DNA of 64,000 bases, taken from NCBI RefSeq assembly GCF_016623585.1, contig NZ_JAEHFY010000014.1:62001-126000 (forward strand), written 5' to 3'. The notes beneath the pieces are model-generated. The model saw only the letters and a program-made list of their open reading frames with translations, searched no databases and was not told the DNA's origin. Shown piece by piece: positions 1-64,000 of this stretch. This DNA is from Pedobacter segetis (GTDB taxonomy: Bacteria; Bacteroidota; Bacteroidia; Sphingobacteriales; Sphingobacteriaceae). How positions within the stretch are numbered: the first letter of the stretch is position 1; each line of letters begins with the position of its first letter. A program made the translations under genes and the position numbers.

Positions 1-348
1 ATTTGGTTCGATAGCTGCTTGATAGTCACCTAGGCTTTTTACATAGAAGGAGCCAATAGCCATAAATGGCAATTGCGTGTTCGGAATACCGGTGGCAAAT
101 CCTTTTTCAACGGTGTATTTTACCAGATTTGATCCTAAAAAACCTGCTACCATAGGCATGTGCTTAGTTTCATAATACCTCATATCAAAAGTCTTGCCTT
201 CTGCAAACGGGTACATAATGGACACTTTAATTAATCTTTTTTCTACACCTTGATGACTATTCCTTTTAGTTTTGCCTGATTGCTTTTTTTGACTAAATGC
301 CAGGCATGTAATCAGAAGTAAGATCGGTAAAATGAGTTTTAATTTCAT
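1..348 (-). CDS. EthD-like secreted protein, partial (C-terminus outside window)
   Basis: My translation of 348 down to 1 gives 116 codons without a stop; the gene continues past the left edge. The N-terminus is a hydrophobic signal sequence (MKLKLILPILLLITCLAFSQ). After it comes an EthD-like core: an IMYPFAEG strand, then RYYETKHMPMV, typical of dimeric alpha/beta-barrel EthD proteins. EthD proteins are small ferredoxin-fold dimers of mostly uncertain function; cytoplasmic relatives act near degradative oxygenases. A secreted form is less common. It is divergent from the LysR gene at 486, with a 137-bp shared upstream region, so it may be that regulator's target (inference). Confidence 0.7.
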   Translation of the reverse strand, partial: MKLKLILPILLLITCLAFSQKKQSGKTKRNSHQGVEKRLIKVSIMYPFAEGKTFDMRYYETKHMPMVAGFLGSNLVKYTVEKGFATGIPNTQLPFMAIGSFYVKSLGDYQAAIEPN

Positions 349-485
349 GATTGTTTTTTTTAGAAATGGATTTTAGATGATAAAATTTTTAGTTTAATAT
401 CTTATACCACAAATCTCAGGGTAATTTCTATATTTACAAAACGCTATTTTTCGATAGAATCAATCGATAAAACCAATTTAGAACT

Positions 486-1379
486 ATGGAACTTAGACAG
501 ATTAAATACTTTCTTAAGGCAAAGGAATTATTAAATTTTACCGAAGCTGCTAAAATTTTGAATATTAGCCAAAGTACATTATCGCAGCAAATTAAGCAAC
601 TTGAAAATGAATTGAACTTACCATTGTTTAACCGAATTGGCAAACGCATAATCCTTACAGAGGCAGGTAAAATGTTCGGTGAGTACGCTTTGCAGAGTTT
701 AAATAAGGCGAACGAAGGATTAATGCTCTTGAAGGATCTAAACAATATTAATACAGGGAGAATTACCATTGGCATTATTTATTCCATGCGAATCTTTATT
801 GTTAAAGCATTGGTAAAGTTTGCTGTGCAATATCCCAATATCAAAATTCAATTAGTTTTTGGTACCACCAAGGATCTTTTAGAAAAACTCAATGCGCATC
901 ATTTTGACTTTGTGTTGGCATTTCAAGAAAAGATTAAACACTTTCATCTGAAATATCAGCCACTTCTATCTTCAACAATGGTTTTGGTAACAGCTAAAAA
1001 ATCATCATTGGCCAATAAAAGTAGTATTTCCCTGAAAGAAGTGTCTAAGCTTCCATTGGCTTTACCTTTTAGTGGTTATTCTACTACTCAATTTTTTGTG
1101 GATTCATTCAATCAAAAAAAACTAGAGCCTAATATTTGTATGGAAATAAATGACATTCATACAATATTTGAAATCGTTAAGACCGGCCATTGGCATACAA
1201 TTTTGAGTAATACTAGTGTAAACGACCCCAAAGTAACAGGTATTCCCATTGAAGGAAAGAACATGAAGCGAGACATAATGATTATTTCTCTAAAAGAAGC
1301 CTACGAAAAGAAAGCGGTAAAAAAATTCTGCGAACTTCTTACAGAAATCAAAGGACAATTTTCAGATTTCTCTTATTGA
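486..1379 (+). CDS. LysR-family transcriptional regulator
   Basis: A 297-residue protein of standard LysR length. Residues about 2-60 form the winged helix-turn-helix (MELRQIKYFLKAKELLNFTE, then ISQSTLSQQIKQLENEL), followed by a linker helix and a periplasmic-binding-like effector domain from about residue 90. It should bind its own upstream region as a tetramer and respond to a small molecule that the sequence does not reveal. The divergent EthD-like gene across a 137-bp AT-rich gap is the natural candidate target. The start is an ATG at the head of the conserved HTH, so it is secure. Confidence 0.93.
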   Translation: MELRQIKYFLKAKELLNFTEAAKILNISQSTLSQQIKQLENELNLPLFNRIGKRIILTEAGKMFGEYALQSLNKANEGLMLLKDLNNINTGRITIGIIYSMRIFIVKALVKFAVQYPNIKIQLVFGTTKDLLEKLNAHHFDFVLAFQEKIKHFHLKYQPLLSSTMVLVTAKKSSLANKSSISLKEVSKLPLALPFSGYSTTQFFVDSFNQKKLEPNICMEINDIHTIFEIVKTGHWHTILSNTSVNDPKVTGIPIEGKNMKRDIMIISLKEAYEKKAVKKFCELLTEIKGQFSDFSY

Positions 1380-1611
1380 GAACGGATATTAGTGTCCTGA
1401 CTTGTCCCTTTAAGTGCGTTGGGAATAATTTCGAGAGAATTTTCTTCGTTTTGTAAGAAGGCTTTGCTTTTATGTTAGCTATTTTGTTTGTAATGTGATT
1501 TAAGGTTTGACCATCCATAATCTTCTTCGATTAATCTGGGAATCCTCTTACGGATAATCTGGTTTTCAGTTCTATTTGTTTGGATATGACCAGGACTATA
1601 AAAAAGAACAT

Positions 1612-1645
1612 AAAAAAACCTCTACGGGGCATATAGAGGTTTTTG
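1612..1645 (-). terminator. Rho-independent terminator after tRNA-Leu(UAA)
   Basis: Stem AACCTCTA (1617-1624) pairs with TAGAGGTT (1634-1641). A run of A on the left becomes the U tract on the minus strand, directly downstream of the tRNA-Leu gene. Confidence 0.75.
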
Positions 1646-1730
1646 TACTCAGAGCGGGAATCGAACCCGCACTCCCTTAACGGGAACAGGATTTTAAGTC
1701 CTGCGTGTCTACCAGTTCCACCATCTGAGC
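1646..1730 (-). tRNA. tRNA-Leu (anticodon UAA)
   Basis: Read on the minus strand it begins GCTCAGATGGTGGAACTGG and ends TCTGAGTA, with acceptor pairing GCTCAGA/TCTGAGT (one G-T pair). The anticodon stem CAGGA/TCCTG holds the loop CTTAAAA, anticodon TAA. A long variable arm (class II tRNA) and the T-arm GGGTTCGATTCCC follow. CCA is not encoded. It has its own terminator. Confidence 0.96.
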
Positions 1731-1748
1731 AGCTTGTGATAAGCATCT

Positions 1749-1777
1749 AAAAAAAATCCCCTCCTGGTAGGAAGGGA
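1749..1777 (-). terminator. Terminator between tRNA-Gly and tRNA-Leu
   Basis: Stem TCCCCTCCT (1757-1765) and AGGAAGGGA (1769-1777) with a 3-base loop and one wobble position. Eight A residues at 1749-1756 give the U tract on the minus strand. It sits between the two tRNA genes, so they may form separate transcripts. Confidence 0.65.
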
Positions 1778-1782
1778 ATACT

Positions 1783-1858
1783 TGGAGCGAAAGACGAGAT
1801 TCGAACTCGCGACCCCAACCTTGGCAAGGTTGTGCTCTACCAACTGAGCTACTTTCGC
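1783..1858 (-). tRNA. tRNA-Gly (anticodon GCC)
   Basis: On the minus strand it starts GCGAAAGTAGCTCAGTTGG and ends CTTTCGCTCCA with CCA encoded. Acceptor GCGAAAG/CTTTCGC is perfect. Anticodon stem CAACC/GGTTG encloses TTGCCAA, anticodon GCC. The T-arm is GCGAGTTCGAATCTCGT. Discriminator base U73 is usual for tRNA-Gly. Confidence 0.97.
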
Positions 1859-1953
1859 TTATATTTAAAAGAACTTTGTTTCCCTTGCGGGTTGCAAATA
1901 TAGGTAGAAAATATTTCTTTGCAATATTGAAGTTAAAAAAATTGCAATCCAAT

Positions 1954-2433
1954 TTATAATTCCCTATCATTCAATACAAAAAAAATCAAATCTTGTTCAA
2001 AACCCCTACTCATCGCATATTGTGATAGCTTATAATTTCTTTTAAAGCGTTCATTTTCTTTTATAGTGGTGGCTTTTTTTTCTAAAACACCGATCAGTTT
2101 TTCTAAATACTCTTCGCCATCTAAATTTTGCAATGCTTTTTTTATCAATGGTAGCGATACCTGCTTAAGTTTTAGACCTTGCTTTATTTTGTTCTTGCCC
2201 CAACTATTGATCCTCATTTTTCCTCTCGCATAGGTATTTGCAAAACGTTCCTCGTTTAAAAAGTTAGTTTCTAGCAGTTTTAAAATGATCAGCTCTAGCT
2301 CATCACCATAAATGCCCATACTGATCAATTTCCCCCTTACTTCATATTGGCTGCGCTCTTGGTAGGCACAATATGCTTCTGCTTTTTGTAAAGCACTTTT
2401 AAAACCTAAGGGGATGGTTGTTTTTTGCTGCAT
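1954..2433 (-). CDS. recX: Regulatory protein RecX
   Basis: A 159-residue, helix-rich, basic protein with the RecX three-helix repeats: AEAYCAYQERSQYEVRGKL near residues 17-35, then a central NFLNEERFANTYARGKMR segment. RecX binds RecA filaments in the cytoplasm and limits strand exchange. It is divergent from murF-alr at 2485, with about 50 bp between starts, and the tRNA-Gly gene follows it. No recA is visible in the window, so this is a stand-alone recX. Length is normal for the family. Confidence 0.88.
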   Translation of the reverse strand: MQQKTTIPLGFKSALQKAEAYCAYQERSQYEVRGKLISMGIYGDELELIILKLLETNFLNEERFANTYARGKMRINSWGKNKIKQGLKLKQVSLPLIKKALQNLDGEEYLEKLIGVLEKKATTIKENERFKRNYKLSQYAMSRGFEQDLIFFVLNDREL

Positions 2434-2484
2434 TGGGCATAAAATTAGTGATATTCACGAATATTCATCAACTTTGCCCAACAG

Positions 2485-4938
2485 ATGAAAGAATTATCTT
2501 ATAACATTCAAAATATAGCCGAAATTGTTGGGGAACGTACTTTGCTCCATCGCCCCAATCAGAACATTAAGCATTTGTTAACGGATAGCAGAAAGATCAC
2601 AGATGCTAAAAGTTCCGTTTTCTTTGCTTTAGAAGGAAAGCGAGATGCACATCAATATATAAACGGTTTATACGCCGCTGGTGTAAGATCTTTCATTATT
2701 ACCGCTACTAATTTCCCAACAGATAAATGCCCCGATGCCAATTTTATATGGGTTAAAAATGCTTTAAGGGCTATGCAAAAGCTCGCTACTTCACATAGAG
2801 AAAATTTTAATTATCCGGTTATTGGGATTACGGGGAGTAATGGCAAAACCATGGTAAAAGAATGGCTTTACCAATTATTGGTTACAGAAAAAGAAATTAT
2901 AAGAAGTCCTAAAAGTTATAACTCCCAAATGGGAGTGGCACTTTCTGTTTGGCAGATGAACCATTTTTATGATCTTGGTATTTTTGAAGCGGGCATCTCT
3001 ACCGTTGGTGAGATGGATGCTTTGGCGCAAATGATAAAGCCAAACATTGGTGTTTTAACTAATATAGGTGCGGCCCACGATGAAGGTTTTAAGAACAGAA
3101 CAGAAAAACTTCAAGAAAAACTGAAGTTCTTCAAAAATGCAGAGGTAGTTATCCTTAATAAAGGTTATATCGGCGAAAGCCAAAACCTGAAAAATATCTT
3201 TACCTGGAGCTTGACCGAAAAAGCAGATTTACAAGTTTTAAGCCTCCATAAGAAAGAAGGTAAAACGCTGATCAAGGCCGTGTTTCATCAAAATGAAATA
3301 GCCATTAAAATCCCGTTTACAGACCATGCTTCTGTAGAAAATGCCATTACTTGTTGGGCAACAATGCTTTATTTAGGTTATGGGCAAAACATCATAGAAA
3401 AAAGAATGATGAGTTTATTGCCAGTGAAAATGCGTTTAGAGCTAAAGAAAGGCATCAATCAAACAGATATTATAGACGATTCTTATAATTCTGATTTTTC
3501 TTCTTTAGATATTGCCATAGATTTTTTGAATCAGCAAAACCAGCATCCTACAAAAACTTTGATCCTTTCGGATATTTCGCAATCTGGCATAGCCGAAAAG
3601 GAACTGTACCAAAATATAGCCCAATTGATCAAGAATAAAGGTGTTAAAAAGTTCATCGGAATTGGCCCTTCACTCAAAAAACATCGATCATATTTTGAGG
3701 AAGGCAATCTTTTTTATGATGATACCGATGATTTTTTAAAGAATTTTGATTGGGAAAGCATTACCAACGAAACTATATTGATTAAAGGGGCAAGGCATTT
3801 CGAGTTTGAGCGTATCAGTAAAAAACTGAGCTTAAAAGTACATGAAACAGTTTTGGAGATTAACCTAAACGCGATCGTAAATAACCTAAACCATTATAAA
3901 AGGAAGTTGAAGCCCGGCGTTAAATTAATGGCCATGGTAAAGGCTTTTGCCTATGGTAGTGGAAGCGAGGAAATTGCTAATCTGTTGCAGCACAACGGTG
4001 TAGATTATTTGTCAGTGGCCTACGCCGATGAGGGTATAGAGTTAAGGGAAGCTGGTATTACCATCCCGATCATGGTTTTGGGGCCAGAGATTTCTAATTT
4101 CGAGGCCATGATCAATTATAATTTAGAGCCAGAGGTGTATAGTTTAAGAATTTTGAAGGCTTTCGCCGATTTGGTGTCTAAAAAGAAGATAAAAGAACAA
4201 TGGATACATATTAAGCTTGATACCGGGATGCATCGTTTAGGTTTTATGGAAGACGAAACAGAGGAACTATTATCGTTTTTAAAACAACACCCAACGATCA
4301 AGGTTAAGAGTATGTTCTCTCATTTGGCGGCAAGCGAAAGCGATTTACACCATGATTATACGCAACAGCAAATTGCTGAATTTGAGAAAATAACCACTAA
4401 TTTTGAAACTGAATTAGGTTACACTTTCTTAAAGCATATTTGTAACACATCTGCGATCAGTAAATGGCCAAATGCCCAATTTGACATGGTACGTTTGGGC
4501 ATTGGTTTGTACGGTATAGAAGGAATTATAGAAGAAAGAAACTATCTAGCAAACGTTGCCAATCTAAAGACCACCATTTCACAGATAAAAAGTTTAAAAA
4601 AGGGCGATTCTGTAGGTTATGGCAGGAACGGCGTGATGCAAAAAGACGGTATGATAGCTACCGTAAAAATTGGGTACGCCGATGGTTTTCCAAGGTCATT
4701 GGGCAATGGGAACGGCGAAATGTTGATCAACAACCAAAGGATAAAAACCATTGGCAACATCTGTATGGACATGACAATGCTAGACCTAAGCGATTTTGAA
4801 GTGAACATAGAAGATGAGGTTTTGGTTTTTGGCGAAGATCTATCTGTTTATGAAATGGCTCAAAAATTGGGTACTATCCCGTATGAAGTAATTACCAATA
4901 TTTCGCAAAGAGTAAAAAGGGTTTATTATTATGAATAA
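2485..4938 (+). CDS. murF-alr: Bifunctional MurF ligase / alanine racemase
   Basis: An 817-residue fusion. The MurF half (about 1-450) adds D-Ala-D-Ala to UDP-MurNAc-tripeptide in the cytoplasm; its ATP loop GITGSNGKT is at residues 113-121. The alanine racemase half (about 455-817) makes the D-Ala: the PLP lysine lies in MVKAFAYGSG (K486), the catalytic tyrosine in VGYGRN (about Y712), followed by the GYADGFPR motif. Both catalytic signatures are intact. The fusion is known in Bacteroidota and couples D-Ala supply to its use in peptidoglycan synthesis. The DUF502 gene follows after 5 bp and is probably cotranscribed. Confidence 0.96.
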   Translation: MKELSYNIQNIAEIVGERTLLHRPNQNIKHLLTDSRKITDAKSSVFFALEGKRDAHQYINGLYAAGVRSFIITATNFPTDKCPDANFIWVKNALRAMQKLATSHRENFNYPVIGITGSNGKTMVKEWLYQLLVTEKEIIRSPKSYNSQMGVALSVWQMNHFYDLGIFEAGISTVGEMDALAQMIKPNIGVLTNIGAAHDEGFKNRTEKLQEKLKFFKNAEVVILNKGYIGESQNLKNIFTWSLTEKADLQVLSLHKKEGKTLIKAVFHQNEIAIKIPFTDHASVENAITCWATMLYLGYGQNIIEKRMMSLLPVKMRLELKKGINQTDIIDDSYNSDFSSLDIAIDFLNQQNQHPTKTLILSDISQSGIAEKELYQNIAQLIKNKGVKKFIGIGPSLKKHRSYFEEGNLFYDDTDDFLKNFDWESITNETILIKGARHFEFERISKKLSLKVHETVLEINLNAIVNNLNHYKRKLKPGVKLMAMVKAFAYGSGSEEIANLLQHNGVDYLSVAYADEGIELREAGITIPIMVLGPEISNFEAMINYNLEPEVYSLRILKAFADLVSKKKIKEQWIHIKLDTGMHRLGFMEDETEELLSFLKQHPTIKVKSMFSHLAASESDLHHDYTQQQIAEFEKITTNFETELGYTFLKHICNTSAISKWPNAQFDMVRLGIGLYGIEGIIEERNYLANVANLKTTISQIKSLKKGDSVGYGRNGVMQKDGMIATVKIGYADGFPRSLGNGNGEMLINNQRIKTIGNICMDMTMLDLSDFEVNIEDEVLVFGEDLSVYEMAQKLGTIPYEVITNISQRVKRVYYYE

Positions 4939-4943
4939 ATAAG

Positions 4944-5537
4944 ATGAGAAGGATTTTTAATGTAATATTTAGATATTTTATTAAAGGATTATTAGTTGTT
5001 TTACCTTTAGGAGCTGCTTTTTTCTTGATATTTTGGGCATTTTCTTCTTTAGATAATGCGCTAAACTTAAGTGATAAAATATTTGTGAACCCTTATAACG
5101 GGATGCCCTTATACATACCCGGTTTAGGGATATTGACAGTTATTTTGGCAATTTTATTAACAGGCGTTATCGCTACCTACTTTATTACCGAACCAATTTA
5201 TAATTGGATCAGCAGGTGGATAAACCGATTGCCGCTCTTTAAGTTCATTTATTCTTCTGTTAAAGATTTGACCGAAGCCTTTGTTGGCGATGAAAAAAAA
5301 TTGAGCGAACCTGTTTTGGTAGAGGATAGCCATGGGTTTAAACGGATTGGTTTTTTGACCCAAAAAGATATGGCCTCATTTGGTTTAAAAGGTAACGTTG
5401 CGGTTTATTTCCCCTGGTCTTATTCTTTTGCGGGGCAAGTGATCATTGTAAACGCAGATAAAGTTACACCGCTTAAAATATCATCGGCTCAGGCCATGAA
5501 ATTTATCGTTTCTGGCGGTGTAAGCGGGATTCATTAA
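4944..5537 (+). CDS. DUF502 family inner-membrane protein
   Basis: A 197-residue protein with two transmembrane segments, at about residues 10-35 (FIKGLLVVLPLGAAFFLIFW) and 53-78, followed by a soluble domain with the DUF502 signature IYSSVKDLTEAFVGDE and a glycine-rich AVYFPWSYSFAGQV segment. The family's biochemical function is unknown. It begins 5 bp after murF-alr, so an operon with cell wall synthesis is likely. The ATG start precedes the first hydrophobic segment by about 12 residues, as expected. Confidence 0.88.
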   Translation: MRRIFNVIFRYFIKGLLVVLPLGAAFFLIFWAFSSLDNALNLSDKIFVNPYNGMPLYIPGLGILTVILAILLTGVIATYFITEPIYNWISRWINRLPLFKFIYSSVKDLTEAFVGDEKKLSEPVLVEDSHGFKRIGFLTQKDMASFGLKGNVAVYFPWSYSFAGQVIIVNADKVTPLKISSAQAMKFIVSGGVSGIH

Positions 5538-5688
5538 GTATTGAGTAAAAAGCTGAGATTTTAAAGTCGAAAATTTAGACTCTCAAAGACCTCTAAATAG
5601 GGATGCTGATCTGCCTTTTGGCTTATCAGCATCCCACAAGGTTATTTAATGAATTGCTGAAATAAATTTGACATAACGGAGATTGGTT

Positions 5689-6396
5689 TTAAAAGTTGGG
5701 CTTTAGAACGTACTTATCATAAAACCTAAAAATATGTTCTGCTGCTTCTTCTGCGGTATCTACTAATCTAAACAGGTTTAAATCTTCTGGGTTAATGTTA
5801 TGCTCTGTTTCTAGCATATGGTTTTTAATCCAATCTATTAATCCGCTCCAATAACTTATACCCACCAAAACAATAGGGAAACGGGCAATTTTACCCGTTT
5901 GGATCAAGGTTAAAGCCTCAAAAAGCTCATCCATGGTACCAAAACCACCGGGCAAACCAATATAACCTTGCGAGTACTTCATAAACATTACCTTACGGAT
6001 AAAGAAGTAATCAAACTCCAAAATTTTATCCCTATCAATATAGCGGTTGTGGAACTGCTCAAAGGGTAATTCGATATTTAAACCTACCGATTTTCCTCCT
6101 GCTTCGTAAGCACCTTTGTTACCTGCCTCCATAATACCCGGCCCGCCTCCGGTTATTACGCCATAGCCTCTTTCTGTTAACAAACGACCAATTTCTACGG
6201 CCATTTCGTAATATTTATTGTCATGCTTGGTTCTTGCAGATCCAAATATAGAGACGCAAGGCCCAATTTTAGCCAATTTCTCAAAACCATCAACAAACTC
6301 GGCCATGATCTTAAAGATCTGCCAAGAATCCGTTACTTTTATCTCTTGCCACGTTCTGTTCTCAAACGCACTTCTTATTTTCTCTTCACCTGTCAT
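5689..6396 (-). CDS. LOG-family nucleotide hydrolase (TIGR00730 type)
   Basis: A 235-residue Rossmann-fold protein with both LOG motifs: the GGGPGIMEAGNKGAYEAGG loop near residues 83-101, and PGGFGTMDE near residue 150. LOG enzymes remove ribose 5'-phosphate from nucleoside monophosphates, including cytokinin precursors and purine monophosphates. The bacterial substrate cannot be read from sequence. The N-terminal 60-residue extension before SIFGSAR matches the longer bacterial subgroup. It follows the symporter gene at 6415 with an 18-bp gap on the same strand. Confidence 0.9.
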   Translation of the reverse strand: MTGEEKIRSAFENRTWQEIKVTDSWQIFKIMAEFVDGFEKLAKIGPCVSIFGSARTKHDNKYYEMAVEIGRLLTERGYGVITGGGPGIMEAGNKGAYEAGGKSVGLNIELPFEQFHNRYIDRDKILEFDYFFIRKVMFMKYSQGYIGLPGGFGTMDELFEALTLIQTGKIARFPIVLVGISYWSGLIDWIKNHMLETEHNINPEDLNLFRLVDTAEEAAEHIFRFYDKYVLKPNF

Positions 6397-6414
6397 ATCT
6401 ATATTTTGTAATTG

Positions 6415-7917
6415 CTAATACGCAATTTTAGTCTGTTTGTTCGAGATTAACAACAATCCTAAGAAAGTTATCAATCCGTTAATTAAGATCAGTTCATTAT
6501 CAAAAACATAACCACCCATTAATTTTACCGAATTTAAGTTTAGAAAATAGCAAATAGCTGGAGATAAAATACAGATAAACGGCACCAATTTATCTTTAAC
6601 ACCTCTATTCTGCATCAATAACCCAAAGGCATAAAGCCCCAACAATGGGCCATAAGTGTATGATGCAACGGTAAAAATAGCGCCAACAACTGCTTTGTTG
6701 TTTACTTGGTTAAAAAGGATCACGGTAAAAAACATCAAGAAAGAAAACATTACATGTACCCAATGCCTTTGGTTGATGCTTTTTTTAGAATTGATGTCTG
6801 CTTTTTTGTTAAAGCCCAAAAAATCTACACAAAAGGAAGTGGTTAATGCCGTTAGGGCAGAATCTGTGGTGGCAAATGTAGCTGCCGTTAAACCCAGCAT
6901 AAAAACGATCGCAGGTATGATAGACAAATGATTAAGCGCAATCTCTGGGAAAAGAAAATCTGTTCTTGGTGTACCCGTTGCATCAACAGGGATAGGGATT
7001 CCGTTTTTGTTGGCATAAACATAAAGCAATGCACCAACGCTCAAAAAGAAAAGATTGATGATCACAAATATCCCTGTAAAGGTAAACATGTTTTTTTGGG
7101 CTTCGCCGATGTTTTTACAGCTCAGGTTCTTCTGCATCAAATCTTGGTCTAAACCAATCATGGCTATGGTAACAAACATTCCGCCTATCAATTGTTTACC
7201 CACATAGAAATGGCTGCTCATAAAATCATCAACAAAAAATATTTTGGAGTAACCGCTATTTTTTACAGTTTCAAAAGCATCTATTACACCTAAGTTTAAA
7301 CTATCGCAAATAAAATAGATGGTTAATAAAACAGACAAAACCAAGAAAATAGTTTGTAAAGTATCTGTAATGATGATGGTTTTTAAACCGCCCCTAAATG
7401 TATAAAGCCAAATCAGCGAAAGCGATATTAAAACGGTGGCAAAAAAAGGGATGCCGTAACTATCGAAAATAAACTTTTGTAAAACGATAACTACCAAATA
7501 AAGCCTAAATGCCGAGCCAATTGTACGGCTCATCAAAAAAATACCTGCCGCGGTTTTATAGCTTACTTTTCCTAAACGCTTTTCTATATAACCATAAATA
7601 GAGGTTAAATTCATACGGTAATAAAGCGGCAGCAATACCGTGGCTACCACAATAAAGCCCAAGGCATTTCCCAAAACAAACTGAAAATACTCGAACTGAT
7701 GCCCCGCCAAAGAACCCACTTGCCCCGGGACAGAAATAAAAGTTACACCACTTAAGGCGGTCCCGATCATCCCAAAAGCCACCAAATACCATTTAGAATT
7801 TCTATTGGCAATAAAAAAGGTAGAGTTATCTGATGATTTTTTGGAGGTAAAAAACGAGATGGAAATTAAAACAATGAAATAACCAATAATGAAGGCTAAT
7901 AATACATTTGGCGACAT
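6415..7917 (-). CDS. Sodium:solute symporter (SSS family)
   Basis: A 500-residue polytopic membrane protein with about 13 hydrophobic segments. It has SSS features: VAFGMIGTALSGVTFISVPG near residues 46-65, an RGGLKTIIITD loop, and FATTDSALTALTTSFCVDFLG near residue 350, typical of the sodium-binding region. It should couple sodium influx to solute uptake across the inner membrane. The solute is unknown. The protein ends without a sensor kinase domain. It is divergent from recR (75 bp between starts) and precedes the LOG gene. Confidence 0.92.
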   Translation of the reverse strand: MSPNVLLAFIIGYFIVLISISFFTSKKSSDNSTFFIANRNSKWYLVAFGMIGTALSGVTFISVPGQVGSLAGHQFEYFQFVLGNALGFIVVATVLLPLYYRMNLTSIYGYIEKRLGKVSYKTAAGIFLMSRTIGSAFRLYLVVIVLQKFIFDSYGIPFFATVLISLSLIWLYTFRGGLKTIIITDTLQTIFLVLSVLLTIYFICDSLNLGVIDAFETVKNSGYSKIFFVDDFMSSHFYVGKQLIGGMFVTIAMIGLDQDLMQKNLSCKNIGEAQKNMFTFTGIFVIINLFFLSVGALLYVYANKNGIPIPVDATGTPRTDFLFPEIALNHLSIIPAIVFMLGLTAATFATTDSALTALTTSFCVDFLGFNKKADINSKKSINQRHWVHVMFSFLMFFTVILFNQVNNKAVVGAIFTVASYTYGPLLGLYAFGLLMQNRGVKDKLVPFICILSPAICYFLNLNSVKLMGGYVFDNELILINGLITFLGLLLISNKQTKIAY

Positions 7918-7991
7918 GCTTTATTGATTTTTAAATAGGTTTATACTTTATTGTAAGATGCTAATTAGCATTAAATTTTTAATTTAGCAAA

Positions 7992-8609
7992 ATGAATTTT
8001 TCCTCTAAACTTTTAGAGAATGCCGTTAATGAATTTGGGAGTTTGCCCGGGATTGGCCAAAAAACCGCATTGCGCTTGGTTTTACATTTGCTCAATCAAG
8101 ATCATAGTACCGTAGAGCGTTTTGGGAACACCTTGATCCACCTTAAAAATAACATCAAATTTTGTAAAAATTGCAACCATATTTCTGATCAGGATATTTG
8201 TGAGATTTGCGCATCAAATAAAAGAGACCATAGTTTAATTTGCGTGGTAGAAGATAGTAGGGATGTTATGGCTATTGAAAACACCAACCAATTCAATGGC
8301 TTATATCACGTTTTAAATGGCTTAATATCGCCGATGGACGGTGTTGGCCCAGCAGATTTAACCATTGAACATTTAGTGAGGCGCAGCCAAGAAAATGATG
8401 TTTCTGAAATAATCTTCGCCTTAAGCGCCACCATGGAAGGTGATACCACCATTTTTTACCTTAACAAAAAATTAAATAAGCCCAACTTAAAAGTAAGCAC
8501 CTTAGCAAGGGGAATTGCATTTGGAGGAGAGATAGAATATGCTGATGAGCTGACTTTGGGAAGATCCATCACTACCCGTGTGCCTTACGAAAACTCGTTA
8601 TCTAAATAG
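7992..8609 (+). CDS. recR: Recombination mediator RecR
   Basis: A 205-residue protein of usual RecR length: N-terminal helix-hairpin-helix (LPGIGQKTALRLVLHLL), four-cysteine zinc finger (C58, C61, C70, C73) and Toprim domain starting ICVVEDSRDVMAIENT, with the family-typical ISPMDGVGP. RecR acts with RecO, and RecF where present, to load RecA onto SSB-coated gaps. The glycosyltransferase gene starts 3 bp after its stop, which suggests cotranscription but no functional link. Confidence 0.96.
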   Translation: MNFSSKLLENAVNEFGSLPGIGQKTALRLVLHLLNQDHSTVERFGNTLIHLKNNIKFCKNCNHISDQDICEICASNKRDHSLICVVEDSRDVMAIENTNQFNGLYHVLNGLISPMDGVGPADLTIEHLVRRSQENDVSEIIFALSATMEGDTTIFYLNKKLNKPNLKVSTLARGIAFGGEIEYADELTLGRSITTRVPYENSLSK

Positions 8610-8612
8610 CCC

Positions 8613-9389
8613 TTGAAACTGTCTATCATCATTGTTAGCTATAATGTACGCGATCTTTTGCAGCAGGCCTTAGATTCTTTGATCTATGCGGCCATAAATA
8701 TCAATCATGAGATTTTTGTGGTGGATAACGCTTCTAAGGATGCAACGGTAGAAATGGTTAGAAACAGATACCCAACCGTAAAGCTCATCATCAATAAAAA
8801 CAATGTTGGTTTTTCTGTGGCCAATAATCAAGCGATTAGCCAGGCCAAGGGCCAATATATTTTAGCTATCAACCCCGACACAATTACCAGTGCCGATACC
8901 TTACAAAAAACGATCAAGTTTATGGATAAAACACCAAACGCTGGTGGTTTAGGCGTAAGGATGATCAATGCACAGGGTAAATACCTGTCAGAATCTAAAA
9001 GAGGTTTGCCAACGCTATGGGTATCTCTTTGTAAATTTACGGGCTTATGCTATTTATTTCCTCGATCCAAAATTTTTAACAGATATTACATGGGTTGGAT
9101 AAACGAGTATGAAACCGCAGAAATACACGTTTTAGCTGGCGCTTTTATGCTTTTAAGAAAACAATCATTAGAAAAAACAGGTTATTTTGACGAGTCTTTT
9201 TTTATGTACGGCGAAGATGTAGATCTATCATACCGCCTAAAACTGGCAGGGTTTAAGAATTATTATTTCCCCGAAACCTATATCATTCATTTTAAGGGGC
9301 AAAGTACCCGAAAATTAAGTTTTAGATATATCAAAAGTTTTTACGGGGCAATGTTTATTTTTGCAAAGAAGCACCTTCTTAATTTTTAA
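8613..9389 (+). CDS. Family 2 glycosyltransferase
   Basis: A 258-residue GT-A protein. It opens with LSIIIVSYNVRDLLQQALDS, has the nucleotide-sugar region IFVVDNASKDAT and NPDT as the likely DXD-equivalent, and ends with the acceptor-side motif FFMYGEDVDLSYRLKLAGF. This pattern matches rhamnosyltransferase-like GT2 enzymes that build surface glycans at the cytoplasmic membrane face. No transmembrane helix is obvious. Translation starts at TTG (8613), directly before the first beta strand and 3 bp after recR; no ATG lies nearby upstream in frame. Confidence 0.88.
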   Translation: MKLSIIIVSYNVRDLLQQALDSLIYAAININHEIFVVDNASKDATVEMVRNRYPTVKLIINKNNVGFSVANNQAISQAKGQYILAINPDTITSADTLQKTIKFMDKTPNAGGLGVRMINAQGKYLSESKRGLPTLWVSLCKFTGLCYLFPRSKIFNRYYMGWINEYETAEIHVLAGAFMLLRKQSLEKTGYFDESFFMYGEDVDLSYRLKLAGFKNYYFPETYIIHFKGQSTRKLSFRYIKSFYGAMFIFAKKHLLNF

Positions 9390-9390
9390 A

Positions 9391-10206
9391 ATGGATTTAA
9401 AGGATAAAGTAGTGATCATTACTGGCGCATCTAGCGGAATAGGAGAGGCTTGCGCTTATGAATTTGCCAAAAGAGGGGCAAATTTGATTTTGGCCGCCAG
9501 GCAATACGTTAAACTTTGCGAAATCGCAGATGATATCCATAAAAAATATGAAGTAAAGACCTTAGCTATCCAAACGGATGTGAGCAATGAGCAAGATTGT
9601 AAAGATCTGATCAACCAAACCATTACCTCAATGGGTAAAATTGATGTTTTGGTAAACAATGCGGGTATTTCTATGCGGGCTTTGTTTAAAGATTTGGATA
9701 TTGAGGTGCTCAGAAAAATAATGGACATCAATTTTTGGGGAACGGTTTATTGCACCAAATATGCTTTTGACCATATTTTAAACAATTCTGGATCCATTGT
9801 TGGTGTTTCATCCATTGCTGGCTATAAAGGTTTGCCGGGCCGTACCGGTTATTCTGCCTCAAAATTTGCTATGAACGGTTTTTTAGAATCATTGCGTAAT
9901 GAAAACCTGAAAAACGATATTCATATTATGGTGGCTTGTCCGGGTTTTACAGCCTCTAACATTAGAAACGTTGCGTTAAATAGTGAGGCAAAGCCACAAG
10001 GAGAATCTTCTATGGAAGAAGGTAAAATGATGACCGCCAATGAAGTTGCAAAAAACATTGTTGATGGTGTGGTGCATAGAAAAAGGAATTTGATCATGAC
10101 GGGGCAAGGTAAATTGACCGTTTTTATGCAGAAACTTTTCCCTAAGCTTTTGGATAAATTGGTTTATGATCATTTTAAAAAAGAGAAAGACCCTTTGATT
10201 AGTTGA
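9391..10206 (+). CDS. Short-chain dehydrogenase/reductase
   Basis: A 271-residue classical SDR beginning MDLKDKVVIITGASSGIGEA. The cofactor loop is TGASSGIG, the structural motif is NNAG, and the catalytic residues lie in a serine strand (VGVSSIAG) and YSASK. The C-terminal extension (VAKNIVDGVVHRKRNLIMT) resembles the DltE/DHRS7-like subgroup. Substrate unknown. I chose ATG 9391; an upstream in-frame ATG at 9361 would overlap the glycosyltransferase and add 10 residues that do not belong to the fold. It is 1 bp from the preceding gene, so likely cotranscribed. Confidence 0.9.
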   Translation: MDLKDKVVIITGASSGIGEACAYEFAKRGANLILAARQYVKLCEIADDIHKKYEVKTLAIQTDVSNEQDCKDLINQTITSMGKIDVLVNNAGISMRALFKDLDIEVLRKIMDINFWGTVYCTKYAFDHILNNSGSIVGVSSIAGYKGLPGRTGYSASKFAMNGFLESLRNENLKNDIHIMVACPGFTASNIRNVALNSEAKPQGESSMEEGKMMTANEVAKNIVDGVVHRKRNLIMTGQGKLTVFMQKLFPKLLDKLVYDHFKKEKDPLIS

Positions 10207-10460
10207 TTTGGTTGTTAGCTCATTAGTTAAAATGGTTCATTAGGCTTATTTAACGTAAATAAACACTGTTAGCCATACGCTTCGGATAATGGATCATCCA
10301 CTTAAAACGATCTTCTAAAAACCAAAAAATTAGATGGTACGTTAATTGATTGTTCAGAAACATTAAATTTTAATTAACATATTTCAATTTTTGGTGCATT
10401 AGGGGCTTCTTAATTATCGGCTCTTATATCTCGATTCTTTAAAATCTTCAAAAAAATTTC

Positions 10461-11297
10461 GTGAAAAAAATACTTCCTTTATTGCTTTTTCCATTTATGC
10501 TTTCTTCTTGCATCTGTTCTAAAAAAATTAAAGATCTGGCTTACGCCGATGGTGGGGGAAAAAACTTGTTAGACATTTATCGCCCAAACAATAAAGATAA
10601 ATTACACGATGTGATCGTGTTTATACATGGCGGTTCCTGGGATACCGGTAAAAAAGATACTTATTGGTTTTTAGGCAGAAACTTTGCCAGAAAAGGAAAA
10701 GTTTTTGTGGCTATCAATTATCCTTTAGCACCAGATGCACAGTACCAAGAAATGGGTTATGATTGTGCAAATGCTGTAAAATGGGTAAAAGAGAATATCA
10801 AACAATATGGCGGCAACCCCGATAAGATTTTTTTGATGGGGCATTCTGCTGGTGGGCATTTGGCGGCTTTAATCAATCAAGATCCTAAGTATTTTGCTAA
10901 AGCAGGAATAAAGAATCCTATTAAAGGAGTTGTTTTGGATGATCCCTTTGGTTTGGATATTGATCAATATCTAAAGACCCAAATCAATACGGGCGATAAA
11001 TACGTCCCTGGATTTCTAAAAGTATTTAGTACAGATGAAAAGGCTTGGAAAGATGCTTCGCCCATGTACAAGATCGATGGCATACATAACCCTTATATGA
11101 TGTTTGTTGGCGAAAAAACCTTTCCTGCAATTAAACAACAAACGCCAATTTTTGAAGAAAAAATGAAAGCTGCCAACAAGCAAGTTTCTTTAGAGGTTAT
11201 CAAGGGCAAAAAACATATCGGTATGATTACCCAAATGATCTTTGGGTGTAACAAACTCTACGATAGGATAAACAAGTTTACCAGAGGAGAGAAATAA
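10461..11297 (+). CDS. Alpha/beta-hydrolase lipoprotein (esterase-like)
   Basis: A 278-residue protein with a lipoprotein signal (lipobox LSSC, Cys17) and an alpha/beta-hydrolase fold of the BD-FAE/carboxylesterase type. HGGSW is the oxyanion loop, GHSAGGH carries the nucleophilic serine near residue 129, and the final histidine is probably in KGKKHIGM. It likely hydrolyses an ester at the periplasmic or outer membrane surface. Translation starts at GTG (10461), immediately before the KK-hydrophobic signal region. About 250 bp upstream hold no gene. Confidence 0.87.
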   Translation: MKKILPLLLFPFMLSSCICSKKIKDLAYADGGGKNLLDIYRPNNKDKLHDVIVFIHGGSWDTGKKDTYWFLGRNFARKGKVFVAINYPLAPDAQYQEMGYDCANAVKWVKENIKQYGGNPDKIFLMGHSAGGHLAALINQDPKYFAKAGIKNPIKGVVLDDPFGLDIDQYLKTQINTGDKYVPGFLKVFSTDEKAWKDASPMYKIDGIHNPYMMFVGEKTFPAIKQQTPIFEEKMKAANKQVSLEVIKGKKHIGMITQMIFGCNKLYDRINKFTRGEK

Positions 11298-11372
11298 AAA
11301 GTTGGAAGCGAAAGGTTGAAGTTTAGGTATTAAGTTGATTTAAAAGGCATAAAACAGATGAGATTTTTCATT

Positions 11373-11406
11373 AAAAAAAAATCCGCTCCTAAAAAGAAGC
11401 GGATTT
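11373..11406 (-). terminator. Terminator after the 11,435-12,031 gene
   Basis: AATCCGCT (11380-11387) pairs with AGCGGATT (11398-11405). An upstream A run supplies the U tract for minus-strand transcripts. It may also slow plus-strand transcripts from the esterase gene. Confidence 0.75.
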
Positions 11407-11434
11407 ACTAAAACCAATTAAACTAACAACTAAA

Positions 11435-12031
11435 TTATAAATTTTGAAAAATCCCTGCGTAATTTCCCTTTAAGGTTTGTCCGTTTTGTAAAACCAAATC
11501 ATAAGAGATTAAAAAATTGGGTTTCGTACCGCTTACTTTAACCGTACCAGAAGAAACGCCTATGTTTTCACTATAAGTTAACAAAGAAGGGCTTTCTGTA
11601 CTATTGATCACATATCCGTTAGAGATAAAATACTTTCCGGCATATTTAACGTTTAAATCGGCATTGCTTAAACCATTATCTTCACTACTGTTAATATAAG
11701 TATATGTGCCAGGTTCTAAATAATCTAAGTTTGGAGAGTTTAACTCTACATAAACTGCGGTTTTACCATTTATATCTAATAGATTACCCGTTTTGTTTGT
11801 TGTAAATGAACCGTTTATAGTATATAAATCAACGTTTTTATGTGTTGGCGCTGTACCATAAAAAGATTTTAAACTATAATCAACAAATCCCGCTGCGTTT
11901 AATGGCAACTTTTCGCCGTTAATCTCTATTTTGTTAATAACCTTAATATCTGGTGCTACACCATCTTTTTGACAAGAAGCAACAAATAAAACCAACCCAA
12001 TAAGTAAGCCTTGTAAAAGTTTAGTTTTCAT
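11435..12031 (-). CDS. Hypothetical lipoprotein
   Basis: About 198 residues from ATG 12031. Lipoprotein signal LIGLVLFVASCQ with a cysteine at about residue 19, then a beta-rich, Asn/Ser/Thr-rich domain without a family I recognise. I prefer ATG 12031 over ATG 12052, because it places the signal directly at the N-terminus. Outer membrane or periplasmic location follows from the signal; the function does not. It is monocistronic: a terminator follows and the FAH gene is divergent. Confidence 0.75.
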   Translation of the reverse strand: MKTKLLQGLLIGLVLFVASCQKDGVAPDIKVINKIEINGEKLPLNAAGFVDYSLKSFYGTAPTHKNVDLYTINGSFTTNKTGNLLDINGKTAVYVELNSPNLDYLEPGTYTYINSSEDNGLSNADLNVKYAGKYFISNGYVINSTESPSLLTYSENIGVSSGTVKVSGTKPNFLISYDLVLQNGQTLKGNYAGIFQNL

Positions 12032-12162
12032 ATTTTCAATCTTTATTTTCACTTATACTCAACTGTTAAACTTTAGTTACATAATTTTTATTTTTTTTTG
12101 ATACCAAAGTTTTATTTTTAAAACCATACCTTAATAAAACTTAAATTTCAATAAACCATCGC

Positions 12163-13158
12163 ATGAAAATAGTATCTTATAAAACAGAAGGCCTAGAACA
12201 CCTAGGGGTATTTTTTGAAGGGCATATTTATAACCTCAATTCCTTAAATCCTATTATCCCAAACAATATGGCCGCTTTCCTTTCTGGTGGTGAGCCATTG
12301 GTGGAAGCTGTCCATAGGGCTTTTGAAGGTTTAAAGAACAATAGCAGCCAAATTAAAGAAGAGATATTTTACGAATTGATTGCGCCGGTCCCGCACCCAA
12401 CTTCTTTAAGGGATGCTTATGCTTTTAGGCAACACGTTGCAACCGCCCGCAGGAATAGAGGCGCAGAAATGTTGCCAGAGTTTGATCAATTTCCCGTGTT
12501 CTATTTTGGTAACCATCATGCCATCAATGGCCCCGGAGAGATTTTGTGTATGCCCGATCATTTCCAAAAGCTTGATTTTGAATTAGAGATCGCCATCGTT
12601 ATCAATAAAAAAGGAAGAAATATCAAAGCAGCCGAAGCCGATGATTATATAGCGGGTTATATGATCATGAACGATTTTAGCGCAAGGACTTTGCAGCTAG
12701 AGGAAATGAAACTTAACCTTGGCCCGGCAAAAGGAAAAGATTTTGCTACCTCAATTGGCCCTTGGCTGGTAACTAAAGATGAGTTGGAGGCCTTTAAAAT
12801 AAAAACCAAAACAGGGCATACCGGAAATTGTTATCAATTAGATATGCAATGTTGGGTTAACGATGAAATGGTATCTCGAGGGAATTTTGAGACTATGGAT
12901 TGGACTTTTGCAGAAATAATAGAACGTATTTCTTATGGTTGCGATATTTTGCCGGGCGATGTGATAGGTTCTGGTACGGTTGGTACCGGATGCTTCTTAG
13001 AATTAAACGGGACCGCAAAATTAGAAAACCCAACCGCCAAAGAACAATGGTTGCAACCTAACGATAAAGTAGAACTACGCATACAAGGCCTGGGCGTTTT
13101 GAGTAATATCATTACTGCCCAAACAACGGATTTTTCCATTTTAGCTTTAAAAAAATAA
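12163..13158 (+). CDS. Fumarylacetoacetate hydrolase family protein
   Basis: A 331-residue FAH-superfamily enzyme. The metal-binding acidic cluster is visible as KLDFELEIAIVI (E-x-E) and MNDFSARTLQ, followed by GPAKGKDFATSIGPWLVT and a DVIGSGTVGTGC loop, all typical of the C-terminal FAH fold. The likely reaction is C-C bond hydrolysis at the end of tyrosine/homogentisate degradation. The flavin reductase-like gene follows after 3 bp, a pairing I associate with Bacteroidota aromatic amino acid catabolism (recalled, not checked). Homogentisate dioxygenase is not in the window. Confidence 0.88.
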   Translation: MKIVSYKTEGLEHLGVFFEGHIYNLNSLNPIIPNNMAAFLSGGEPLVEAVHRAFEGLKNNSSQIKEEIFYELIAPVPHPTSLRDAYAFRQHVATARRNRGAEMLPEFDQFPVFYFGNHHAINGPGEILCMPDHFQKLDFELEIAIVINKKGRNIKAAEADDYIAGYMIMNDFSARTLQLEEMKLNLGPAKGKDFATSIGPWLVTKDELEAFKIKTKTGHTGNCYQLDMQCWVNDEMVSRGNFETMDWTFAEIIERISYGCDILPGDVIGSGTVGTGCFLELNGTAKLENPTAKEQWLQPNDKVELRIQGLGVLSNIITAQTTDFSILALKK

Positions 13159-13161
13159 ACA

Positions 13162-14052
13162 ATGCTATCATTAGATATATCAGATTTAAGCAATCAAGAG
13201 GCCTATCAATTATTAAGTACCGCCATAGCACCGCGGCCCATTTGTTTTGCCTCTACCATTGATATAAAAGGAAACGTGAATTTAAGTCCTTTTAGTTTTT
13301 TTAACCTGATGAGCAGCAACCCGCCAATCTGTGTTTTTTCTACCGTAAACAGGGGGAGGGACGGTAGCGCTAAAAACACCTTGGAAAATGTTTTGGAAGT
13401 GCCAGAGGTAGCAATCAATATCGTAAATTATGATATGGTGCAGCAAACATCTTTGGCCAGTACAGAATACCCAAAGGGCATTAACGAATTTATTAAAGCA
13501 GGTTTTACACCAATAGCTTCTAACAAAATAAAACCACCAAGGGTTAAAGAAGCTCCCGTTCAGTTAGAATGCAAGGTAAATGAGGTAATTGCCTTGGGAC
13601 AAGAAGGCGGGGCCGGTAATTTGATCATTGCAGAAGTGCTAACCATTCACATCCACAAAAACATTTTGGATGAAAACAACAAAATAGATATTTTTAAGAT
13701 CGATCAAGTTGCTCGTTTGGGTGGCAATTGGTATAGTAGGCTTACCAAAGACAGTTTGTTTGAAGTTGCCAAGCCACTTTCTAAGTTAGGGATCGGTATT
13801 GATGCTTTGCCAGAAAACATCAAGAATTCTAAGGTGTTAACCGGAAACCACTTAGGCCAGTTGGGCAACGTAGAGCAATTACCTACTGAAGATGAAATCC
13901 ATAAATACAGTTTAAACCCAGAAATCAAGGATATTTTAGACAGTACCATTGGCGATGCCCACACCCGTATGCTACAAATCCATTTAAAAGCCGCAGAACT
14001 TTTGGATCTAAATAGGGTAGAGGAAGCTTGGAAAGTTTTGTTAGTAGATTAA
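13162..14052 (+). CDS. Flavin reductase-like FMN-binding protein
   Basis: A 296-residue protein with the split-barrel flavin reductase domain in the first about 190 residues: AIAPRPICFASTID, then NLSPFSFFNLMSSNPP and TLENVLEVPEVAINIV. A C-terminal extension of about 100 residues (VAKPLSKLGIGIDALPENIK) is found in the subgroup linked to aromatic catabolism. It probably binds FMN non-covalently and reduces it, or is an NAD(P)H:flavin partner. It starts 3 bp after the FAH gene (operon). The cassette-like island begins immediately after its stop codon. Confidence 0.86.
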   Translation: MLSLDISDLSNQEAYQLLSTAIAPRPICFASTIDIKGNVNLSPFSFFNLMSSNPPICVFSTVNRGRDGSAKNTLENVLEVPEVAINIVNYDMVQQTSLASTEYPKGINEFIKAGFTPIASNKIKPPRVKEAPVQLECKVNEVIALGQEGGAGNLIIAEVLTIHIHKNILDENNKIDIFKIDQVARLGGNWYSRLTKDSLFEVAKPLSKLGIGIDALPENIKNSKVLTGNHLGQLGNVEQLPTEDEIHKYSLNPEIKDILDSTIGDAHTRMLQIHLKAAELLDLNRVEEAWKVLLVD

Positions 14053-14068
14053 GTTATTGGACTTAAAA

Positions 14069-14201
14069 GTAACGACGTTTTGCAAGTTTAAGCTGTGCCC
14101 GAATTACAGCACTGATTTCCGCCCGAGCACAAACATAATTGATTTGCAGAAAAGGCGCATAAAGCACTTCGCCCGGGCATAGCTTAAACTTGCTGTTGGC
14201 G
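14069..14201 (-). repeat. attC-like palindrome 1
   Basis: Arms 14082-14101 and 14174-14193 are inverted copies, 19 of 20 bases matching. Outer core-like bases are AAC at 14071-14073 and GTT at 14195-14197. The inner text GCACTTCGCCCG (14164-14175) recurs exactly in palindrome 2. The antitoxin stop codon lies inside the right arm. The outer seven-base cores match the integron consensus only partly. Confidence 0.65.
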
Positions 14202-14351
14202 GTAGGTTTTATTTTTAGAGGCTTTTGCTTCCAAATAAGCACTGAATTGCTCAAAGTTCATTCCTTTGATTTCATTGGATATTTTGTCCTTTATTTCTCT
14301 GAAGGTTTTGACTGTGTCAAATTCCTTTTCTATCTTAATTTTAGATTTCAT
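14184..14351 (-). CDS. Small antitoxin-like protein
   Basis: A 55-residue charged, helical protein (MKSKIKIEKEFDTVKTFREI...). The phrase EFDTVKTFREIKDKISNEI resembles small proteins paired with PIN toxins that carry a FDxVKxxREIRDxxS motif (recalled similarity, not searched). Its ATG overlaps the last 11 bases of the PIN gene, so the two are translationally coupled, with the toxin first. Its last codons and stop fall within the attC-like palindrome, as cassette genes often do. Alternative: an unrelated accessory protein. Confidence 0.6.
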   Translation of the reverse strand: MKSKIKIEKEFDTVKTFREIKDKISNEIKGMNFEQFSAYLEAKASKNKTYRQQQV

Positions 14352-14802
14352 TTCCTACTATTTCTTTTGGTGAATGTATATTCAAATTCACATGCCCTAA
14401 ACGTAAATTTATGGAATTATACCCTCTTATCCTATAAACGTTTACAATGTGCTTAAAATTCCAGCTTACCAGAATGTCAACTTTGTTGAGTGTTGCTGTT
14501 GCAATATGCAAACAATCGTCGAAACTGGTTTCTCCGACAACTTTCTCCTCAACATAGGTTTGAGCAAGTTGAAAAGCTTCTGGGCTAACAAAAACTTTTT
14601 CGGTATTTTCTGGCTTTAATTCGTTGAAAAAACTCCTTACTCTTCCAGGAGCAGTTTCGAGCTCGGCTTCTGTCAGATTGGAGTAGACACATTTTACTAA
14701 TCCCAATTTCACGCGTTCAAAAAGCAAAAGTGTTTCTTCCTCAAACTCTGTGTCGAATACGCCACCAAATACAGAAGTATCAAAATAAAAGCGTTGTTCC
14801 AT
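14341..14802 (-). CDS. PIN-domain toxin-like ribonuclease
   Basis: A 153-residue PIN protein. The first acidic residue is in YFDTSVFGG (D8), a central glutamate in LTEAELE, and the C-terminal acidic set in SFDDCLHIATA with ILVSWNF, which together suit a metal-dependent RNase site. PIN toxins cleave RNA and are held inactive by an antitoxin. The partner here is the 55-residue gene overlapping its 3' end, the reverse of the usual order. It lies in the cassette array with its start about 65 bp inside palindrome 2, typical of a cassette-borne toxin-antitoxin pair. Confidence 0.82.
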   Translation of the reverse strand: MEQRFYFDTSVFGGVFDTEFEEETLLLFERVKLGLVKCVYSNLTEAELETAPGRVRSFFNELKPENTEKVFVSPEAFQLAQTYVEEKVVGETSFDDCLHIATATLNKVDILVSWNFKHIVNVYRIRGYNSINLRLGHVNLNIHSPKEIVGNEI

Positions 14803-14863
14803 AAGGCAAATTTATGAATTTTTTCTTCGTTCAATTTCGTAATTCTGTTCGGAGAAACTTACC

Positions 14864-14996
14864 GCTAACGGTTGGCAGGTTTGAGAAATTGCGAAATTAC
14901 TTGCAGAACCGATGTCGCACCGCACAAAAATAAATAAAAAGAATTGAAGGAAATGAGAGCACTTCGCCCGCAATTTTTAAACCTGTGGTTATGTGA
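14864..14996 (-). repeat. attC-like palindrome 2
   Basis: Arms 14876-14893 and 14969-14985 pair over 17-18 bases with a single-base bulge. Outer triplets are AAC (14867-14869) and GTT (14988-14990). It contains GCACTTCGCCCG (14959-14970), identical to palindrome 1. It lies directly after the 162-aa gene (stop at 15005) and before the PIN gene. Confidence 0.6.
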
Positions 14997-15004
14997 AGCC
15001 AAGT

Positions 15005-15493
15005 TTAACATGGTGTCCAATATTCTAGATTAGAAAGCAACCCATTTTTAAATTTAAAAATTAGTTTAGATTCTCCTTTTGGTTCAGAAAATGATATTTT
15101 GTCGCGGATAACTTTAATTTCAAAAATAGACTGAATGTCTTTTTTCGTGGTTCTTGATGATATGGATTTTCCTTTATAAGTAATCTTAAAATTCGCTTTA
15201 CTGGAGAAATTGACCTTTTCAAGTTGATAGTTTTCTATCGGGTTACCTGTAAATACGAAAAAGCTATAAACCAAAGAATAAAACTTTTTTCCTTGTTCAT
15301 CTTCTGATAAAAAACCACATTCATATTTAGGTTCAAATATCCTTTTTGGATTTCCGAAAACCTTAATTATGTCATTCTTCTTTGCCACAAAGTTCATCCC
15401 ATTTATCTTAAAGTCAGTAAGTGAAACAGTTTTGTCTTGAGCAAAGAGTCCTATTGAAAGGAAAGAAAGAATTAATATTAAAGAATTTTTCAT
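15005..15493 (-). CDS. Hypothetical secreted protein (cassette gene)
   Basis: A 162-residue protein with a signal peptide (LILILSFLSIGLFAQ), then a beta-rich domain with paired segments FVAKKNDIIKVFGNPKRIFE and, near the C-terminus, LIFKFKNGLLSNLEYW. The NDIIKVFGNP turn recalls small periplasmic SmpA/OmlA-like or lipoprotein folds, but I do not assign it. It is the only gene of its presumed cassette: 25 bp from the R'-like end of palindrome 3 to the start, and the stop abuts palindrome 2. Confidence 0.75.
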   Translation of the reverse strand: MKNSLILILSFLSIGLFAQDKTVSLTDFKINGMNFVAKKNDIIKVFGNPKRIFEPKYECGFLSEDEQGKKFYSLVYSFFVFTGNPIENYQLEKVNFSSKANFKITYKGKSISSRTTKKDIQSIFEIKVIRDKISFSEPKGESKLIFKFKNGLLSNLEYWTPC

Positions 15494-15517
15494 TTAGTTC
15501 GATTTGTTTTGGTTTTA

Positions 15518-15652
15518 CCTAACGTTTTGAAAATTTGTGCAGAAATGGCATTGCTTGCAGAGCCATTTTCAGCCCGCACTAAATTTAGTAAATAACTGAT
15601 TAATTAACGTAAACCACCGTCGGCCATTTTTGTACAAATTTGCTGTTGGGCG
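15518..15652 (-). repeat. attC-like palindrome 3 (best match)
   Basis: Arms 15532-15550 and 15624-15642 match at 17 of 19 bases. On the minus strand the ends read GCCCAAC (R'' rule RYYYAAC) and GTTAGGT (R' rule GTTRRRY), both perfect. Total length is 135 bp, within the known attC range. Orientation agrees with the cassette genes. Confidence 0.7.
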
Positions 15653-15732
15653 CTGGTGTTTTCTTAGTTCTATTTGATTTTCATTTTGGTTGGTATTTAA
15701 AAAGAGCTAGTTTTCTAACTAAGTACATTAGG

Positions 15733-16515
15733 TCACATATTGAAGAGTTCAATTACAGAAATATTTTTTAGATTCTTTTCATTTTTGATTTCAAAACTTG
15801 TGTTGTTTCTAAACTCCTTATTGGTTTTGGATAGATTATACTCAAAAACTCTTTCGTAAATGCTTTTGAAAAATATTTCTAATGAACTGATGTCTTTATT
15901 TGTATCGTCGAGATAATTATATGAAGTATAACCCATCATGTCACTTTCAAAATTTATGTAATTTTTCCCCAAATGGTAAGAAGAACGTATCCCTGTTATC
16001 GTATCTGGCAAGTGATAAAAAGTGTCATTGTCGAACATTTGATATTCGCCAGTGTGATTAAAATTATGAAAATATTCGTTAAGTTTGAACGTAGTGGCAG
16101 AATTGTAAATAAACAATCGTTTTTTCGTCCGATAATCTAACACCTTAGATACTGAGTAGAAGTATCTTATGATGTCGTGAAAAGCAGATTTACTATTTAC
16201 AGTTGTTTTTACTTCCACAATATCCAGTACTGCTATATTAGGAACAATAACTATATCATTAACTCTATAAAGAGGAGCAAAGAATTGGTTGTCGTAAATA
16301 ATAATATCAATTTGTTTTGACATATTTCCAGTTTCATCGATAATAAAACCTTGTTTAACAGCAACCCCTTTTGGCAAATATGTAGATAAGAATTTTCTCA
16401 AAATTTCTTCAGTCAATATTCCAATAGTTGGATTATGTTTTTTGATGAATATTTTTACCTGTAAAATTTCATTTAGTAATTCTTCTGTTTTCAATCTAAA
16501 AAATTCATTTATCAT
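15733..16515 (-). CDS. DUF6602-like protein (cassette gene)
   Basis: About 260 residues from ATG 16515 (an in-frame ATG at 16551 would add 12 hydrophobic residues and nearly touch the upstream gene). The central segment GVAVKQGFIIDETGNMSKQI, then DIIIYDN and VLDIVEVKTTVNS, has the layout D...(D/E)xK of PD-(D/E)xK nuclease-like folds. DUF6602 proteins show the same layout and are often seen in defence or mobile settings. Function is unproven. It is the second gene of a two-gene cassette and is followed by palindrome 3. Confidence 0.65.
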   Translation of the reverse strand: MINEFFRLKTEELLNEILQVKIFIKKHNPTIGILTEEILRKFLSTYLPKGVAVKQGFIIDETGNMSKQIDIIIYDNQFFAPLYRVNDIVIVPNIAVLDIVEVKTTVNSKSAFHDIIRYFYSVSKVLDYRTKKRLFIYNSATTFKLNEYFHNFNHTGEYQMFDNDTFYHLPDTITGIRSSYHLGKNYINFESDMMGYTSYNYLDDTNKDISSLEIFFKSIYERVFEYNLSKTNKEFRNNTSFEIKNEKNLKNISVIELFNM

Positions 16516-16556
16516 TTTGAAACCGTTTTTTAGGATAAAAATAACCAACAATTAAA

Positions 16557-17246
16557 TTAGTTTTTAAACATTCCACGGAACATATAACCTACCAAATTCC
16601 CAGCTTTTACTTTATAATAGTTATTATTTACCTTTTCAAGTATAATTACAAATCCATCTTTTGCAGAACCAATTTGCTCAGAAGAGACCATATCAGGTTT
16701 AGCGTATAAAGCTGAATTAGTATATACCAATTGGCGACTACCTATTGCGTAATTAGGTGTAGAAATAATCTCATATCGTTTTATAATACAGCCAATTTGC
16801 TCTTGAAATATTTTCGAATATGGTTCAATAGTTAGCGTCAGATTTGTTCTATTATCTGTAATTGTTAAAGAAGAAACAGCACTATTTTTAATAATGTTCA
16901 TATCACTTAAACTAACATTAAAAAAGCATCTTTCAGTTCTCATGCCACTAATTACAGGACTGTCATAAGTTTCCGCACTATAAGTTAAGGAGCCACCATT
17001 GGAAAATTGTAAATTAACACGTCTTGGAATAATATTCGGTTTATAAGAAGTTTTCGCATATGAAATTATTAAACTGAATTTAGCTTGTTGTCTATCAGAT
17101 GCGTTAACGACAAGCATTCCATTCGCAAATACGGCTTGCAGACCATTTTCTAAATCTTCATTCCGATAAATTCCTTCCGACTTAGTTATAATTATAATCT
17201 TTTCTGGGTCGTCTTTGATTTCCTCGATACTACATTGTGCTAACAC
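16557..17246 (-). CDS. Hypothetical exported protein with SH3-like tail; signal peptide frame-broken
   Basis: The open frame from 17246 gives 229 residues starting MLAQCSIEEI, where LAQ looks like the end of a signal peptide. Upstream, in this frame, the DNA still encodes a hydrophobic stretch (FLFLLFTILISFNTKVLAQ) but begins after a TAA with no start codon. An ATG pair at 17297-17302 lies in another frame, and one extra A in the seven-A run 17281-17287 would join them into a normal secreted protein. The C-terminus (LEKVNNNYYKVKAGNLVGYM) resembles a bacterial SH3 domain. Either a frameshift mutation, phase variation or a homopolymer read error. Confidence 0.6.
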   Translation of the reverse strand: MLAQCSIEEIKDDPEKIIIITKSEGIYRNEDLENGLQAVFANGMLVVNASDRQQAKFSLIISYAKTSYKPNIIPRRVNLQFSNGGSLTYSAETYDSPVISGMRTERCFFNVSLSDMNIIKNSAVSSLTITDNRTNLTLTIEPYSKIFQEQIGCIIKRYEIISTPNYAIGSRQLVYTNSALYAKPDMVSSEQIGSAKDGFVIILEKVNNNYYKVKAGNLVGYMFRGMFKN

Positions 17247-17280
17247 TTTTGTGTTGAAACTTATTAGAATGGTAAATAAT

Positions 17281-17302
17281 AAAAAAAGAAATTATGCATC
17301 AT
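17281..17302 (-). other. Homopolymer frameshift site before the 16,557-17,246 gene
   Basis: Two ATG codons (17297-17302) are separated from the hydrophobic signal-coding frame by seven A (T7 on the coding strand). Eight would restore one frame with a complete signal peptide. A 51-codon ORF starting at 17416 runs through the ATGs and stops just after; I see no family in it. Confidence 0.5.
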
Positions 17303-17482
17303 ATAAATAGTAGATGAATGTTTAGTTGTAATTATTTTTTTTGGTTCAGTTGTGTTTCCTATTTCAGTTTTAATAAATTCAAAAGCTTCATAGCAATTCG
17401 GTTTTTTACGATTCATTAGTAGATTGTTCAAATTTTATATTTAAAATTTCTTTTGTCAAATAGTTCGGTCTTTTACACTTGC

Positions 17483-17489
17483 GCCCAAC
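17483..17489 (-). other. Right boundary core site of cassette array
   Basis: GCCCAAC on the plus strand, GTTGGGC on the minus strand, matching the integron R' rule GTTRRRY in the gene orientation. No palindrome flanks it on the right, as expected for a primary (attI-like) or eroded end. The methyltransferase stop codon lies 25 bp away. Confidence 0.45.
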
Positions 17490-17513
17490 TAATATATATC
17501 TGCAACCATCCTC

Positions 17514-18317
17514 TTACCCAACCTTCTTAAAAACCCTGTTATGCCCAACATTCAACACGTTTTTGTATTGTAGTGGGTCAATTTCTTCGGTAGCCCTAGA
17601 AACTTCCATTATGCCTTTAAAGAATTTAGTTCCGGGGATCAAGTTGGCGGCATCATCCATGATCAAGAAACCTCCTGGTTTGATCAGGGGCATAAAATTG
17701 TCCATGTCTTCTTTGCAAACCTTATAGCTATGGTCGCCATCTATGTAAACAAGGTCAAACGTTTTATCTTTAACCTGGGCAACCACATCTAGATCGTTTG
17801 AGTAGCCTTTTATCAGGTTCACTTCCTTCAAATCTAAACCAGAATGCTTGAACATTTTATCAATATGGCCCACAAAATCTTCTTGTATGTGGATATTCCC
17901 ATCCTTAAAATCTCTTCTGATAGATGGAACCACATAAGAAAGCAGTTTTCTGATGTAATAATTGCGGAAGAGCGAATTATTGGGATAATTGCCCTCAAGC
18001 GGCGAGATGGCGGTTATATCAATCTCGAAACCTAATTTTTTAGCTATCAAAGCCCACAGGGAAATGGTTTGGCCTTTAAAAACCCCGATCTCTAAACAAT
18101 CTATTTTCCTTTTCTTTTCCTCAAGCTGTTGCAAAATCAGGAACCACATATAATGGAAAGAACGGTCGCCAAAACCAGCTTGCTTTTCCTCCACATAATC
18201 CCTATGCTTTTTTAAAAATCCGGTAGCATTAACCTTATCCTTAAAGTGTTCCCATATATGATCGTTATGCGCCTCGGTGTTTTTATAATTTTCTATATAA
18301 GATGCCAATGTTTCCAT
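17514..18317 (-). CDS. Class I SAM-dependent methyltransferase
   Basis: A 267-residue protein. Core motifs: IDCLEIGVFKGQTISLWALI (motif I), DLVYIDGDHSYKVCKEDM (motif IV/V region), and GGFLIMDDAANLIPGTKFFKG. The YIDGDHSY phrase is typical of Methyltransf_24 enzymes that act on sugars or small molecules in surface glycan or natural product gene sets. The substrate is unknown. Upstream HMG-CoA lyase is on the same strand with a 47-bp gap; the cassette array begins directly after its stop. Confidence 0.85.
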   Translation of the reverse strand: METLASYIENYKNTEAHNDHIWEHFKDKVNATGFLKKHRDYVEEKQAGFGDRSFHYMWFLILQQLEEKKRKIDCLEIGVFKGQTISLWALIAKKLGFEIDITAISPLEGNYPNNSLFRNYYIRKLLSYVVPSIRRDFKDGNIHIQEDFVGHIDKMFKHSGLDLKEVNLIKGYSNDLDVVAQVKDKTFDLVYIDGDHSYKVCKEDMDNFMPLIKPGGFLIMDDAANLIPGTKFFKGIMEVSRATEEIDPLQYKNVLNVGHNRVFKKVG

Positions 18318-18364
18318 TTTTTTAAAAAATTTCGTTTATGGCAGAAATATAGAGATAAAAATAA

Positions 18365-19225
18365 CTATGAAGTAAAAATTTGGTCAGAAAATTCAATGGC
18401 ATCAGAAAATAAGTTTTCATCAATACCATTATCGATATGATTTGCATTAAGGTAAGCAAGCACTTTTTCTGTGGCGATGTTTCCGGTTAGCTCGTCTTTT
18501 GCCATAGGGCAACCGCCATACCCTTTAATTGCCGTATCAAATCGGGTGCAACCGCTTTCAAATGCAGCTATTATTTTTTCTTCACTTTCTGCAGGAGTGC
18601 TATGGAGGTGTAAACCCCATTCTACTTGGGTATGATTTTGAGTTAAACGGGGGTAAATTTGGGCAATGTTTTCTTTATTAGAAACGCCAATGGTATCTGA
18701 TAATGCTAAGATCTTGATGCCGCTTTCTACCAATTTCGCCGACCAATAATCTAAAACTGAAAGATCATAGGCTTCCCCATAAGGGTTGCCGAAACCCATG
18801 GAAACGTACACCATTAATTTTTTATGGTATTGATCGCACAGATTTTTTATTTCCCTTACTTTTATCAAAGCTTCTTCTCTGGTGGCATTGGTATTTCGTT
18901 TTTGGAAAATCTCTGAAACAGAAAATGGAAAGCCTAGATAGCTGATTTCTTCAAATGCGCAGGCATCCATAGCTCCTTTTTGGTTGGCCACAATTGCCAA
19001 TAGTTTTGTTTTGGTACCGCTTAAATCGAGTTTTTTTACCAATTCGGCAGTATCTTTCATCTGGGGTATGGCTTTCGCCGATACAAAACTCCCAAAATCA
19101 ATAGTATCGAACCCAACTTTTAACAATAGATTAATGTATTTAGCTTTAAGGTTTGTTGGCACAAAACCGATGATGCCCTGCATTGCATCCCTTGGGCATT
19201 CTATCAATTTGATCTTGTTAGGCAT
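18365..19225 (-). CDS. mvaB: Hydroxymethylglutaryl-CoA lyase
   Basis: A 286-residue TIM-barrel enzyme of the DRE-TIM/HMGL family. Metal and acid-base residues lie in ECPRDAMQGI near the N-terminus; the HLHSTPAE metal histidines are near residue 205 and the flexible catalytic cysteine loop GYGGCPMAKDELTGN near residue 240. It cleaves HMG-CoA to acetyl-CoA and acetoacetate, the last step of leucine breakdown. Bacterial family members are about 300 residues, so it is full length. No other leucine catabolic genes are in the window. Confidence 0.9.
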   Translation of the reverse strand: MPNKIKLIECPRDAMQGIIGFVPTNLKAKYINLLLKVGFDTIDFGSFVSAKAIPQMKDTAELVKKLDLSGTKTKLLAIVANQKGAMDACAFEEISYLGFPFSVSEIFQKRNTNATREEALIKVREIKNLCDQYHKKLMVYVSMGFGNPYGEAYDLSVLDYWSAKLVESGIKILALSDTIGVSNKENIAQIYPRLTQNHTQVEWGLHLHSTPAESEEKIIAAFESGCTRFDTAIKGYGGCPMAKDELTGNIATEKVLAYLNANHIDNGIDENLFSDAIEFSDQIFTS

Positions 19226-19470
19226 TGGTTTTTTCTTTTTCTGTAAATTACAAAAGGTATTTGGATTATAAAATTGATTTTATTTTTTAAAGTTTTTTTC
19301 TTGTTCCTATCATATCAATTAAGGGAGACATCTCACAAATAGGTTTTCTGATACACAATGGGCTTAAAGGGCTCAGTGGCAACTTATATCGCACCCTCTA
19401 CATGACGCATTAAGAGCGTGTTATACTCTGAAAATCGTTACAACATTGATTGATTGGAAGGAATATAAAT

Positions 19471-19500
19471 AAAAAAGCCCCACAGATGATGTGAGGCTTA
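19471..19500 (-). terminator. Terminator after the Spy-like gene
   Basis: Stem AAGCCCCACA (19475-19484) with TGTGAGGCTT (19490-19499), one mismatch, loop GATGA. An A run at 19471-19476 gives a U tract on the minus strand. Confidence 0.75.
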
Positions 19501-19519
19501 AAAAAAGGTTAATCATTTT

Positions 19520-19891
19520 TTAATTACCATCGCCTTCTTTTGGCTTTTTAGGGCCATTTCCACCGCCATTTGCTTTCATTTCGGCCATTTTAGCTTTTTG
19601 ATCATCGGTTAAAGTTGCTTTTACTACATCAGCAAATTTTTTGTTGATCTCTTTCATTTTATCGGCATCTGGTTTGTTTCCTTCGCCGGCAGCTTCCCTC
19701 AATGCGTCCATAGCTTTGTTTTTCTCCAAGGCGGCATCGTAGATTTTAGTTTTTTGATCGGCAGAAAGAGAAAGGTTTTTTTCCATCATCTCTGTTGATC
19801 TTGTAGCTCTTTCTTCTGCTGTTTTCTTTTGAGCGAAAGTTGTACCGGCAATTGCCACAAAAAACGCGATACTTAAAATTAGTTTTTTCAT
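19520..19891 (-). CDS. Spy/CpxP-like periplasmic protein
   Basis: A 123-residue protein with signal peptide MKKLILSIAFFVAIAGTTFAQ, then a helical domain with two LTxxQ-like motifs (LSADQKTKI and LTDDQKAKM), which mark the Spy/CpxP fold. A Gly/Pro/Lys-rich tail closes it. Such proteins act as small periplasmic chaperones or metal/stress-responsive sensors; Bacteroidota genomes carry many with only this level of similarity. Monocistronic, with its own terminator; it lies 60 bp downstream of the S24 repressor gene on the same strand. Confidence 0.75.
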   Translation of the reverse strand: MKKLILSIAFFVAIAGTTFAQKKTAEERATRSTEMMEKNLSLSADQKTKIYDAALEKNKAMDALREAAGEGNKPDADKMKEINKKFADVVKATLTDDQKAKMAEMKANGGGNGPKKPKEGDGN

Positions 19892-19951
19892 TTTTTATAA
19901 GATTTATAATCGTTGAGATTTAAAGATCTTAAAAAGGTTTAATCGGTAAAA

Positions 19952-20728
19952 TTATTTTTTATCGGGTTGCAACTGACTGATCGATTTTTGCATTTGTGCC
20001 ATCATGGTAGTCAAACTTTCCATAGTTGGCTCTGGTGTTGGTTGTGGCAATTCTGTAGATATGTATGCTTTAGCTTTCCAAATCTCTACAATATCATCTG
20101 CGGCAACAAAATAAGGTTCATAGATGGCATTGTCAGAAACTAGTTTTAAGCCTTTATCTGCTTTTAATTTAGAACCCATTCTTTTATATACAACCCCATC
20201 ATTTTTGCTTACCACAACTGCAGTTTCGCCAACTTTAAGATCATTCCAGTTTTCTACGTATTCAGAAATGATGATAGAGCCAGAGGGGAGGGGCAACATA
20301 GAATCGCCTTTGATCTCAAAAGCCCTAAATGTGCCATTTTTGAAAATCGGTAAAGAAAACTTGGGCAATGCACCCACAAATTCCGGGTCGCCGTAGCCGT
20401 TCATATAGCCTGCACTAGCTTTAACCGGTACCAATTCAATGTTTTCATTATCATCTTTATCAACCGTGATGCTTAAAACACGCACATTATTATTGCTGTT
20501 TTTGGGTTTGGCTATCCATTTATCGTTAATTACCTCATTAATCAGTTCATCTATGCTCAATTCAAAATAAGTAGAGAACTTTTTAAGAAGATCGTATTTA
20601 GGTTCTGCCCGGTCTTCTTCATAGGCACCAACCAATGATCTTTTTATCTCCATGGCATCGGCAAATTGTTGCTGCGTTAAACCATTTTTCTTTCTCAGGT
20701 ATTTAATGTTATCCGATATTTTTCCCAT
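19952..20728 (-). CDS. XRE-type repressor with S24 (LexA-like) peptidase domain
   Basis: A 258-residue protein: N-terminal HTH_3 (residues about 5-60, LTQQQFADAMEIKRSLVGAY), a linker, then an S24 domain with the nucleophile in KGDSMLPLPSG and the general-base lysine in GVVYKRMG, followed by a glutamine-rich tail. It is built like phage CI/LexA repressors, which self-cleave when RecA is activated. The cleavage bond is probably an Ala-Gly in KASAGYMNG. TACTAA/TTAGTA half-sites sit in its own promoter. It is divergent from the GIY-YIG-like gene, a likely co-regulated target. Confidence 0.88.
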   Translation of the reverse strand: MGKISDNIKYLRKKNGLTQQQFADAMEIKRSLVGAYEEDRAEPKYDLLKKFSTYFELSIDELINEVINDKWIAKPKNSNNNVRVLSITVDKDDNENIELVPVKASAGYMNGYGDPEFVGALPKFSLPIFKNGTFRAFEIKGDSMLPLPSGSIIISEYVENWNDLKVGETAVVVSKNDGVVYKRMGSKLKADKGLKLVSDNAIYEPYFVAADDIVEIWKAKAYISTELPQPTPEPTMESLTTMMAQMQKSISQLQPDKK

Positions 20729-20750
20729 TTCAAAAAAATAAATTTGCTTT

Positions 20751-20790
20751 TACTAAAATTATTAGTATTTTTATGCCAATAAAATTAGTA
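20751..20790. promoter_or_regulatory. Candidate operator of the S24 repressor
   Basis: TACTAA (20751-20756) and TTAGTA (20762-20767) form an inverted repeat with a 5-base spacer, and another TTAGTA lies at 20785-20790. They are in the 129-bp divergent region between the repressor and the GIY-YIG-like gene. Binding is inferred from position and symmetry only. Confidence 0.45.
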
Positions 20791-20857
20791 ATAATTATTT
20801 GATTAATAAAATCAATTTTTAAAACGTTTGATTTAAGCCGTTTAAGCACATATAAAG

Positions 20858-21214
20858 ATGAAAAAAGTAGAAACCAAAAGATTTGTATTTATTGTAACCG
20901 ATAGGAATAGGAATAATTTACACGTAGGTTTAAGCAGTAACATTATCAAAACCATGGATTTTTATAGGCTGATGCCTAATTTATTTTTTGATGCAGGCAA
21001 ACAGCTAACCAATTTGGTATATTTTGAAGAGTTAAGCACAGAAACAGCCGCCGAAATAAGGTTTAAAATCATCAATAGGTTTACAAGGGCACAAAAAGAG
21101 AAAATAGTAAGGTCTGTAAATTCTGACTGGATAGATTTGACCAACGCTTTGAAATATGATGGAATTAACAAAAGGGTGGCTTTTGCGCAACCTTTATTGA
21201 GTTTTGCCTCTTAG
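20858..21214 (+). CDS. Degenerate GIY-YIG-like small protein
   Basis: A 118-residue protein. Its start, FVFIVTDRNRNNLHVGLSSN, aligns by eye with the GIY-YIG endonuclease hairpin (YILTNxxxxxLYIGxT), but the second motif tyrosine is histidine (LHVG) and the first is poorly kept. The later segment ISSETAAEIRF-like helix (ETAAEIRFKIINRFTRAQKEKIV) corresponds to the conserved arginine helix region of small UPF0213-like proteins. It may have lost nuclease activity. It is divergent from the S24 repressor, suggesting damage-linked regulation (inference). Confidence 0.6.
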   Translation: MKKVETKRFVFIVTDRNRNNLHVGLSSNIIKTMDFYRLMPNLFFDAGKQLTNLVYFEELSTETAAEIRFKIINRFTRAQKEKIVRSVNSDWIDLTNALKYDGINKRVAFAQPLLSFAS

Positions 21215-21336
21215 TTTATTTTAAGAACCGATAAATGCCCATGTTTTCTTAAAATAAATGTTTATTAATTTTTGTTAAGTTTATTTTTGTTTTAATTTGC
21301 AAGGCTAAACTAAAACGAACTTAACGCATCTCTTTA

Positions 21337-24300
21337 ATGAAGCTTTTATTAAAAGTAATTTTAATTACTGTTGGTTTCATTTCTCTTAAAAGCATAGTTA
21401 AAGCTCAAAACATATCCAATGAAGGTAATCTGTTTTGGGTTTGTTTTGCTGATCACGTACCGGCTAATAATTCATTGGCTACCATGTCTGTTTTTGTAAC
21501 CTCTAAAAACAATAGTAGTGGTGTGGTAAGCTGTGGATCTTTTACCCAAAGGTTTACCGTGGCGGCCAATAAAGTAACCGAGGTTTTGGTGCCCAGATCC
21601 GTTTCTTTTATTGGCACCGGCACCGGAATATCGCCCAATAAAGGGATAAAAATAGAAACCGATCAAGGACAACCAGATATTGTTGTGTATGCCCATGTTT
21701 TTGCTGGTGCCAGATCTGCGGCCACATTGGTTTTACCTTACCAAGCTTTAGGCCAGAAGCATTTTGCCATGTCTTATGATCAAAAAATACCGGCAAACGC
21801 TTCTGCGTATTCTCAATTAAACGTGGTTGCGGTTGATGCCAATACAACTTTTAACGTTACCCCAGTAATAGATGGGGTAAAACAAAGCAAGTTTTCCATC
21901 ACGCTACAAAACATAGGCGATGTTTATCAATACCAAAATGTTAAAGACGTTACGGGTACGGTTATAGAGGTAGATTCTGTTACTTCGGGATGTAAAAGAA
22001 TTGCTGCATTTTCTGGAAGTTCTGCGGTTGCGATAGGAACCAGCACTTGTAATCCTTTGCAGGGTAATGTTAGCTTAGATCCCTTATTTCAACAGCTTTA
22101 TCCGATAGATAGTTGGGGATATACTTATCCGTTAATCCCTTTCTACAATAGAAATACAGGGAGTATTTACAGGGTCATAGCTACAGAAGACGGTACGGTT
22201 GTAAATATTGATGGGTTGACCATAAACCTTAATGCTGGCGACTTTTATTCTTCGCCCGCTATTGATTCTGTTTCTTTGATCAAGGCCAACAAGCGTATTT
22301 CCGTTGCACAGTTTGCCCTATCGCAACAATGCTCTGATAGTAGAAACTCGGTTAATAATACCGATGAGGTTGGCGACCCGGATATGGTAATCCTTAATCC
22401 GTTAGAATACAGCATTGATAAAATAACTTTATATTCTTCAACAAAACTGGCTATCTCAGAGCAATATATCAATGTGATCATCCCAACCGCAAAAGTTTCG
22501 AGTTTTAAAATCAACAATTTAGATTTTAGTGGGAGTTTTAGTCCAGTCCCAAAATTTGCAGACTATTCTTATGCTCAAATTTACCTTAACGCTTTAGGCG
22601 GAAATAATTTTAGCCTTTCGGCCGATACAGGTTTTAACGCAACCGCTTATGGCTTTGGCCCCGTAGAATCTTATGCCTATTCTGCAGGGACAAGTTTAGC
22701 ATCTACCACAACCGTTAATGCCTTAAAGAGCAGTACCAACCAAATAGTAAAGATTGCTTGCGTTAACGAAGCGTTTGATTTCAGGCTTTTGCTGCCTTAT
22801 ATCCCTACAAAGCTTGTTTGGAATTTGGATGATACTTCGGCTCCTTTTATACAGAACAACCCAACCTATAACAAGGTTACGCAAAACAATAAAATTCTTT
22901 ACGAGTTTAAGTTGCCCGCTAAAAAAACTTTTACTACCAGCGGCAATAAACTGATTAAAATAACCGCCAGTTTGCCAACAAATACAAATGTTTGCTCTAC
23001 AACCGATGAAGAGATCGTCAATTTCAATTTAGAGGTCAGCGATTTACCGGTAGCAGAATTTAGTTCTAAAGATAAAGTTTGTGTCACCTTTCCGCTTCAG
23101 TTTAATTACGTAGAAAAAAACGTTGGGGAACCAGTAACAAAATGGTTATGGGATTTTGGCGATGGAACAACCTCTACTTTAAAAGACCCTAGCCATAGCT
23201 TTAATAAAATAGGCAATTATAAGGTTAAATTAAGCTTACAAAGTAAAATTGATTGCGCTTCTAACGTTTTTGAAAAAAGTATTTCGGTAATTGATCCGTT
23301 AACACCGGCATTTGAAACCCAAAACCCCTTGTGTGTAAACAGTAGTATTAAATTTGCCGATTTAACTCAAAGTACCGATGGCTTTAGCAGTTGGACCTGG
23401 GATTTTGGAGATGGTACGGGAAGTAATTTACAAAGCCCAAACCATACCTTTACAAAAAGCGGCAACTATAATGTTAAGCTCACGGTAGTTTCTATAACCG
23501 GCTGTAAATCATTTATCAATAAAATAATTAAAATAAGTGATTTAGCAGAGATAGATTTTTTGGACCCAGGCTCTTGTATTAATGATTTAGTTAGTTTTGA
23601 AGGGATAATCACTAAAGGAAATGTGGTTTCTTGGCTTTGGGATTATGGCGATGGATCTAACGATGTGGTAGAAAAAGTAAAGCAGAAAACTCAACATAGA
23701 TATTTAAGTACCGGTATATATAATGTTAAATTACAGGCAGTTTCTGCCGAAGGCTGTACAACTACTTTAACTAAGAGCATTACCGTAAGTGGCTCCAATC
23801 CGAAGGTGGCTTTTGATGTTTTAAATAAGGATAATTTATGTAGCAATACACCCGTGAGCTTTAAAAATAATTCTTCAATAGTATTTGGGAACATTGTTAA
23901 ACTAGAAATTATTTATCAATACAGTACAACGGGCAACCAGATTGTTTTTACCGATAATCATCCTGTTTCTGGTAAGATCTATAACCATCAGTACCCAGCT
24001 TCCTCGGTTGATAAAAATTATCAAGTAGTTTTTAAGGCTTATTCTGGAAATTCTTGTTACCAAGAGAGCGCTCCTTTAACCATCACTGTACACGGTAGTC
24101 CTTTAGTGGTTTTTGATGATATTCCGCCTGTGTGTTTAAATGCCCCAAAGTTTTTATTATCAGCGGCAAAAGAAACAACGGGCATTGCCGGGACGGCTAA
24201 ATTAGAAGGAGAAGGGGTTGTGGGCGGCTTTTTTGACCCTGCTGTTGCGGGCGTGGGCAACCATCTGATCACTTATACTTTCACATCAAATAAAGGCTGC

Positions 24301-24837
24301 CAAGATCAGGTTTCTAAAATTATTACTGTTAGTGATATTCCGGTGGTTGATGCTGGCCAAGATCTGGATATTTTATTATCCGGAGAAAAACAGATAGATG
24401 CTAAGGCAACAGGTAACGGGTTAAAATATAAGTGGATACCATCAGTTGGTTTAAGTAATGATAGCATTGTTAATCCCATTGCATCACCTAAAGAAACCAC
24501 AAAATATACATTAACGGTTACCTCTAAAGAAGGTTGTGTAGTCGCAGATCAAGTTACGGTAACTGTTCATATAGATCCCTATATACCTAATGTTTTCTCT
24601 CCAAACGGAGATGGCATTAATGATACTTGGGTAATTAAGTATTTAGAGACTTTTGTTAACGCTTCTATAAAGATTTTTAATAGATATGGGCAAATAGTTT
24701 TTAGTGCCAAACAATATAACACGCCTTGGGATGGCAAATTCAATAACACGGATATGCCGGTTGGGGTCTATTATTATATTATTGAGCCAAACAATGGAAG
24801 AAATAGATATACGGGATCGATAACTTTATTAAGATAA
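21337..24837 (+). CDS. Large secreted PKD-domain protein with gliding-type C-terminal domain
   Basis: A 1166-residue protein with a signal peptide (LLLKVILITVGFISLKSIVKA), an N-terminal IgGFc-binding-like domain (about 30-470; TNxxxDPDMVILNPLEYSI region), then PKD repeats marked by WLWDFGDGTTS, WTWDFGDGTGS and WLWDYGDGS between about 600 and 800. The C-terminal about 90 residues (FSPNGDGINDTW, then IFNRYGQIVF and PVGVYYYII) are the type IX secretion CHU_C/type B sorting domain. It should be exported by T9SS to the surface as an adhesin. The PorP/SprF gene 2 bp downstream is its usual partner. Confidence 0.9.
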   Translation: MKLLLKVILITVGFISLKSIVKAQNISNEGNLFWVCFADHVPANNSLATMSVFVTSKNNSSGVVSCGSFTQRFTVAANKVTEVLVPRSVSFIGTGTGISPNKGIKIETDQGQPDIVVYAHVFAGARSAATLVLPYQALGQKHFAMSYDQKIPANASAYSQLNVVAVDANTTFNVTPVIDGVKQSKFSITLQNIGDVYQYQNVKDVTGTVIEVDSVTSGCKRIAAFSGSSAVAIGTSTCNPLQGNVSLDPLFQQLYPIDSWGYTYPLIPFYNRNTGSIYRVIATEDGTVVNIDGLTINLNAGDFYSSPAIDSVSLIKANKRISVAQFALSQQCSDSRNSVNNTDEVGDPDMVILNPLEYSIDKITLYSSTKLAISEQYINVIIPTAKVSSFKINNLDFSGSFSPVPKFADYSYAQIYLNALGGNNFSLSADTGFNATAYGFGPVESYAYSAGTSLASTTTVNALKSSTNQIVKIACVNEAFDFRLLLPYIPTKLVWNLDDTSAPFIQNNPTYNKVTQNNKILYEFKLPAKKTFTTSGNKLIKITASLPTNTNVCSTTDEEIVNFNLEVSDLPVAEFSSKDKVCVTFPLQFNYVEKNVGEPVTKWLWDFGDGTTSTLKDPSHSFNKIGNYKVKLSLQSKIDCASNVFEKSISVIDPLTPAFETQNPLCVNSSIKFADLTQSTDGFSSWTWDFGDGTGSNLQSPNHTFTKSGNYNVKLTVVSITGCKSFINKIIKISDLAEIDFLDPGSCINDLVSFEGIITKGNVVSWLWDYGDGSNDVVEKVKQKTQHRYLSTGIYNVKLQAVSAEGCTTTLTKSITVSGSNPKVAFDVLNKDNLCSNTPVSFKNNSSIVFGNIVKLEIIYQYSTTGNQIVFTDNHPVSGKIYNHQYPASSVDKNYQVVFKAYSGNSCYQESAPLTITVHGSPLVVFDDIPPVCLNAPKFLLSAAKETTGIAGTAKLEGEGVVGGFFDPAVAGVGNHLITYTFTSNKGCQDQVSKIITVSDIPVVDAGQDLDILLSGEKQIDAKATGNGLKYKWIPSVGLSNDSIVNPIASPKETTKYTLTVTSKEGCVVADQVTVTVHIDPYIPNVFSPNGDGINDTWVIKYLETFVNASIKIFNRYGQIVFSAKQYNTPWDGKFNNTDMPVGVYYYIIEPNNGRNRYTGSITLLR

Positions 24838-24839
24838 CG

Positions 24840-25808
24840 ATGAAGATAAGCTACCGCATATTTATTGTTTTATCATTTTTAAGTTCTATTTGCTATGCTC
24901 AGCAAAGGCCGCATTATACCCAATATTTACAAAATATGGATATCATCAATCCTGCGGTTACGGGTATGTTTAAAGCTGTTACTGTAAAGGCGGGATTTAG
25001 AAATCAATGGGTTGGTATTGCAGATGCACCAAAAACCAGTTATATAACTATTCATACCCCATTAAATATTGATGGTAGTATTCTTACTGCAGGATCGGCG
25101 GATTATGGTGTGGATGAACCCTTTACACGTTCTGAAAAAGACGCTTATGAATCTTCAGAAAACCATCATGGTATCGGTTTTACTGCCCTTAACGATAAAA
25201 CGGGCCCAATTAACAGAACTACCTTAAATTTAACTTACGCCTATCATATTATGCTGGGCGATATTGCCAATCTTTCTTTCGGAGTTGGGGGAGGTGTAAG
25301 CAGGATTGGATTAAACACAGATGTTTTACAATTTGAAGACCCTAACGATCCTGTGGTAACTCAAGGGCAGATTATTAATTGGTCGCCAGATTTGAACGTT
25401 GGGTTTTATTTTTATGGAAGTCAGTTTTATTTTGGGGGATCAATACAACAGGTTGTAAAAGAGAAGCTATCTTTTGCAGACAACTTTGATAAAGGAGCAC
25501 AGATCCCTCATTATTTTTTAACCGCTGGTTATACCATTTGGGCAAGTGAGGATATTGCAATTACATCATCGGTAATGTTGAAATATGTAAACCCCACCCC
25601 AAAAGCTTTCGATTTTAATCTTAAAGTGGCATTCAGGAATAATTTTTGGTTAGGAGGGTCTTACAGAACCAAAGATGCTTACGCTGTTTTAGCAGGTTTT
25701 ACCATCAGCAAAACAATGAACGCTGGTTACTCATTTGATAAAACCATTTCTACTTTGCAAAACATCAATTCTGGGACACACGAGTTTGTGCTGGGATTTA
25801 AGTTTTAA
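24840..25808 (+). CDS. PorP/SprF-family type IX secretion membrane protein
   Basis: A 322-residue outer membrane beta-barrel protein with a signal peptide ending SICYAQ, then the family hallmark RPHYTQYLQNMDIINPAVTG and a barrel with terminal aromatic (EFVLGFKF). SprF proteins are dedicated to export or anchoring of the adhesin encoded just upstream. The 2-bp gap to the adhesin gene confirms an operon. Length is typical. The C-terminal phenylalanine is the expected BAM recognition signal. Confidence 0.93.
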   Translation: MKISYRIFIVLSFLSSICYAQQRPHYTQYLQNMDIINPAVTGMFKAVTVKAGFRNQWVGIADAPKTSYITIHTPLNIDGSILTAGSADYGVDEPFTRSEKDAYESSENHHGIGFTALNDKTGPINRTTLNLTYAYHIMLGDIANLSFGVGGGVSRIGLNTDVLQFEDPNDPVVTQGQIINWSPDLNVGFYFYGSQFYFGGSIQQVVKEKLSFADNFDKGAQIPHYFLTAGYTIWASEDIAITSSVMLKYVNPTPKAFDFNLKVAFRNNFWLGGSYRTKDAYAVLAGFTISKTMNAGYSFDKTISTLQNINSGTHEFVLGFKF

Positions 25809-25938
25809 TATTAAAAGTTCATTGGTTCACTGCGTATCATTAGCTCATTAGTCTAATGGATTTAGACAAAATGATAGCATTCTAAATGAACTAAAATAAA
25901 ACATTCAGCATTTACTAATGAACTATTAAAATTTATCA

Positions 25939-27270
25939 TTAAAAATTACCTAAAATTCTTTCCATCACTTCTAAACCTTCATCAATGTGTTGCTTTTCCA
26001 TAATGAGTGCTGGGCGGAAACGAATAGTTTGATTGCCGCAACCTAAGAACATCACATGATGTTCAATCCCTTTGCTGATAAATTTATCCCTCATTTCTTT
26101 AGATTGGAAATCAAAAGCGGTTAATAATCCCTGACCTCTAACATTACTAATTCTATCGTCTTTTTCTGAAATCTTGATCAATCTATCTTGCAGGTATAGG
26201 CCTACCTTTGCCGCATTTTTGCACAGATCATCCTCTTCAATAATTTCCATTATCTTGCTAGAACGCACCATATCTACCAAATTACCTCCCCAAGTAGAGT
26301 TTAATCTTGATGATATTTTGAATACATTATCTTCTACTTCATCTAATCTTTGCCCTGCCAAAATTCCGCAAACCTGCATTTTTTTGCCAAAGGCGATAAT
26401 ATCTGGTCGGGCTTTTTTGCCAAAATTTTGATGGCACCAGAATTTTCCCGTTAATCCAACTCCTGTTTGTACTTCATCATAAATTAACAAAGCATCATTT
26501 TCATCACATAAAACCCTTAGTTGCTCTAAAAATTCTTGCCTCACGTGGTTATCGCCCCCTTCAGATTGTATGGGTTCTAATATGATAGCGCATATCTCGT
26601 CTTTATGCTCGGCGAAAGCCATTTTAATTTGTGCGATGGATAATTCTTCTCTTTTGATGACATCGGCTAAACTTTCTTTGTTAAGCGGGAATTGAATTTT
26701 AGGAAAAGAAACCCTTGGCCAATCAAATTGGGCAAACCATTTTGTTTTATTGGGCATTGTATTAGTTAAACTCATGGTATAACCCGTTCTTCCATGAAAA
26801 GCTTGCTCAAAATGTAACACCTTTTTGCCTATTTCTTTACGATGGCCTTTTGCAAAATTCTTCTGTACTTTCCAATCCATAGCAGCCTTTAGTGCATTTT
26901 CTATGGCCAAGCCGCCACCAGCGATAAAAAAAGCATGGGGAAGATAATCTGGGATACCGATTTTTGAGAAAGTGGCTACAAATTGGGCATATTGGGTGGT
27001 ATAAATATCAGAATTGGAAGGATTTGCCATAGCGGCCAAAAAAAGGTTTTTTTTAAAACCTTCATCCTCTATCATTTTGGGATGGTTATAACCAATAGGA
27101 ACAGAAGCAAAGCAGGTAAAAAAATCTAGAAGTGTACGGTTATATTTAGAATCGTAAATCCTTACGCCTTGGCTTTTTTCTAGATCAAAAGTAAGGTCGT
27201 AACCATCGGCTAAAATATGTTTTGATAATGTTTTTTTTACTTCTTGTGGAGATACAGATAGTTTGTACAT
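25939..27270 (-). CDS. lat: L-lysine 6-transaminase
   Basis: A class III PLP aminotransferase of about 443 residues from ATG 27270 (MYKLSVSPQEVKKTLSKHIL); the longer frame to 27300 adds ten poorly conserved residues. Motifs: FFIAGGGLAIENALKAAMDW, EPIQSEGGDNH, LLIYDEVQTGVG and the PLP lysine in IIAFGKKMQVCG. The text matches L-lysine epsilon-aminotransferase rather than ornithine transaminase (recalled family features). It gives 2-aminoadipate semialdehyde, first step of one lysine catabolic route. No partner dehydrogenase is visible. Confidence 0.9.
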   Translation of the reverse strand: MYKLSVSPQEVKKTLSKHILADGYDLTFDLEKSQGVRIYDSKYNRTLLDFFTCFASVPIGYNHPKMIEDEGFKKNLFLAAMANPSNSDIYTTQYAQFVATFSKIGIPDYLPHAFFIAGGGLAIENALKAAMDWKVQKNFAKGHRKEIGKKVLHFEQAFHGRTGYTMSLTNTMPNKTKWFAQFDWPRVSFPKIQFPLNKESLADVIKREELSIAQIKMAFAEHKDEICAIILEPIQSEGGDNHVRQEFLEQLRVLCDENDALLIYDEVQTGVGLTGKFWCHQNFGKKARPDIIAFGKKMQVCGILAGQRLDEVEDNVFKISSRLNSTWGGNLVDMVRSSKIMEIIEEDDLCKNAAKVGLYLQDRLIKISEKDDRISNVRGQGLLTAFDFQSKEMRDKFISKGIEHHVMFLGCGNQTIRFRPALIMEKQHIDEGLEVMERILGNF

Positions 27271-27381
27271 AGTGTAATTGGGTTTACTCAAATGTACCAA
27301 ATAGCCCTTGGATATGCAACAGGGGTGGTTTTTAGCGAATATGGGTTTAAACTGTTTAAAGCCTTATTATTTTAGATTTTG

Positions 27382-28071
27382 CTAAAATAAAAACTTTATT
27401 GCTCTTAACATCTCCCTTTTTCCGGCTGCGCCAGGTGCTTTTTCTACCTTCATTCCTAGCCCTTTCATAATCCGTTTTAAATCGCCAGTAATGGCATAAG
27501 TTACAAAAACACCATTAGGTTTTAAGAAAGATACAATTTGCGTAATAAAGTCTTTTGTCCACAGTTCTGGCTGGTTATTAGATGCAAAAGCATCAAAATA
27601 GATAACATCAAAAAGTTGATTGGTTTTAAAACCCTTGGCATCCTCACAAACTATCTGTAAACAACAAAACTCGTTTAAGGGAATGCTTTTCTGTTTTGAA
27701 ACTTCGTAATTGTTTTTAAACCCTGCCCATGTATTTGTGGATACCAATTCTTTGTAATCTGTTTGATCTATCAGATCAAAACTCAAGGGGAAAGCCTCTA
27801 AACCAACATAGTTCAAGTTTATCTGCTTTCCTGTACAAAAATCATGAGTGAGCAAGTAATTTAGGCCCGTACCAAAACCAACTTCTAAAACAGAAACTTG
27901 ATCTACTATTTTATCTGCTAAGTAATAGCGAAGGCCAGAGTTTAGAAAAACATGGTTACTTTCTTGTAATGCCCCATTTCTGCTATGATAATTTTCTTTT
28001 ATCATAGGATGATAAATGGTTTTAGAACCATCGGCGGTTAAAACAATTGATAAACCTGTAATTTCTGACAT
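27382..28071 (-). CDS. mnmD: tRNA 5-methylaminomethyl-2-thiouridine methyltransferase MnmD
   Basis: A 229-residue SAM methyltransferase corresponding to the MnmC2 half of MnmC: VFLNSGLRYYLADK, VLEVGFGTGLNYLLT (SAM loop), IYFDAFASNNQPELWTKDF and VTYAITGDLKRIMKGLGM. The DAFAP-like motif and the SxxxKR-like C-terminal motif identify MnmD, which methylates the wobble uridine aminomethyl group of tRNAs for Lys, Glu, Gln. It lacks the FAD-dependent MnmC1 domain, as in many Bacteroidota. It is adjacent to the rhodanese gene with a 61-bp gap. Confidence 0.87.
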   Translation of the reverse strand: MSEITGLSIVLTADGSKTIYHPMIKENYHSRNGALQESNHVFLNSGLRYYLADKIVDQVSVLEVGFGTGLNYLLTHDFCTGKQINLNYVGLEAFPLSFDLIDQTDYKELVSTNTWAGFKNNYEVSKQKSIPLNEFCCLQIVCEDAKGFKTNQLFDVIYFDAFASNNQPELWTKDFITQIVSFLKPNGVFVTYAITGDLKRIMKGLGMKVEKAPGAAGKREMLRAIKFLF

Positions 28072-28132
28072 TAAGAATAGAGGATGATTAAGTTACAGAA
28101 CACAAAAACAGATTTCTTGTTTTCTTGAATGT

Positions 28133-28627
28133 TTAATAAACTTTTGTGCCCTGGGTTACCCATTTAGACCACTTTTTGTTATAGGTATGTATTTCTGATG
28201 TTTGCACTCCGTTAGATTTATATACCGGGTTTCCTTCGTTTACCCATTCAAAAATGCTCCCGTAAAGGTTATGGACATTTTTATAACCATCTTTTATCAG
28301 TTTACTGGCAATTTTCTCGCTTCTGTAACCAACCGAACAGTAAACCACAATATTAGCATCCTTTGGTATATCATAAACTTTACGCATATCAAACCAAATA
28401 TAGCCTACGTTTCTGGCATTTTTGATATGGCTCACTTCAAATTCTTCTTTTTCCCTAGCGTCTAATAAATACACATTTTTAAGGTGTTTTAAAGAATCTA
28501 CAGAGATAAGCGGGGCGCTATGATCATAAAGATTATCCAGCATATCTTTAAATTCTGGGTCTTTTATTTGTGCAAAGGAAGCGAAAGGAGAAATTAAAAC
28601 AATTAGAGTCCAAAGTTTTTTAAACAT
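28133..28627 (-). CDS. Exported rhodanese-like protein
   Basis: About 164 residues from ATG 28627 (MFKKLWTLIVLISPFASFAQ, a signal peptide); ATG 28642 would add five residues. The rhodanese domain runs from about residue 40: VYLLDAREKEEFEVSHIKNA, then the active loop YCSVGYRSEK with the catalytic cysteine. It probably transfers sulfane sulfur or binds persulfide in the periplasm. The exact physiological acceptor is unknown. It is upstream of mnmD on the same strand. Confidence 0.85.
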   Translation of the reverse strand: MFKKLWTLIVLISPFASFAQIKDPEFKDMLDNLYDHSAPLISVDSLKHLKNVYLLDAREKEEFEVSHIKNARNVGYIWFDMRKVYDIPKDANIVVYCSVGYRSEKIASKLIKDGYKNVHNLYGSIFEWVNEGNPVYKSNGVQTSEIHTYNKKWSKWVTQGTKVY

Positions 28628-28752
28628 ATTTTTTAAACGCATTAAGCTTTAAAAATGTTGTAAATAATTATAAAAGGCAAATCTAAAATTGATTTATTAT
28701 TTGTTATGGATGGTTTAAATCTTGTTTTTTGTGCTAATTTAGACTTAAAAAT

Positions 28753-29535
28753 TTGGTTATGCTTCTGATTATCTGCGCTATATTTGTTTTGCTCATCCTT
28801 TATTTTTTCATTAAAAATAAATTAAATTCTGGTAAGCATCCCAAGTTAAATTCTTTTGATTTTGATAAGCTGCTTCAAGAACACGTAATATTTTATCAGA
28901 ATTTAGGCATTGAAGAAAAAACAAAATTTAAAAATGCTCTAAATGAGTTTTTAGAGCATACCGATATAGAAGGAGTAGGTACAGAAATTACAGATTTAGA
29001 CCGTGTGCTAATTGCTTCAAGTGCCGTAATACCGGTTTTTAGCTTTGCCGGATGGAGGTATAAGAATTTAAGAAACGTAATTTTATATCCTGATACTTTT
29101 AATGGGCAATACCAATATGAAGGCGAGGATAGAGGTATTTTAGGGATGGTTGGCACAGGCTATATGAACGGACAAATGCTACTTTCTAGGGCAGCTTTGG
29201 TGCAAGGCTTTTCTAAAAATAACGGGAAGCACAATACCGCAATACATGAATTTGTTCATTTGTTGGATAAAAGCGATGGTTCTACAGATGGCATCCCCGA
29301 GATTTTGATGGCACATGATTATAGTATCCCTTGGTTAAAGATGATGCACCAAGAAATGAGGAAAATTGAAAAAGGGAAATCTGATATTGATAGTTATGCT
29401 TTAACAAATGAGGCCGAATTTTTAGCCGTAGTTTCTGAGTATTTTTTTGAAAAATCAGGTGCTTTTGAGAAAAACCATCCAGAACTGTATAATATTTTGA
29501 GCAAAATGTTTTTACAAGATCCCGCTAAAGATTAA
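28753..29535 (+). CDS. M90-family zinc peptidase (MtfA-like)
   Basis: A 260-residue protein with an N-terminal transmembrane helix (MLLIICAIFVLLILYFFIKN) and the MtfA domain: NVILYPDTF region, then the zinc motif AIHEFVHLLD with HExxH near residue 165, and a third acidic ligand in TNEAEFLAVVSEYFFE. E. coli MtfA is a soluble aminopeptidase that binds the Mlc repressor; the membrane-anchored form is common in Bacteroidota. The gene converges with bioD and overlaps its 3' end by 11 bp. Confidence 0.88.
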   Translation: MVMLLIICAIFVLLILYFFIKNKLNSGKHPKLNSFDFDKLLQEHVIFYQNLGIEEKTKFKNALNEFLEHTDIEGVGTEITDLDRVLIASSAVIPVFSFAGWRYKNLRNVILYPDTFNGQYQYEGEDRGILGMVGTGYMNGQMLLSRAALVQGFSKNNGKHNTAIHEFVHLLDKSDGSTDGIPEILMAHDYSIPWLKMMHQEMRKIEKGKSDIDSYALTNEAEFLAVVSEYFFEKSGAFEKNHPELYNILSKMFLQDPAKD

Positions 29536-30142
29536 ATTTTACGTTGTTCACTAATTCCTTAATGCCAAGCTTATTTATTTTTTCTAATTGCGGTATATTC
29601 GCAACCACTTCAATTCCGGTTGTTTTAATGATAATGTTTTCTGTTGATGGGTTTTTATCTCCGTTAAAAACGACGCCTTTGATTTTGATGTTCCTACTTT
29701 TTAAAGCTTCTATAGAAAGTAAAGTATGGTTAATGCTTCCCAAGTAGTTTTTAGAAACTAAAATTACCTCTACATCTAATTTTTTGATCAAATCGATGAT
29801 CAAATCTTTATCATTTAAAGGAACCATTAAGCCGCCAGCACCTTCAATAATCAGATTATTATCGGTTTCTGGGATTTTAAAATTGTTTAGATCGATTTTA
29901 ACATGATCTAAATTTGCGCTATGATGCGGAGAAAAAGGCTGAGTTAGACGATAGGTTTCTTGATGAAAAAAAGATCTATCGTTACTGATTAGATTTCTGA
30001 CTTTATCGGTATCTGAATTATCTAAATCTCCAGATTGAATGGGTTTCCAATAATCTGCTTTTAATTTTTCTACTAAGCAGGCAGATACCATGGTTTTACC
30101 AATTTCTGTCCCAATACCGGTTATAAAATAGATTTTACTCAT
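29525..30142 (-). CDS. bioD: Dethiobiotin synthase
   Basis: A 205-residue P-loop enzyme: YFITGIGTEIGKTMVSA at the N-terminus (ATP loop), KPIQSGDLDNSDTDKV, and EGAGGLMVPLND. It carboxylates and closes 7,8-diaminopelargonate to dethiobiotin with ATP and CO2. It shares its first base with the last base of bioF (overlap at 30142), so the two are translationally coupled. bioA and bioB are not in this window. Length is normal for the family. Confidence 0.95.
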   Translation of the reverse strand: MSKIYFITGIGTEIGKTMVSACLVEKLKADYWKPIQSGDLDNSDTDKVRNLISNDRSFFHQETYRLTQPFSPHHSANLDHVKIDLNNFKIPETDNNLIIEGAGGLMVPLNDKDLIIDLIKKLDVEVILVSKNYLGSINHTLLSIEALKSRNIKIKGVVFNGDKNPSTENIIIKTTGIEVVANIPQLEKINKLGIKELVNNVKFNL

Positions 30143-31257
30143 TAATTTTCTTTTATTTTTTGAACCAAAGCTTCAATTTCTTGTATTGTGTTGTAAGCAT
30201 GTAGGCAAATCCGCAAGCGTTCTTTTCCTTCAGGTACAGTTGGACTTAAAATTGCCTTCACATCAAAATTATTTCGTAACAATTTGTTTGATAATAATTT
30301 ACAAGCATCATTTCCACTAATTATTAAAGATTGGATAGCCGTTTCACTTTCTATAAATTGATGAGAAATATCAGTTTTAATAGAATTGAAAAGAAATATA
30401 TTCACTTTTAATTTTTGGATATCGACTTTACCTTTTATGTTTTGATATGCCATTTTTATGGCAACCAAACTATGGAACGGTAGGGCAGTGGTATAAATAA
30501 AAGACCTTGCAAAATTGATTAAGTAAGAGCGCAAATTTTTACTTCCCAAAACAATTGCACCATGGCAACCTAAAGCTTTTCCGAAAGTAAAAACACGGGC
30601 GAGAACATCTTTTTCTAATCCTAGTTTTTGCACCAATCCCAAACCATCATCACCAATAACACCTAAAGCGTGGGCTTCATCAACAATTAAATGGGCATTA
30701 TATTTTTTGGCTAAAGCCGATATTTCTTTTAATGGGGCAATATCGCCGTCCATAGAATATACGCTCTCTGTTACGATAAAAATATTCCCTTTGGCGTTTT
30801 TCAACTTCTGGGTTAAAGAGTTTAAATCGTTATGCTTAAATATAAAACGGTTGGCATTGCTCAGTCTTGCGCCATCTATTAAACTGGCGTGTAAAAGCTC
30901 ATCGCAAATTAAGGTATCGCCCTTTTGGGCAACCGAAGAAAGCAAACCCAAATTGGCATCATAACCAGAGTTAAAGATCAAACCCGCATCAGCCCGATGG
31001 ATTTTTGCTATTTCTTTCTCTAAATCCTCGGCGTAAGCCAAATTGCCAGAAAGTAGCCTAGAACCTGTGGCGCCCAACAAATAATGAGGTTGGTTTTTCA
31101 GCTCGGCCGCAATTTTCATTTTTAAATCTTCACTTCTTGCATACCCCAAATAATCGTTAGAAGAAAAATCCATCAGTTTTCTATCGCTGCTTTTCAAAAT
31201 CCGCAATGAATTATCCTTGGTCCTTTTATCTAATTTATCTGTTAAAAAGCTATGCAA
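30142..31257 (-). CDS. bioF: 8-Amino-7-oxononanoate synthase
   Basis: A 371-residue alpha-oxoamine synthase (PLP). Motifs: MDFSSNDYLGYARSEDLK, GATGSRLLSGN, LIVDEAHALGVIGDDGLG and the PLP lysine in VFTFGKALGCHGAIV. It condenses pimeloyl-CoA or pimeloyl-ACP with alanine in the first shared step of biotin synthesis. It overlaps bioD downstream and begins 15 bp after asnS on the same strand, so it may be expressed from the asnS promoter. Confidence 0.95.
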   Translation of the reverse strand: MHSFLTDKLDKRTKDNSLRILKSSDRKLMDFSSNDYLGYARSEDLKMKIAAELKNQPHYLLGATGSRLLSGNLAYAEDLEKEIAKIHRADAGLIFNSGYDANLGLLSSVAQKGDTLICDELLHASLIDGARLSNANRFIFKHNDLNSLTQKLKNAKGNIFIVTESVYSMDGDIAPLKEISALAKKYNAHLIVDEAHALGVIGDDGLGLVQKLGLEKDVLARVFTFGKALGCHGAIVLGSKNLRSYLINFARSFIYTTALPFHSLVAIKMAYQNIKGKVDIQKLKVNIFLFNSIKTDISHQFIESETAIQSLIISGNDACKLLSNKLLRNNFDVKAILSPTVPEGKERLRICLHAYNTIQEIEALVQKIKEN

Positions 31258-31272
31258 TTTTTAAAATTTGAT

Positions 31273-32721
31273 TTAAAATTCGGCGTTTTTTGGAAATCTT
31301 GGGAAAGGGATTACATCGCGGATGTTTGTCATACCGGTTACAAAAAGCACCAATCTTTCAAAACCTAAACCAAAACCGGCGTGTGGCGCTGTTCCAAACC
31401 TACGTGTATCTAAATACCAATAAAGTTCTTCTTTAGGGATGTGCATTTCTTCCATTCTGGTTTGTAATTTATCCAAACGTTCTTCCCTTTGCGATCCACC
31501 AACCATTTCGCCAATGCCAGGGAAAAGGATATCCATAGCCCTAACGGTTTTTCTTCCCTGTTCATCGGGTTCGTTCATCCTCATATAAAATGATTTGATG
31601 TTTGCCGGGTAATCGGTTAAAATAACCGGTTTTTTAAAGTGTTTTTCTACCAAATAGCGCTCATGTTCAGATTGTAGGTCTGCGCCCCAATCATCTATCA
31701 AATATTTAAACTGTTTTTTTTGGTTGGGTTTAGATCGTTTTAAAATCTCTATCGCTTCGGTATAGGTTAAACGCTCAAAACTGTTTTCTAAACAGAAATT
31801 CAGTTTTTCCATCAATGTAAACTCGCTTCTTTGGTTTTGAGGTTTGTTTTTTTCTTCTTCTGCTAAACGAGAACTTAAAAATTCCAGCTCATCGGCACAG
31901 TGATCAATGGCATATTTGATGGTGTATTTTAAAAGTTCTTCGGCCAAGTTCATGTTATCCTCCAAATCGGCGAAAGCCACTTCTGGCTCTATCATCCAAA
32001 ACTCTGCGAGGTGACGGGTGGTGTTAGAATTTTCTGCCCTAAAAGTTGGGCCAAAAGTATATATTTCTCCTAAAGCCATGGCACCAAGCTCGCCTTCTAA
32101 CTGACCAGAAACAGTTAAGTTGGCAGAACGACCAAAAAAATCTTCCTTAAAATCTATGTTCCCATCCTCGGTTTTGGGTGTGTTTTCAAAAGGTAAAGTG
32201 GTTACCCTAAACATCTCGCCCGCACCTTCCGCATCAGAAGCGGTGATGATCGGTGTATGTAAATAAACAAAGCCTTTATCGTTAAAAAACTGATGTATGG
32301 CAAAAGAAAGTGCGTTTCTAACTTTGAAAATGGCATTAAACGTATTAGTGCGAAAACGTAAATGAGCAATTTCCCTTAAAAATTCTAAGCTATGTTTCTT
32401 GGGCTGCAAAGGGAATTTCTCGGCATCGCTCTCTCCCAAAATCTCTATATTTGATGCCTTAACTTCGCATTTTTGTCCTTTCCCTAAAGATTCTACCAAA
32501 ATCCCTTTAACCTTTATTGCCGCACCTGTGGTAATTTTTTTCAAAATGTTTTCTGGCGTATTTGCGAAATCTACTACAATTTGGAGATTAGACATTGATG
32601 AACCATCGTTTAAAGCAACAAATTGGTTGTTTCTGAAAGTTTTAACCCAACCCATTACGGTGGTTTCCCTGTTAAACTCGGTAGATTTTAATATGGCCGA
32701 AATCTTTTCTCTCTTGATCAT
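31273..32721 (-). CDS. asnS: Asparaginyl-tRNA synthetase
   Basis: A class IIb synthetase of 482 residues from ATG 32721 ([13 protein letters not shown]); the frame from 32757 adds twelve residues before the real fold. The OB-fold anticodon domain occupies about residues 10-105. The catalytic domain includes [20 protein letters not shown] (motif 2) and [15 protein letters not shown] (motif 3). The AEFWMIEPE text matches AsnRS rather than AspRS. It charges tRNA-Asn in the cytoplasm. bioF-bioD follow it closely. Confidence 0.96.
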
Positions 32722-32989
32722 GTAATTTATTTTGTATTGCGAGGTGTAAAAATACAAACCTTTCTGTCATTCTCTAAAATTAAGAAAGACTAACAGATTT
32801 ATTTTTTTAAAAGGGAGGGTATGTAAATAAAAAAGCGGATTTATATTAAATTAAAGATTTATGAAATCTGTAATCCAAATTATAATTCTGATAGTTCTTT
32901 ATCGCTATTGCGGTAAGATTACCTTTAAAAAGGGAAAAAAATATGATTATGAAGGCAGGTAATGATCATTACCCGCCTATTTAGAGAAG

Positions 32990-33454
32990 TTAAAATTCTT
33001 TACAATCTGATACTATATAAATAAAACCATTATTTTCCTCAACAGGCTTACCATTGTACACCTCATAAAGGCTCCCATTTTTATACAGTAAATTAACTGG
33101 CATTTTAGAACCGTCTTTACCTTCTGATGAGTAGGTATAGTTTAATTTTAATGTATCCTTATCCATGGTTCCTTGTAAATCGCCTTTTGTGTTGTCTTTT
33201 TCTGCAAACTTATACCATAACTTGCCCGTTACTTTATCGTTTACCTTCTTTAACGATAGAAAAGCAGAATCTTTTTTTAATGTTGCGGTATAACATTGCC
33301 CTGCTGCGGTAAGTTTCAATTCTTTTACATCGCTATCCACACTGCCTTGCATGGGTTCTACGGTTGGATATTCTGCAGTTGGTTTTTTTTGGTTTTGATT
33401 GCAGGCTGCCACAGCTAACAATAAAACTATTCCGGTAAATAATTTTCTTTTCAT
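32990..33454 (-). CDS. Hypothetical lipoprotein
   Basis: About 154 residues from ATG 33454 (MKRKLFTGIVLLLAVAACNQ), a clear lipobox AAC. The body is beta-rich with Gly-Lys-Asp turns (VNDKVTGKLWYKFAEKD, LQGTMDKDTLKLNYTYSSEG), a pattern seen in small beta-barrel/lipocalin-like lipoproteins of Bacteroidota; I cannot name the family. The longer frame from 33481 puts nine residues before the signal and is unlikely. No neighbour suggests a role. Confidence 0.72.
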   Translation of the reverse strand: MKRKLFTGIVLLLAVAACNQNQKKPTAEYPTVEPMQGSVDSDVKELKLTAAGQCYTATLKKDSAFLSLKKVNDKVTGKLWYKFAEKDNTKGDLQGTMDKDTLKLNYTYSSEGKDGSKMPVNLLYKNGSLYEVYNGKPVEENNGFIYIVSDCKEF

Positions 33455-33577
33455 GATTGCTTTTATGATTTCTGATGACAATTTTTGTGCCTTTTTAATA
33501 AAATAACATGTTTATTGTACTGTTTAGCAAACTGGCACAGTTTTGAATTATTTATGTTAAACCAATAATATAATAAG

Positions 33578-33871
33578 ATGGACAATTTAAAGAAATTTGA
33601 TCTGATGGGAAAAATAAGTCGTGAATTAGACGACCTTAAGCATAGCCAAACTGCAGTGATTCAGAAAATAGGTAAGATTGAAGTTGACAACATGGAACTT
33701 AACAATGTTAAATTGGAGAACAAACTAGGAGAAATGCATCAAAATGCTTCTGATATATTAGATTCTATTGCTGCCGTTTTAGAAAACTTTGAAGAGGTTA
33801 AAAATAAATTTGAGGGCAAGAACAATATTGCTGGTTTAAGGGAGCAAGAAAGTTTAAATAATTCAAAGTAA
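33578..33871 (+). CDS. Hypothetical coiled-coil protein
   Basis: A 97-residue, highly charged, helix-only protein with heptad spacing from about residue 10 to 75 (LDDLKHSQTAVIQKIGKIEV, then NVKLENKLGEMHQNASDILD). No signal peptide, membrane segment, or recognised domain. Codon use and a proper ATG with a terminator downstream support a real gene. It converges on the cold shock gene. Confidence 0.6.
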   Translation: MDNLKKFDLMGKISRELDDLKHSQTAVIQKIGKIEVDNMELNNVKLENKLGEMHQNASDILDSIAAVLENFEEVKNKFEGKNNIAGLREQESLNNSK

Positions 33872-33908
33872 TTTGTTGTAAAGGCTTTATGTTTCTGCTT
33901 TTAACAAA

Positions 33909-33937
33909 AAAGCCATTACTTTTTGGGTAATGGCTTT
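33909..33937 (-). terminator. Terminator between coiled-coil gene and csp
   Basis: Stem AAGCCATTAC (33910-33919) with GTAATGGCTT (33927-33936), a perfect 10-bp match. An A run on its left serves csp on the minus strand. It sits between convergent genes, so may work both ways. Confidence 0.8.
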
Positions 33938-33975
33938 GATGATTTTAAATGTGATCTATATTAAGAGACCCGCAA

Positions 33976-34167
33976 TTAAGCAAGTTTAACATTCACTGCA
34001 TTTAATCCTTTTTTTCCGTCTTGTAGGTCAAAAGTAACTTCATCATTTTCTCTGATTTCGTCAACCAGACCCGAAACGTGTACAAAGTATTCTTTGTTTG
34101 TTCCGTCTTCTTTAATAAAACCAAAACCTTTGGTAGAATTAAAGAACTTTACTGTTCCATTGTTCAT
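33976..34167 (-). CDS. Cold shock domain protein
   Basis: A 63-residue single CSD. RNP1-like FFNSTKGFGFIK and RNP2-like EYFVHVSGL are both present, followed by VTFDLQDGKKGLNAVNV. It binds single-stranded nucleic acid and melts RNA structure. The long AT-rich leader of about 220 bp upstream (34168-34389, shared with the divergent BatA gene) may hold a cold-responsive 5' UTR; I can see no defined element there. Confidence 0.94.
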   Translation of the reverse strand: MNNGTVKFFNSTKGFGFIKEDGTNKEYFVHVSGLVDEIRENDEVTFDLQDGKKGLNAVNVKLA

Positions 34168-34389
34168 TATGTATTGTTATTAATTTATACAAATGTATGT
34201 ATTAATATTTTAATATTAACTAATTTTTTAATTTTTTGATAATCAGTACTATTATGCGGCTTTATTGAAAGTTGGCAAACTTATTTTATTTTCAAATTAT
34301 ATCCTAAAAATAAAATTTTGGCCAAGCTTTGGCATTTATCCTGATATGCTCCTCGATAAATGATTTCAAATTTTTATATTTGAGCCTTA

Positions 34390-36441
34390 ATGGGGTTTCT
34401 CTTTCCTGAGTTTCTTTTTGCCTTGCTTTTGATTGCCATTCCGGTTATCATACATCTCTTCAATTTTAGAAAGTTTAAGAAAGTATATTTTACAAATGTT
34501 AGGTTTTTAAAAGATGCCCAACTACAAACATCATCTACACAAAAATTAAAAGAAAGGTTAATTTTACTGAGCCGTGTGTTGGCTATCATTTTCTTGGTAT
34601 TAGCGTTTGCACAACCTTTTTTAAAAAACAGTAACACTAAGAGCATCTATAAAAATTCTGTTGTAAGCATCTATATAGATAACTCTTACTCTATGGAAGC
34701 CGTGAACAAAAACGGGACTTTATTAGACGAAGCCAAAAGAAATGCCATAGAACTGGTAAATGCTTATTCTTTGAATGATAAATTTCAGTTACTTACCAAT
34801 GATTTTAGCGGCAAACAGCAAAGATTGATCAATAAAGAAGAGTTGTTGGATGAACTGAACGATATTAAGACTTCCCCGGTTTTCAGAAATTACCAAGCGG
34901 TTATAGATAGGCAGCAAAATTTTTTAGCCTCGCAACAACAGGTAAAAAAAGTAGCCTATCTCATTTCTGATTTTCAAAAACAAAACCAAGAAATTTTAAG
35001 AAAAGATACTGCTATCAATTTTTATCTTATACCATTGCTGGCTAATGACCTGCCTAACCTATCGGTTGATACTGTTTATTTTCTTTCTCCGTTCCATCAG
35101 CCTAAGCAAAAAGAAAATTTAGTTTATAAGGTTACCAACCATTCTGATAAAGAAGTAGAAAATATTCCCATAAAACTTACCATCAACGGTTTGCAAAAGG
35201 CGATCGCAAGTTTGAGCATCAAACCAAATGCTTCAAAAACAGATACTTTAGAGTTCTCTAATCCTAGTGCTGGTTGGCAAAATGCTAAACTTTCTGTAAA
35301 AGACTACCCAATCGTTTTTGATGATAATTTAAACTTCACTTTCGAGGTAAAAAGCAAGCTGCCCGTTTTGGCCATTTTTGATAAACAGCCTTTGCAAAAC
35401 ATCAAAATCGCTTATCAAACAGATGCTTTTTTTGATTTTAACGAAGTTGACCTATCGCAAATAAATTATAGCGGCCTTGCTAACCAGCAATTTGTGATTT
35501 TAGAAAACCTTAAAACAATATCATCGGGTTTAACCCAGCAACTAAAGCAATTTGTAGATAACGGAGCAAGTCTGAGCGTTTTTATTCCTTTAGATGCCGA
35601 TTTACCAAGCTACCAAACATTTTTTCGTTCGTTAGCAACAGATTATCCAACTGCGCTCATCGATCGAAAGATACAGTCAAAAAAGTTAGATTTAAGCAGC
35701 CCTGTATTTACCGATATTTTTGAAAAAACACCAAAAAATATCGATTTGCCCTTTGCTTCTAAATATTTTAGCAGTTCTTCTCTGGTTAAAACCACCAAAG
35801 AGGTTTTAATGGAAGGGGAAGGGAATGTTCCGTTATTGGATGTTTTTAAAACCGGAAAAGGCAAAGTTTATATTTCTTTTATCCCCATAGAAAAAGAAGC
35901 ATCTAACCTTTCTCAACACGCCCTTTTTTTACCGATACTTTTTAAAATGGCATTGCTATCGGCAAAAGGGCAAAAGTTGTTTTACACCATCGGGAAAAAT
36001 CAAGAAGTAGAGATCCCCAGTTTAAATATACCCGAAAATGAAAATATCTTAATAAAAAACAAGGATCTAGAGGTTATCCCAGAAATGATAAAGAAACCCT
36101 CGGAAACGTTGCTTTATTTTGCTGATCAACTTAATAAACAAGGCATTTACGATGTTTATCTGAAAGATAGCTTATTAGCCCAATTTGCATTGAATGAGGA
36201 TAGAAAAGAATCTGATCTTAAATTTTATAACAGGGCAGATTTGAGCGATATTTTTAGTTTGAAGGATGAAAATATACTTAAAAGCAATGATCAAGCATTG
36301 AGTAAACAAATAGAAGTAGCTAATTTTGGTACCAGTTTATGGAAACTTTGCATAATTTTAACCATCTTGTTTTTATTGATGGAAGTTTTACTGATCAGGT
36401 TTTTCAAAAACAACAACATTAAACACCGTAATTTAAAATGA
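34390..36441 (+). CDS. BatA-domain membrane protein
   Basis: A 683-residue protein. N-terminal BatA domain with two membrane helices: FLFALLLIAIPVIIHLFNF at about residues 8-26 and LLSRVLAIIFLVLAFAQPFL near 58-77. Then a von Willebrand A-like region with VSIYIDNSYSMEAVNKNG (D-x-S-x-S MIDAS), a long periplasmic part, and a C-terminal helix (LCIILTILFLLMEVLLI). Bat proteins in Bacteroidota associate with aerotolerance and envelope functions, with unknown mechanism. Its stop overlaps the dihydroorotase-like start by 4 bp. Confidence 0.85.
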   Translation: MGFLFPEFLFALLLIAIPVIIHLFNFRKFKKVYFTNVRFLKDAQLQTSSTQKLKERLILLSRVLAIIFLVLAFAQPFLKNSNTKSIYKNSVVSIYIDNSYSMEAVNKNGTLLDEAKRNAIELVNAYSLNDKFQLLTNDFSGKQQRLINKEELLDELNDIKTSPVFRNYQAVIDRQQNFLASQQQVKKVAYLISDFQKQNQEILRKDTAINFYLIPLLANDLPNLSVDTVYFLSPFHQPKQKENLVYKVTNHSDKEVENIPIKLTINGLQKAIASLSIKPNASKTDTLEFSNPSAGWQNAKLSVKDYPIVFDDNLNFTFEVKSKLPVLAIFDKQPLQNIKIAYQTDAFFDFNEVDLSQINYSGLANQQFVILENLKTISSGLTQQLKQFVDNGASLSVFIPLDADLPSYQTFFRSLATDYPTALIDRKIQSKKLDLSSPVFTDIFEKTPKNIDLPFASKYFSSSSLVKTTKEVLMEGEGNVPLLDVFKTGKGKVYISFIPIEKEASNLSQHALFLPILFKMALLSAKGQKLFYTIGKNQEVEIPSLNIPENENILIKNKDLEVIPEMIKKPSETLLYFADQLNKQGIYDVYLKDSLLAQFALNEDRKESDLKFYNRADLSDIFSLKDENILKSNDQALSKQIEVANFGTSLWKLCIILTILFLLMEVLLIRFFKNNNIKHRNLK

Positions 36442-37697
36442 TTGAATCGATTTTAATTAAATCTTGCAAAGTTATTGATCCAAACTCTCGCCACAACCAG
36501 AAAGTTGTTGATGTTTTGATTGAAAATGGTACGATAAAAAAAATTGGGGGAAATTTAGTTTTTAGCGGCGAAACAATAAACGGGAGCGGAAAGTACCTCT
36601 CACCAGGCTTCTTTGATATGAATGTTAGTTTTGGTGAGCCAGGCTTAGAGACCAAAGAAGATTTTGAAACCGGCAGCAAAACCGCCATTGCAGGAGGTTT
36701 TACAGGTTTGGCGATTATGCCACACAATTTACCTACAACAGATTCTAAGTCTCAGGTAGAATTCTTGATCAATAAGGCCAATGGTAATTTGGTTGATATT
36801 TATCCATATGGATGCCTATCTCAAAAGCGTGAAGGAAAAGACTTGGCCGAGCTTTTTGACATGAAAAATTCTGGGGCCATCGCTTTTACCGATGGCGATA
36901 AACCTATACAAGATGCTGGTTTGATGGAAAGGGCATTGCTTTATGCCAAAGGTTTTGATGCCTTGGTTTTATCTTACCCTGAAGATGGTTCTATTGCAGG
37001 AAAAGCCAAAATGAACGAAGGGGCTATGAGTACACTTTTGGGCATGAAGGGCATCCCCAGTTTAGCAGAAGAGTTAATGGTTGTTCGCGATCTATATTTA
37101 ACAGAATATACAGAATCTAAAGTGCATTTTTCTACCATTTCTACTGCTCATTCTGTAGAACTGATTAAAGCGGCCAAGAAAAAGGGCATTAAAGTAACCT
37201 GTGATGTTGCCGTACATCATTTGGTTTTAACAGATGAAGCTGTAAAAGATTTTGACAGTAATTACAAGGTTAAACCCCCTTTAAGAACCTTAAAGGATGT
37301 AAAAGCTTTGATAAAGGGATTAAAAGAAGGGGTAATTGATGCGGTGGTTTCCCAACATACACCCCAAGAAATTGAATTTAAAGAAGTAGAGTTCGAGATT
37401 GCAAAATACGGTATATTGGGTTTGCAAACGGTATTGCCTATAATGTTAAAAGCAGGGTTTACCGTTGAAGAGGTTGTTGAAAAATTGAGTATCAAACCTC
37501 GTGAAATTTTAGGATTGCAAATCCCAAAAATTGAAGAAGAACAAAAGGCCAATCTTGTTTTATTTAACGAAGAAGAGTGGCTTTATAACCAAGACACAAA
37601 TTTTTCTAAATCGGCAAATACGCCGTTTTTAAATAAACATTTAAAAGGAAAAATTTGGTTAACTTGTAATAATGATCAAATTATAGTATCTAATTAA
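36438..37697 (+). CDS. Dihydroorotase homologue lacking metal ligands
   Basis: A 419-residue amidohydrolase-fold protein. The family's HxH metal motif (DxHVHxREPG) reads DMNVSFGEPG here, and the later TDHAPH motif reads SQHTPQ; the HHLxLTDE segment is kept (VAVHHLVLTDEAV). With the metal site gone it is probably not catalytic. Inactive dihydroorotases (PyrX) are known as structural partners of aspartate transcarbamoylase. In Bacteroidota this gene is commonly labelled pyrC; I would not. It overlaps the BatA gene by 4 bp (coupled). Confidence 0.82.
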   Translation: MIESILIKSCKVIDPNSRHNQKVVDVLIENGTIKKIGGNLVFSGETINGSGKYLSPGFFDMNVSFGEPGLETKEDFETGSKTAIAGGFTGLAIMPHNLPTTDSKSQVEFLINKANGNLVDIYPYGCLSQKREGKDLAELFDMKNSGAIAFTDGDKPIQDAGLMERALLYAKGFDALVLSYPEDGSIAGKAKMNEGAMSTLLGMKGIPSLAEELMVVRDLYLTEYTESKVHFSTISTAHSVELIKAAKKKGIKVTCDVAVHHLVLTDEAVKDFDSNYKVKPPLRTLKDVKALIKGLKEGVIDAVVSQHTPQEIEFKEVEFEIAKYGILGLQTVLPIMLKAGFTVEEVVEKLSIKPREILGLQIPKIEEEQKANLVLFNEEEWLYNQDTNFSKSANTPFLNKHLKGKIWLTCNNDQIIVSN

Positions 37698-37716
37698 ACA
37701 TCTATCACAATAAATT

Positions 37717-38385
37717 ATGGATAACAAAGTAAAAAATGCTTTAGAAAGTTTGCTGAATACTTTCTCTGCTTTAGAAAATGTGCCTGCACAACAAGAATTG
37801 AGTAAACTGAACCAGATTTTTAATGGTGATGAAGATTTTATGACCAAGCTAATGCTGATGGATAAAGTTTTTGACCATTCGCCAAAACTGGATGCGGTTA
37901 GGGAAATAACCTTCGACTTATTATTGATCAATTTCTTTGCAGAAGATACCAAAAAACTAGACGAAGACTATTTAGACTCACCAGAATGGGAAAAAATAGA
38001 AGAAGAAACCTTAGATAGAGGAACAGAATTATTGAATTTATTGCTTTATTTGAATGAATGTAAAGACGAAGAAATAGACCCCTCATTAGATGATTATTTA
38101 AAAGAGTTCCTTTTGGTAGATGAAGACGAGTTTCAGGACGAACATCGCATATATGAAGATGTAATAGCCAATCAAATGCTAATGGAAAGCAGTATGGAAG
38201 AAATTGCTAGGGTTTCTAAAAGCTTAGATGAAGAATCAGAGATAAGAGAGATTTTTTATCCAATGATGGCTTTCTTTTATGAAACCGAACCATCAGATAC
38301 CGACCAGAAAAAATTCAAAGATTTAAGTGAAGACCCTGCTTTTGATGCAGCTATATTATCGTTAATTTTAAGTTTTAATCAATAA
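37717..38385 (+). CDS. Hypothetical acidic protein
   Basis: A 222-residue, very acidic, all-helical protein with no signal peptide and no family I recognise. Segments such as LDRGTELLNLLLYLNECKDE and EEIDPSLDDYLKEFLLVDED indicate an alpha-solenoid-like fold. It starts 20 bp after the dihydroorotase-like gene and 24 bp before DUF4199, so it is probably in the same operon. Complete codon usage and tight spacing support reality. Confidence 0.72.
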   Translation: MDNKVKNALESLLNTFSALENVPAQQELSKLNQIFNGDEDFMTKLMLMDKVFDHSPKLDAVREITFDLLLINFFAEDTKKLDEDYLDSPEWEKIEEETLDRGTELLNLLLYLNECKDEEIDPSLDDYLKEFLLVDEDEFQDEHRIYEDVIANQMLMESSMEEIARVSKSLDEESEIREIFYPMMAFFYETEPSDTDQKKFKDLSEDPAFDAAILSLILSFNQ

Positions 38386-38408
38386 ATATCAATCAAACCT
38401 TATTCAAT

Positions 38409-38966
38409 ATGGAAACTTTAAACAAAAACGCGGTTAACAATGGGATAATAATAGCTATTATTGGGCTTGCGATCCAACTTTTAACCTATTATGCGGCACC
38501 TGCAATGCTCGGCGCAACTTGGTATGGCATTCTAATTGGCTTAATTACTTTAGGCATTTACATAGCATTAACCATAGACCTAAGAAAAAAAACGGGAGGC
38601 TACTGGAATTTTAACCAAGCTTTAAGAGGCATATTTATTATGTCTTTGATCGCAAACGTGATCACCAGTGTTTTTAATTTCATTTTTTATAAATTTATAG
38701 AAACAGGTGCTTATGACAAAGTTAAAGGCTACGTAGCTGATGGACTAACTTCTACATTTGAAAAAATGGGGATGAGCGGTGATGAGATGGATAAAGCCAT
38801 TGAAAAAGCAACTGAAAGCTTAAAGGCACAATACCAGCCAACTGCATTAGATTTTCTTAAAAATATCGCAATTGCGATCATCATAGGTTTTGTGATGTCG
38901 TTGATTTTTGCGGCCATTTTTAAAAAGAATCCCCCAATGTTTGCCCCTGTAGATGAAGTGGAATAG
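38409..38966 (+). CDS. DUF4199 membrane protein
   Basis: A 185-residue protein with four likely membrane helices: GIIIAIIGLAIQLLTYYAAP, TWYGILIGLITLGIYIALTI, ALRGIFIMSLIANVITSVF and AIAIIIGFVMSLIFAAIF. The arrangement, including the RKKTGGYWNFNQAL loop, matches DUF4199. The family's function is unknown. It precedes a GT2 gene, a common neighbour in this lineage (recalled), with a terminator between, so they may be separately transcribed. Confidence 0.87.
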   Translation: METLNKNAVNNGIIIAIIGLAIQLLTYYAAPAMLGATWYGILIGLITLGIYIALTIDLRKKTGGYWNFNQALRGIFIMSLIANVITSVFNFIFYKFIETGAYDKVKGYVADGLTSTFEKMGMSGDEMDKAIEKATESLKAQYQPTALDFLKNIAIAIIIGFVMSLIFAAIFKKNPPMFAPVDEVE

Positions 38967-38997
38967 AAAAAAAATAAATTATATTTGAAAAATTAAA

Positions 38998-39028
38998 AAA
39001 ACGTTTGATGTCTATCATCGAGCGTTTT
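38998..39028. terminator. Terminator between DUF4199 and glycosyltransferase genes
   Basis: AAAACGTTTGATG (38998-39010) pairs with CATCGAGCGTTTT (39016-39028), with two non-Watson-Crick positions, and a T run follows. It has A runs on the left as well, so it is probably bidirectional. Confidence 0.72.
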
Positions 39029-39079
39029 TTATTTTAAGATAGCTTTTGGCTTTTTGCCTTCAGCTTTGAGCATATAAAA

Positions 39080-40033
39080 ATGAATATCTCTATAGTTGTA
39101 CCTGCATATAATGAAGCAGAATCTTTACCAGAACTAACCGAATGGATTAGGAAAGTAATGCAGCAGCACAATTTTTCTTATGAAATCATTTTAGTTGATG
39201 ATGGGAGCAACGACGGTACTTGGGCTAAAATCGAAGAGCTGCACCAAACACACCCAGCGGTTAAAGGGATAAAATTTAGACGCAATTATGGTAAATCCGC
39301 AGCATTAAATGTGGGTTTTGCGGCAACATCCGGTGAGGTTATCATTACCATGGATGCCGACTTGCAGGACTCGCCAGATGAAATCCCAGAATTGTACAGG
39401 AGGGTAAAAGAAGAAAATTTAGACCTGATTTCTGGTTGGAAAAAGAAGCGTTATGATCCGTTAAGCAAAACCATCCCCACAAAATTCTTCAATGCCGCCA
39501 CCAGGAGAATGTCGGGAATTAATAACCTTCATGATTTTAATTGTGGCCTAAAAGCATACAGGAGCGATGTTATTAAAAACATAGAAGTTTATGGCGAAAT
39601 GCACCGCTATATACCTGTTTTGGCTAAATGGGCAGGTTTTAATAAAATTGAAGAACAGATAGTAGAGCATAGGGCCAGAAAATATGGTACAACAAAATTT
39701 GGTTTTAGCCGCTTTATAAACGGTTTTCTTGATCTATTATCTATATTTTTTGTCGGGAAGTTTGGTAAAAGACCGATGCACTTTTTTGGTACAATGGGGG
39801 TCTTAAGTTTTTTGATCGGCACCATAATGGCCCTTTGGATCATAGGTGAAAAGTTATACCATATTGCAGCCCACATTAAATTAGAAAGAGAAGTAACCGA
39901 TCAACCCTTGTTTTATATTGCTTTAGTTGCGGTAATTTTAGGCAGCCAACTATTTTTAACGGGTTTTGTGGCAGAATTAGTTGCAAGAAGTTCTTCTAGC
40001 AGAAATAGTTATCAAATAGAAAAAGAGATATAG
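39080..40033 (+). CDS. Family 2 glycosyltransferase with two membrane helices (DPM1/GtrB-like)
   Basis: A 317-residue protein. It opens ISIVVPAYNEAESLPELTEW, has the ILVDDGSNDGTW and VIITMDADLQDSPDEIP motifs of polyprenyl-phosphate glycosyltransferases, and ends with two membrane helices (FFGTMGVLSFLIGTIMALWI and IALVAVILGSQLFLTGFVAE). This is the DPM1/GtrB type that loads undecaprenyl phosphate with a sugar at the inner membrane. The AxxRKYGTTKFGFSRF loop is typical. Sugar identity unknown. GT2 gene follows after about 100 bp. Confidence 0.92.
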   Translation: MNISIVVPAYNEAESLPELTEWIRKVMQQHNFSYEIILVDDGSNDGTWAKIEELHQTHPAVKGIKFRRNYGKSAALNVGFAATSGEVIITMDADLQDSPDEIPELYRRVKEENLDLISGWKKKRYDPLSKTIPTKFFNAATRRMSGINNLHDFNCGLKAYRSDVIKNIEVYGEMHRYIPVLAKWAGFNKIEEQIVEHRARKYGTTKFGFSRFINGFLDLLSIFFVGKFGKRPMHFFGTMGVLSFLIGTIMALWIIGEKLYHIAAHIKLEREVTDQPLFYIALVAVILGSQLFLTGFVAELVARSSSSRNSYQIEKEI

Positions 40034-40137
40034 AGAACCTTTTTTAATTAACTGTTCAAATTTTGAATAAATCTAATTAAAATAACTAGGTAATTTTCTT
40101 TATTCTGATTTTCAGATTAGCAAATCTTCAATAAAAA

Positions 40138-41109
40138 ATGTTCTTCTCCATTATCATTCCTTTATACAATCGCCCGCAAGAGATAAAAGAACTTTTGCAA
40201 ACTTTAATAAAGCAAAATTATACAGCTTTTGAGGTTTTGGTTATTGAGGACGGTTCTACAGAAGATGCTGAAGAAATCGTAAGATCATTTCAAAACAATT
40301 TAGACATCCATTATCATTTAAAGAAAAACGAAGGACAAGGCTTTGCCCGTAACTATGGTTTTGAAAAAGCCAAAGGCGATTATTTCATCATTTTTGATTC
40401 TGATTGTTTAATTCCTTCAGATTATCTAGAAAACGTCAAAAATTATCTTTACAATAATTATTTAGACGCTTTTGGAGGCCCTGATGAAGCACACCCTTCT
40501 TTTACACCTATACAAAAAGCAATCAGTTACGCCATGACTTCGGTTTTTACAACAGGCGGTATAAGAGGGAGGTCTAAGAATGCAGGTGGCCAGTTTCATC
40601 CCCGCAGTTTTAATATGGGGGTTTCCCGAAACGTTTGGGAAAAAGTTGGAGGATTTATTATTACCAGATTAGGCGAAGATATTGAGTATTCTATTCGTAT
40701 CCAGCAAGCAGGGTTTAAAATTGGTTTGATACCAAGTGCAAAAGTATTTCACAAAAGGCGTACAAGCTTTAAACAATTTTGGAAACAGCTACATTTCTTT
40801 GGAAGAGCAAGGATAAATATCACCACTTTTTTCCCTAATACATTAAAGGCGGTTCATTTTTTCCCAGCAATATTTACCCTGGGCATAATATTTACTTTGG
40901 CGGCAAATCTATTAAATTTGGAAATCGCTGCGTTTTGTAACATATTTTTGTTGATTTATTTATTATCTATATTTATTGATGCTTGGTTTAAAAATAAATC
41001 TTTTAAAGTTGCATTTTTAAGCATCTTTGCAGCCATCATACAATTAACGGCTTATGGTTTTGGCTTTATGCAAGATTTTTGGATGAAATTAATTTTAAAA
41101 AACAAATAA
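40138..41109 (+). CDS. Family 2 glycosyltransferase, membrane-anchored
   Basis: A 323-residue protein: FFSIIIPLYNRPQEIKELLQ, VLVIEDGSTEDAEE, then FIIFDSDCLIPSDY (D-x-D) and RLGEDIEYSIRIQQAGFK. The C-terminal third has two or three hydrophobic helices (IFTLGIIFTLAANLL and VAFLSIFAAIIQLTAYGFGF). It probably acts at the cytoplasmic face of the inner membrane on surface glycan. It differs from the upstream GT2 in its acceptor half, so it is not a recent duplicate. Confidence 0.88.
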   Translation: MFFSIIIPLYNRPQEIKELLQTLIKQNYTAFEVLVIEDGSTEDAEEIVRSFQNNLDIHYHLKKNEGQGFARNYGFEKAKGDYFIIFDSDCLIPSDYLENVKNYLYNNYLDAFGGPDEAHPSFTPIQKAISYAMTSVFTTGGIRGRSKNAGGQFHPRSFNMGVSRNVWEKVGGFIITRLGEDIEYSIRIQQAGFKIGLIPSAKVFHKRRTSFKQFWKQLHFFGRARINITTFFPNTLKAVHFFPAIFTLGIIFTLAANLLNLEIAAFCNIFLLIYLLSIFIDAWFKNKSFKVAFLSIFAAIIQLTAYGFGFMQDFWMKLILKNK

Positions 41110-41145
41110 AATTTAGCTCTTGGGCATTTTGCTCTTAGCTTTCGG

Positions 41146-41904
41146 ATGATAAACATGGAACAATCTTTTTCTGTATTGGATATTTTAGAAACCTCTTGGG
41201 ACCTAACCAAAAAGAATTTTTTAATCATAATTGGCTATTCTTTGGTAGCGTTTATTACCATTGCCTTGGTACAGCTTATTTATATGGGCATGGTTGCATC
41301 AGAAAATGTAATTTTAAGTACCATAGGGTTTTTTTCTTTTTTGATCGTAAACAGCATGGCCAACCTAGGTTTCTATAAACTTATTTTTAGATTGATAGAT
41401 GAGGAGGAAGAGGATTTTTCTGTAAAAGCGGTTATTCCATCGTGGAAAAATATTTTCAGCTTTGTAAGTATTACCTTATTAATTGGAGTAATTGTGGCCA
41501 CTTTTACCTTGGTTTATACCCAACTTTTAAAAGTTGGATCTTTTGCAGATTTTGTAGAGACATTAAAGGGCAAACCTATATACTTAGAATCTTTAGCTGT
41601 TTTTGCTTTTATACTATTGTTACTAGCGGCCATGCGCTTTATGTTTTTTCCTTGTTTTATCGTAGATGATGACTCTACTGGTTTTGAGTCTTTAAGACAA
41701 AGTAGGGCATTATCACAAGATAATTTGATAAAAATAATGGTGGTTTTGGCTTTGGTTGTTGCTTTTATAGCATTAGGCTTTTTGGCATTAGGGATAGGGA
41801 TCATAGTTACCTATCCTTTTACAAATGTGATATTGGTGGTAACCTATAGGCGTTTAGTAAATGATTACATCAATGAACATCCCGAAGAGCAAAAAGTAGG
41901 ATAG
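41146..41904 (+). CDS. Hypothetical multi-pass membrane protein
   Basis: A 252-residue protein with about six hydrophobic segments (FLIIIGYSLVAFITIALVQL, IGFFSFLIVNSMANLGF, SITLLIGVIVATFTLVYT and so on). It resembles the glycerophosphodiester phosphodiesterase membrane domain/DUF975-like family in layout (SLRQSRALSQ type loop) but I do not assign it firmly. A second in-frame ATG 9 bases on (MEQSF) is an equally good start. It starts 37 bp after the GT2 gene and ends 4 bp before GH3. Confidence 0.72.
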   Translation: MINMEQSFSVLDILETSWDLTKKNFLIIIGYSLVAFITIALVQLIYMGMVASENVILSTIGFFSFLIVNSMANLGFYKLIFRLIDEEEEDFSVKAVIPSWKNIFSFVSITLLIGVIVATFTLVYTQLLKVGSFADFVETLKGKPIYLESLAVFAFILLLLAAMRFMFFPCFIVDDDSTGFESLRQSRALSQDNLIKIMVVLALVVAFIALGFLALGIGIIVTYPFTNVILVVTYRRLVNDYINEHPEEQKVG

Positions 41905-41908
41905 TAAC

Positions 41909-43414
41909 ATGGGATTAAAGGCGTTTTTAAGTAAATTATTTGCAGCTTATACCGTCAAAAAAATGGATAGGTGGAAGTTTAATGCGGTAGCCTATCAACA
42001 AAAAACACTTACCCAACTTATCAAACAAGCAAAAAACACTTCATTTGGTAAAGATCATCGGTTTTCTTCCATTCTATCTTATCAAGATTTTAAGAAAAAT
42101 GTACCAATTTACGACTATGAAGATTTAAAGCCTTACATAGAGCGGGTTATTGAGGGAGAAAAAAATGTTTTATGGCCAGGTAAACCTCAATATTTCGCTA
42201 AAACATCTGGTACTACCTCTGGCGTAAAATACATCCCTATCTCAAAAGAATCAATGCCTCAGCATATAAAGGCAGCTAGAAATGCGCTTTTATCTTACAT
42301 TTATGAAACTGGCAAGACAGATTTTGTAAATGGCAAAATCATATTTTTGCAAGGAAGCCCTAGAATGGATAAAAAAGCTGGTATTCAATTCGGTAGGTTA
42401 TCGGGCATAGTGGCCAACCATGTACCTAAGTATCTTCAAAAAAACAGGTTGCCAAGTTATGGGGTTAATTGCATAGAAGATTGGGAAAACAAAGTGGATG
42501 CCATTGTAGAAGAAACGGTAAACGAAGATATGCGCCTGATTTCGGGGATCCCACCTTGGTGCCAAATGTATTTTGATAAGCTTTTAATTAAAACCGGTAA
42601 ATCAAAAATTAAAGATGTTTTCCCAAATTTTAAGCTTTTTGTTTATGGTGGCGTTAATTATGAACCTTACCGGTCAAGGTTAGAAGAAAGTTTAGGTTTT
42701 AAGGTTGATAGCATAGAAACCTATCCTGCTTCGGAGGGTTTTATAGCGTTCCAAGATAGCCAAAAAGATAAATCATTATTGCTTTTGGCCGATGCCGGTA
42801 TTTTTTATGAGTTTATACCCACAGATGAATTCTTTAATGAAAAGCCAACTAGGTTAAGTTTAGGAGAAATTGAACTCAATAAAAATTATGCAATTATTTT
42901 AAGTACTTCCGCTGGGTTGTGGGCATATTCTTTAGGAGACACCATTAAGTTTGTTTCAAAAAATCCTTATAAATTATTGGTAACTGGCCGCATAAAGCAT
43001 TATATATCAGCATTTGGTGAGCATGTAATTGGAGAAGAGGTTGAATTAGCTTTGTTGTCGGTAGCGAAACAAGAAAAATTAGAGATTACCGAATTTACCG
43101 TTGCCCCACAAGTAAATCCCCCGAAAGGGGAATTGCCATTTCATGAATGGTTTGTAGAGTTTGTAGAAACGCCGAAAGATCTACAACAATTTGCTTTAAA
43201 AGTAGATGCGGTTTTACAGCAAAAAAATATATATTACAAAGATTTGATAAACGGCAAAGTATTGCAGCCTTTAATCATTAAGCCATTAAGGCCTGCGTCA
43301 TTTATCAGCATAATGAGAAAAGAAGGTAAATTGGGTGGGCAAAATAAAGTCCCTCGCTTAGCTAATGATAGAAACCTAGCAGATAAACTAGAACCATATA
43401 TTACAATAATATAA
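41909..43414 (+). CDS. GH3-family acyl-adenylating enzyme
   Basis: A 501-residue GH3 protein. The ATP-binding loop is YFAKTSGTTSGVKYIPIS near residue 90, and acyl-adenylate motifs include LISGIPPWCQMYF and SAFGEHVIGEEVELAL. Plant GH3 enzymes conjugate amino acids to jasmonate or auxin through acyl-AMP; bacterial ones are uncharacterised. Bacteroidota keep one near dxr or glycan genes. It starts 4 bp after the preceding membrane protein gene, indicating an operon. Length is typical. Confidence 0.87.
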   Translation: MGLKAFLSKLFAAYTVKKMDRWKFNAVAYQQKTLTQLIKQAKNTSFGKDHRFSSILSYQDFKKNVPIYDYEDLKPYIERVIEGEKNVLWPGKPQYFAKTSGTTSGVKYIPISKESMPQHIKAARNALLSYIYETGKTDFVNGKIIFLQGSPRMDKKAGIQFGRLSGIVANHVPKYLQKNRLPSYGVNCIEDWENKVDAIVEETVNEDMRLISGIPPWCQMYFDKLLIKTGKSKIKDVFPNFKLFVYGGVNYEPYRSRLEESLGFKVDSIETYPASEGFIAFQDSQKDKSLLLLADAGIFYEFIPTDEFFNEKPTRLSLGEIELNKNYAIILSTSAGLWAYSLGDTIKFVSKNPYKLLVTGRIKHYISAFGEHVIGEEVELALLSVAKQEKLEITEFTVAPQVNPPKGELPFHEWFVEFVETPKDLQQFALKVDAVLQQKNIYYKDLINGKVLQPLIIKPLRPASFISIMRKEGKLGGQNKVPRLANDRNLADKLEPYITII

Positions 43415-43457
43415 GTCTTTCAACTTTAGACTTTATAATTTAACTTAAATTAAAGAT

Positions 43458-44621
43458 TTGCCTCAACATATAAAAAACATTGCCATCCTGGGATCAACAG
43501 GAAGCATCGGAACACAAGCCTTAGAAGTTATAGCCGCCAATCCCACGTTATTTTGCGCCAAGGTTTTAACGGCACAATCAAACGTAGAATTACTTGTACA
43601 ACAAGCTTTGATATTTAATCCAAGCGTAGTTGTAATTGGAGATGAGCGTAAATATCAAGAATTAAAAAAAGCGTTAGAAAACACTACTATAGAGGTTAAA
43701 GCTGGCGCAGAGGCACTTTGCGAAGTGGTTTTATTACCAGAACTAGAAATTGTATTAACTGCTTTGGTTGGTTTTGCAGGTTTAAAACCTACAATCGCTG
43801 CCATTAAGGCAGGCAAACATATCGCTTTGGCAAACAAAGAAACATTGGTTGTTGCCGGTGAGTTAATTACCAATTTAGCAAAACAACACAATATCAGTAT
43901 TTTACCGGTAGATTCAGAGCATTCGGCTATTTTCCAATGCCTTATCGGCGAGTTAGACGCAATAGAAAAAATATATCTTACCGCTTCTGGCGGGCCGTTT
44001 AGAGGCAAAAATATCGAGTTCCTTTCCGAGGTCACAAAACATCAAGCGCTTAAACATCCTAATTGGGTAATGGGCGCAAAGATCACCATAGATTCTGCAT
44101 CTTTGATGAACAAGGGTTTAGAAGTGATAGAGGCGAAATGGCTTTTCAATCTAGATGTCGAACAAATAGATGTCATCGTACACCCACAATCTATCGTACA
44201 TTCCATCGTTCAGTTTCAAGATGGTTCTATGAAGGCACAAATGGGTTTGCCAGATATGAAATTGCCCATACAGTACGCTTTAGCCTATCCAAACAGATTA
44301 AAAAATGATTTTAAAAGATTCGATTTTTTAGATTATCCATCATTAACTTTTGAACAGGCTGACACTAAGACATTCAGAAATCTTGCTTTGGCTTTTGAAG
44401 CCCTAAAAAAAGCCGGAAATATGCCATGTATTGTCAATGCGGCAAATGAAGTGGTGGTGGCAGAATTTTTGAAAGAGCAAATCGGTTTTTTGCAAATGAG
44501 CGAAGTAATAGAAACCTGTATGGCAAAGCTAGATTTTATTAAGAACCCATCTTTAGAAGATTATTTTGAATCTGATAAACAAACCCGCATTTTTGCGAAA
44601 GAATTAGTAACAAATATTTAA
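43458..44621 (+). CDS. dxr: 1-Deoxy-D-xylulose 5-phosphate reductoisomerase
   Basis: A 387-residue enzyme: NADPH loop IAILGSTGSIGTQALEVI, LANKETLVVAGELI, the metal motif LPVDSEHSAIFQCL, and SASLMNKGLEVIEAKWLF. It converts DOXP to MEP, the committed step of the non-mevalonate isoprenoid route. Translation appears to begin at TTG (43458); an in-frame ATG does not occur before the NADPH loop. rseP follows after 24 bp, an arrangement common in many bacteria. Confidence 0.96.
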   Translation: MPQHIKNIAILGSTGSIGTQALEVIAANPTLFCAKVLTAQSNVELLVQQALIFNPSVVVIGDERKYQELKKALENTTIEVKAGAEALCEVVLLPELEIVLTALVGFAGLKPTIAAIKAGKHIALANKETLVVAGELITNLAKQHNISILPVDSEHSAIFQCLIGELDAIEKIYLTASGGPFRGKNIEFLSEVTKHQALKHPNWVMGAKITIDSASLMNKGLEVIEAKWLFNLDVEQIDVIVHPQSIVHSIVQFQDGSMKAQMGLPDMKLPIQYALAYPNRLKNDFKRFDFLDYPSLTFEQADTKTFRNLALAFEALKKAGNMPCIVNAANEVVVAEFLKEQIGFLQMSEVIETCMAKLDFIKNPSLEDYFESDKQTRIFAKELVTNI

Positions 44622-44645
44622 CAAAAAAAATAAAAAAACATATAA

Positions 44646-45971
44646 ATGGATGTATTAGTGATGGTTGCCCAGCTTATTCTAGGGCTTTCAATTTTAATTG
44701 TGCTGCATGAACTAGGTCATTTCTTAACGGCAAGGGCATTTGGAATTAAAGTAGAAAAGTTTTATCTGTTTTTTGATGCCTGGGGCTTTAAGCTTTTTAG
44801 CATAAAATATAAAGATTGCGAATATGGCATAGGCTGGTTGCCGTTAGGCGGTTATGTTAAAATTGCGGGGATGATAGATGAATCTATGGATACCGAAGCA
44901 TTAGAGGCCCCCGTACAACCTTGGGAATTTAGGGCCAAGCCCGCCTGGCAACGTTTAATAGTGATGTTGGGTGGTGTTACCGTAAACGTGATATTAGGGA
45001 TTTTTATTTTTTGGATGCTAACCTTTAAATACGGCGAAACCTATTTGCCCAACCAAGAATTGCAGTACGGGATTGCCCCCGGGATAGTAGGGCAGCAGAT
45101 TGGCTTAAAGCCAGGAGATAAGATCACAGAGATAAACGGTAAAAAAGTATTGCGTTTTGATGAGATACGCAGTTCTGATGTGTTGTTGGGTAACTCTAGA
45201 TTAACCGTTTTAAGAGACGGTAAAACACAAGATATTGCCATCCCTGCAAATATTTTAAATGCAGTTTCAGATTATGGTATCGATGAATTTGTTGCCCCAA
45301 GGTTAAAGTCCAAAATCGGGGAAATTAGCCCTGGGAGCGCAGCAGAAAAGGCGGGTTTAAAAAAGGGTGATATCATTATTACCGCAAACGGCGAAAGTGC
45401 CATCTTTAGTGACGAATTGAGGGATATCTTAAATAAAAACAAAAATAAAACTTTACAAATTACCTATGTACGCGGAAATGATAGCTTAACAACACCTATA
45501 AAGACATCTTCTGAAGGCACTTTGGGCTTTTATTTCGATACAGAATATTTAAAAACCAAAACTAAGGATTTTACTTTTTTAACCGCCTTACCAGAAGGTG
45601 CTTCAAAAGCTTGGAGCTCTTTAACCGATAACGCTAAGGGTTTGGGCAAGGTTGTTAGGGGAGAGGTTAAGGCAACCAAAGCTTTTTCTGGCCCGGTAGA
45701 GATAGCCCGAAAACTATACGGAGGTACATGGGATTGGATTAAATTTTGGAGCATTACAGGTTTGCTTTCAATGGCACTTGCTTTAATGAATTTACTGCCT
45801 ATCCCCGCATTGGATGGTGGGCATGCCGTTTTCCTAATTATCGAGATGATAAAAGGAAAACCATTGAGCGATAAATTTATGGAAAGAGCCCAAATGGTGG
45901 GTTTTGTGATCCTTGCTACTTTAATGGTATTTGTATTAGGGAACGATATTTTTAAAGTGTTCACTAAATAA
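44646..45971 (+). CDS. rseP: RIP metalloprotease RseP
   Basis: A 441-residue site-2 protease. HELGH active site near residue 20 (IVLHELGHFLTARAFGIKVE), a PDZ domain pair in the centre (KPGDKITEINGKKV, then KKGDIIITANGES), and a C-terminal LDG motif (NLLPIPALDGGHAVFLI). It cleaves membrane-bound anti-sigma factors or other substrates within the inner membrane. It follows dxr closely. Both PDZ domains are intact. Confidence 0.96.
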   Translation: MDVLVMVAQLILGLSILIVLHELGHFLTARAFGIKVEKFYLFFDAWGFKLFSIKYKDCEYGIGWLPLGGYVKIAGMIDESMDTEALEAPVQPWEFRAKPAWQRLIVMLGGVTVNVILGIFIFWMLTFKYGETYLPNQELQYGIAPGIVGQQIGLKPGDKITEINGKKVLRFDEIRSSDVLLGNSRLTVLRDGKTQDIAIPANILNAVSDYGIDEFVAPRLKSKIGEISPGSAAEKAGLKKGDIIITANGESAIFSDELRDILNKNKNKTLQITYVRGNDSLTTPIKTSSEGTLGFYFDTEYLKTKTKDFTFLTALPEGASKAWSSLTDNAKGLGKVVRGEVKATKAFSGPVEIARKLYGGTWDWIKFWSITGLLSMALALMNLLPIPALDGGHAVFLIIEMIKGKPLSDKFMERAQMVGFVILATLMVFVLGNDIFKVFTK

Positions 45972-46040
45972 GGTAAAAGCTGTTAGGTAAAAGGTTTAAG
46001 GACTCGCAATTCCTTTTACCTCAAACCAAAAACCTCTCAA

Positions 46041-46574
46041 ATGGATTATTTCAAATTTTACGATATACCTTTAACTTTTAACCCTGATAAGGCTTTGGTA
46101 AAGAAGAAGTTTTATGAGCTGAGTAAAACCTATCACCCAGATTTTTACATTAATGAAACTAAGGAGAAGCAGGAGGAAATTTTAAACCTCTCTACGCTCA
46201 ATAACGAAGCATTTCAGACACTTTCTAATCATGATCAACTACTTGCCTATATTTTAGAGCAAGAGGGGGTTTTAGAGGAAGGGGAGAAGTATCAGCTTCC
46301 GCAAAGTTTTTTAATGGAGATGATGGATGTTAACGAAGCCATAATGGAGTTGGAATTCGACTCAAACACAGAGAATTTGATCAAAGTAAAAGAAACTGTT
46401 GATGATTTTGAAAATAATTTAAACCAAGAATTATCGGTTTTAACTACTGATTTTGAGCAGCATAAAGGAGAAAAACGGAACCAAATATTAAAAGAGATCA
46501 AAGATATTTGGTACAGGAAGAAATATTTGTTGCGAATACGGGAATCAATCAATAAATTTGCAGCCCGCTTGTAA
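46041..46574 (+). CDS. hscB: Iron-sulfur cluster co-chaperone HscB
   Basis: A 177-residue protein with an N-terminal J domain (residues about 2-70; HPD in SKTYHPDFY) and C-terminal helical HscB domain. HscB brings the IscU scaffold to HscA for cluster release. It is followed by the tRNA-Leu gene that hosts the prophage. hscA and iscU are not in this window. Confidence 0.87.
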   Translation: MDYFKFYDIPLTFNPDKALVKKKFYELSKTYHPDFYINETKEKQEEILNLSTLNNEAFQTLSNHDQLLAYILEQEGVLEEGEKYQLPQSFLMEMMDVNEAIMELEFDSNTENLIKVKETVDDFENNLNQELSVLTTDFEQHKGEKRNQILKEIKDIWYRKKYLLRIRESINKFAARL

Positions 46575-46595
46575 AACAAATGTTTGCAGCAAAAT

Positions 46596-46675
46596 GCCCA
46601 GCTGGCGGAACTGGTAGACGCGTCGGTCTCAAACACCGATAGGAAACTGTGCCGGTTCGATTCCGGCGCTGGGTA
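46596..46675 (+). tRNA. tRNA-Leu (anticodon CAA), element integration site
   Basis: GCCCAGC/GCTGGGT acceptor (one G-T pair), anticodon stem TCGGT/ACCGA holding CTCAAAC (anticodon CAA), long variable arm, T-arm CCGGTTCGATTCCGG. CCA is not encoded. The integrase gene lies 106 bp beyond its 3' end, the usual arrangement when a tyrosine recombinase uses a tRNA 3' end as attB. Confidence 0.95.
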
Positions 46676-46687
46676 CATTTTTTTTAA

Positions 46688-46720
46688 AAAACCGTCCTTA
46701 GTGCTTCTAAGGGCGGTTTT
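46688..46720 (+). terminator. Terminator after tRNA-Leu(CAA)
   Basis: AAAACCGTCCTTAG (46688-46701) pairs with CTAAGGGCGGTTTT (46707-46720), one mismatch, 5-base loop, T-rich tail. It separates the tRNA from the integrase gene. Whether it belongs to host or element depends on where the att core ends. Confidence 0.8.
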
Positions 46721-46780
46721 CTGTTTTCTAAATGTTTCTTAAATGCTTTTGATATTGTTTTTTTAACCTAATGTTTCCCA

Positions 46781-47965
46781 ATGAAATCAACCGGAATACA
46801 AAAAATCACTTATCACGTACGGCCTTATAGCTATCAAAAAAAAGATAAATTGGCAGGGCTTTACCTCGGGGTTACCATCGAGCGCAAAACCTCGAAAATT
46901 CCGCTGGAGATTTATTTTCAAGAAAATTTATTTGATGCAAAGGCGGAGCAATACCGCTACAACGGTGTAAACGATGCCGAGATAAGAGATTTAAACCTTA
47001 TCATAAACACCGAAAAAGGAAAGGCAAACGAACTACTAAGGCAATACAGGTTATCGAACCAAAAAGTAACACACCATCAGTTTAAACGGGATTTTTTAAA
47101 TTATGCTAGTCGGGATTGCTTTATAGGCTGGGCGAAAGCTTATTTGGAAGATTTAAGAATATCAGGAGTAATTAAGGATCAAACCTATAAAAACAAAAAA
47201 AATAGATTGAGCCATTTTGAAGCATTCGTTAAAACGGATGTTTTATTTGCAGAACTTTCGCCACGCTTGATAGATCAGTTTGATTTATGGCTTAAAAAGA
47301 AATCCGGCTTAAATAAACATAATTCTATACAATCGGTACACGTTGGAATTAACACCTTTTTAAAAGCGGCACAAAGCGAGGGGTTAAATTTCGATAATCC
47401 GTACGAAAAGTTTAAAATAAAAGCATATCAGCCAGCAAATAGGCTATCGTTAGAAATTACGGAGCTTAAAGAACTTAAAAAAATATATTTAGCGCAAAAT
47501 CTCGGAGAAATGCAACAGGAGGTTTTACGTAAATTTTTATTTAGCTGTTTTACCGGTTTACGAATTTCGGACAACGCAAATTTAAAATACGAAAATATCA
47601 GCGATGGAATTTTAACAGTAGAAACCATCAAAGGGAAAAAATTTGGTAAAGCTGTAAAAATTGCTTTACCCGACTTTGCTTTGGAGTTACTTGGAAACGA
47701 AAGCTGGGGTTTTGTATTTAAAAAAATATCAGATCAGGAAGTAAACCGGACTTTAAAAGAGATTGCCGAAATAGCAGGGATTAAAAAGAATTTAACATTC
47801 CATGTTTCCCGTGATACTTTTGCAACTTTGTTTATTGAGCTTGGTGGGGATGTTGCCAGCCTTAAAGATTTGTTAGCGCACACCAAATTAGAAACTACCA
47901 TGATTTACGTTAAAATGAGCGAAAAAAGAAAAGAGAAACTAATGCAAAATTTCAACTCTATTTAG
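46781..47965 (+). CDS. int: Tyrosine recombinase (phage-type integrase)
   Basis: A 394-residue site-specific recombinase. N-terminal arm-binding region (VRPYSYQKKDKLAGLYLGVT), SAM-like core-binding domain (about 105-205), and the catalytic domain: R in FTGLRISDNANL, HxxR in HVSRDTFATLF, H in LLAHTKLETTMIYVKM and the nucleophilic tyrosine just after. This is the Bacteroidota CTn/phage integrase type. It inserts the element at tRNA-Leu(CAA). It is the only plus-strand gene of the element. Confidence 0.93.
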   Translation: MKSTGIQKITYHVRPYSYQKKDKLAGLYLGVTIERKTSKIPLEIYFQENLFDAKAEQYRYNGVNDAEIRDLNLIINTEKGKANELLRQYRLSNQKVTHHQFKRDFLNYASRDCFIGWAKAYLEDLRISGVIKDQTYKNKKNRLSHFEAFVKTDVLFAELSPRLIDQFDLWLKKKSGLNKHNSIQSVHVGINTFLKAAQSEGLNFDNPYEKFKIKAYQPANRLSLEITELKELKKIYLAQNLGEMQQEVLRKFLFSCFTGLRISDNANLKYENISDGILTVETIKGKKFGKAVKIALPDFALELLGNESWGFVFKKISDQEVNRTLKEIAEIAGIKKNLTFHVSRDTFATLFIELGGDVASLKDLLAHTKLETTMIYVKMSEKRKEKLMQNFNSI

Positions 47966-48008
47966 CAAAATCGTAAGCACTTTTATAGTAAAAAAATAAT
48001 TAAAAAAA

Positions 48009-48120
48009 CTTTGTGGCATTGTTGTTTTGTGGCAAATCGTAAAAAATCAGCTTCTAAATATATTTAAACCCTGTTTTGTGTTGCCACAATGTTGCCACAA
48101 AACAAGGGGTTGCCACAAAG
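48009..48120. repeat. TGCCACAA(A) repeat cluster beside integrase
   Basis: Five copies of TTTGTGGCA/TGCCACAA: 48009-48018 and 48025-48034 in one orientation, about 48082-48089, 48093-48101 and 48111-48120 in the other. They lie between the integrase stop and the next gene. The same motif clusters again at 61121-61290. Candidates are integrase arm-type sites, a repressor operator array or replication iterons. Confidence 0.7.
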
Positions 48121-48127
48121 TGAAAAA

Positions 48128-48616
48128 CTATTTTAGGGTTGTTGTAAAATCTGAAATTATAGTTTTATCTCCCGATTTTCTAAGCCCATTCAACTCTCTA
48201 TATTTATTAATAATTGCCCATTTTGTTTTAGATAAATGAGTAATCATTTCTTCAATAGGTAGTTTTCCATAATTTAAAGCAACATATTTTTCTTCTCCAA
48301 TTTTCCACGCCCACTTTTGTTTTTTTAAACCTAATTTTTGCGCCATTGTTCTAATGGCTTGATTGTTTTTTTTATAATAATCGGATAATTCTTTATTTGA
48401 GGTTTTACCGAAATTGTTTTTTAAATATTCAATTTCTAAATCAGTCCAATCTGTTTTTTTTACAATAGATTTAGATATTTTGTGATTTGATGCTTGTTTT
48501 TTTAAAGCGGTAATTGTGCAATCTAGCTCTAAAGCTAAATCTTTTAAATTTCCTAAAGGATATTTTTTTTTTAGGATTGCTATTTTTTGCGGTGTCCAAA
48601 ATTTTCTGTTTGCCAT
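48128..48616 (-). CDS. Phage-type DNA-binding protein with Myb/SANT-like repeats
   Basis: A 162-residue basic protein with three repeats of a Trp-plus-helix motif: KFWTPQKIAILKKKYPLG (start), TDWTDLEIEYLKNNFGKT (about residue 54), and a third weaker one (KWAWKIGEEKYVALNYGK). Each repeat resembles a SANT/Myb or GcrA-like helix-turn-helix. It may bind the TGCCACAAAG array directly beside its 3' end or element operators (inference). It converges on the integrase and is separated from the next gene by a terminator. Confidence 0.65.
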   Translation of the reverse strand: MANRKFWTPQKIAILKKKYPLGNLKDLALELDCTITALKKQASNHKISKSIVKKTDWTDLEIEYLKNNFGKTSNKELSDYYKKNNQAIRTMAQKLGLKKQKWAWKIGEEKYVALNYGKLPIEEMITHLSKTKWAIINKYRELNGLRKSGDKTIISDFTTTLK

Positions 48617-48684
48617 AATTTTTTATATTTGCTTTATAATTGTGATTTGTTTACAATTTTACAGTAATAATATTGCTGTTTTGC

Positions 48685-48716
48685 TAAAAAAAGCCCGATT
48701 AATTTCGGGCTTTTTG
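48685..48716. terminator. Bidirectional terminator closing the virion/lysis block
   Basis: AAGCCCGA (48691-48698) pairs with TCGGGCTT (48705-48712), with A run on one side and T run on the other, between the 48,128 gene and the 48,720 gene. Confidence 0.8.
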
Positions 48717-48719
48717 ATT

Positions 48720-49358
48720 TTAACCTATTTTAAAATATTCCTGTCTTTTTTCTTCACTTTCAAAAGCCCATCCACTATAATAAATCGGTAATTTATATCT
48801 GTAAGGATTTGATTCAAACCAACCAAATTTACCGTTCATTTCTGAAAATTCTTCGTGAAAAAATAGAGGCTTACCTGATACTGAAACTCTACTTACCCAA
48901 GTAGCATTCTCTTTTAAAAATTGTTTCTTTCTTTCTGCTAATGATTTTTTTTCATCGTTTACCTTTTGCTCGGCAATTTTTGAAGCTTCAAAAGCCTCAA
49001 CTATTTTAGCCCAATTTTCAGCCAATTCGCACATTTGAGAGGCATTGATAAAATATGTTTTCTTCATGCCACCGCCATATTGTTTTGGCAACTTACCAGC
49101 ATGATGCCATTCTAAGTTAGAGAATTGAAATTCTATAATCTCTTTAACACGATCAACCTCTAGGCCAGATGCTTTTTTAAACAATTGTGTTGCCTCTCCT
49201 AATGTTAATTTGCCGCAATCATCTTTAGCATCTTCATGTCTTCGAGAAGCGAATTTAGAATCATCTAAACCACCACCTATTGAGTAGTTGTCTTGGTTAT
49301 AATTAACGATGCAGAATTTTTCTTTAATTGATTGAAATTTGTTAAAATGAGTTTTCAT
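48720..49358 (-). CDS. Hypothetical element protein
   Basis: About 212 residues from ATG 49358 (MKTHFNKFQSIKEKFC); the frame from 49430 adds 24 hydrophobic residues that look non-native. An alpha-helical charged middle (AFEASKIAEQKVNDEKKSLAERKK split around residue 130-150) and aromatic C-terminus (FGWFESNPYRYKLPIYYSGW). No recognised family. It is separated from the upstream genes by about 150 bp containing a small basic gene's end, and is followed by a terminator. Confidence 0.65.
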   Translation of the reverse strand: MKTHFNKFQSIKEKFCIVNYNQDNYSIGGGLDDSKFASRRHEDAKDDCGKLTLGEATQLFKKASGLEVDRVKEIIEFQFSNLEWHHAGKLPKQYGGGMKKTYFINASQMCELAENWAKIVEAFEASKIAEQKVNDEKKSLAERKKQFLKENATWVSRVSVSGKPLFFHEEFSEMNGKFGWFESNPYRYKLPIYYSGWAFESEEKRQEYFKIG

Positions 49359-49509
49359 GATTTGCTTTTTTAAGTTAATTAATAATGTTGTGTTTTGTTT
49401 TGCTAATCCAAATATCGCAATAAAAAACAATTCACAAAGATATGTTTAAAAAAAATATGTAACATTTAAGATACATATTATAAAAAAGCTTTTAAATCTG
49501 TTTTAAAGC

Positions 49510-49647
49510 CTATTTCTTGCGCTTAATAGGTTTTCTTTTTTTAACTACTCTCTTTTTTTTCGTTCTTTTTACCACATCGTATCCATGCGGTAAGCGAAGT
49601 CCCAAACTTTTTAAGTCTGCTTTTAAATTTGATTTTGTTGTTGCCAT
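49510..49647 (-). CDS. Small very basic protein
   Basis: A 45-residue ORF, MATTKSNLKADLKSLGLRLP, then a Lys/Arg-rich tail (15 of the last 22 residues are K or R). Ends with TAG at 49510. No family, but a short nucleic-acid-binding or DNA-condensing peptide would fit a virion with no tail (inference). It lies 47 bp downstream of the spanin-like gene on the same strand. Reality is uncertain because of its length. Confidence 0.5.
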   Translation of the reverse strand: MATTKSNLKADLKSLGLRLPHGYDVVKRTKKKRVVKKRKPIKRKK

Positions 49648-49694
49648 TGATTTATATATTTAGTTAAGTGATTTTTTTTCTGTTGTAGGCATAA

Positions 49695-50507
49695 TTAAAA
49701 AGTGATTAAATTTTTATTGATCCCGAAAACATATTCCCAACGGGAAAACGCCGGGTTATAATAGGAGTAAGCCAAAAGGTTTAAATTCTCTTTAAAATCG
49801 AAACTAAGCCCAGGCCCAAAAAGAAATTTTTGTTGGTTGTAATTGTAAATAGACCTTAACTGTACCGATACCGAAAATTTGCGTTTTTGGTAAGGTATAT
49901 CAAAAGTTCTTATGCTGTTAATAGTTGCGTTACTGTCAATTAAAGCAGTGTTTATATAGGCGGATTTACGCCCCAATTTTAAACCTAAAATTTTGTAACG
50001 CTCCCAATACTGCAAACCGTTAAGCTCTCCGGTGTATTTATAATTAAAAAAACCTCCGCTAGTATCTGCGGTATCTTTTTTTGGGGTATAAACAATAGAA
50101 ATCCACTTGTTTTTATAGGTTAAAACCTGTCTTTTAAGGCTATCACGTTCTTTTTTTACTTGCAGAAAATCTGCTTTAGATACAAAGTTTACCGAGCTAT
50201 AACCAATTACCTGTTTTGGTTTGATGTTGTTTGCTTTTGCGATGCTGTCAAAGGTGGCGTTTTTTAAAACTTCAGCAACGGGTAAAATATTTGAAAGTGC
50301 TTTAATGGTTACGGTTTGGATGCCCTCTTTATTAATTTTTTTATTAATGATGGTTGCTTCTTTTAAAACCGCTTTTTGGTTGGCGTATTTTTCTGATTGT
50401 AAACCCGTAATAATTTGGTTTTGCTCCCTAATTTTTAACAAGTTTTTGCCTGTAAAAAAAAGGAGTAGCGGAATTGCGATGTAGGGGATAAATTTTAAAG
50501 TTTTCAT
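49695..50507 (-). CDS. Spanin-like membrane protein with beta-rich C-terminus
   Basis: A 270-residue protein with one N-terminal membrane helix (FIPYIAIPLLLFFTGKNLL), a coiled-coil-like charged segment (about 25-60), a mid region, and a beta-rich C-terminal half that ends in phenylalanine (RWEYVFGINKNLITF), the usual outer membrane barrel signature. An inner membrane anchor plus outer membrane-like end suggests a one-piece spanin or envelope-bridging lysis protein (inference). Its start overlaps the 3' end of the 50,504 gene by 4 bp. Confidence 0.6.
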   Translation of the reverse strand: MKTLKFIPYIAIPLLLFFTGKNLLKIREQNQIITGLQSEKYANQKAVLKEATIINKKINKEGIQTVTIKALSNILPVAEVLKNATFDSIAKANNIKPKQVIGYSSVNFVSKADFLQVKKERDSLKRQVLTYKNKWISIVYTPKKDTADTSGGFFNYKYTGELNGLQYWERYKILGLKLGRKSAYINTALIDSNATINSIRTFDIPYQKRKFSVSVQLRSIYNYNQQKFLFGPGLSFDFKENLNLLAYSYYNPAFSRWEYVFGINKNLITF

Positions 50508-50779
50508 TTTTTTGCTGATTTAACCCCGGCGCTATCTGCTAACGGAGCGGTTTGTTTAATGGCATCTATAATGTGGTTTTTGATAAGTAAAGTATTTATT
50601 AAAGCGGTTTTTTCTGTTTGGCAGTCCTTTTCTGACTGCTGGGCTTTATCCGCAACTTTTTGTGCGTATTTTAAAGTATAAACCGTAACCGTTACACACA
50701 ACGTGATAGCCACGTACATTAAATAAGTACGTGGTTCTTTAAGGATTTGGGCGTATGTTGGGCGTGTGGATTGGGGCAT
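50504..50779 (-). CDS. Small membrane protein, holin- or i-spanin-like
   Basis: A 91-residue protein with one membrane helix (YLMYVAITLCVTVTVYTLKY), followed by a charged helix (AQKVADKAQQSEKDCQTEKT). This N-in, single TM, helical periplasmic form is typical of phage inner membrane spanin or holin subunits. It overlaps the spanin-like gene downstream by 4 bp and starts inside the TAATG of the 23-residue ORF upstream. No family assigned. Confidence 0.6.
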   Translation of the reverse strand: MPQSTRPTYAQILKEPRTYLMYVAITLCVTVTVYTLKYAQKVADKAQQSEKDCQTEKTALINTLLIKNHIIDAIKQTAPLADSAGVKSAKK

Positions 50780-50850
50780 TAATTATAAATTTCTGTTTTG
50801 GCCACAAAGCCAAATGTTCCGGCGGATATTGAGATTAAGAGTTTTAGCAT
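50779..50850 (-). CDS. 23-residue hydrophobic peptide ORF
   Basis: MLKLLISISAGTFGFVAKTE plus IYN, starting at ATG 50850 and ending in TAA that overlaps the next ATG by one base (TAATG). The short hydrophobic sequence and the coupling overlap suggest a real lysis or structural micropeptide, but the length makes this tentative. Confidence 0.4.
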   Translation of the reverse strand: MLKLLISISAGTFGFVAKTEIYN

Positions 50851-50860
50851 ATATACTACT

Positions 50861-52435
50861 TTATGTTTTGAAATACTTCTTAACATATTCCTCGTAGAGT
50901 TTCTTTATGTTTCTAGCTCCTTTTGCGGTTGGGTGGATATTGTCTCCTAAAACTTGAGAAGAATCATTTGCGTCGTACGAATTATTTACATTGACGAAAA
51001 ATACAGGTAGGTTTAAATCTTTAAATTCTTGACATAGATTTAAAATTCTTAATGATGCGTAATTTTGTATTAGCTTATTCGTTTGGTCGCTTATATAAAA
51101 AAAATCGGGCATATATGGAATTGAACCTACAAAAAAAGGCATATTTGTTTCTAAAGAAGATTTTAAAACTCCAAAATAATCTAATCTAATAGAACCGGAA
51201 TTCAGAACTATTTTTATTTCATTACCTGTTTGTTTAGGAAGTTTTATTAACAAAGAACACGGAACGATACTATAATTCAAGTCAGGATCATTATCCGCTT
51301 TAATAGCATCAGTTACATATGTATCTATAGTTTTGTACAAAACATTATTGACAAAAACACTAAAATTCCCTTCCTTTTCCGGGCTATTAGTTAAGAAATA
51401 GTTGAGCACCGCTACTTCTTCATAAGGTGTAATATTAAAATAAATTTCAGAAGTCGGAGAGTTTGAATAGATAGGCTGTCCATTTGGAAAACCGTTTCTA
51501 ACCGCGTCTGGCATCTTTGCAGAAAATGATAGTTCTGTGTAATCGGTCGGATTAAACGGCTGCCAAGTTCCTGTTATCGACCTTGATATTAACCCTGAAT
51601 AATCATTCCCACTTGAATTAGCTGCATCCATTCCGTATTTTAAAAACGACCAAGCAAGCATAGAGCTAATACAGCCCATTAGTTTATTGACAATTAATTC
51701 AGAGTTATATAACGTTAACGGAGCACTTCCAGAATATCTAACGTCATTAAATCCTATTTGTAAAAACGTAAGGTTATCATAAGGTGGGTAAATAAAAGTA
51801 TTTTTAAATTGCTTAAAAGCAACCATGCATCCGCTGCCGGAAACGGCTTTATTAAATAAACCTAATTGAAGCTGCTGCGCTAATTGCGCCGGCCATGAAT
51901 CTTTTTCGGGGGTAGCTAAACCGTAACCGTACGTAATGGAATCCCCAAAAGCGATAATTGTATTTATTCTTTTATATGACTCCGTATTTAAAAAATCATC
52001 GTGCAGATATATCCATTCAGAAAAAACAGTATCCGGATCATCAGAATTTCCGTTAGCAATCCTATAAGCTAAACCTGTCGTTTGCTTGTTAAATGGTGAG
52101 TTAAATTGCAACAAAACTCCGTCAGGCTGTCTGAAAGTTAAAACCAAACCATTGTAAGGGAATCCTGATTCTGTGCGTTTTATAGAACAAGCATCTTTAA
52201 AAACCGAAGGTTTATCGTCGGATTTTATAAGACCACCTGCATTCGATTTGACTGCATTTAAACTACCTATATTTTTTTTAAAATACTCATTACCTAATTT
52301 TCGGTAAATCACACCATCACATTTAGCGTCATTCATTGGGCTACCGTCTGCGTAAGTGGTTACTTTGGAGTAATTAAAGTTTTCGCCTGTGTGGCTGTCT
52401 ATTATATCGTAAAGGGTGTCATTTACTCTTTTCAT
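50861..52435 (-). CDS. SGNH/GDSL hydrolase with virion-attachment domain
   Basis: A 524-residue protein. Residues about 20-55 share a module with the 76-residue upstream protein (FNYSKVTTYADGSP and the DGVIYRKL text). The SGNH catalytic blocks are complete: IIAFGDSITYGYG near residue 160, SGSG, LQIGFNDVRY (GxND) and DNIHPTAKGAR. Between them is a beta-rich insert. Phage SGNH enzymes often deacetylate surface polysaccharide, as receptor-binding or spike proteins. I infer a spike that de-esterifies host glycan. Starts 3 bp before the 76-aa gene's end, same strand. Confidence 0.72.
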   Translation of the reverse strand: MKRVNDTLYDIIDSHTGENFNYSKVTTYADGSPMNDAKCDGVIYRKLGNEYFKKNIGSLNAVKSNAGGLIKSDDKPSVFKDACSIKRTESGFPYNGLVLTFRQPDGVLLQFNSPFNKQTTGLAYRIANGNSDDPDTVFSEWIYLHDDFLNTESYKRINTIIAFGDSITYGYGLATPEKDSWPAQLAQQLQLGLFNKAVSGSGCMVAFKQFKNTFIYPPYDNLTFLQIGFNDVRYSGSAPLTLYNSELIVNKLMGCISSMLAWSFLKYGMDAANSSGNDYSGLISRSITGTWQPFNPTDYTELSFSAKMPDAVRNGFPNGQPIYSNSPTSEIYFNITPYEEVAVLNYFLTNSPEKEGNFSVFVNNVLYKTIDTYVTDAIKADNDPDLNYSIVPCSLLIKLPKQTGNEIKIVLNSGSIRLDYFGVLKSSLETNMPFFVGSIPYMPDFFYISDQTNKLIQNYASLRILNLCQEFKDLNLPVFFVNVNNSYDANDSSQVLGDNIHPTAKGARNIKKLYEEYVKKYFKT

Positions 52436-52438
52436 GGC

Positions 52439-52669
52439 TTAAATATCAAAAGTGTTATCAGAAAATGTAGGATCAGGCAAAACGGCTTCTATAATATCAT
52501 TTCGCTTATAAAAAAAATAATCAAACTTGATGTAATTTACGCCGTCAATATCTGCGTTTGTAATTGGTAAACCGTTTTTTGTAGAAACGTGTGTGTAAAG
52601 AAATATATTCCCGTTTTCGTCCCGGGCTTCTACGGTTCTTTCACTAATTTTTTTAATGTCTAAAGCCAT
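52439..52669 (-). CDS. Small protein sharing module with SGNH hydrolase
   Basis: A 76-residue beta-rich protein; residues about 22-58 (LYTHVSTKNGLPITNADIDG then VNYIKFDYFFYKRN) align with residues 20-55 of the SGNH hydrolase. The shared shape suggests a virion adaptor domain, used by itself here and at the N-terminus of the enzyme. It lies between the enzyme gene and the 114-aa gene with gaps of 2-3 bp. Confidence 0.65.
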   Translation of the reverse strand: MALDIKKISERTVEARDENGNIFLYTHVSTKNGLPITNADIDGVNYIKFDYFFYKRNDIIEAVLPDPTFSDNTFDI

Positions 52670-52671
52670 AA

Positions 52672-53016
52672 TTAGTAATTAAAATATTGGATTTGTAAAG
52701 TATGCTCTAAACCATCAATTGCCATTATCCTAAAACTAATCACGTCTAAAACAGAATTGACAGCGATTTTATCAAATGCCCTAACCGGGATGCCTTCGGT
52801 TAAAGTTGGATCTACTCCAGTTTGCCAATAACGGGCTAAAATTGCGTTTGCGGCAGCGGCGGCATTTGGTTCTAAAACCATCTGTACGCTTTTTATATCC
52901 CCTGCAACATTTCTAAAATCTTCAACGCCAAATTGTTTAAATGTGTCGAGAGATTTAACCGCTACATCTAACGTTTCGGTTTTGTTTAAAAAACATATTG
53001 GATTAATGTATCCCAT
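52672..53016 (-). CDS. Virion protein candidate (beta-rich, 114 aa)
   Basis: A 114-residue beta-rich protein (LDTFKQFGVEDFRNVAGDIK, PVRAFDKIAVNSVLDVISFR). No signal peptide, membrane helix or recognised domain. Size and beta content would suit a vertex (penton-like) jelly roll, but this is only an inference from its place between the muralytic enzymes and the spike-like genes. It lies 2 bp after the upstream gene. Confidence 0.5.
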   Translation of the reverse strand: MGYINPICFLNKTETLDVAVKSLDTFKQFGVEDFRNVAGDIKSVQMVLEPNAAAAANAILARYWQTGVDPTLTEGIPVRAFDKIAVNSVLDVISFRIMAIDGLEHTLQIQYFNY

Positions 53017-53017
53017 T

Positions 53018-53596
53018 TTATGCGAAAATTGAGTGTAAAGCTTGTGTTATCCCGTCCTGTTCGTGAAAAGCCAAATTATTATCGTTCAACTCTCTTTCCA
53101 TGGCCAGTAATTGTTTATCGTAGCCGGGTAATTGATATTGATTAATTATCCGGTTTATTTTTGCAGCATATTGGTTTCTATCCGGTCCAACGTTATACCC
53201 TGCTTTTTGCAAACTATCTAATTGTGCTATTGGCGTTTTTTTTAAGGCAACTCCCTGTATTTTATACTTATTACCCTGTAAAATTGCAACGTGGGATTTA
53301 AAAGCATCTAAAAGGGTAGGATAAGCCCTCCAATAAGGTGCTTTTCCTGTCCCTAGTCTTACGCTATCGCCGCTCCAATTACTGTTTGCCATGTGTCCGA
53401 AGGGGTTGTTAAAATAATAAGCTTTGTAATTGTTACCGTAAAGGCTTTCTTGCATCGCCTGCCCTATTACTACGCTGGGCAAAATGCCCGTATTTAAACA
53501 GGCTTTTATTACTGCGGATGCAATTTTTGAGGCATATTGACCCGGAGTATTTTTGCCCGGCGTAGAACTTCCTTTATACTGAATTTTTTTGCCCAT
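53018..53596 (-). CDS. Glucosaminidase-type muralytic enzyme
   Basis: A 192-residue GH73/FlgJ-like N-acetylglucosaminidase. Motifs: PSVVIGQAMQESLYGNNYKA (catalytic Glu), YYFNNPFGHMANSNW and YPTLLDAFKSHVAILQG. It should cut glycan strands of peptidoglycan for cell entry or lysis. Its ATG overlaps by one base the stop that the upstream CHAP gene would have if the A10 run slips, supporting coupling. No signal peptide, so it probably travels in the virion or needs a holin. Confidence 0.85.
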   Translation of the reverse strand: MGKKIQYKGSSTPGKNTPGQYASKIASAVIKACLNTGILPSVVIGQAMQESLYGNNYKAYYFNNPFGHMANSNWSGDSVRLGTGKAPYWRAYPTLLDAFKSHVAILQGNKYKIQGVALKKTPIAQLDSLQKAGYNVGPDRNQYAAKINRIINQYQLPGYDKQLLAMERELNDNNLAFHEQDGITQALHSIFA

Positions 53597-53679
53597 TATT
53601 TTTTTGATTTATAAAATGTAAAAAACGCCGCTACCAATAAAAGCCCTAAAAAAAGAAGGATTAAGAAACTTTTTTTTTT
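53596..53679 (-). other. A10 slippery run and shifted-frame membrane tail
   Basis: On the coding strand 53679-53670 is A10 near the end of the CHAP gene. A -1 shift or one extra A moves reading into a frame that encodes 24 residues, SFLILLFLGLLLVAAFFTFY then KSKK, a strong membrane helix. That frame ends in TAA at 53596-53598, which overlaps the next ATG by one base. No ATG opens the tail in its own frame. Confidence 0.65.
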
Positions 53680-54194
53680 ATTCCATCTATATTATAAGGT
53701 ACTGCCGTTGAAGGTCTAGCAATTTTATAAATTGGTGTACGGGCAGTTAATAACCTACTTTTTGGATAACTGATAATTTTAACGGCATCGCTTTGGTTGC
53801 CGCCTAATATTTGAAAATTCTTTTCATCTTCTGAAACATACAAAGCAACATGGTTGCCGCCGTCTCTAGTAAAAACCAAAATATCGCCTAAGGATGGTTT
53901 ATCAGATTTTAAACCAAAGTTTGCCCAACTTTTAGCGGCTAAATAATCTTTTGGTGGTGCATAACCGCTTCTTTTGGCACAAATAGCCATAAATAAGCCA
54001 CACCATGGAATACTGTCTGTTGTGTAATATGTACTTTCCCAACCGCCCAACTCTTTTGCCCATTTTGTAATATCGGGGTTATTATCCGCTCCTTTATTTT
54101 CTAAAGTACCGTAATGGCTTAAAGCTTCAGTAACCATTTTAGGGAGTGCCAAAGCATTAAGCCATTGAAATTGTAAAGGGATTAATAAATTCAT
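53661..54194 (-). CDS. TIGR02594-family CHAP-like hydrolase
   Basis: A 177-residue protein (LNALALPKMVTEALSHYGTL) of the TIGR02594/NlpC-like type. The catalytic cysteine is in DSIPWCGLFMAICAKRSGY, and the histidine in GDILVFTRDGGNHVALYV. It probably cleaves peptide cross-links of peptidoglycan or is a virion hydrolase. The annotated end lies on an A10 run, and the shifted frame adds a membrane tail. It overlaps by 4 bp (ATGA) the 40-residue ORF upstream. The following gap of 64 bp is unusual in this dense cluster. Confidence 0.85.
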   Translation of the reverse strand: MNLLIPLQFQWLNALALPKMVTEALSHYGTLENKGADNNPDITKWAKELGGWESTYYTTDSIPWCGLFMAICAKRSGYAPPKDYLAAKSWANFGLKSDKPSLGDILVFTRDGGNHVALYVSEDEKNFQILGGNQSDAVKIISYPKSRLLTARTPIYKIARPSTAVPYNIDGIKKKVS

Positions 54195-54313
54195 ATTTTC
54201 TTTTTTCTTGATTTAAAAACAAACTTTTGATCAATAGGATCCCCAAACCCGGTTGCTTCATAATAAGGGCTTTCAGTTGCTCCTAATCTTTGGATAGTTT
54301 TAAACTTTGCCAT
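54191..54313 (-). CDS. 40-residue element protein
   Basis: MAKFKTIQRLGATESPYYEA, then TGFGDPIDQKFVFKSRKKKI, starting at ATG 54313 and ending in TGA that overlaps the next ATG (ATGA). Coupling on both sides supports it as real. It has a basic tail and no membrane segment; function unknown. Confidence 0.55.
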   Translation of the reverse strand: MAKFKTIQRLGATESPYYEATGFGDPIDQKFVFKSRKKKI

Positions 54314-54316
54314 TTC

Positions 54317-54475
54317 TTAAATTTTTGAGAGTAAAAATTTATTTAAAAGCGTTACTAAAACCGCCACAATTATTGCCGTTATCGCTATATCCGTTAAGGT
54401 TTCACGATCCAGGGAGATATTCATTTTTACCTCGGGTAATTCTCCTTTTAAAAGGTTATCTACTAATGTTGGCAT
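54317..54475 (-). CDS. 52-residue tail-anchored membrane protein
   Basis: MPTLVDNLLKGELPEVKMNI, then a C-terminal membrane helix (DIAITAIIVAVLVTLLNKFL). It starts at ATG 54475 and stops at 54317. One of a run of single-pass proteins in the virion block. Function unknown. Confidence 0.6.
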   Translation of the reverse strand: MPTLVDNLLKGELPEVKMNISLDRETLTDIAITAIIVAVLVTLLNKFLLSKI

Positions 54476-54477
54476 AT

Positions 54478-54930
54478 TTATAAATCTTTAATTCTGCGTA
54501 TAAATGCTGGGATGGTTTCTGTATTGTCTAAAATTGGACCTACAAAGAAAACGGATTGTGTAATTTTAATACCTCGGGCTTTTTCCCAAAAACCTATCAC
54601 GGATTTTAGATTTGCATCGCTTAGTGATTTAATCAAGTTTGCGTTGTAAATCATTTTTGCGGTTGCATCTATACTTTTTTTTGATTTTTGCGCTAAAACA
54701 TCATCATTAATTGCATCAATCCAACCTGCGTAACGTTTTACCTCACTACTGTTTAAGGTAGTTGCATTGGCGTTGTATCCCGTTGCAATCTTTTGTGCAA
54801 TTGTTGCCGTTGCTGGGTTTTGCGGCGGTGCTTCGCTTTGTTTTAGAGCGGCTTTTGATTTCTTTATAAAAAAGAAAACCAAAAGCCCAACTCCAGCGAC
54901 CAAGCCAAATATTAAACCTTTGTTTTTCAT
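54478..54930 (-). CDS. Membrane-anchored virion protein candidate
   Basis: A 150-residue protein with an N-terminal membrane helix (GLIFGLVAGVGLLVFFFIKK), an Ala/Gln/Thr-rich linker, and a helical domain (SDANLKSVIGFWEKARGIKI). It looks like a membrane-embedded virion protein with its domain facing one side of the membrane. It ends 3 bp before the 52-aa gene. No family recognised. Confidence 0.7.
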   Translation of the reverse strand: MKNKGLIFGLVAGVGLLVFFFIKKSKAALKQSEAPPQNPATATIAQKIATGYNANATTLNSSEVKRYAGWIDAINDDVLAQKSKKSIDATAKMIYNANLIKSLSDANLKSVIGFWEKARGIKITQSVFFVGPILDNTETIPAFIRRIKDL

Positions 54931-54931
54931 G

Positions 54932-55030
54932 TTAAACTGCTTTTTTAACTAATGAATATTTCTTTTTTAAGTAGTAACCTAAACCGATTACGGCTACCGC
55001 AATTAGTAAGTATTTAGTGTTATTTGTCAT
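54932..55030 (-). CDS. 32-residue membrane peptide
   Basis: MTNNTKYLLIAVAVIGLGYY then LKKKYSLVKKAV: one membrane helix followed by a basic tail. ATG 55030, stop at 54932, one base before the next ATG. Such peptides are usual in membrane-containing phages. Tentative because of length. Confidence 0.55.
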   Translation of the reverse strand: MTNNTKYLLIAVAVIGLGYYLKKKYSLVKKAV

Positions 55031-55043
55031 TTTTAAATTTGGT

Positions 55044-55490
55044 TTATGTAAGTCTTAATTGAGATAATCTGTTTAATGCTTTGGTTTTTACTCCGGATAA
55101 CGGATCAAAATATTTTTCGTCTCTAATCCATTGTGTTAAAGAGCCGTTTCTTTTAATACCATATTTTTCATTGAAGGCATTGTACACGGCTACTACCATA
55201 TCATCTGTTGCTAGTTGATATAATTCTAACCAAGCGGCATCCTTTGTGCCTGATGCGGTAAAAAAGCCATCCATCACATCATAAAGTTTATCCGCTAGTA
55301 TATTTGGGTTAAACCCCTTAGGGATTGCATCTTTGCCGTTGATATAGGGAGCATCTGCAATGGTTATTTTTCCGTCTTTTTTGCCTTTAAAATAAAAATA
55401 GATAGCTATGGCGATAACCAAAATGCCAATTATTACCATTGTTTTATTTTTTTGATAGGCTAATAATAAAGCCGTTGTACTATTTGCCAT
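55044..55490 (-). CDS. Membrane-anchored virion protein candidate
   Basis: A 148-residue protein. Membrane helix near the N-terminus (NKTMVIIGILVIAIAIYFYF), then a helical C-terminal domain (DKLYDVMDGFFTASGTKDAAW). It has the same N-anchor, helical-domain plan as the 150-residue protein at 54478 though the sequences differ; they may be distant duplicates (YDVMDGFFT versus an analogous helix). It overlaps the 342-aa gene by 11 bp. Confidence 0.7.
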   Translation of the reverse strand: MANSTTALLLAYQKNKTMVIIGILVIAIAIYFYFKGKKDGKITIADAPYINGKDAIPKGFNPNILADKLYDVMDGFFTASGTKDAAWLELYQLATDDMVVAVYNAFNEKYGIKRNGSLTQWIRDEKYFDPLSGVKTKALNRLSQLRLT

Positions 55491-56508
55491 GGTTATTTTT
55501 TATAAAGTAAATTGCCGCCCCAACTAATGCTAAAATGATAATGATTGCAACGGTTTTATTTTGACCAAAAAAACCTTGAGTAGTGGTGTTTGATTTTATT
55601 GTGGGCTGGATTAAATTTCCATTTTCATCTGTACCGCTTCCATCATCATAATTACCATCTTGATAATTTTCTTCGCCTGTATTTATTGGTTCAGATAAAT
55701 CATCATTATTACCACCACCAAAAACACTTTTTGCAGTATTTAATATTTTATCAAATCCCGAAGGTTCGCCGTTTTCAGCACCTATACGCTTAGTTTCTGC
55801 CTTGTACTGCTTAATTTCCAAACGTTTGTTTTTTCTATCTACACGGGCTTGTTTTCTTGCGGCTCGGGCATCTTTACGGGCATCCCTTCGGGCTACTCTT
55901 TTTTCTTTTCTTGCGGCTGCCCTTGCTTTTGATTTTTTACCTATATGAATACCTAAAAATGATTCGTAATCTTCATCTAAATTGAGTACGTGTTCAAATT
56001 CTTCATCCGTTAATTCTTGGGGAAAAACTTCATCATAAAACTCTATATTGTTATCTCCGCTAAAATTTAAAGGCTGGTTTTTTCTTCTGAAATAAGTATC
56101 GGGTAAACCAAAAGCATAACCGGAAACTAAACCGCTAATTTTACCGCCTTTTTCTTTGCCCACAAAAGCAGATATGGCATCTCTAATATTAGGTGTAAAA
56201 GGTTTTGAACGGCGTAAACCATCAAAAATCTCATTATCTTCAAAGGCAATAAGCGGCGTTAAACTATCATCATCATCATCATTGGTATATTGCCCAACTT
56301 GAAAACCACCACCATTTGCACCAGTATCGTTTGCTAAGGATTTTTTAAATAAATCAGATATGATATTACCTAATGGTGTTGAGTTTGTACCACCATTAGA
56401 ACCGTCTGAATTTGGCGTTTGTATCAATCCCGGTATAATAGGAGAAAAACCGCCATTCCCGATAGTGTCATTTATTGTTGGCCGTAATTGTTTAATGATA
56501 TTAGGCAT
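55480..56508 (-). CDS. Tail-anchored protein with highly basic centre
   Basis: A 342-residue protein. The N-terminal half is Gly/Asn/Asp-rich (INDTIGNGGFSPIIPGLIQT). Residues about 192-238 are strongly basic (KARAAARKEKRVARRDARKD onward). An acidic/Asn stretch follows and a C-terminal membrane helix (TVAIIIILALVGAAIYFIKN). One end in the membrane with an Arg/Lys block suggests a genome-membrane linker in a virion (inference). It overlaps neighbours by 8 and 11 bp. Confidence 0.7.
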   Translation of the reverse strand: MPNIIKQLRPTINDTIGNGGFSPIIPGLIQTPNSDGSNGGTNSTPLGNIISDLFKKSLANDTGANGGGFQVGQYTNDDDDDSLTPLIAFEDNEIFDGLRRSKPFTPNIRDAISAFVGKEKGGKISGLVSGYAFGLPDTYFRRKNQPLNFSGDNNIEFYDEVFPQELTDEEFEHVLNLDEDYESFLGIHIGKKSKARAAARKEKRVARRDARKDARAARKQARVDRKNKRLEIKQYKAETKRIGAENGEPSGFDKILNTAKSVFGGGNNDDLSEPINTGEENYQDGNYDDGSGTDENGNLIQPTIKSNTTTQGFFGQNKTVAIIIILALVGAAIYFIKNNHGK

Positions 56509-56887
56509 GGTTTAATAATTTAGTATTACCGTTTTTTTCTATATCGTATTTTTCTGCCCGTTGCAATTGTTGGTACATTCTCCAATTGTGGGATGGGTTT
56601 TTATCGTCTAAAACCCTTGTAAGTGCCTTAACGCTTTCTTTTAATGAGTAACCGAGTGCCGCATATTCTTTAAATGCTTGCTCATCTGCTAGGTTTTCAT
56701 CATTTGTCTGCAACTCTACGTGTGCTTTTTCATGGAGCATCATAAATAAAATATGTTCTTTAGGCATATTATTGATGTGCTTCATGGAGATATACATTAC
56801 ACCAGTACGGCGGTTTACACAACCGGGAGTGCGCCCCAAATCGGCAACCCTTACCACATCGGTTATCCCTTTTGCCTTTTCTTCCAC
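56501..56887 (-). CDS. Zincin-like metalloprotease in capsid block
   Basis: A 128-residue protein with a HExxH-type motif in FMMLHEKAHVELQ (about residues 51-56), with a downstream acidic candidate ligand in NLADEQAFKEYAALG. No signal peptide. It lies between the tail-anchored basic protein and the 133-aa membrane protein. Possible capsid maturation protease or other virion-processing enzyme (inference). Start ATG 56887 is directly after the upstream stop. Confidence 0.7.
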   Translation of the reverse strand: MEEKAKGITDVVRVADLGRTPGCVNRRTGVMYISMKHINNMPKEHILFMMLHEKAHVELQTNDENLADEQAFKEYAALGYSLKESVKALTRVLDDKNPSHNWRMYQQLQRAEKYDIEKNGNTKLLNHA

Positions 56888-57289
56888 TTATTTCTTTTTA
56901 AAAAGGATGAGTAACAGAGCCAATATCAATAAGCCACAAAGAGAAACAAACAGGGTTTTATTTATTCCTAAAATGCGATCACTTTCCGGTTGAATAGGCA
57001 AAGAATAATTTTGGCTATTTTGATTATTTTGGCTTAAAGCGGCGTATTTTTTTGGGTTAATAATGGCGGCGGCTTTTCCTGCTATATCTAAACCTTTTCC
57101 CAAAATATCCCAAAGTTTGCCTTTAGGTTTTTGATCATCGGTATAATTATTAAAAGGAATTTCTTTATTGCCGTTTACATTAAAAAACAAAGTTGTATTA
57201 CGCAAATTTACGGGCATATTGTACCCAAAGGCTTTAAACAACAGCGCAACATCTTGTGGATGTTGCGCAACTAAAGTTTCTATATCCAT
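56888..57289 (-). CDS. Tail-anchored membrane protein
   Basis: A 133-residue protein with a soluble N-terminal part (MDIETLVAQHPQDVALLFKA), a Gln/Asn/Ser-rich linker, and a C-terminal membrane helix (TLFVSLCGLLILALLLILFK). It directly follows the capsid candidate by 23 bp and touches the protease gene. Probably a membrane-embedded virion component. Confidence 0.68.
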   Translation of the reverse strand: MDIETLVAQHPQDVALLFKAFGYNMPVNLRNTTLFFNVNGNKEIPFNNYTDDQKPKGKLWDILGKGLDIAGKAAAIINPKKYAALSQNNQNSQNYSLPIQPESDRILGINKTLFVSLCGLLILALLLILFKKK

Positions 57290-57312
57290 TGTAAATTGAT
57301 TACATGGTTAAA

Positions 57313-58005
57313 TTATCCTATGAATTTTGCACCACCTGCGGTTAAAGCTGATTTTGCTTTAGCTGTTTTCTTACGCAATGCTTTTGCTGGGTTTACAGAT
57401 ACACCTAACATTAACGTAAGTGTTACGGTAGTTCCCGGTAAAACGGTGTAAGAAATGATACTTTCGTCATCCATGTAAAAACTTTCTGGAATTGATAGTA
57501 TTTGAGTGTTAAAATTTTGCTCGTTTGCGAAAGTACCTACGGCAATTGAACGACTAGAACCAATTTTAAATGGGTTTTCTGATTGGATTTGGATTTGTTG
57601 CTCCATTTGCGCCACGTTTGAAGTAGAGATTTTGAAGCCGTTGATCATTGATGGGCGTTTACGGATATAATTGTAAAACTTAGCCAAACTACTAGTTGGT
57701 GTACCTGATGCGCCAGTTAAACCAGCAAATCCGTTAACATCATTAAAAGCACCGTCAACAACTTTACCTACTGCGTTATCGTTTAATCCCGGGCATAATA
57801 AAGCTGTTAAAGCCGTTGCGCCTGTATTAATAATGGTTATAACCATTGGTTGCGCTCCACGGGCTTGGTCTCTAAAAGAAGCTACGGGGCCTGCAAATTC
57901 TACCATGTCATCATCAGAGCCATCATAACCCATATAACCACCATCGTAATTTGATAATTCGTTTGCCTCTTTTTCTAAGTCGGCAGCGTTTTTATATTTA
58001 TACAT
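57313..58005 (-). CDS. Major capsid protein candidate
   Basis: A 230-residue protein beginning MYKYKNAADLEKEANELSNY, a Gly/Asp turn region, then a beta-rich body (QPMVITIINTGATALTALLC, SISYTVLPGTTVTLTLMLG-like strands) and a Lys/Ala-rich C-terminus. The size is below typical double jelly-roll proteins, so a single jelly roll is equally possible. Evidence for capsid is indirect: beta content, its place at the head of the membrane-protein block, next to the block that ends with the ATPase. Not proven by sequence. Confidence 0.5.
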   Translation of the reverse strand: MYKYKNAADLEKEANELSNYDGGYMGYDGSDDDMVEFAGPVASFRDQARGAQPMVITIINTGATALTALLCPGLNDNAVGKVVDGAFNDVNGFAGLTGASGTPTSSLAKFYNYIRKRPSMINGFKISTSNVAQMEQQIQIQSENPFKIGSSRSIAVGTFANEQNFNTQILSIPESFYMDDESIISYTVLPGTTVTLTLMLGVSVNPAKALRKKTAKAKSALTAGGAKFIG

Positions 58006-58026
58006 TTTTTCTGTTTTTTGAAATGA

Positions 58027-58179
58027 TTAAATGTGTCCTAAGCCATCAAAACCGACCTTTAATTCAGTTGATCCGTCTGCTTTGGTTAATTTTTTGGTTA
58101 GATATTTCTGTAATAGAAATAGAGCAATGCCTGCAACCACGATAGTTACTAATTGCTTTTTGTCGATGTAGCTTAACAT
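58027..58179 (-). CDS. 50-residue membrane protein
   Basis: Start chosen at ATG 58179 (MLSYIDKKQLVTIVVAGIAL), which opens directly with a membrane helix; the longer frame to 58269 reads through the promoter region. The C-terminus is soluble (KADGSTELKVGFDGLGHI). First gene of the virion block, 21 bp before the capsid candidate. Probably a minor virion membrane protein. Confidence 0.62.
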   Translation of the reverse strand: MLSYIDKKQLVTIVVAGIALFLLQKYLTKKLTKADGSTELKVGFDGLGHI

Positions 58180-58212
58180 GATTTTTTCATTTGTTTTTAG
58201 TGATTTATGATT

Positions 58213-58229
58213 CAAATGTGTAGGAGTTA
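58213..58229 (-). promoter_or_regulatory. TAAC-N5-CACATTTG motif before virion block
   Basis: On the minus strand TAAC (58229-58226) is followed, after 5 bases, by CACATTTG (58220-58213), about 35 bp before ATG 58179. The same pair, spaced 3, precedes the 61,024 gene. CACATTTG resembles the Bacteroidota -7 element TAnnTTTG. Regulatory role inferred. Confidence 0.45.
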
Positions 58230-58306
58230 CCGAAAACGGGTATTGTTTATGGATGCGAAGGGATGCCAAAGGATTTATTTTGATGCTTTTGGTAATTTTT
58301 GGACGT

Positions 58307-58340
58307 AAAAAAGCCCGTTACAATTTAAGAAACGGGCTTT
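58307..58340 (-). terminator. Terminator ending the ATPase block
   Basis: AAAGCCCGTT (58310-58319) pairs perfectly with AACGGGCTTT (58331-58340). The A run on the left makes the minus-strand U tract, separating the ATPase/HTH genes from the virion block. Confidence 0.85.
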
Positions 58341-58365
58341 AAAAAGAAAATAGAAAAGGTTTTAT

Positions 58366-58545
58366 TTAACTAGGCATTTCTAATTTTTCAAATATCTCTT
58401 TTACTTTAATAGGTGTTAATGTTCTGCAACCCTCCGGGATGGTAATTTGTGCCGTTGTAAGCCATTTTTTAAACGTTTTACTACTTACGCCATACATGAT
58501 ATATAATTCTTTATAGGTGTAAGCTTTTACAGGCGTTTCTTTCAT
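58366..58545 (-). CDS. Small helix-turn-helix protein
   Basis: About 59 residues from ATG 58545 (MKETPVKAYTYKELYIMYGV), with a homeodomain/MerR-like HTH (YKELYIMYGVSSKTFKKWL). The ATG overlaps the TGA of the ATPase by one base (TGATG). The longer frame from 58608 starts within the ATPase gene. Resembles the DUF4248-like regulators of Bacteroidota elements (recalled); it may control the adjacent virion promoter. Confidence 0.65.
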   Translation of the reverse strand: MKETPVKAYTYKELYIMYGVSSKTFKKWLTTAQITIPEGCRTLTPIKVKEIFEKLEMPS

Positions 58546-59114
58546 CAAACAAATGTTTCCACGGTTAATGAATGGTAAGGGCTGGGGTGTGCGCAAACTT
58601 TTTTCCATGCTTTTAATATGTTTTCGTAATTGGGGATGCGGTTTCGGTTTGCGCCTTGCTCAAAAACTTCTACTGTTTTGCCTACACTTACATAACTTGC
58701 CATTTCCCACATTTGCGGAGGTATGCGTTTTAAGCTATGGAATGTAAAAATTAGATCTAGGCGTAACATCCTATGATCGGTTAAAAATTTCTTGATGCCT
58801 TTGCTTAAGTTTCCCAAAATATATTTGGTGCAATCTTCAAAAATGATTAAGCCATCTGTAAAATGTTTAGATATATGCTCTAAAGTTTCTTCGTCCGGTA
58901 CACCTATCAATTTAACAATGCCATTTCCTTTAACTAATCTTAATCTTTTTAATTCTATTTCTTGAATAAAATTATAAGCTGGAGATCCGTTTACATCAAT
59001 TACCAAAACTTTTGAATAACGGGCATAACACTTAGCGATTTCTGCAAGCTTGGTACTTTTGCCCGTTCCCTTTTTGGCAACCATTAACGTGGTATGGTGT
59101 AAATCTCTTGCCAT
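58545..59114 (-). CDS. Packaging ATPase-like P-loop protein
   Basis: A 189-residue P-loop NTPase. The Walker A-like loop is VAKKGTGKSTKLAEIAKCY (about residues 12-30), Walker B is DGLIIFEDCTKY near residue 93, and a sensor segment is DLIFTFHSLKRIPPQM near residue 137. It is close in size and order to FtsK/HerA/A32-type packaging ATPases such as PRD1 P9, with no nuclease domain; terminase would have one. The 25-residue ORF upstream overlaps its ATG (TAATG). Role in genome packaging inferred. Confidence 0.72.
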   Translation of the reverse strand: MARDLHHTTLMVAKKGTGKSTKLAEIAKCYARYSKVLVIDVNGSPAYNFIQEIELKRLRLVKGNGIVKLIGVPDEETLEHISKHFTDGLIIFEDCTKYILGNLSKGIKKFLTDHRMLRLDLIFTFHSLKRIPPQMWEMASYVSVGKTVEVFEQGANRNRIPNYENILKAWKKVCAHPSPYHSLTVETFV

Positions 59115-59191
59115 TATTTTATTTTATAATGATTAACGATATAAGATACAATTCTGCCAACTAGATAACCAATTAAAAAACAGTTTATCAT
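59114..59191 (-). CDS. 25-residue membrane micropeptide
   Basis: MINCFLIGYLVGRIVSYIVN then HYKIK. ATG 59191 overlaps the stop of the 63-aa gene (TAATG); the TAA overlaps the ATPase ATG (TAATG). Two one-base couplings in a row support its reality. Probably inserts in the membrane. Confidence 0.5.
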   Translation of the reverse strand: MINCFLIGYLVGRIVSYIVNHYKIK

Positions 59192-59382
59192 TACCAATTA
59201 CGGGTTTTAAACCTTGTAACGTATAAATGATTACTCCCTTTAGGTTGCATCAATACTTTATGCCCTGCGTTAAGCCAGTTGGTTTTAACGGTTTCTAATT
59301 GTGCGCCTTCAAATGCTCCTTGGTAGCAATATTCTACGCCAAAGTGATTAATGTTTGTTTTCGGGTTTGGTTGGTTGCTCAT
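59191..59382 (-). CDS. Hypothetical 63-aa protein
   Basis: Soluble protein, MSNQPNPKTNINHFGVEYCY, with no recognised domain. It is preceded by an ATGA overlap with the 57-aa gene and followed by a TAATG overlap with the 25-aa ORF. Function unknown; conserved-looking aromatic and Gly residues (GAFEGAQLETVKTNWLNAGH). Confidence 0.6.
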   Translation of the reverse strand: MSNQPNPKTNINHFGVEYCYQGAFEGAQLETVKTNWLNAGHKVLMQPKGSNHLYVTRFKTRNW

Positions 59383-59552
59383 GATGTTTTTTGTTTTAAA
59401 TTTTCTCTGATTATTCTTTTAACTATAAATTGTTTTTCTCGTTTTTTAATTGGTTTCAATTCATTTATTAAAAAATCACGGGCAAAAATATTACCTATTA
59501 CAAATGCAAAGAGCGTAGCCAAAAAAAGAAGAGCAACCAAAAAATTAAGCAT
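59379..59552 (-). CDS. 57-aa membrane protein
   Basis: MLNFLVALLFLATLFAFVIG (membrane helix at the start), then a very basic tail (PIKKREKQFIVKRIIRENLK). ATG 59552, TGA at 59379 overlaps the next ATG (ATGA). Overlaps the 88-aa gene by 8 bp. Probably an integral virion or lysis membrane protein. Confidence 0.6.
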   Translation of the reverse strand: MLNFLVALLFLATLFAFVIGNIFARDFLINELKPIKKREKQFIVKRIIRENLKQKTS

Positions 59553-59811
59553 TTTTGCGGCGTTTTAATTTTGCGGCTTTTTTGAACCGTAAACGATTGT
59601 GTTTTTTAATTCTTTTATCCGGGATTGAGTTTGTAAAGCTAAATTTAGGGGTATAATAAACCGCTGTGGCTGGTAATTCAGTCCATGGGTTATGATATGA
59701 ATAAACTCTGTTAGAATCAATCATTTTTAACTGTTTACGGTTACTTTCTTGATTAGATAGAATGGTATAAACCATTATGAATAAAATAATTATGAAAACA
59801 ATTATATTCAT
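59545..59811 (-). CDS. Membrane protein with basic tail
   Basis: An 88-residue protein with an N-terminal membrane helix (MNIIVFIIILFIMVYTILSN) and a Lys/Arg-rich C-terminus (KRIKKHNRLRFKKAAKLKRR). The plan repeats that of the 57-aa neighbour. It may link membrane to genome (inference). Starts 4 bp after the 196-aa gene. Confidence 0.65.
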   Translation of the reverse strand: MNIIVFIIILFIMVYTILSNQESNRKQLKMIDSNRVYSYHNPWTELPATAVYYTPKFSFTNSIPDKRIKKHNRLRFKKAAKLKRRKNA

Positions 59812-59815
59812 GGCT

Positions 59816-60406
59816 TTAATCTATGGAGTTAAATAATGATATTCTTTTTGCGGTTACGTCTCCAAAAGCTAACATTAACCCTGTAAGCGGAGACATTTTT
59901 AAATTTGTTACTTTCACATATCTTGCAGTACCATCAACTAGGCGGCGTTTTTCTCCTTCGCTAAAAGGGAACTGATCGACAATAGATAAATATTTATTGT
60001 AACGGTTTAAAATCTTCTTTTCGGGGCTGTTTTCGCGGTAAATTGTGCCGCCTGTGGTATCTAAAGTATCCAACATTTCTAACTCTTTAGCCGTGAAAAC
60101 AGATTTTTTAAGAAAAATTGGCAATCCAAATGCTTGCAAACCGTCAATACAACCTACAATACTTTCTGCGGTGTCTTTTGGGTTTAAATACATTGGTTCG
60201 TCCGAATATTCGGAATCATCAATTAACTGCCCTTGATCTTCTTTTTCGTCTAAATCTTCAATAATTTCTTCTTCAAATTCGGGCCGAAAATTTTCTTCTG
60301 AAACATCAATATTAAATACGGCTGGGTTGTCTTTTACTTCTACCTTTTCGGATAAAATATCTAATAGATTAATCGTGTTTTCGGTTGCTTTTGGTTCTTT
60401 AGGCAT
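59816..60406 (-). CDS. Hypothetical element protein with acidic N-terminus
   Basis: A 196-residue protein: a very acidic stretch (EENFRPEFEEEIIEDLDEKE) at about 38-57, then a helical domain (SIVGCIDGLQAFGLPIFLKK) and a conserved-looking C-terminal part (LKMSPLTGLMLAFGDVTAKR). No family recognised. It could be a scaffolding or packaging accessory protein. It overlaps the 107-aa gene by 8 bp and precedes the membrane genes leading to the ATPase. Confidence 0.62.
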   Translation of the reverse strand: MPKEPKATENTINLLDILSEKVEVKDNPAVFNIDVSEENFRPEFEEEIIEDLDEKEDQGQLIDDSEYSDEPMYLNPKDTAESIVGCIDGLQAFGLPIFLKKSVFTAKELEMLDTLDTTGGTIYRENSPEKKILNRYNKYLSIVDQFPFSEGEKRRLVDGTARYVKVTNLKMSPLTGLMLAFGDVTAKRISLFNSID

Positions 60407-60722
60407 TTTTATATTTATCTAAAATGGGTTGGATATGCGAAAACTGATTTAGAACATCGTCGTTTTTTAAAAGCTTCATGATGGTAACCGGGAGGGTAAC
60501 CATGTTTATTTTACCGCTAAAAAGATTAGAAAATGAATTGAAAACGGTTATCAGTTCGCCTAAATCTTGTTTTAATTCGTGGTTTTGTGCAACCAATTGT
60601 TTAAGGTTTTCGGCATTTACTTGTACCATTTCGGGAGCAATTAACTCTGTTTGAAAAATGATTTCTGGCGTTTCTTTGATTTCTTCAATTTCTGAAACTT
60701 CTTTTTGATACTTGTCTTTCAT
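60399..60722 (-). CDS. Hypothetical helical protein
   Basis: A 107-residue, helical, acidic protein with a central coiled-coil-like segment (VNAENLKQLVAQNHELKQDL). It starts 4 bp inside the 101-aa gene (ATGA) and overlaps the 196-aa gene. Probably an element-specific partner of its neighbours. No domain match. Confidence 0.6.
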   Translation of the reverse strand: MKDKYQKEVSEIEEIKETPEIIFQTELIAPEMVQVNAENLKQLVAQNHELKQDLGELITVFNSFSNLFSGKINMVTLPVTIMKLLKNDDVLNQFSHIQPILDKYKNA

Positions 60723-61024
60723 CGGGTTTTTAGGGATGATAATAAATCGTGATTGTTTTTTTTTATGAGGTCTAAAGCCAACATTACTATATCATAATTG
60801 CCGTTTTCGGCTAATCCTAGCTGTTTTTTTCGGGCGGCAATGGCTTTATTTATTGTGCATGCGGTTTGCTCTGTTGCCCTTGCTGTAAACTGATATTTTT
60901 TTGGGTTTTCGCTCTTTAAATGCTGGTTACGGGGTTTTTTTTCCGTTTCTTTTGCCGCCGGGACTCCCGAGGTATCAGGCTCGAGAGTGGGCGGCGTTTG
61001 GATGGGGTGGAAATGATCAATCAT
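60719..61024 (-). CDS. Hypothetical basic DNA-binding candidate
   Basis: A 101-residue protein. Proline-rich, charged N-terminus (PTLEPDTSGVPAAKETEKKP), then KKYQFTARATEQTACTINKA with a helix-rich end (NYDIVMLALDLIKKN), a layout like ribbon-helix-helix DNA-binding proteins. First gene of the ATPase block, preceded by the CACATTTG motif and the 61,121-61,290 repeats. It may be the block's regulator or a partition-like protein (inference). Confidence 0.58.
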   Translation of the reverse strand: MIDHFHPIQTPPTLEPDTSGVPAAKETEKKPRNQHLKSENPKKYQFTARATEQTACTINKAIAARKKQLGLAENGNYDIVMLALDLIKKNNHDLLSSLKTR

Positions 61025-61047
61025 TAAAATCTATTGATTAAGAGTAC

Positions 61048-61062
61048 CAAATGTGAAGGTTA
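61048..61062 (-). promoter_or_regulatory. TAAC-N3-CACATTTG motif before ATPase block
   Basis: Read on the minus strand, TAAC (61062-61059), 3 bases, then CACATTTG (61055-61048), 24 bp before ATG 61024. Shared with 58213-58229 (spacing 5 there). Confidence 0.45.
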
Positions 61063-61120
61063 ATTAAATGGTAATCAATAGGTTTTACCGAAATATGTTT
61101 CCGAAAATGTTTTCTGTAAA

Positions 61121-61290
61121 TGCCACAAAGTTTAAGATTTTGCCACAAAGTGATTTTACTTTGTGGCATACTTTGTGGCATTTTTATTTTTATTTTTTTT
61201 TGATTTAATTGATTGATTTATAGTTACACTATGTTAATTATTTTAAGTAATAGTAGAATATAAAAAGACTAAATGCCACAATGCCACAAA
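61121..61290. repeat. TGCCACAAAG repeat cluster in control region
   Basis: Copies at 61121-61130, 61141-61150, 61274-61280 (short) and 61282-61290 in one orientation, and CTTTGTGGCA at 61159-61168 and 61171-61180 in the other. 61141-61168 is a perfect 11-bp inverted repeat with a 6-base loop. The same motif lies beside the integrase at 48009-48120. Confidence 0.75.
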
Positions 61291-61484
61291 ATATTTAATA
61301 AAATTTATTTTTTTAAAAAAATTCCACTTGATTTTCTTTTTTATGGCAAAATTTCGGCATCTCTCAACCCCAAAGGGGCAAAAAACTAGGGCATACTATC
61401 ATTGAAATAATGCGTTTAAGAATTGTTCAGCTTAGTTTAAATGGTTAATATTAGTTTTAATTTGGCAATGCTATTGCATAAAAA

Positions 61485-61502
61485 AAGGGCTAAAACGCCC
61501 TT
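61485..61502 (-). terminator. Terminator after the early block
   Basis: AAGGGC (61485-61490) pairs with GCCCTT (61497-61502) around TAAAAC. An A run on the left gives a U tract for minus-strand transcripts from the 61,662 gene. Confidence 0.6.
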
Positions 61503-61540
61503 AAGATTTATTGCCGTGGATGCAAAGAGTAGAATAAGGC

Positions 61541-61568
61541 AAAGGGCTTGAAATAAGCCCTTTATTTT
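61541..61568 (+). terminator. Plus-strand terminator-like hairpin
   Basis: AAAGGGCTT (61541-61549) pairs with AAGCCCTTT (61555-61563), loop GAAAT, followed by ATTTTTA. No plus-strand gene lies before it, so it may insulate the control region. Confidence 0.55.
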
Positions 61569-61661
61569 TAACCCCCAACCCCTAAAGGGGAGTTTGTGCA
61601 ATTAAAAAGGTTTTTCGCTCTTTGGGGCTAAATTTGCGCCGTGGCTAATAGCGCAAAATTT

Positions 61662-61829
61662 TTAATTGCCTGTGTGGATCTGCTGGCCTGTTTCTTGACT
61701 TTTTATATTATCAATAATAATTGTCATAATCCCTAATAATTCTACTTTACTAAGATTTATAGATTTAAAACTATAGTAAAATGCTGTGGCATTTTCATTT
61801 TCTTCAACTTTAATTTCGATTGTTTTCAT
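61662..61829 (-). CDS. Small helical element protein
   Basis: 55 residues from ATG 61829 (MKTIEIKVEENENATAFYYS then FKSINLSKVELLGIMTIII). The frame to 61886 would run into a hairpin and is unlikely. Small, acidic; a family of similar short proteins is common in Bacteroidota phages and mobile elements (recalled). Function unknown. Last gene of the early block. Confidence 0.6.
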   Translation of the reverse strand: MKTIEIKVEENENATAFYYSFKSINLSKVELLGIMTIIIDNIKSQETGQQIHTGN

Positions 61830-61849
61830 ATTATTTTTATTTATTAAGT

Positions 61850-61970
61850 GGCTCTGCTGGTCGGCAATAACGCCCATGCTTCGCAAGGTTGTTACTGCCG
61901 ATAACTATCGCTAAAAAAAATGCTTCCTACGGTCGCACTTCATTTAGCTGCTAGTTAGCGGAAACCTTCC
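61850..61970. repeat. Hairpin-rich gap between early genes
   Basis: TCGGCAATAAC (about 61870) pairs with GTTACTGCCGA (about 61904), 10 of 11. A second imperfect arm pair (CGATAACTATCGCTAA and TTAGCTGCTAGTTAGCG) lies next to it. It separates the 61,662 gene from the ASCH-like gene. No terminator-type T run; role unknown. Confidence 0.4.
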
Positions 61971-62593
61971 GGACATTCAATACGTTTAAAAGAATAAACC
62001 CAAACCCACGGATTTTCTTCCCAGGATTTTTCTCCATTAATTTTTTGCCATAAGGTCATAAATGAAAAAAGCTCATTACACCCATAATCAAGTGTTAAAT
62101 AGTTGTAATACAATTTTTGTGAAATACCTTGAATAAAATCTACACCTTCATTTCTAGCATCTACATGGAAAATATCTCTTAATCTTTCAATTTTTTTTCC
62201 TGTAACTTCCAGCCAAATACGGCAAGCATCTCGTGGCATAAAAATAGAAGGCTTCCACCCTAAAGCAGGTTTATCATATTTACTCTCAACATCTGCTCGG
62301 TAACAATATTTATCGAAGGAGAGTATTTTCCCAAAGGTTTCTCTAACCCAAAATATGTCGCCAACATTAGCTTTACCAAATCCATTTTCTTTCATGGCAA
62401 CAAATTCTGGGGTAAATCCATCATTTAACCAATCTAAAGCCATCCCTTTCACTTGCCTTCTTGTTTGGGTTTTAGTTCCATTTAAAATCGCCTGTACCAT
62501 TGGAGTTGAAAATAAAATAGGCCTACACACGGCATCCGCTAACATATTATTTGCGTTAGTGTCGGTCGACTTGTTATTAATTTCTGTTTTCAT
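61955..62593 (-). CDS. ASCH/phage-type domain protein
   Basis: A 212-residue protein of the ASCH-like type often met in phages. PILFSTPMVQAILNGTKTQT is the start of the fold, followed by KANVGDIFWVRETFGK, WKPSIFMPRDACRIWLEVTG and NPWVWVYSFKRI. ASCH/EVE-like domains bind modified nucleobases or RNA; phage examples have no settled function. It sits among early genes, upstream of the control region. Confidence 0.75.
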   Translation of the reverse strand: MKTEINNKSTDTNANNMLADAVCRPILFSTPMVQAILNGTKTQTRRQVKGMALDWLNDGFTPEFVAMKENGFGKANVGDIFWVRETFGKILSFDKYCYRADVESKYDKPALGWKPSIFMPRDACRIWLEVTGKKIERLRDIFHVDARNEGVDFIQGISQKLYYNYLTLDYGCNELFSFMTLWQKINGEKSWEENPWVWVYSFKRIECPEGFR

Positions 62594-62660
62594 TTATGTA
62601 AGTTTTTCGTTATTTAATTAATTATGTGGTTTAAAGTCCACCAACTCAAATAATCGGTCG

Positions 62661-62846
62661 TTATAACTCATTTTGAACCCGAGTTTTATAACGACTAATT
62701 TTTTCCAATTTACGTTCCATTGCTAATTTTCTTTTTATTTGGTATTCAGAAGTTTTAAAATGTTCTTCCATTATCTTCCAATTAATTAAAAAATTCATTG
62801 TAGTTTGAATATCTTCTTTGATTAATTTTAACAGATATTTTTTCAT
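62661..62846 (-). CDS. Hypothetical small basic protein
   Basis: 61 residues from ATG 62846 (MKKYLLKLIKEDIQTTMNFL), helical and basic. It overlaps the end of the 86-aa gene (62782) by 65 bp in another frame, so one of the two may be spurious. A frame from 62876 adds ten residues. No family. Confidence 0.45.
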   Translation of the reverse strand: MKKYLLKLIKEDIQTTMNFLINWKIMEEHFKTSEYQIKRKLAMERKLEKISRYKTRVQNEL

Positions 62847-63042
62847 AAAAAAACGATTTATAACAGTTGTTGGCACTATTGCCGTTTATTTTTTCAGCGG
62901 AAAATACGATGGTAATATTAAATTTAGTTTTCATAATTTCGTTCACGTTATCGGCAACAGATGCCAAGCAACGTAACGTTCGTTTTTCTAAAAGGGGTGT
63001 AAATTTGCCCCAATGTTTAGGTTTATTGTTTCTGTTTTTCAT
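62782..63042 (-). CDS. Hypothetical early protein
   Basis: An 86-residue protein (MKNRNNKPKHWGKFTPLLEK then RTLRCLASVADNVNEIMKTK). Its ATG overlaps the primase stop (ATGA), which supports translation. The first half looks protein-like; the last 25 residues are low complexity. Overlaps the next gene in another frame. Function unknown. Confidence 0.5.
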   Translation of the reverse strand: MKNRNNKPKHWGKFTPLLEKRTLRCLASVADNVNEIMKTKFNITIVFSAEKINGNSANNCYKSFFYEKISVKINQRRYSNYNEFFN

Positions 63043-63875
63043 ATCCTTTTTACTAAAAATTCGTTAAAATCATTGTAACCATTAAAAAGCCCTCTTTTAT
63101 CTTTGGTATGTGGTGGCATTTGGGCAAATGCTTTATTTCCTCCGGTGTCGTTATCGCCATAAAAAGAAATATCAGAATAGGGCATAAAATCTACGAAATG
63201 AATCATTGCGCTACCGTTTAAAATAATGACGGTGTGCGCTGGTTTCATGTTCCAAAAGGTTACGGCACTTAAAAAATCCATAAAGCCCTCAAAAACGGAA
63301 ACTTTTTTGGTGCCTGGGTTGATGGTAGTAAACCACTTTGGGGATTTCGCTACTTTAGAAAACTTACTCCGCAAATCGAAACCGCCCTTATCGTTTTTGA
63401 AACCGACTGCGTATTGCTTTTTTTCGGGGTTTTTACTGAAATGGAAATGCACTTCCTGTATGTAGCTGTAACATAGCGACACGTTTATTTTGCGCTCGTA
63501 ATGCAAATAATCTTCAAGGTGTAGGTTTTTAAGCTCGTGGGTTTTGGTTATTACCAGCTCGTTAAATGTTTCTTCCGGTGGTTTTACATTGCTAAGGTTT
63601 AACCCGGAAAGCTTTTCAACGGCGGTTTTAAACTCGCAACGTTCTAACTCCATACAAAGTTTTATAATATCACCGCCCAGCTGTGCGGAGTAATCAAAGA
63701 AGCTGTTTTTATGCTCGTTTACGTTTAACGATGCTGTGCGGTCATCCGTAAAAGGGCTATGAAAGAAAGAATTTTTTGCGGTGCTTCGTTTGGCATCTTT
63801 TAAAACTCCTTTGCTTTGCAGGTAATCGGAAATTGATTTTTCCTTTACTTGATCTAGGATTGATTGGTCTATCAT
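63039..63875 (-). CDS. Toprim-domain primase-like protein lacking zinc ligands
   Basis: A 278-residue protein. The N-terminal region copies the CHC2 zinc finger of DnaG (KNSFFHSPFTDDRTASLNVN, FFDYSAQLGGDIIKLCM) but the zinc cysteines are missing. The Toprim core is present: SVFEGFMDFLSAVTFW (glutamate) and ISFYGDNDTGGNKAFAQ (DxD). It could prime the element's replication or be a primase-derived accessory. Such proteins are frequent in Bacteroidota mobile elements. It overlaps by ATGA both its upstream and downstream genes. Confidence 0.78.
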   Translation of the reverse strand: MIDQSILDQVKEKSISDYLQSKGVLKDAKRSTAKNSFFHSPFTDDRTASLNVNEHKNSFFDYSAQLGGDIIKLCMELERCEFKTAVEKLSGLNLSNVKPPEETFNELVITKTHELKNLHLEDYLHYERKINVSLCYSYIQEVHFHFSKNPEKKQYAVGFKNDKGGFDLRSKFSKVAKSPKWFTTINPGTKKVSVFEGFMDFLSAVTFWNMKPAHTVIILNGSAMIHFVDFMPYSDISFYGDNDTGGNKAFAQMPPHTKDKRGLFNGYNDFNEFLVKRI

Positions 63876-64000
63876 AACATTAAATCCTCCTTACTTTCTG
63901 TTTGTCCGCGTTGTAACCTAAATTTTTTAATATCCTCAATTGGGCAAAATTTGAAGTACTTTTCTATATAATCCCAGCTGTAAAAATCTTCTATTTTAAA
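63872..64000 (-). CDS. Partial element gene (C-terminus only)
   Basis: The last 42 residues (IEDFYSWDYIEKYFKFCPIE then DIKKFRLQRGQTESKEDLML) and TGA; the rest lies beyond 64,000. TGA overlaps the primase ATG. No domain can be named from this fragment; a helicase or primase partner would fit the position, but that is a guess. Confidence 0.6.
   Translation of the reverse strand, partial: FKIEDFYSWDYIEKYFKFCPIEDIKKFRLQRGQTESKEDLML

Follow-up and report, generated by a model that had tools for sequence, protein, structure and literature searches.

The prophage described here appears to belong to a group of bacterial viruses, tailless and rich in membrane proteins, that has not been described before. 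It occupies positions 46664-69190 (22,527 bp, ~22.5 kb) relative to the window, by which we mean the whole 64,000-nucleotide stretch of Pedobacter segetis DNA that was analysed; the contig extends 6541 bases past the window (64001-70541), and since the 16-bp repeat of the left border recurs at 69175, the element is seen whole between its att repeats. The prophage is complete, and its borders, gene content, synteny and ATPase relationship are shown by the sequence. We consider it probable that it is a temperate virus forming a tailless icosahedral particle, with a single jelly-roll shell over a membrane, double-stranded DNA and an FtsK/HerA ATPase.

Integration site and relatives of the prophage

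The first-pass annotation had looked to the sequence beyond 64,000 for a second att copy, and an exact one is present there (Table 1); the longest remaining matches of the att query are 13 bp, against 16 bp for attL and attR. At 10 of 10 element-free congener loci, DNA identity stops at the tRNA 3' end or at most three bases from it. Among the relatives, the att repeat is 15 bp long in G008, and a 13-bp repeat is found at the tRNA end in G002; the G002 element has two other such 13-bp matches elsewhere. The genes following the right repeat in both look chromosomal. The integrase gene of G008 reads in two frames; a named strain, Pedobacter cryophilus AR-3-17, carries a relative whose integrase gene reads in two frames. 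Smaller genes lie between 66172 and attR.

The structural module is syntenic in further genomes and in one metagenomic contig, and comprises the capsid candidate, a 189-aa ATPase, an HExxH protein, one-helix membrane proteins, lysis enzymes and a spike with an exchangeable tip. Twelve elements were compared, two of which (G164 and G343) are known as 3.7-kb loci only; the capsid gene is present in 9 of 399 family genomes. The group is scarce in the virus collections searched: pattern-based scans of IMG/VR gave two contigs, and no member turned up when 50,697 phage records were searched at the protein level. Five of the 67 spacers in the host CRISPR array are identical to the prophage, one of them targeting the capsid candidate gene, and in 10 rounds of shuffling no spacer got as far as 80%.

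Table 1. Features of the prophage and its integration site, in window coordinates.
Feature	Position	Strand	Basis or remark
tRNA-Leu (CAA), integration target	46596..46676	+	ARAGORN
attL core, CGGCGCTGGGTACATT	46664-46679		exact 16-bp repeat of tRNA-Leu 3' end
Tyrosine recombinase (integrase), 394 aa	46781..47965	+	Pfam Phage_integrase 5.1e-18; PHROG integrase 3e-36
270-aa protein, putative spanin/holin-region candidate	49695..50507	-	4-base overlap with next gene; of 11 elements, G008 alone has a homologue
91-aa one-helix protein, putative holin/spanin candidate	50504..50779	-	hydropathy
Putative spike/receptor-binding protein, 524 aa, C-terminal SGNH/GDSL hydrolase	50861..52435	-	GDSL 1.3e-10
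76-aa protein	52439..52669	-	sequence similar to spike anchor
114-aa protein adjoining spike gene, putatively vertex-associated	52672..53016	-	8 of the 11 other elements searched have a homologue
Glucosaminidase, muralytic enzyme for entry or lysis	53018..53596	-	Pfam Glucosaminidase 1.7e-18
CHAP-type endolysin	53661..54194	-	Pfam 3.1e-5, just under Pfam cut-off
52-aa one-helix membrane protein	54317..54475	-	hydropathy; conserved in relatives
150-aa N-anchored membrane protein	54478..54930	-	hydropathy; homologue search of elements
148-aa N-anchored membrane protein	55044..55490	-	hydropathy; homologue search of elements
342-aa low-complexity protein, C-terminal membrane helix; putative minor virion or scaffold protein	55480..56508	-	hydropathy; sequence homologue only in G008
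HExxH-x7-E-x3-D metallopeptidase-like protein	56501..56887	-	motif in 12 of 12 elements
133-aa protein, C-terminal membrane helix	56888..57289	-	hydropathy; homologue search of elements
Candidate major capsid protein of 230 aa; residues ~45-205 probably form one jelly-roll barrel	57313..58005	-	AF2 models, low confidence; fold matches
80-aa one-helix membrane protein, TTG start	58027..58269	-	hydropathy; homologue search of elements
Small conserved protein beside ATPase	58366..58608	-	found in all 11 other elements searched
Genome packaging ATPase, 189 aa, FtsK/HerA class	58545..59114	-	hhalign to IN93 ORF11, P23-77, PM2 P9
57-aa one-helix membrane protein	59379..59552	-	hydropathy
88-aa one-helix membrane protein	59545..59811	-	hydropathy
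196-aa conserved module protein	59816..60406	-	in 9 of 11 other elements
107-aa conserved module protein	60399..60722	-	in 7 of 11 other elements
101-aa conserved module protein	60719..61024	-	in 7 of 11 other elements
DnaG-type primase (CHC2 zinc ribbon, Toprim)	63039..63875	-	Pfam 2.1e-10 and 5.8e-5
Primase-helicase, 766 aa, DUF5906/VapE-like	63872..66172 (3' end 63872..64000 in window)	-	Pfam DUF5906 4.3e-15 on first 724 aa
attR, second copy of CGGCGCTGGGTACATT	69175-69190		same contig, beyond window

Absence of tail genes and relationship of the packaging ATPase

The interval between the att sites, including its part beyond 64,000, yielded no terminase, portal or tail module. At E 0.001 the 41 proteins searched (39 of the element and two from beyond attR) match 15 NCBIfam families, none of which is of these kinds, and the 25 of 35 matched PHROG families that are listed carry no such label except phrog_2666, a “terminase” label that falls on the 189-aa ATPase (6.5e-6), and tail or baseplate labels that belong to the CHAP enzyme and to the spike. 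Just three of the listed gene products are longer than 350 aa (integrase, spike and primase-helicase), which leaves little room for a terminase, portal or tape measure. The first-pass annotation had reported no such genes from the integrase to the window edge and had pointed to the sequence beyond as the place where they might yet appear; family matches and protein sizes bear out the former, and nothing of the kind emerged before attR. The element does not fit the Caudoviricetes, in that none of these families is among the 15 NCBIfam matches or, the labels just named aside, among the 25 of 35 PHROG families listed, and its ATPase matches the lambda and T7 terminases at chance level.

The proposal that this ATPase is of the HerA/FtsK packaging type is supported by hhalign matches to IN93 ORF11 (96.0%, E 4.9e-9, 168 columns) and P23-77 (94.4%, E 9.3e-8, 156 columns), the latter scoring 53.8 against a maximum of 16.4 for 30 shuffles of P23-77. 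PM2 P9 (77%), M13 gpI (46%) and PRD1 P9 (30%) follow, and the terminases TerL of T7 (1.6%) and lambda (0.3%) are at chance. A grouping with conjugation ATPases, which would have spoken against a viral role, was not observed for the one tested (F TraD, 13%, over only 33 columns around Walker A). By sequence comparison, the closest ATPases among those tested are thus those of the Thermus viruses IN93 and P23-77; the haloarchaeal SNJ1 (0.3%) and SH1 (32%, 20 columns) score poorly, so the link to Helvetiavirae is with the Thermus branch only. The protein has no room for a nuclease domain, and no membrane segment was seen in a Kyte-Doolittle scan. Its gene is present in 12 of 12 elements, though cut by the locus edge in G164 and G343; the small protein encoded beside it may be DNA-binding-like.

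The capsid protein candidate

The product of 57313-58005 is probably a single jelly-roll capsid protein, as judged from predicted structures. AF2 models of this protein (pLDDT 52.6) and of a 38%-identical homologue (pLDDT 56.1) are both of low confidence. For the former, viral coats fill 46 of the best 50 Foldseek rows and 19 of the best 50 VIA rows (best Z 6.0); for the homologue, the first 19 VIA rows are viral structural proteins (best Z 5.1). The best Foldseek E against the PDB is 1e-3 and 0.1, respectively. VIA Z values up to 6 may mean merely a common arrangement. The first-pass annotation's beta-rich capsid candidate with a possible jelly-roll fold thus gains some support, in that viral single jelly-rolls are retrieved, at the low confidence of both models. 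The core of the protein is ~160 residues, which gives room for one barrel and looks too short for two. Each of the 12 elements has one capsid gene with no recognisable paralogue (G164 and G343 as 3.7-kb loci only), and the capsid profile gave no sequence match to P23-77 VP16/VP17, PM2 P2, PRD1 P3 or the FLiP MCP.

Comparison with known tailless viruses

Of the viruses tested, P23-77 and IN93 (Matshushitaviridae; kingdom Helvetiavirae, now realm Singelaviria) have the nearest packaging ATPase. As in the prophage, their ATPase gene is followed by small genes, then by the capsid gene or genes and then by small structural genes, and they have lysis enzymes; at 17.0 and 19.6 kb their genomes are similar in size to the 22.5-kb element, and an integrase-like gene is annotated in IN93. 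They differ in having two MCP genes for their single jelly-roll capsid proteins where we found one, in capsid sequences without detectable match, and in host, that of the prophage being a member of the Bacteroidota. The Helvetiavirae trait of a homologous FtsK/HerA ATPase is shared and that of two single jelly-roll MCPs was not found in the 12 elements, although a second jelly-roll too divergent to be recognised may be present; as to the icosahedral virion with internal membrane and double-stranded DNA, the prophage has predicted membrane helices.

The earlier reading likened the element to PRD1, PM2 and FLiP. Its tailless, membrane-rich character and HerA/FtsK ATPase stand, but these are double jelly-roll viruses, and the capsid protein here looks too short for two barrels, its models resemble single jelly-rolls and the ATPase is nearest to that of the Thermus viruses, so that this reading was only partly right. 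A very divergent double jelly-roll virus, either Corticoviridae/PM2-like or Finnlakeviridae/FLiP-like, is accordingly unlikely in our judgement. The Pseudoalteromonas phage PM2 does have a similar gene order (P9, P7, MCP, small structural genes, spike), and the P9-type ATPase of PM2 and PRD1 (Bamfordvirae) is recognisable here, for PRD1 weakly; the double jelly-roll MCP of PM2, however, has 269 aa and no sequence match to the prophage capsid, and the 10-kb PM2 genome has an annotated replication initiation protein. FLiP-like prophages have been reported in Pedobacter (PMC13269007), and the Finnlakeviridae share Bacteroidota hosts, the tailless state and many small structural genes with our element. 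The Flavobacterium phage FLiP itself has a double jelly-roll MCP and a 9.2-kb genome, and is described in PMC5894146 as having a rolling-circle Rep and as lacking a packaging ATPase; the prophage, with its ATPase, primase and primase-helicase in 22.5 kb, does not belong to that family. Sulfolobus polyhedral virus 1 (SPV1; Portogloboviridae), an archaeal virus, appears among the VIA fold rows (rank 35, Z 4.6; homologue model, rank 31, Z 3.0) and is described in PMC8812541 as having one single jelly-roll MCP gene but no packaging ATPase; the ATPase gene in all 12 elements speaks against membership.

Lysis, spike and membrane proteins

The two muralytic enzymes and SGNH hydrolase named in the first-pass annotation have open reading frames and Pfam matches. 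No homologue of the CHAP endolysin was seen in G002, G008 or G050; at the corresponding position G002 encodes another endolysin-family protein. The N-terminal anchor of the putative spike (~64-79 aa) is conserved (73% to G002, residues 1-64; 52% to G008, residues 1-79), and the match to both is confined to it, pointing to an exchangeable tip. Residues 17-55 also match a neighbouring homologue in G002 (49%, 2e-6), and residues 79-139 of the G002 spike protein match tail and tail-spike families. The 52672-53016 protein has no strong match among the families listed. The HExxH family matches Pfam M78 weakly (5 of 8 members, best 0.0015), and its sequence suggests a candidate maturation protease. 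Nine single-helix membrane proteins were predicted (Kyte-Doolittle, 19-residue window, threshold 1.6), and the capsid candidate shows one further, marginal peak; the first-pass annotation had put the number at ten or more.

A phage satellite or capsid-hijacking island needing a helper phage for tails or packaging seems to us quite improbable: integrase, tRNA integration, a size of 22 kb and a DUF5906 primase-helicase, which we take to be P4-like, are in keeping with one, but lysis enzymes, spike, ATPase and capsid candidate are kept as one module across genomes, and no portal or terminase family is among the 15 NCBIfam matches or the listed PHROG families except phrog_2666 (terminase large subunit), which matches 7 of 8 ATPases (best 9.2e-7). 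Less probable again is an inovirus-like prophage of the filamentous kind, in which the ATPase would be a Zot-type assembly protein and the many one-helix proteins would be coat proteins. Four of 8 ATPases match Zot weakly (best 0.009), and the M13 gpI match and the many one-helix proteins fit; the ATPase is nevertheless nearer those of the Thermus viruses and shows no membrane segment, and two muralytic enzymes, a primase-helicase and 22.5 kb are unlike inoviruses. Least probable is that the element is the remnant of a tailed prophage, or that it is an integrative element of non-viral origin with a secretion or conjugation apparatus, to which the membrane-rich genes and P-loop ATPase could belong; against this stand the gene order preserved in many genomes, the CRISPR spacers, the short TraD match and the lack of relaxase or mating-pair families among the 15 NCBIfam matches.

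For the tailless virus that we favour, the tyrosine recombinase would insert the genome at the 3' end of tRNA-Leu(CAA), and the primase and DUF5906 primase-helicase would copy the DNA. One single jelly-roll protein would build the icosahedral shell, beneath which the one-helix proteins of 54317-58269 would sit in a lipid membrane, and the zinc-peptidase-like protein may trim a structural protein during assembly. The ATPase would fill the particle with double-stranded DNA; a spike at the vertex would keep its anchor constant and have its tip swapped between relatives, and the glucosaminidase and CHAP enzyme would open the wall at entry and exit.

Evolutionary implications

More tentatively, and as a possibility somewhat short of even, the group may be a new Bacteroidota lineage of tailless dsDNA viruses that combines one single jelly-roll protein with an ATPase related to those of the Thermus helvetiaviruses, representing a state before or without capsid duplication; a morphogenetic metallopeptidase would be a further hallmark. 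If true, this would be a high-rank taxon beside Helvetiavirae. As proposed in PMC8812541, Helvetiavirae arose by capsid gene duplication and gain of an FtsK-like ATPase in a virus with one single jelly-roll gene; a virus that has one such gene together with an FtsK/HerA ATPase corresponds to the published intermediate. According to PMC8328091, Helvetiavirae-type viruses have been seen in haloarchaea and Thermus only, and the direction in which they evolved could be decided by sampling more widely. If mesophilic Bacteroidota, including Pedobacter cryophilus AR-3-17, harbour a relative that has the ATPase and a single capsid gene, this evolutionary question would become testable.

Borders and integration site

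The window covers positions 62001-126000 of contig 5 in a 72-contig genome of 3.84 Mb, and the contig goes on for 6541 bases past its end (locus L002, window 64001-70541). A 16-base sequence at the 3' end of a tRNA-Leu gene is found again in this continuation and bounds the element at 22,527 bp; the attR copy that the first-pass annotation proposed to look for beyond 64,000 is therefore present, with the right border 5.2 kb past the window end. The related element of Pedobacter cryophilus AR-3-17 (G008), a member of the host's genus, has a 15-bp repeat at a tRNA identical in kind, tRNA-Leu(CAA), and that of a second genome, G002, a 13-bp repeat at tRNA-Leu(GAG); there are other 13-bp matches, which also arise by chance in that query, and this one was chosen because it sits at the end of the tRNA and follows the last of the conserved genes. 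Judging by its genes, the DNA right of the repeats in both genomes looks chromosomal. The flank plus tRNA was matched in 16 of the 18 genomes of the genus, and identity to the tRNA region stops 0-3 bases past the tRNA in all 10 loci examined (own and G008 aside).

Past attR, the contig ends after two genes, one small and lipoprotein-like, the other of 90 aa; the 90-aa gene is presumably of a kind found in tailed prophages of Bacteroidetes, and a PHROG search with its protein gave no match. Beyond attR, and so outside the att sites, a further element may be integrated in tandem, using the same tRNA. In the congener G007, the tRNA-Leu and its 3' end have partial second matches some 440 bases away from the gene, possibly left behind when another element integrated there. 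The integrase gene of the G008 element is split over two frames (77 and 320 aa), so that this prophage may not excise, or the draft sequence is wrong.

Coordinates of the features discussed (window positions unless a locus is named)
Feature	Position	Remark
tRNA-Leu(CAA)	46596-46676
att repeat, left copy	46664	16 bases
Spike	50861-52435	524 aa
CHAP protein	53661-54194
HExxH protein	56501-56887
Capsid candidate	57313-58005	230 aa
ATPase	58545-59114	189 aa
phrog_874 protein	61955-62593	212 aa
Primase-helicase	63872-66172	766 aa
att repeat, right copy	69175	16 bases
Genes past attR	69391-70541	L002:5391-6541
Protospacer starts	49633, 52691, 53270, 54924, 57555
G008 integrase gene	L018:5891-7004
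G008 extra gene	L019:2439-3398
G007 second tRNA matches	L067:1055-1138
Host CRISPR array	L022:11628-18389	own contig 33:51627-58388
Stretch within array	L022:11674-13113	1440 bp

A complete prophage without tail genes

Searches with NCBIfam and PHROGs, together with protein sizes, revealed no tail genes in the element, and the earlier claim that it has no terminase, portal or tail module holds up to attR among the NCBIfam and PHROG matches listed. NCBIfam gave 15 families from 41 proteins; two of them bear no functional name, and the others are integrases or recombinases, a primase, wall hydrolases and an esterase. PHROGs matched with 35 families, and among the best 25 of these the CHAP protein and the spike account for “baseplate hub/tail lysozyme” and “tail fibre”, and the ATPase for “terminase”; likewise, with 34 proteins of the G002 element scanned, the tail labels among 25 of the 49 families belong to its spike. 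The proteins above 350 aa in the gene list are the integrase, the spike and the primase-helicase only, which argues by size against a terminase, a portal or a tape measure. The protein set scanned (A13) holds the 766-aa gene without its last 42 codons and two genes that lie beyond attR, and omits three short element ORFs of 45, 40 and 71 aa. On gene content, it is near certain that the prophage is complete and tailless.

PADLOC matched one element protein, presumably the primase, to an RT-associated DnaG-like model (8.4e-8). A 212-aa prophage protein strongly matches phrog_874 (1.8e-58), a phage family of no known function.

The packaging ATPase

The motif GK[ST]T is kept by all 10 full-length ATPase copies aligned. 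In profile-to-sequence comparisons, with E-values that refer to one comparison each, the ATPase family matched IN93 ORF11 (96.0%, E 4.9e-9, 168 columns), the P23-77 ATPase (94.4%, E 9.3e-8, 156 columns) and PM2 P9 (77%, 2e-5, 123 columns); lower came M13 gpI (46%), SH1 (32%, only 20 columns), PRD1 P9 (30%, 139 columns) and SNJ1 (0.3%). Real scores were 53.8 for P23-77 and 39.2 for PM2, against at most 24.6 for shuffles (30 each, seven targets). Pfam returned generic P-loop matches only, with Zot best at 0.009.

A terminase, as phrog_2666 would label this protein, was rejected: the protein has 189 aa and scores at chance level against the lambda (0.3%, score 17.1) and T7 (1.6%, score 22.2) terminases. 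Nor does it group with the one conjugation ATPase compared, F TraD, which reached only 13% over 33 columns. The packaging-like P-loop ATPase of the first-pass annotation is thus borne out by the IN93 and P23-77 matches, and this ranking makes a packaging type of the FtsK/HerA class well supported. Of the ATPases compared, the nearest belong to the single jelly-roll viruses of Thermus. When 14 other element families were compared with 80 proteins of P23-77, IN93, SNJ1, SH1, PM2, PRD1 and FLiP plus four control ATPases (best three matches per family), all stayed at or below 12.9%, so that the ATPase, run separately, alone matched this set.

The capsid candidate

Sequence relatives of the capsid candidate outside the group were found neither in phage records nor among PDB sequences or known virus proteins; the profile gave one chance match in PDB (E 0.63), and the best match in Pfam and PHROGs was 0.89. 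The AlphaFold models were weak guides: the window protein modelled from three sequences had a pLDDT of 52.6 and a pTM of 0.52, and a 38%-identical homologue used as query with four sequences 56.1 and 0.57.

With the first model, 46 of the 50 rows listed by Foldseek were viral coats, chiefly of the picornavirus type (E ~1e-3), and in VIA, where Z reached 6.0 (133 residues, 4.3 A), viral coats filled 19 of 50 rows and other beta proteins the remainder. A BFVD fold search returned 19 hits with E <= 0.001, the lowest being 1.3e-4; they were mixed, comprising proteins without a name, others from giant viruses, and capsids of picornavirus-like type. For the second model, each of the top 19 VIA rows was a viral structural protein, with Z up to 5.1, and Foldseek alone had nothing under E 0.1. 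The fold rows cover residues 45-207 of the window protein, a modelled span of ~160 residues with room for one barrel. The jelly-roll comparison proposed earlier thus stands in part: viral coats were retrieved, but by low-confidence models, and with room for a single barrel rather than two. We consider a single jelly-roll the probable fold.

When the ORFs of the 12 elements were searched with the capsid profile, every element yielded a single member, with the next best at E 0.12 (own) and 0.19 (relatives); a search for a hidden second capsid protein, comparing the capsid family with all other element families, found none (all <=0.3%). An internal membrane in the virion is plausible from the gene content.

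Distribution and gene order

The capsid gene occurs in 4 of 150 relatives and 9 of 399 family genomes (own genome counted in each). At class level it was clear in 3 of 395 genomes (own, G746 and G612); seven fell under E 0.01, of which G565 (2.5e-4, plausible) was left out, and G601, G610 and G670, as well as a second G612 match, were taken as chance. A phylum search with a wider profile retrieved 1 of 395, the own genome. The capsid and ATPase gave no match in 50,697 phage records beyond one weak, unrelated one (E 0.4). Most IMG/VR pattern scans were empty; the rest gave two contigs, L040, whose capsid sequence is that of G220, and L045, from a metagenome.

Module order and strand are conserved among relatives: primase-helicase, then, further on, proteins of 107 and 196 aa, the ATPase, a small conserved gene, a one-helix protein and the capsid candidate, followed by a 133-aa one-helix protein, the HExxH protein, a long low-complexity protein with a C-terminal helix, one-helix proteins, muralytic enzymes, a 114-aa protein and the spike. 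Some module genes were not found in some elements; all 11 of the other elements compared (G164 and G343 as 3.7-kb loci, G565 left out) have the capsid, ATPase and HExxH genes as well as the ATPase gene's small neighbour. The G008 element has an extra gene between primase and helicase, which the window's element lacks and which we take to be cytosine-methyltransferase-like.

The proposed spike and the metallopeptidase-like protein

The N-terminus of the spike (residues 1-64 to 1-79) is common to the G002 and G008 proteins and the rest is unlike, holding an SGNH/GDSL domain in the window element and, at residues 79-139 in G002, matching tail and tail-spike families; from this we read the spike as a conserved anchor whose end is exchanged between relatives. 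The HExxH-x7-E-x3-D pattern, presumably gluzincin-like, is kept in 12 of 12 elements. Pfam matches were weak, M78 in five of eight members (best 0.0015) and M48 in two (best 0.0037), and the PDB match was proabylysin (0.0048). The constant place of this gene beside the capsid gene suggests that its product performs maturation cleavage. The holin and spanin names of element genes are putative.

Comparison with known viruses

The defining trait of Helvetiavirae is a pair of single jelly-roll MCPs (PMC8328091, PMC8812541); they were transferred to the realm Singelaviria in 2025 (PMC12714852). With one capsid gene found and an ATPase, the present group would work like them but falls outside the two-MCP definition. 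The FLiP type entertained earlier did not hold up: FLiP has a double jelly-roll and no ATPase (PMC5894146), whereas an ATPase is present here. FLiP-like prophages are reported in Pedobacter (PMC13269007) and helvetiavirus-like proviruses in haloarchaea (PMC5332951). No published description of this group was found in titles and abstract openings, a coverage outside which preprints and most subscription papers fall.

Self-targeting by the host CRISPR array

A host array of 70 recognised repeats lies beside an uninterrupted 1410-aa ORF that we take to be Cas9-like, which would make the array type II; the Cas1/Cas2 names are likewise assumed. Within the array, right after a repeat, a 1440-bp stretch holds the 3' end of an ATPase gene, ~77% identical (protein) to that of the prophage, the following small gene and a gene pair, presumably toxin-antitoxin-like. 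A second prophage on contig 33 was dropped as an explanation, this copy being only a 3' fragment inside the array.

Five of the 67 spacers (29-31 bases; the count omits two longer inter-repeat gaps of 1440 and 105 bases) match the resident prophage with 100% identity. Shuffled spacers, which kept base composition only, never reached 80% in 10 rounds, and PAM analysis of the five self-spacers gave no clear consensus. That the host tolerates spacers against its own prophage suggests either that the prophage encodes an anti-CRISPR or that the CRISPR system is silent.
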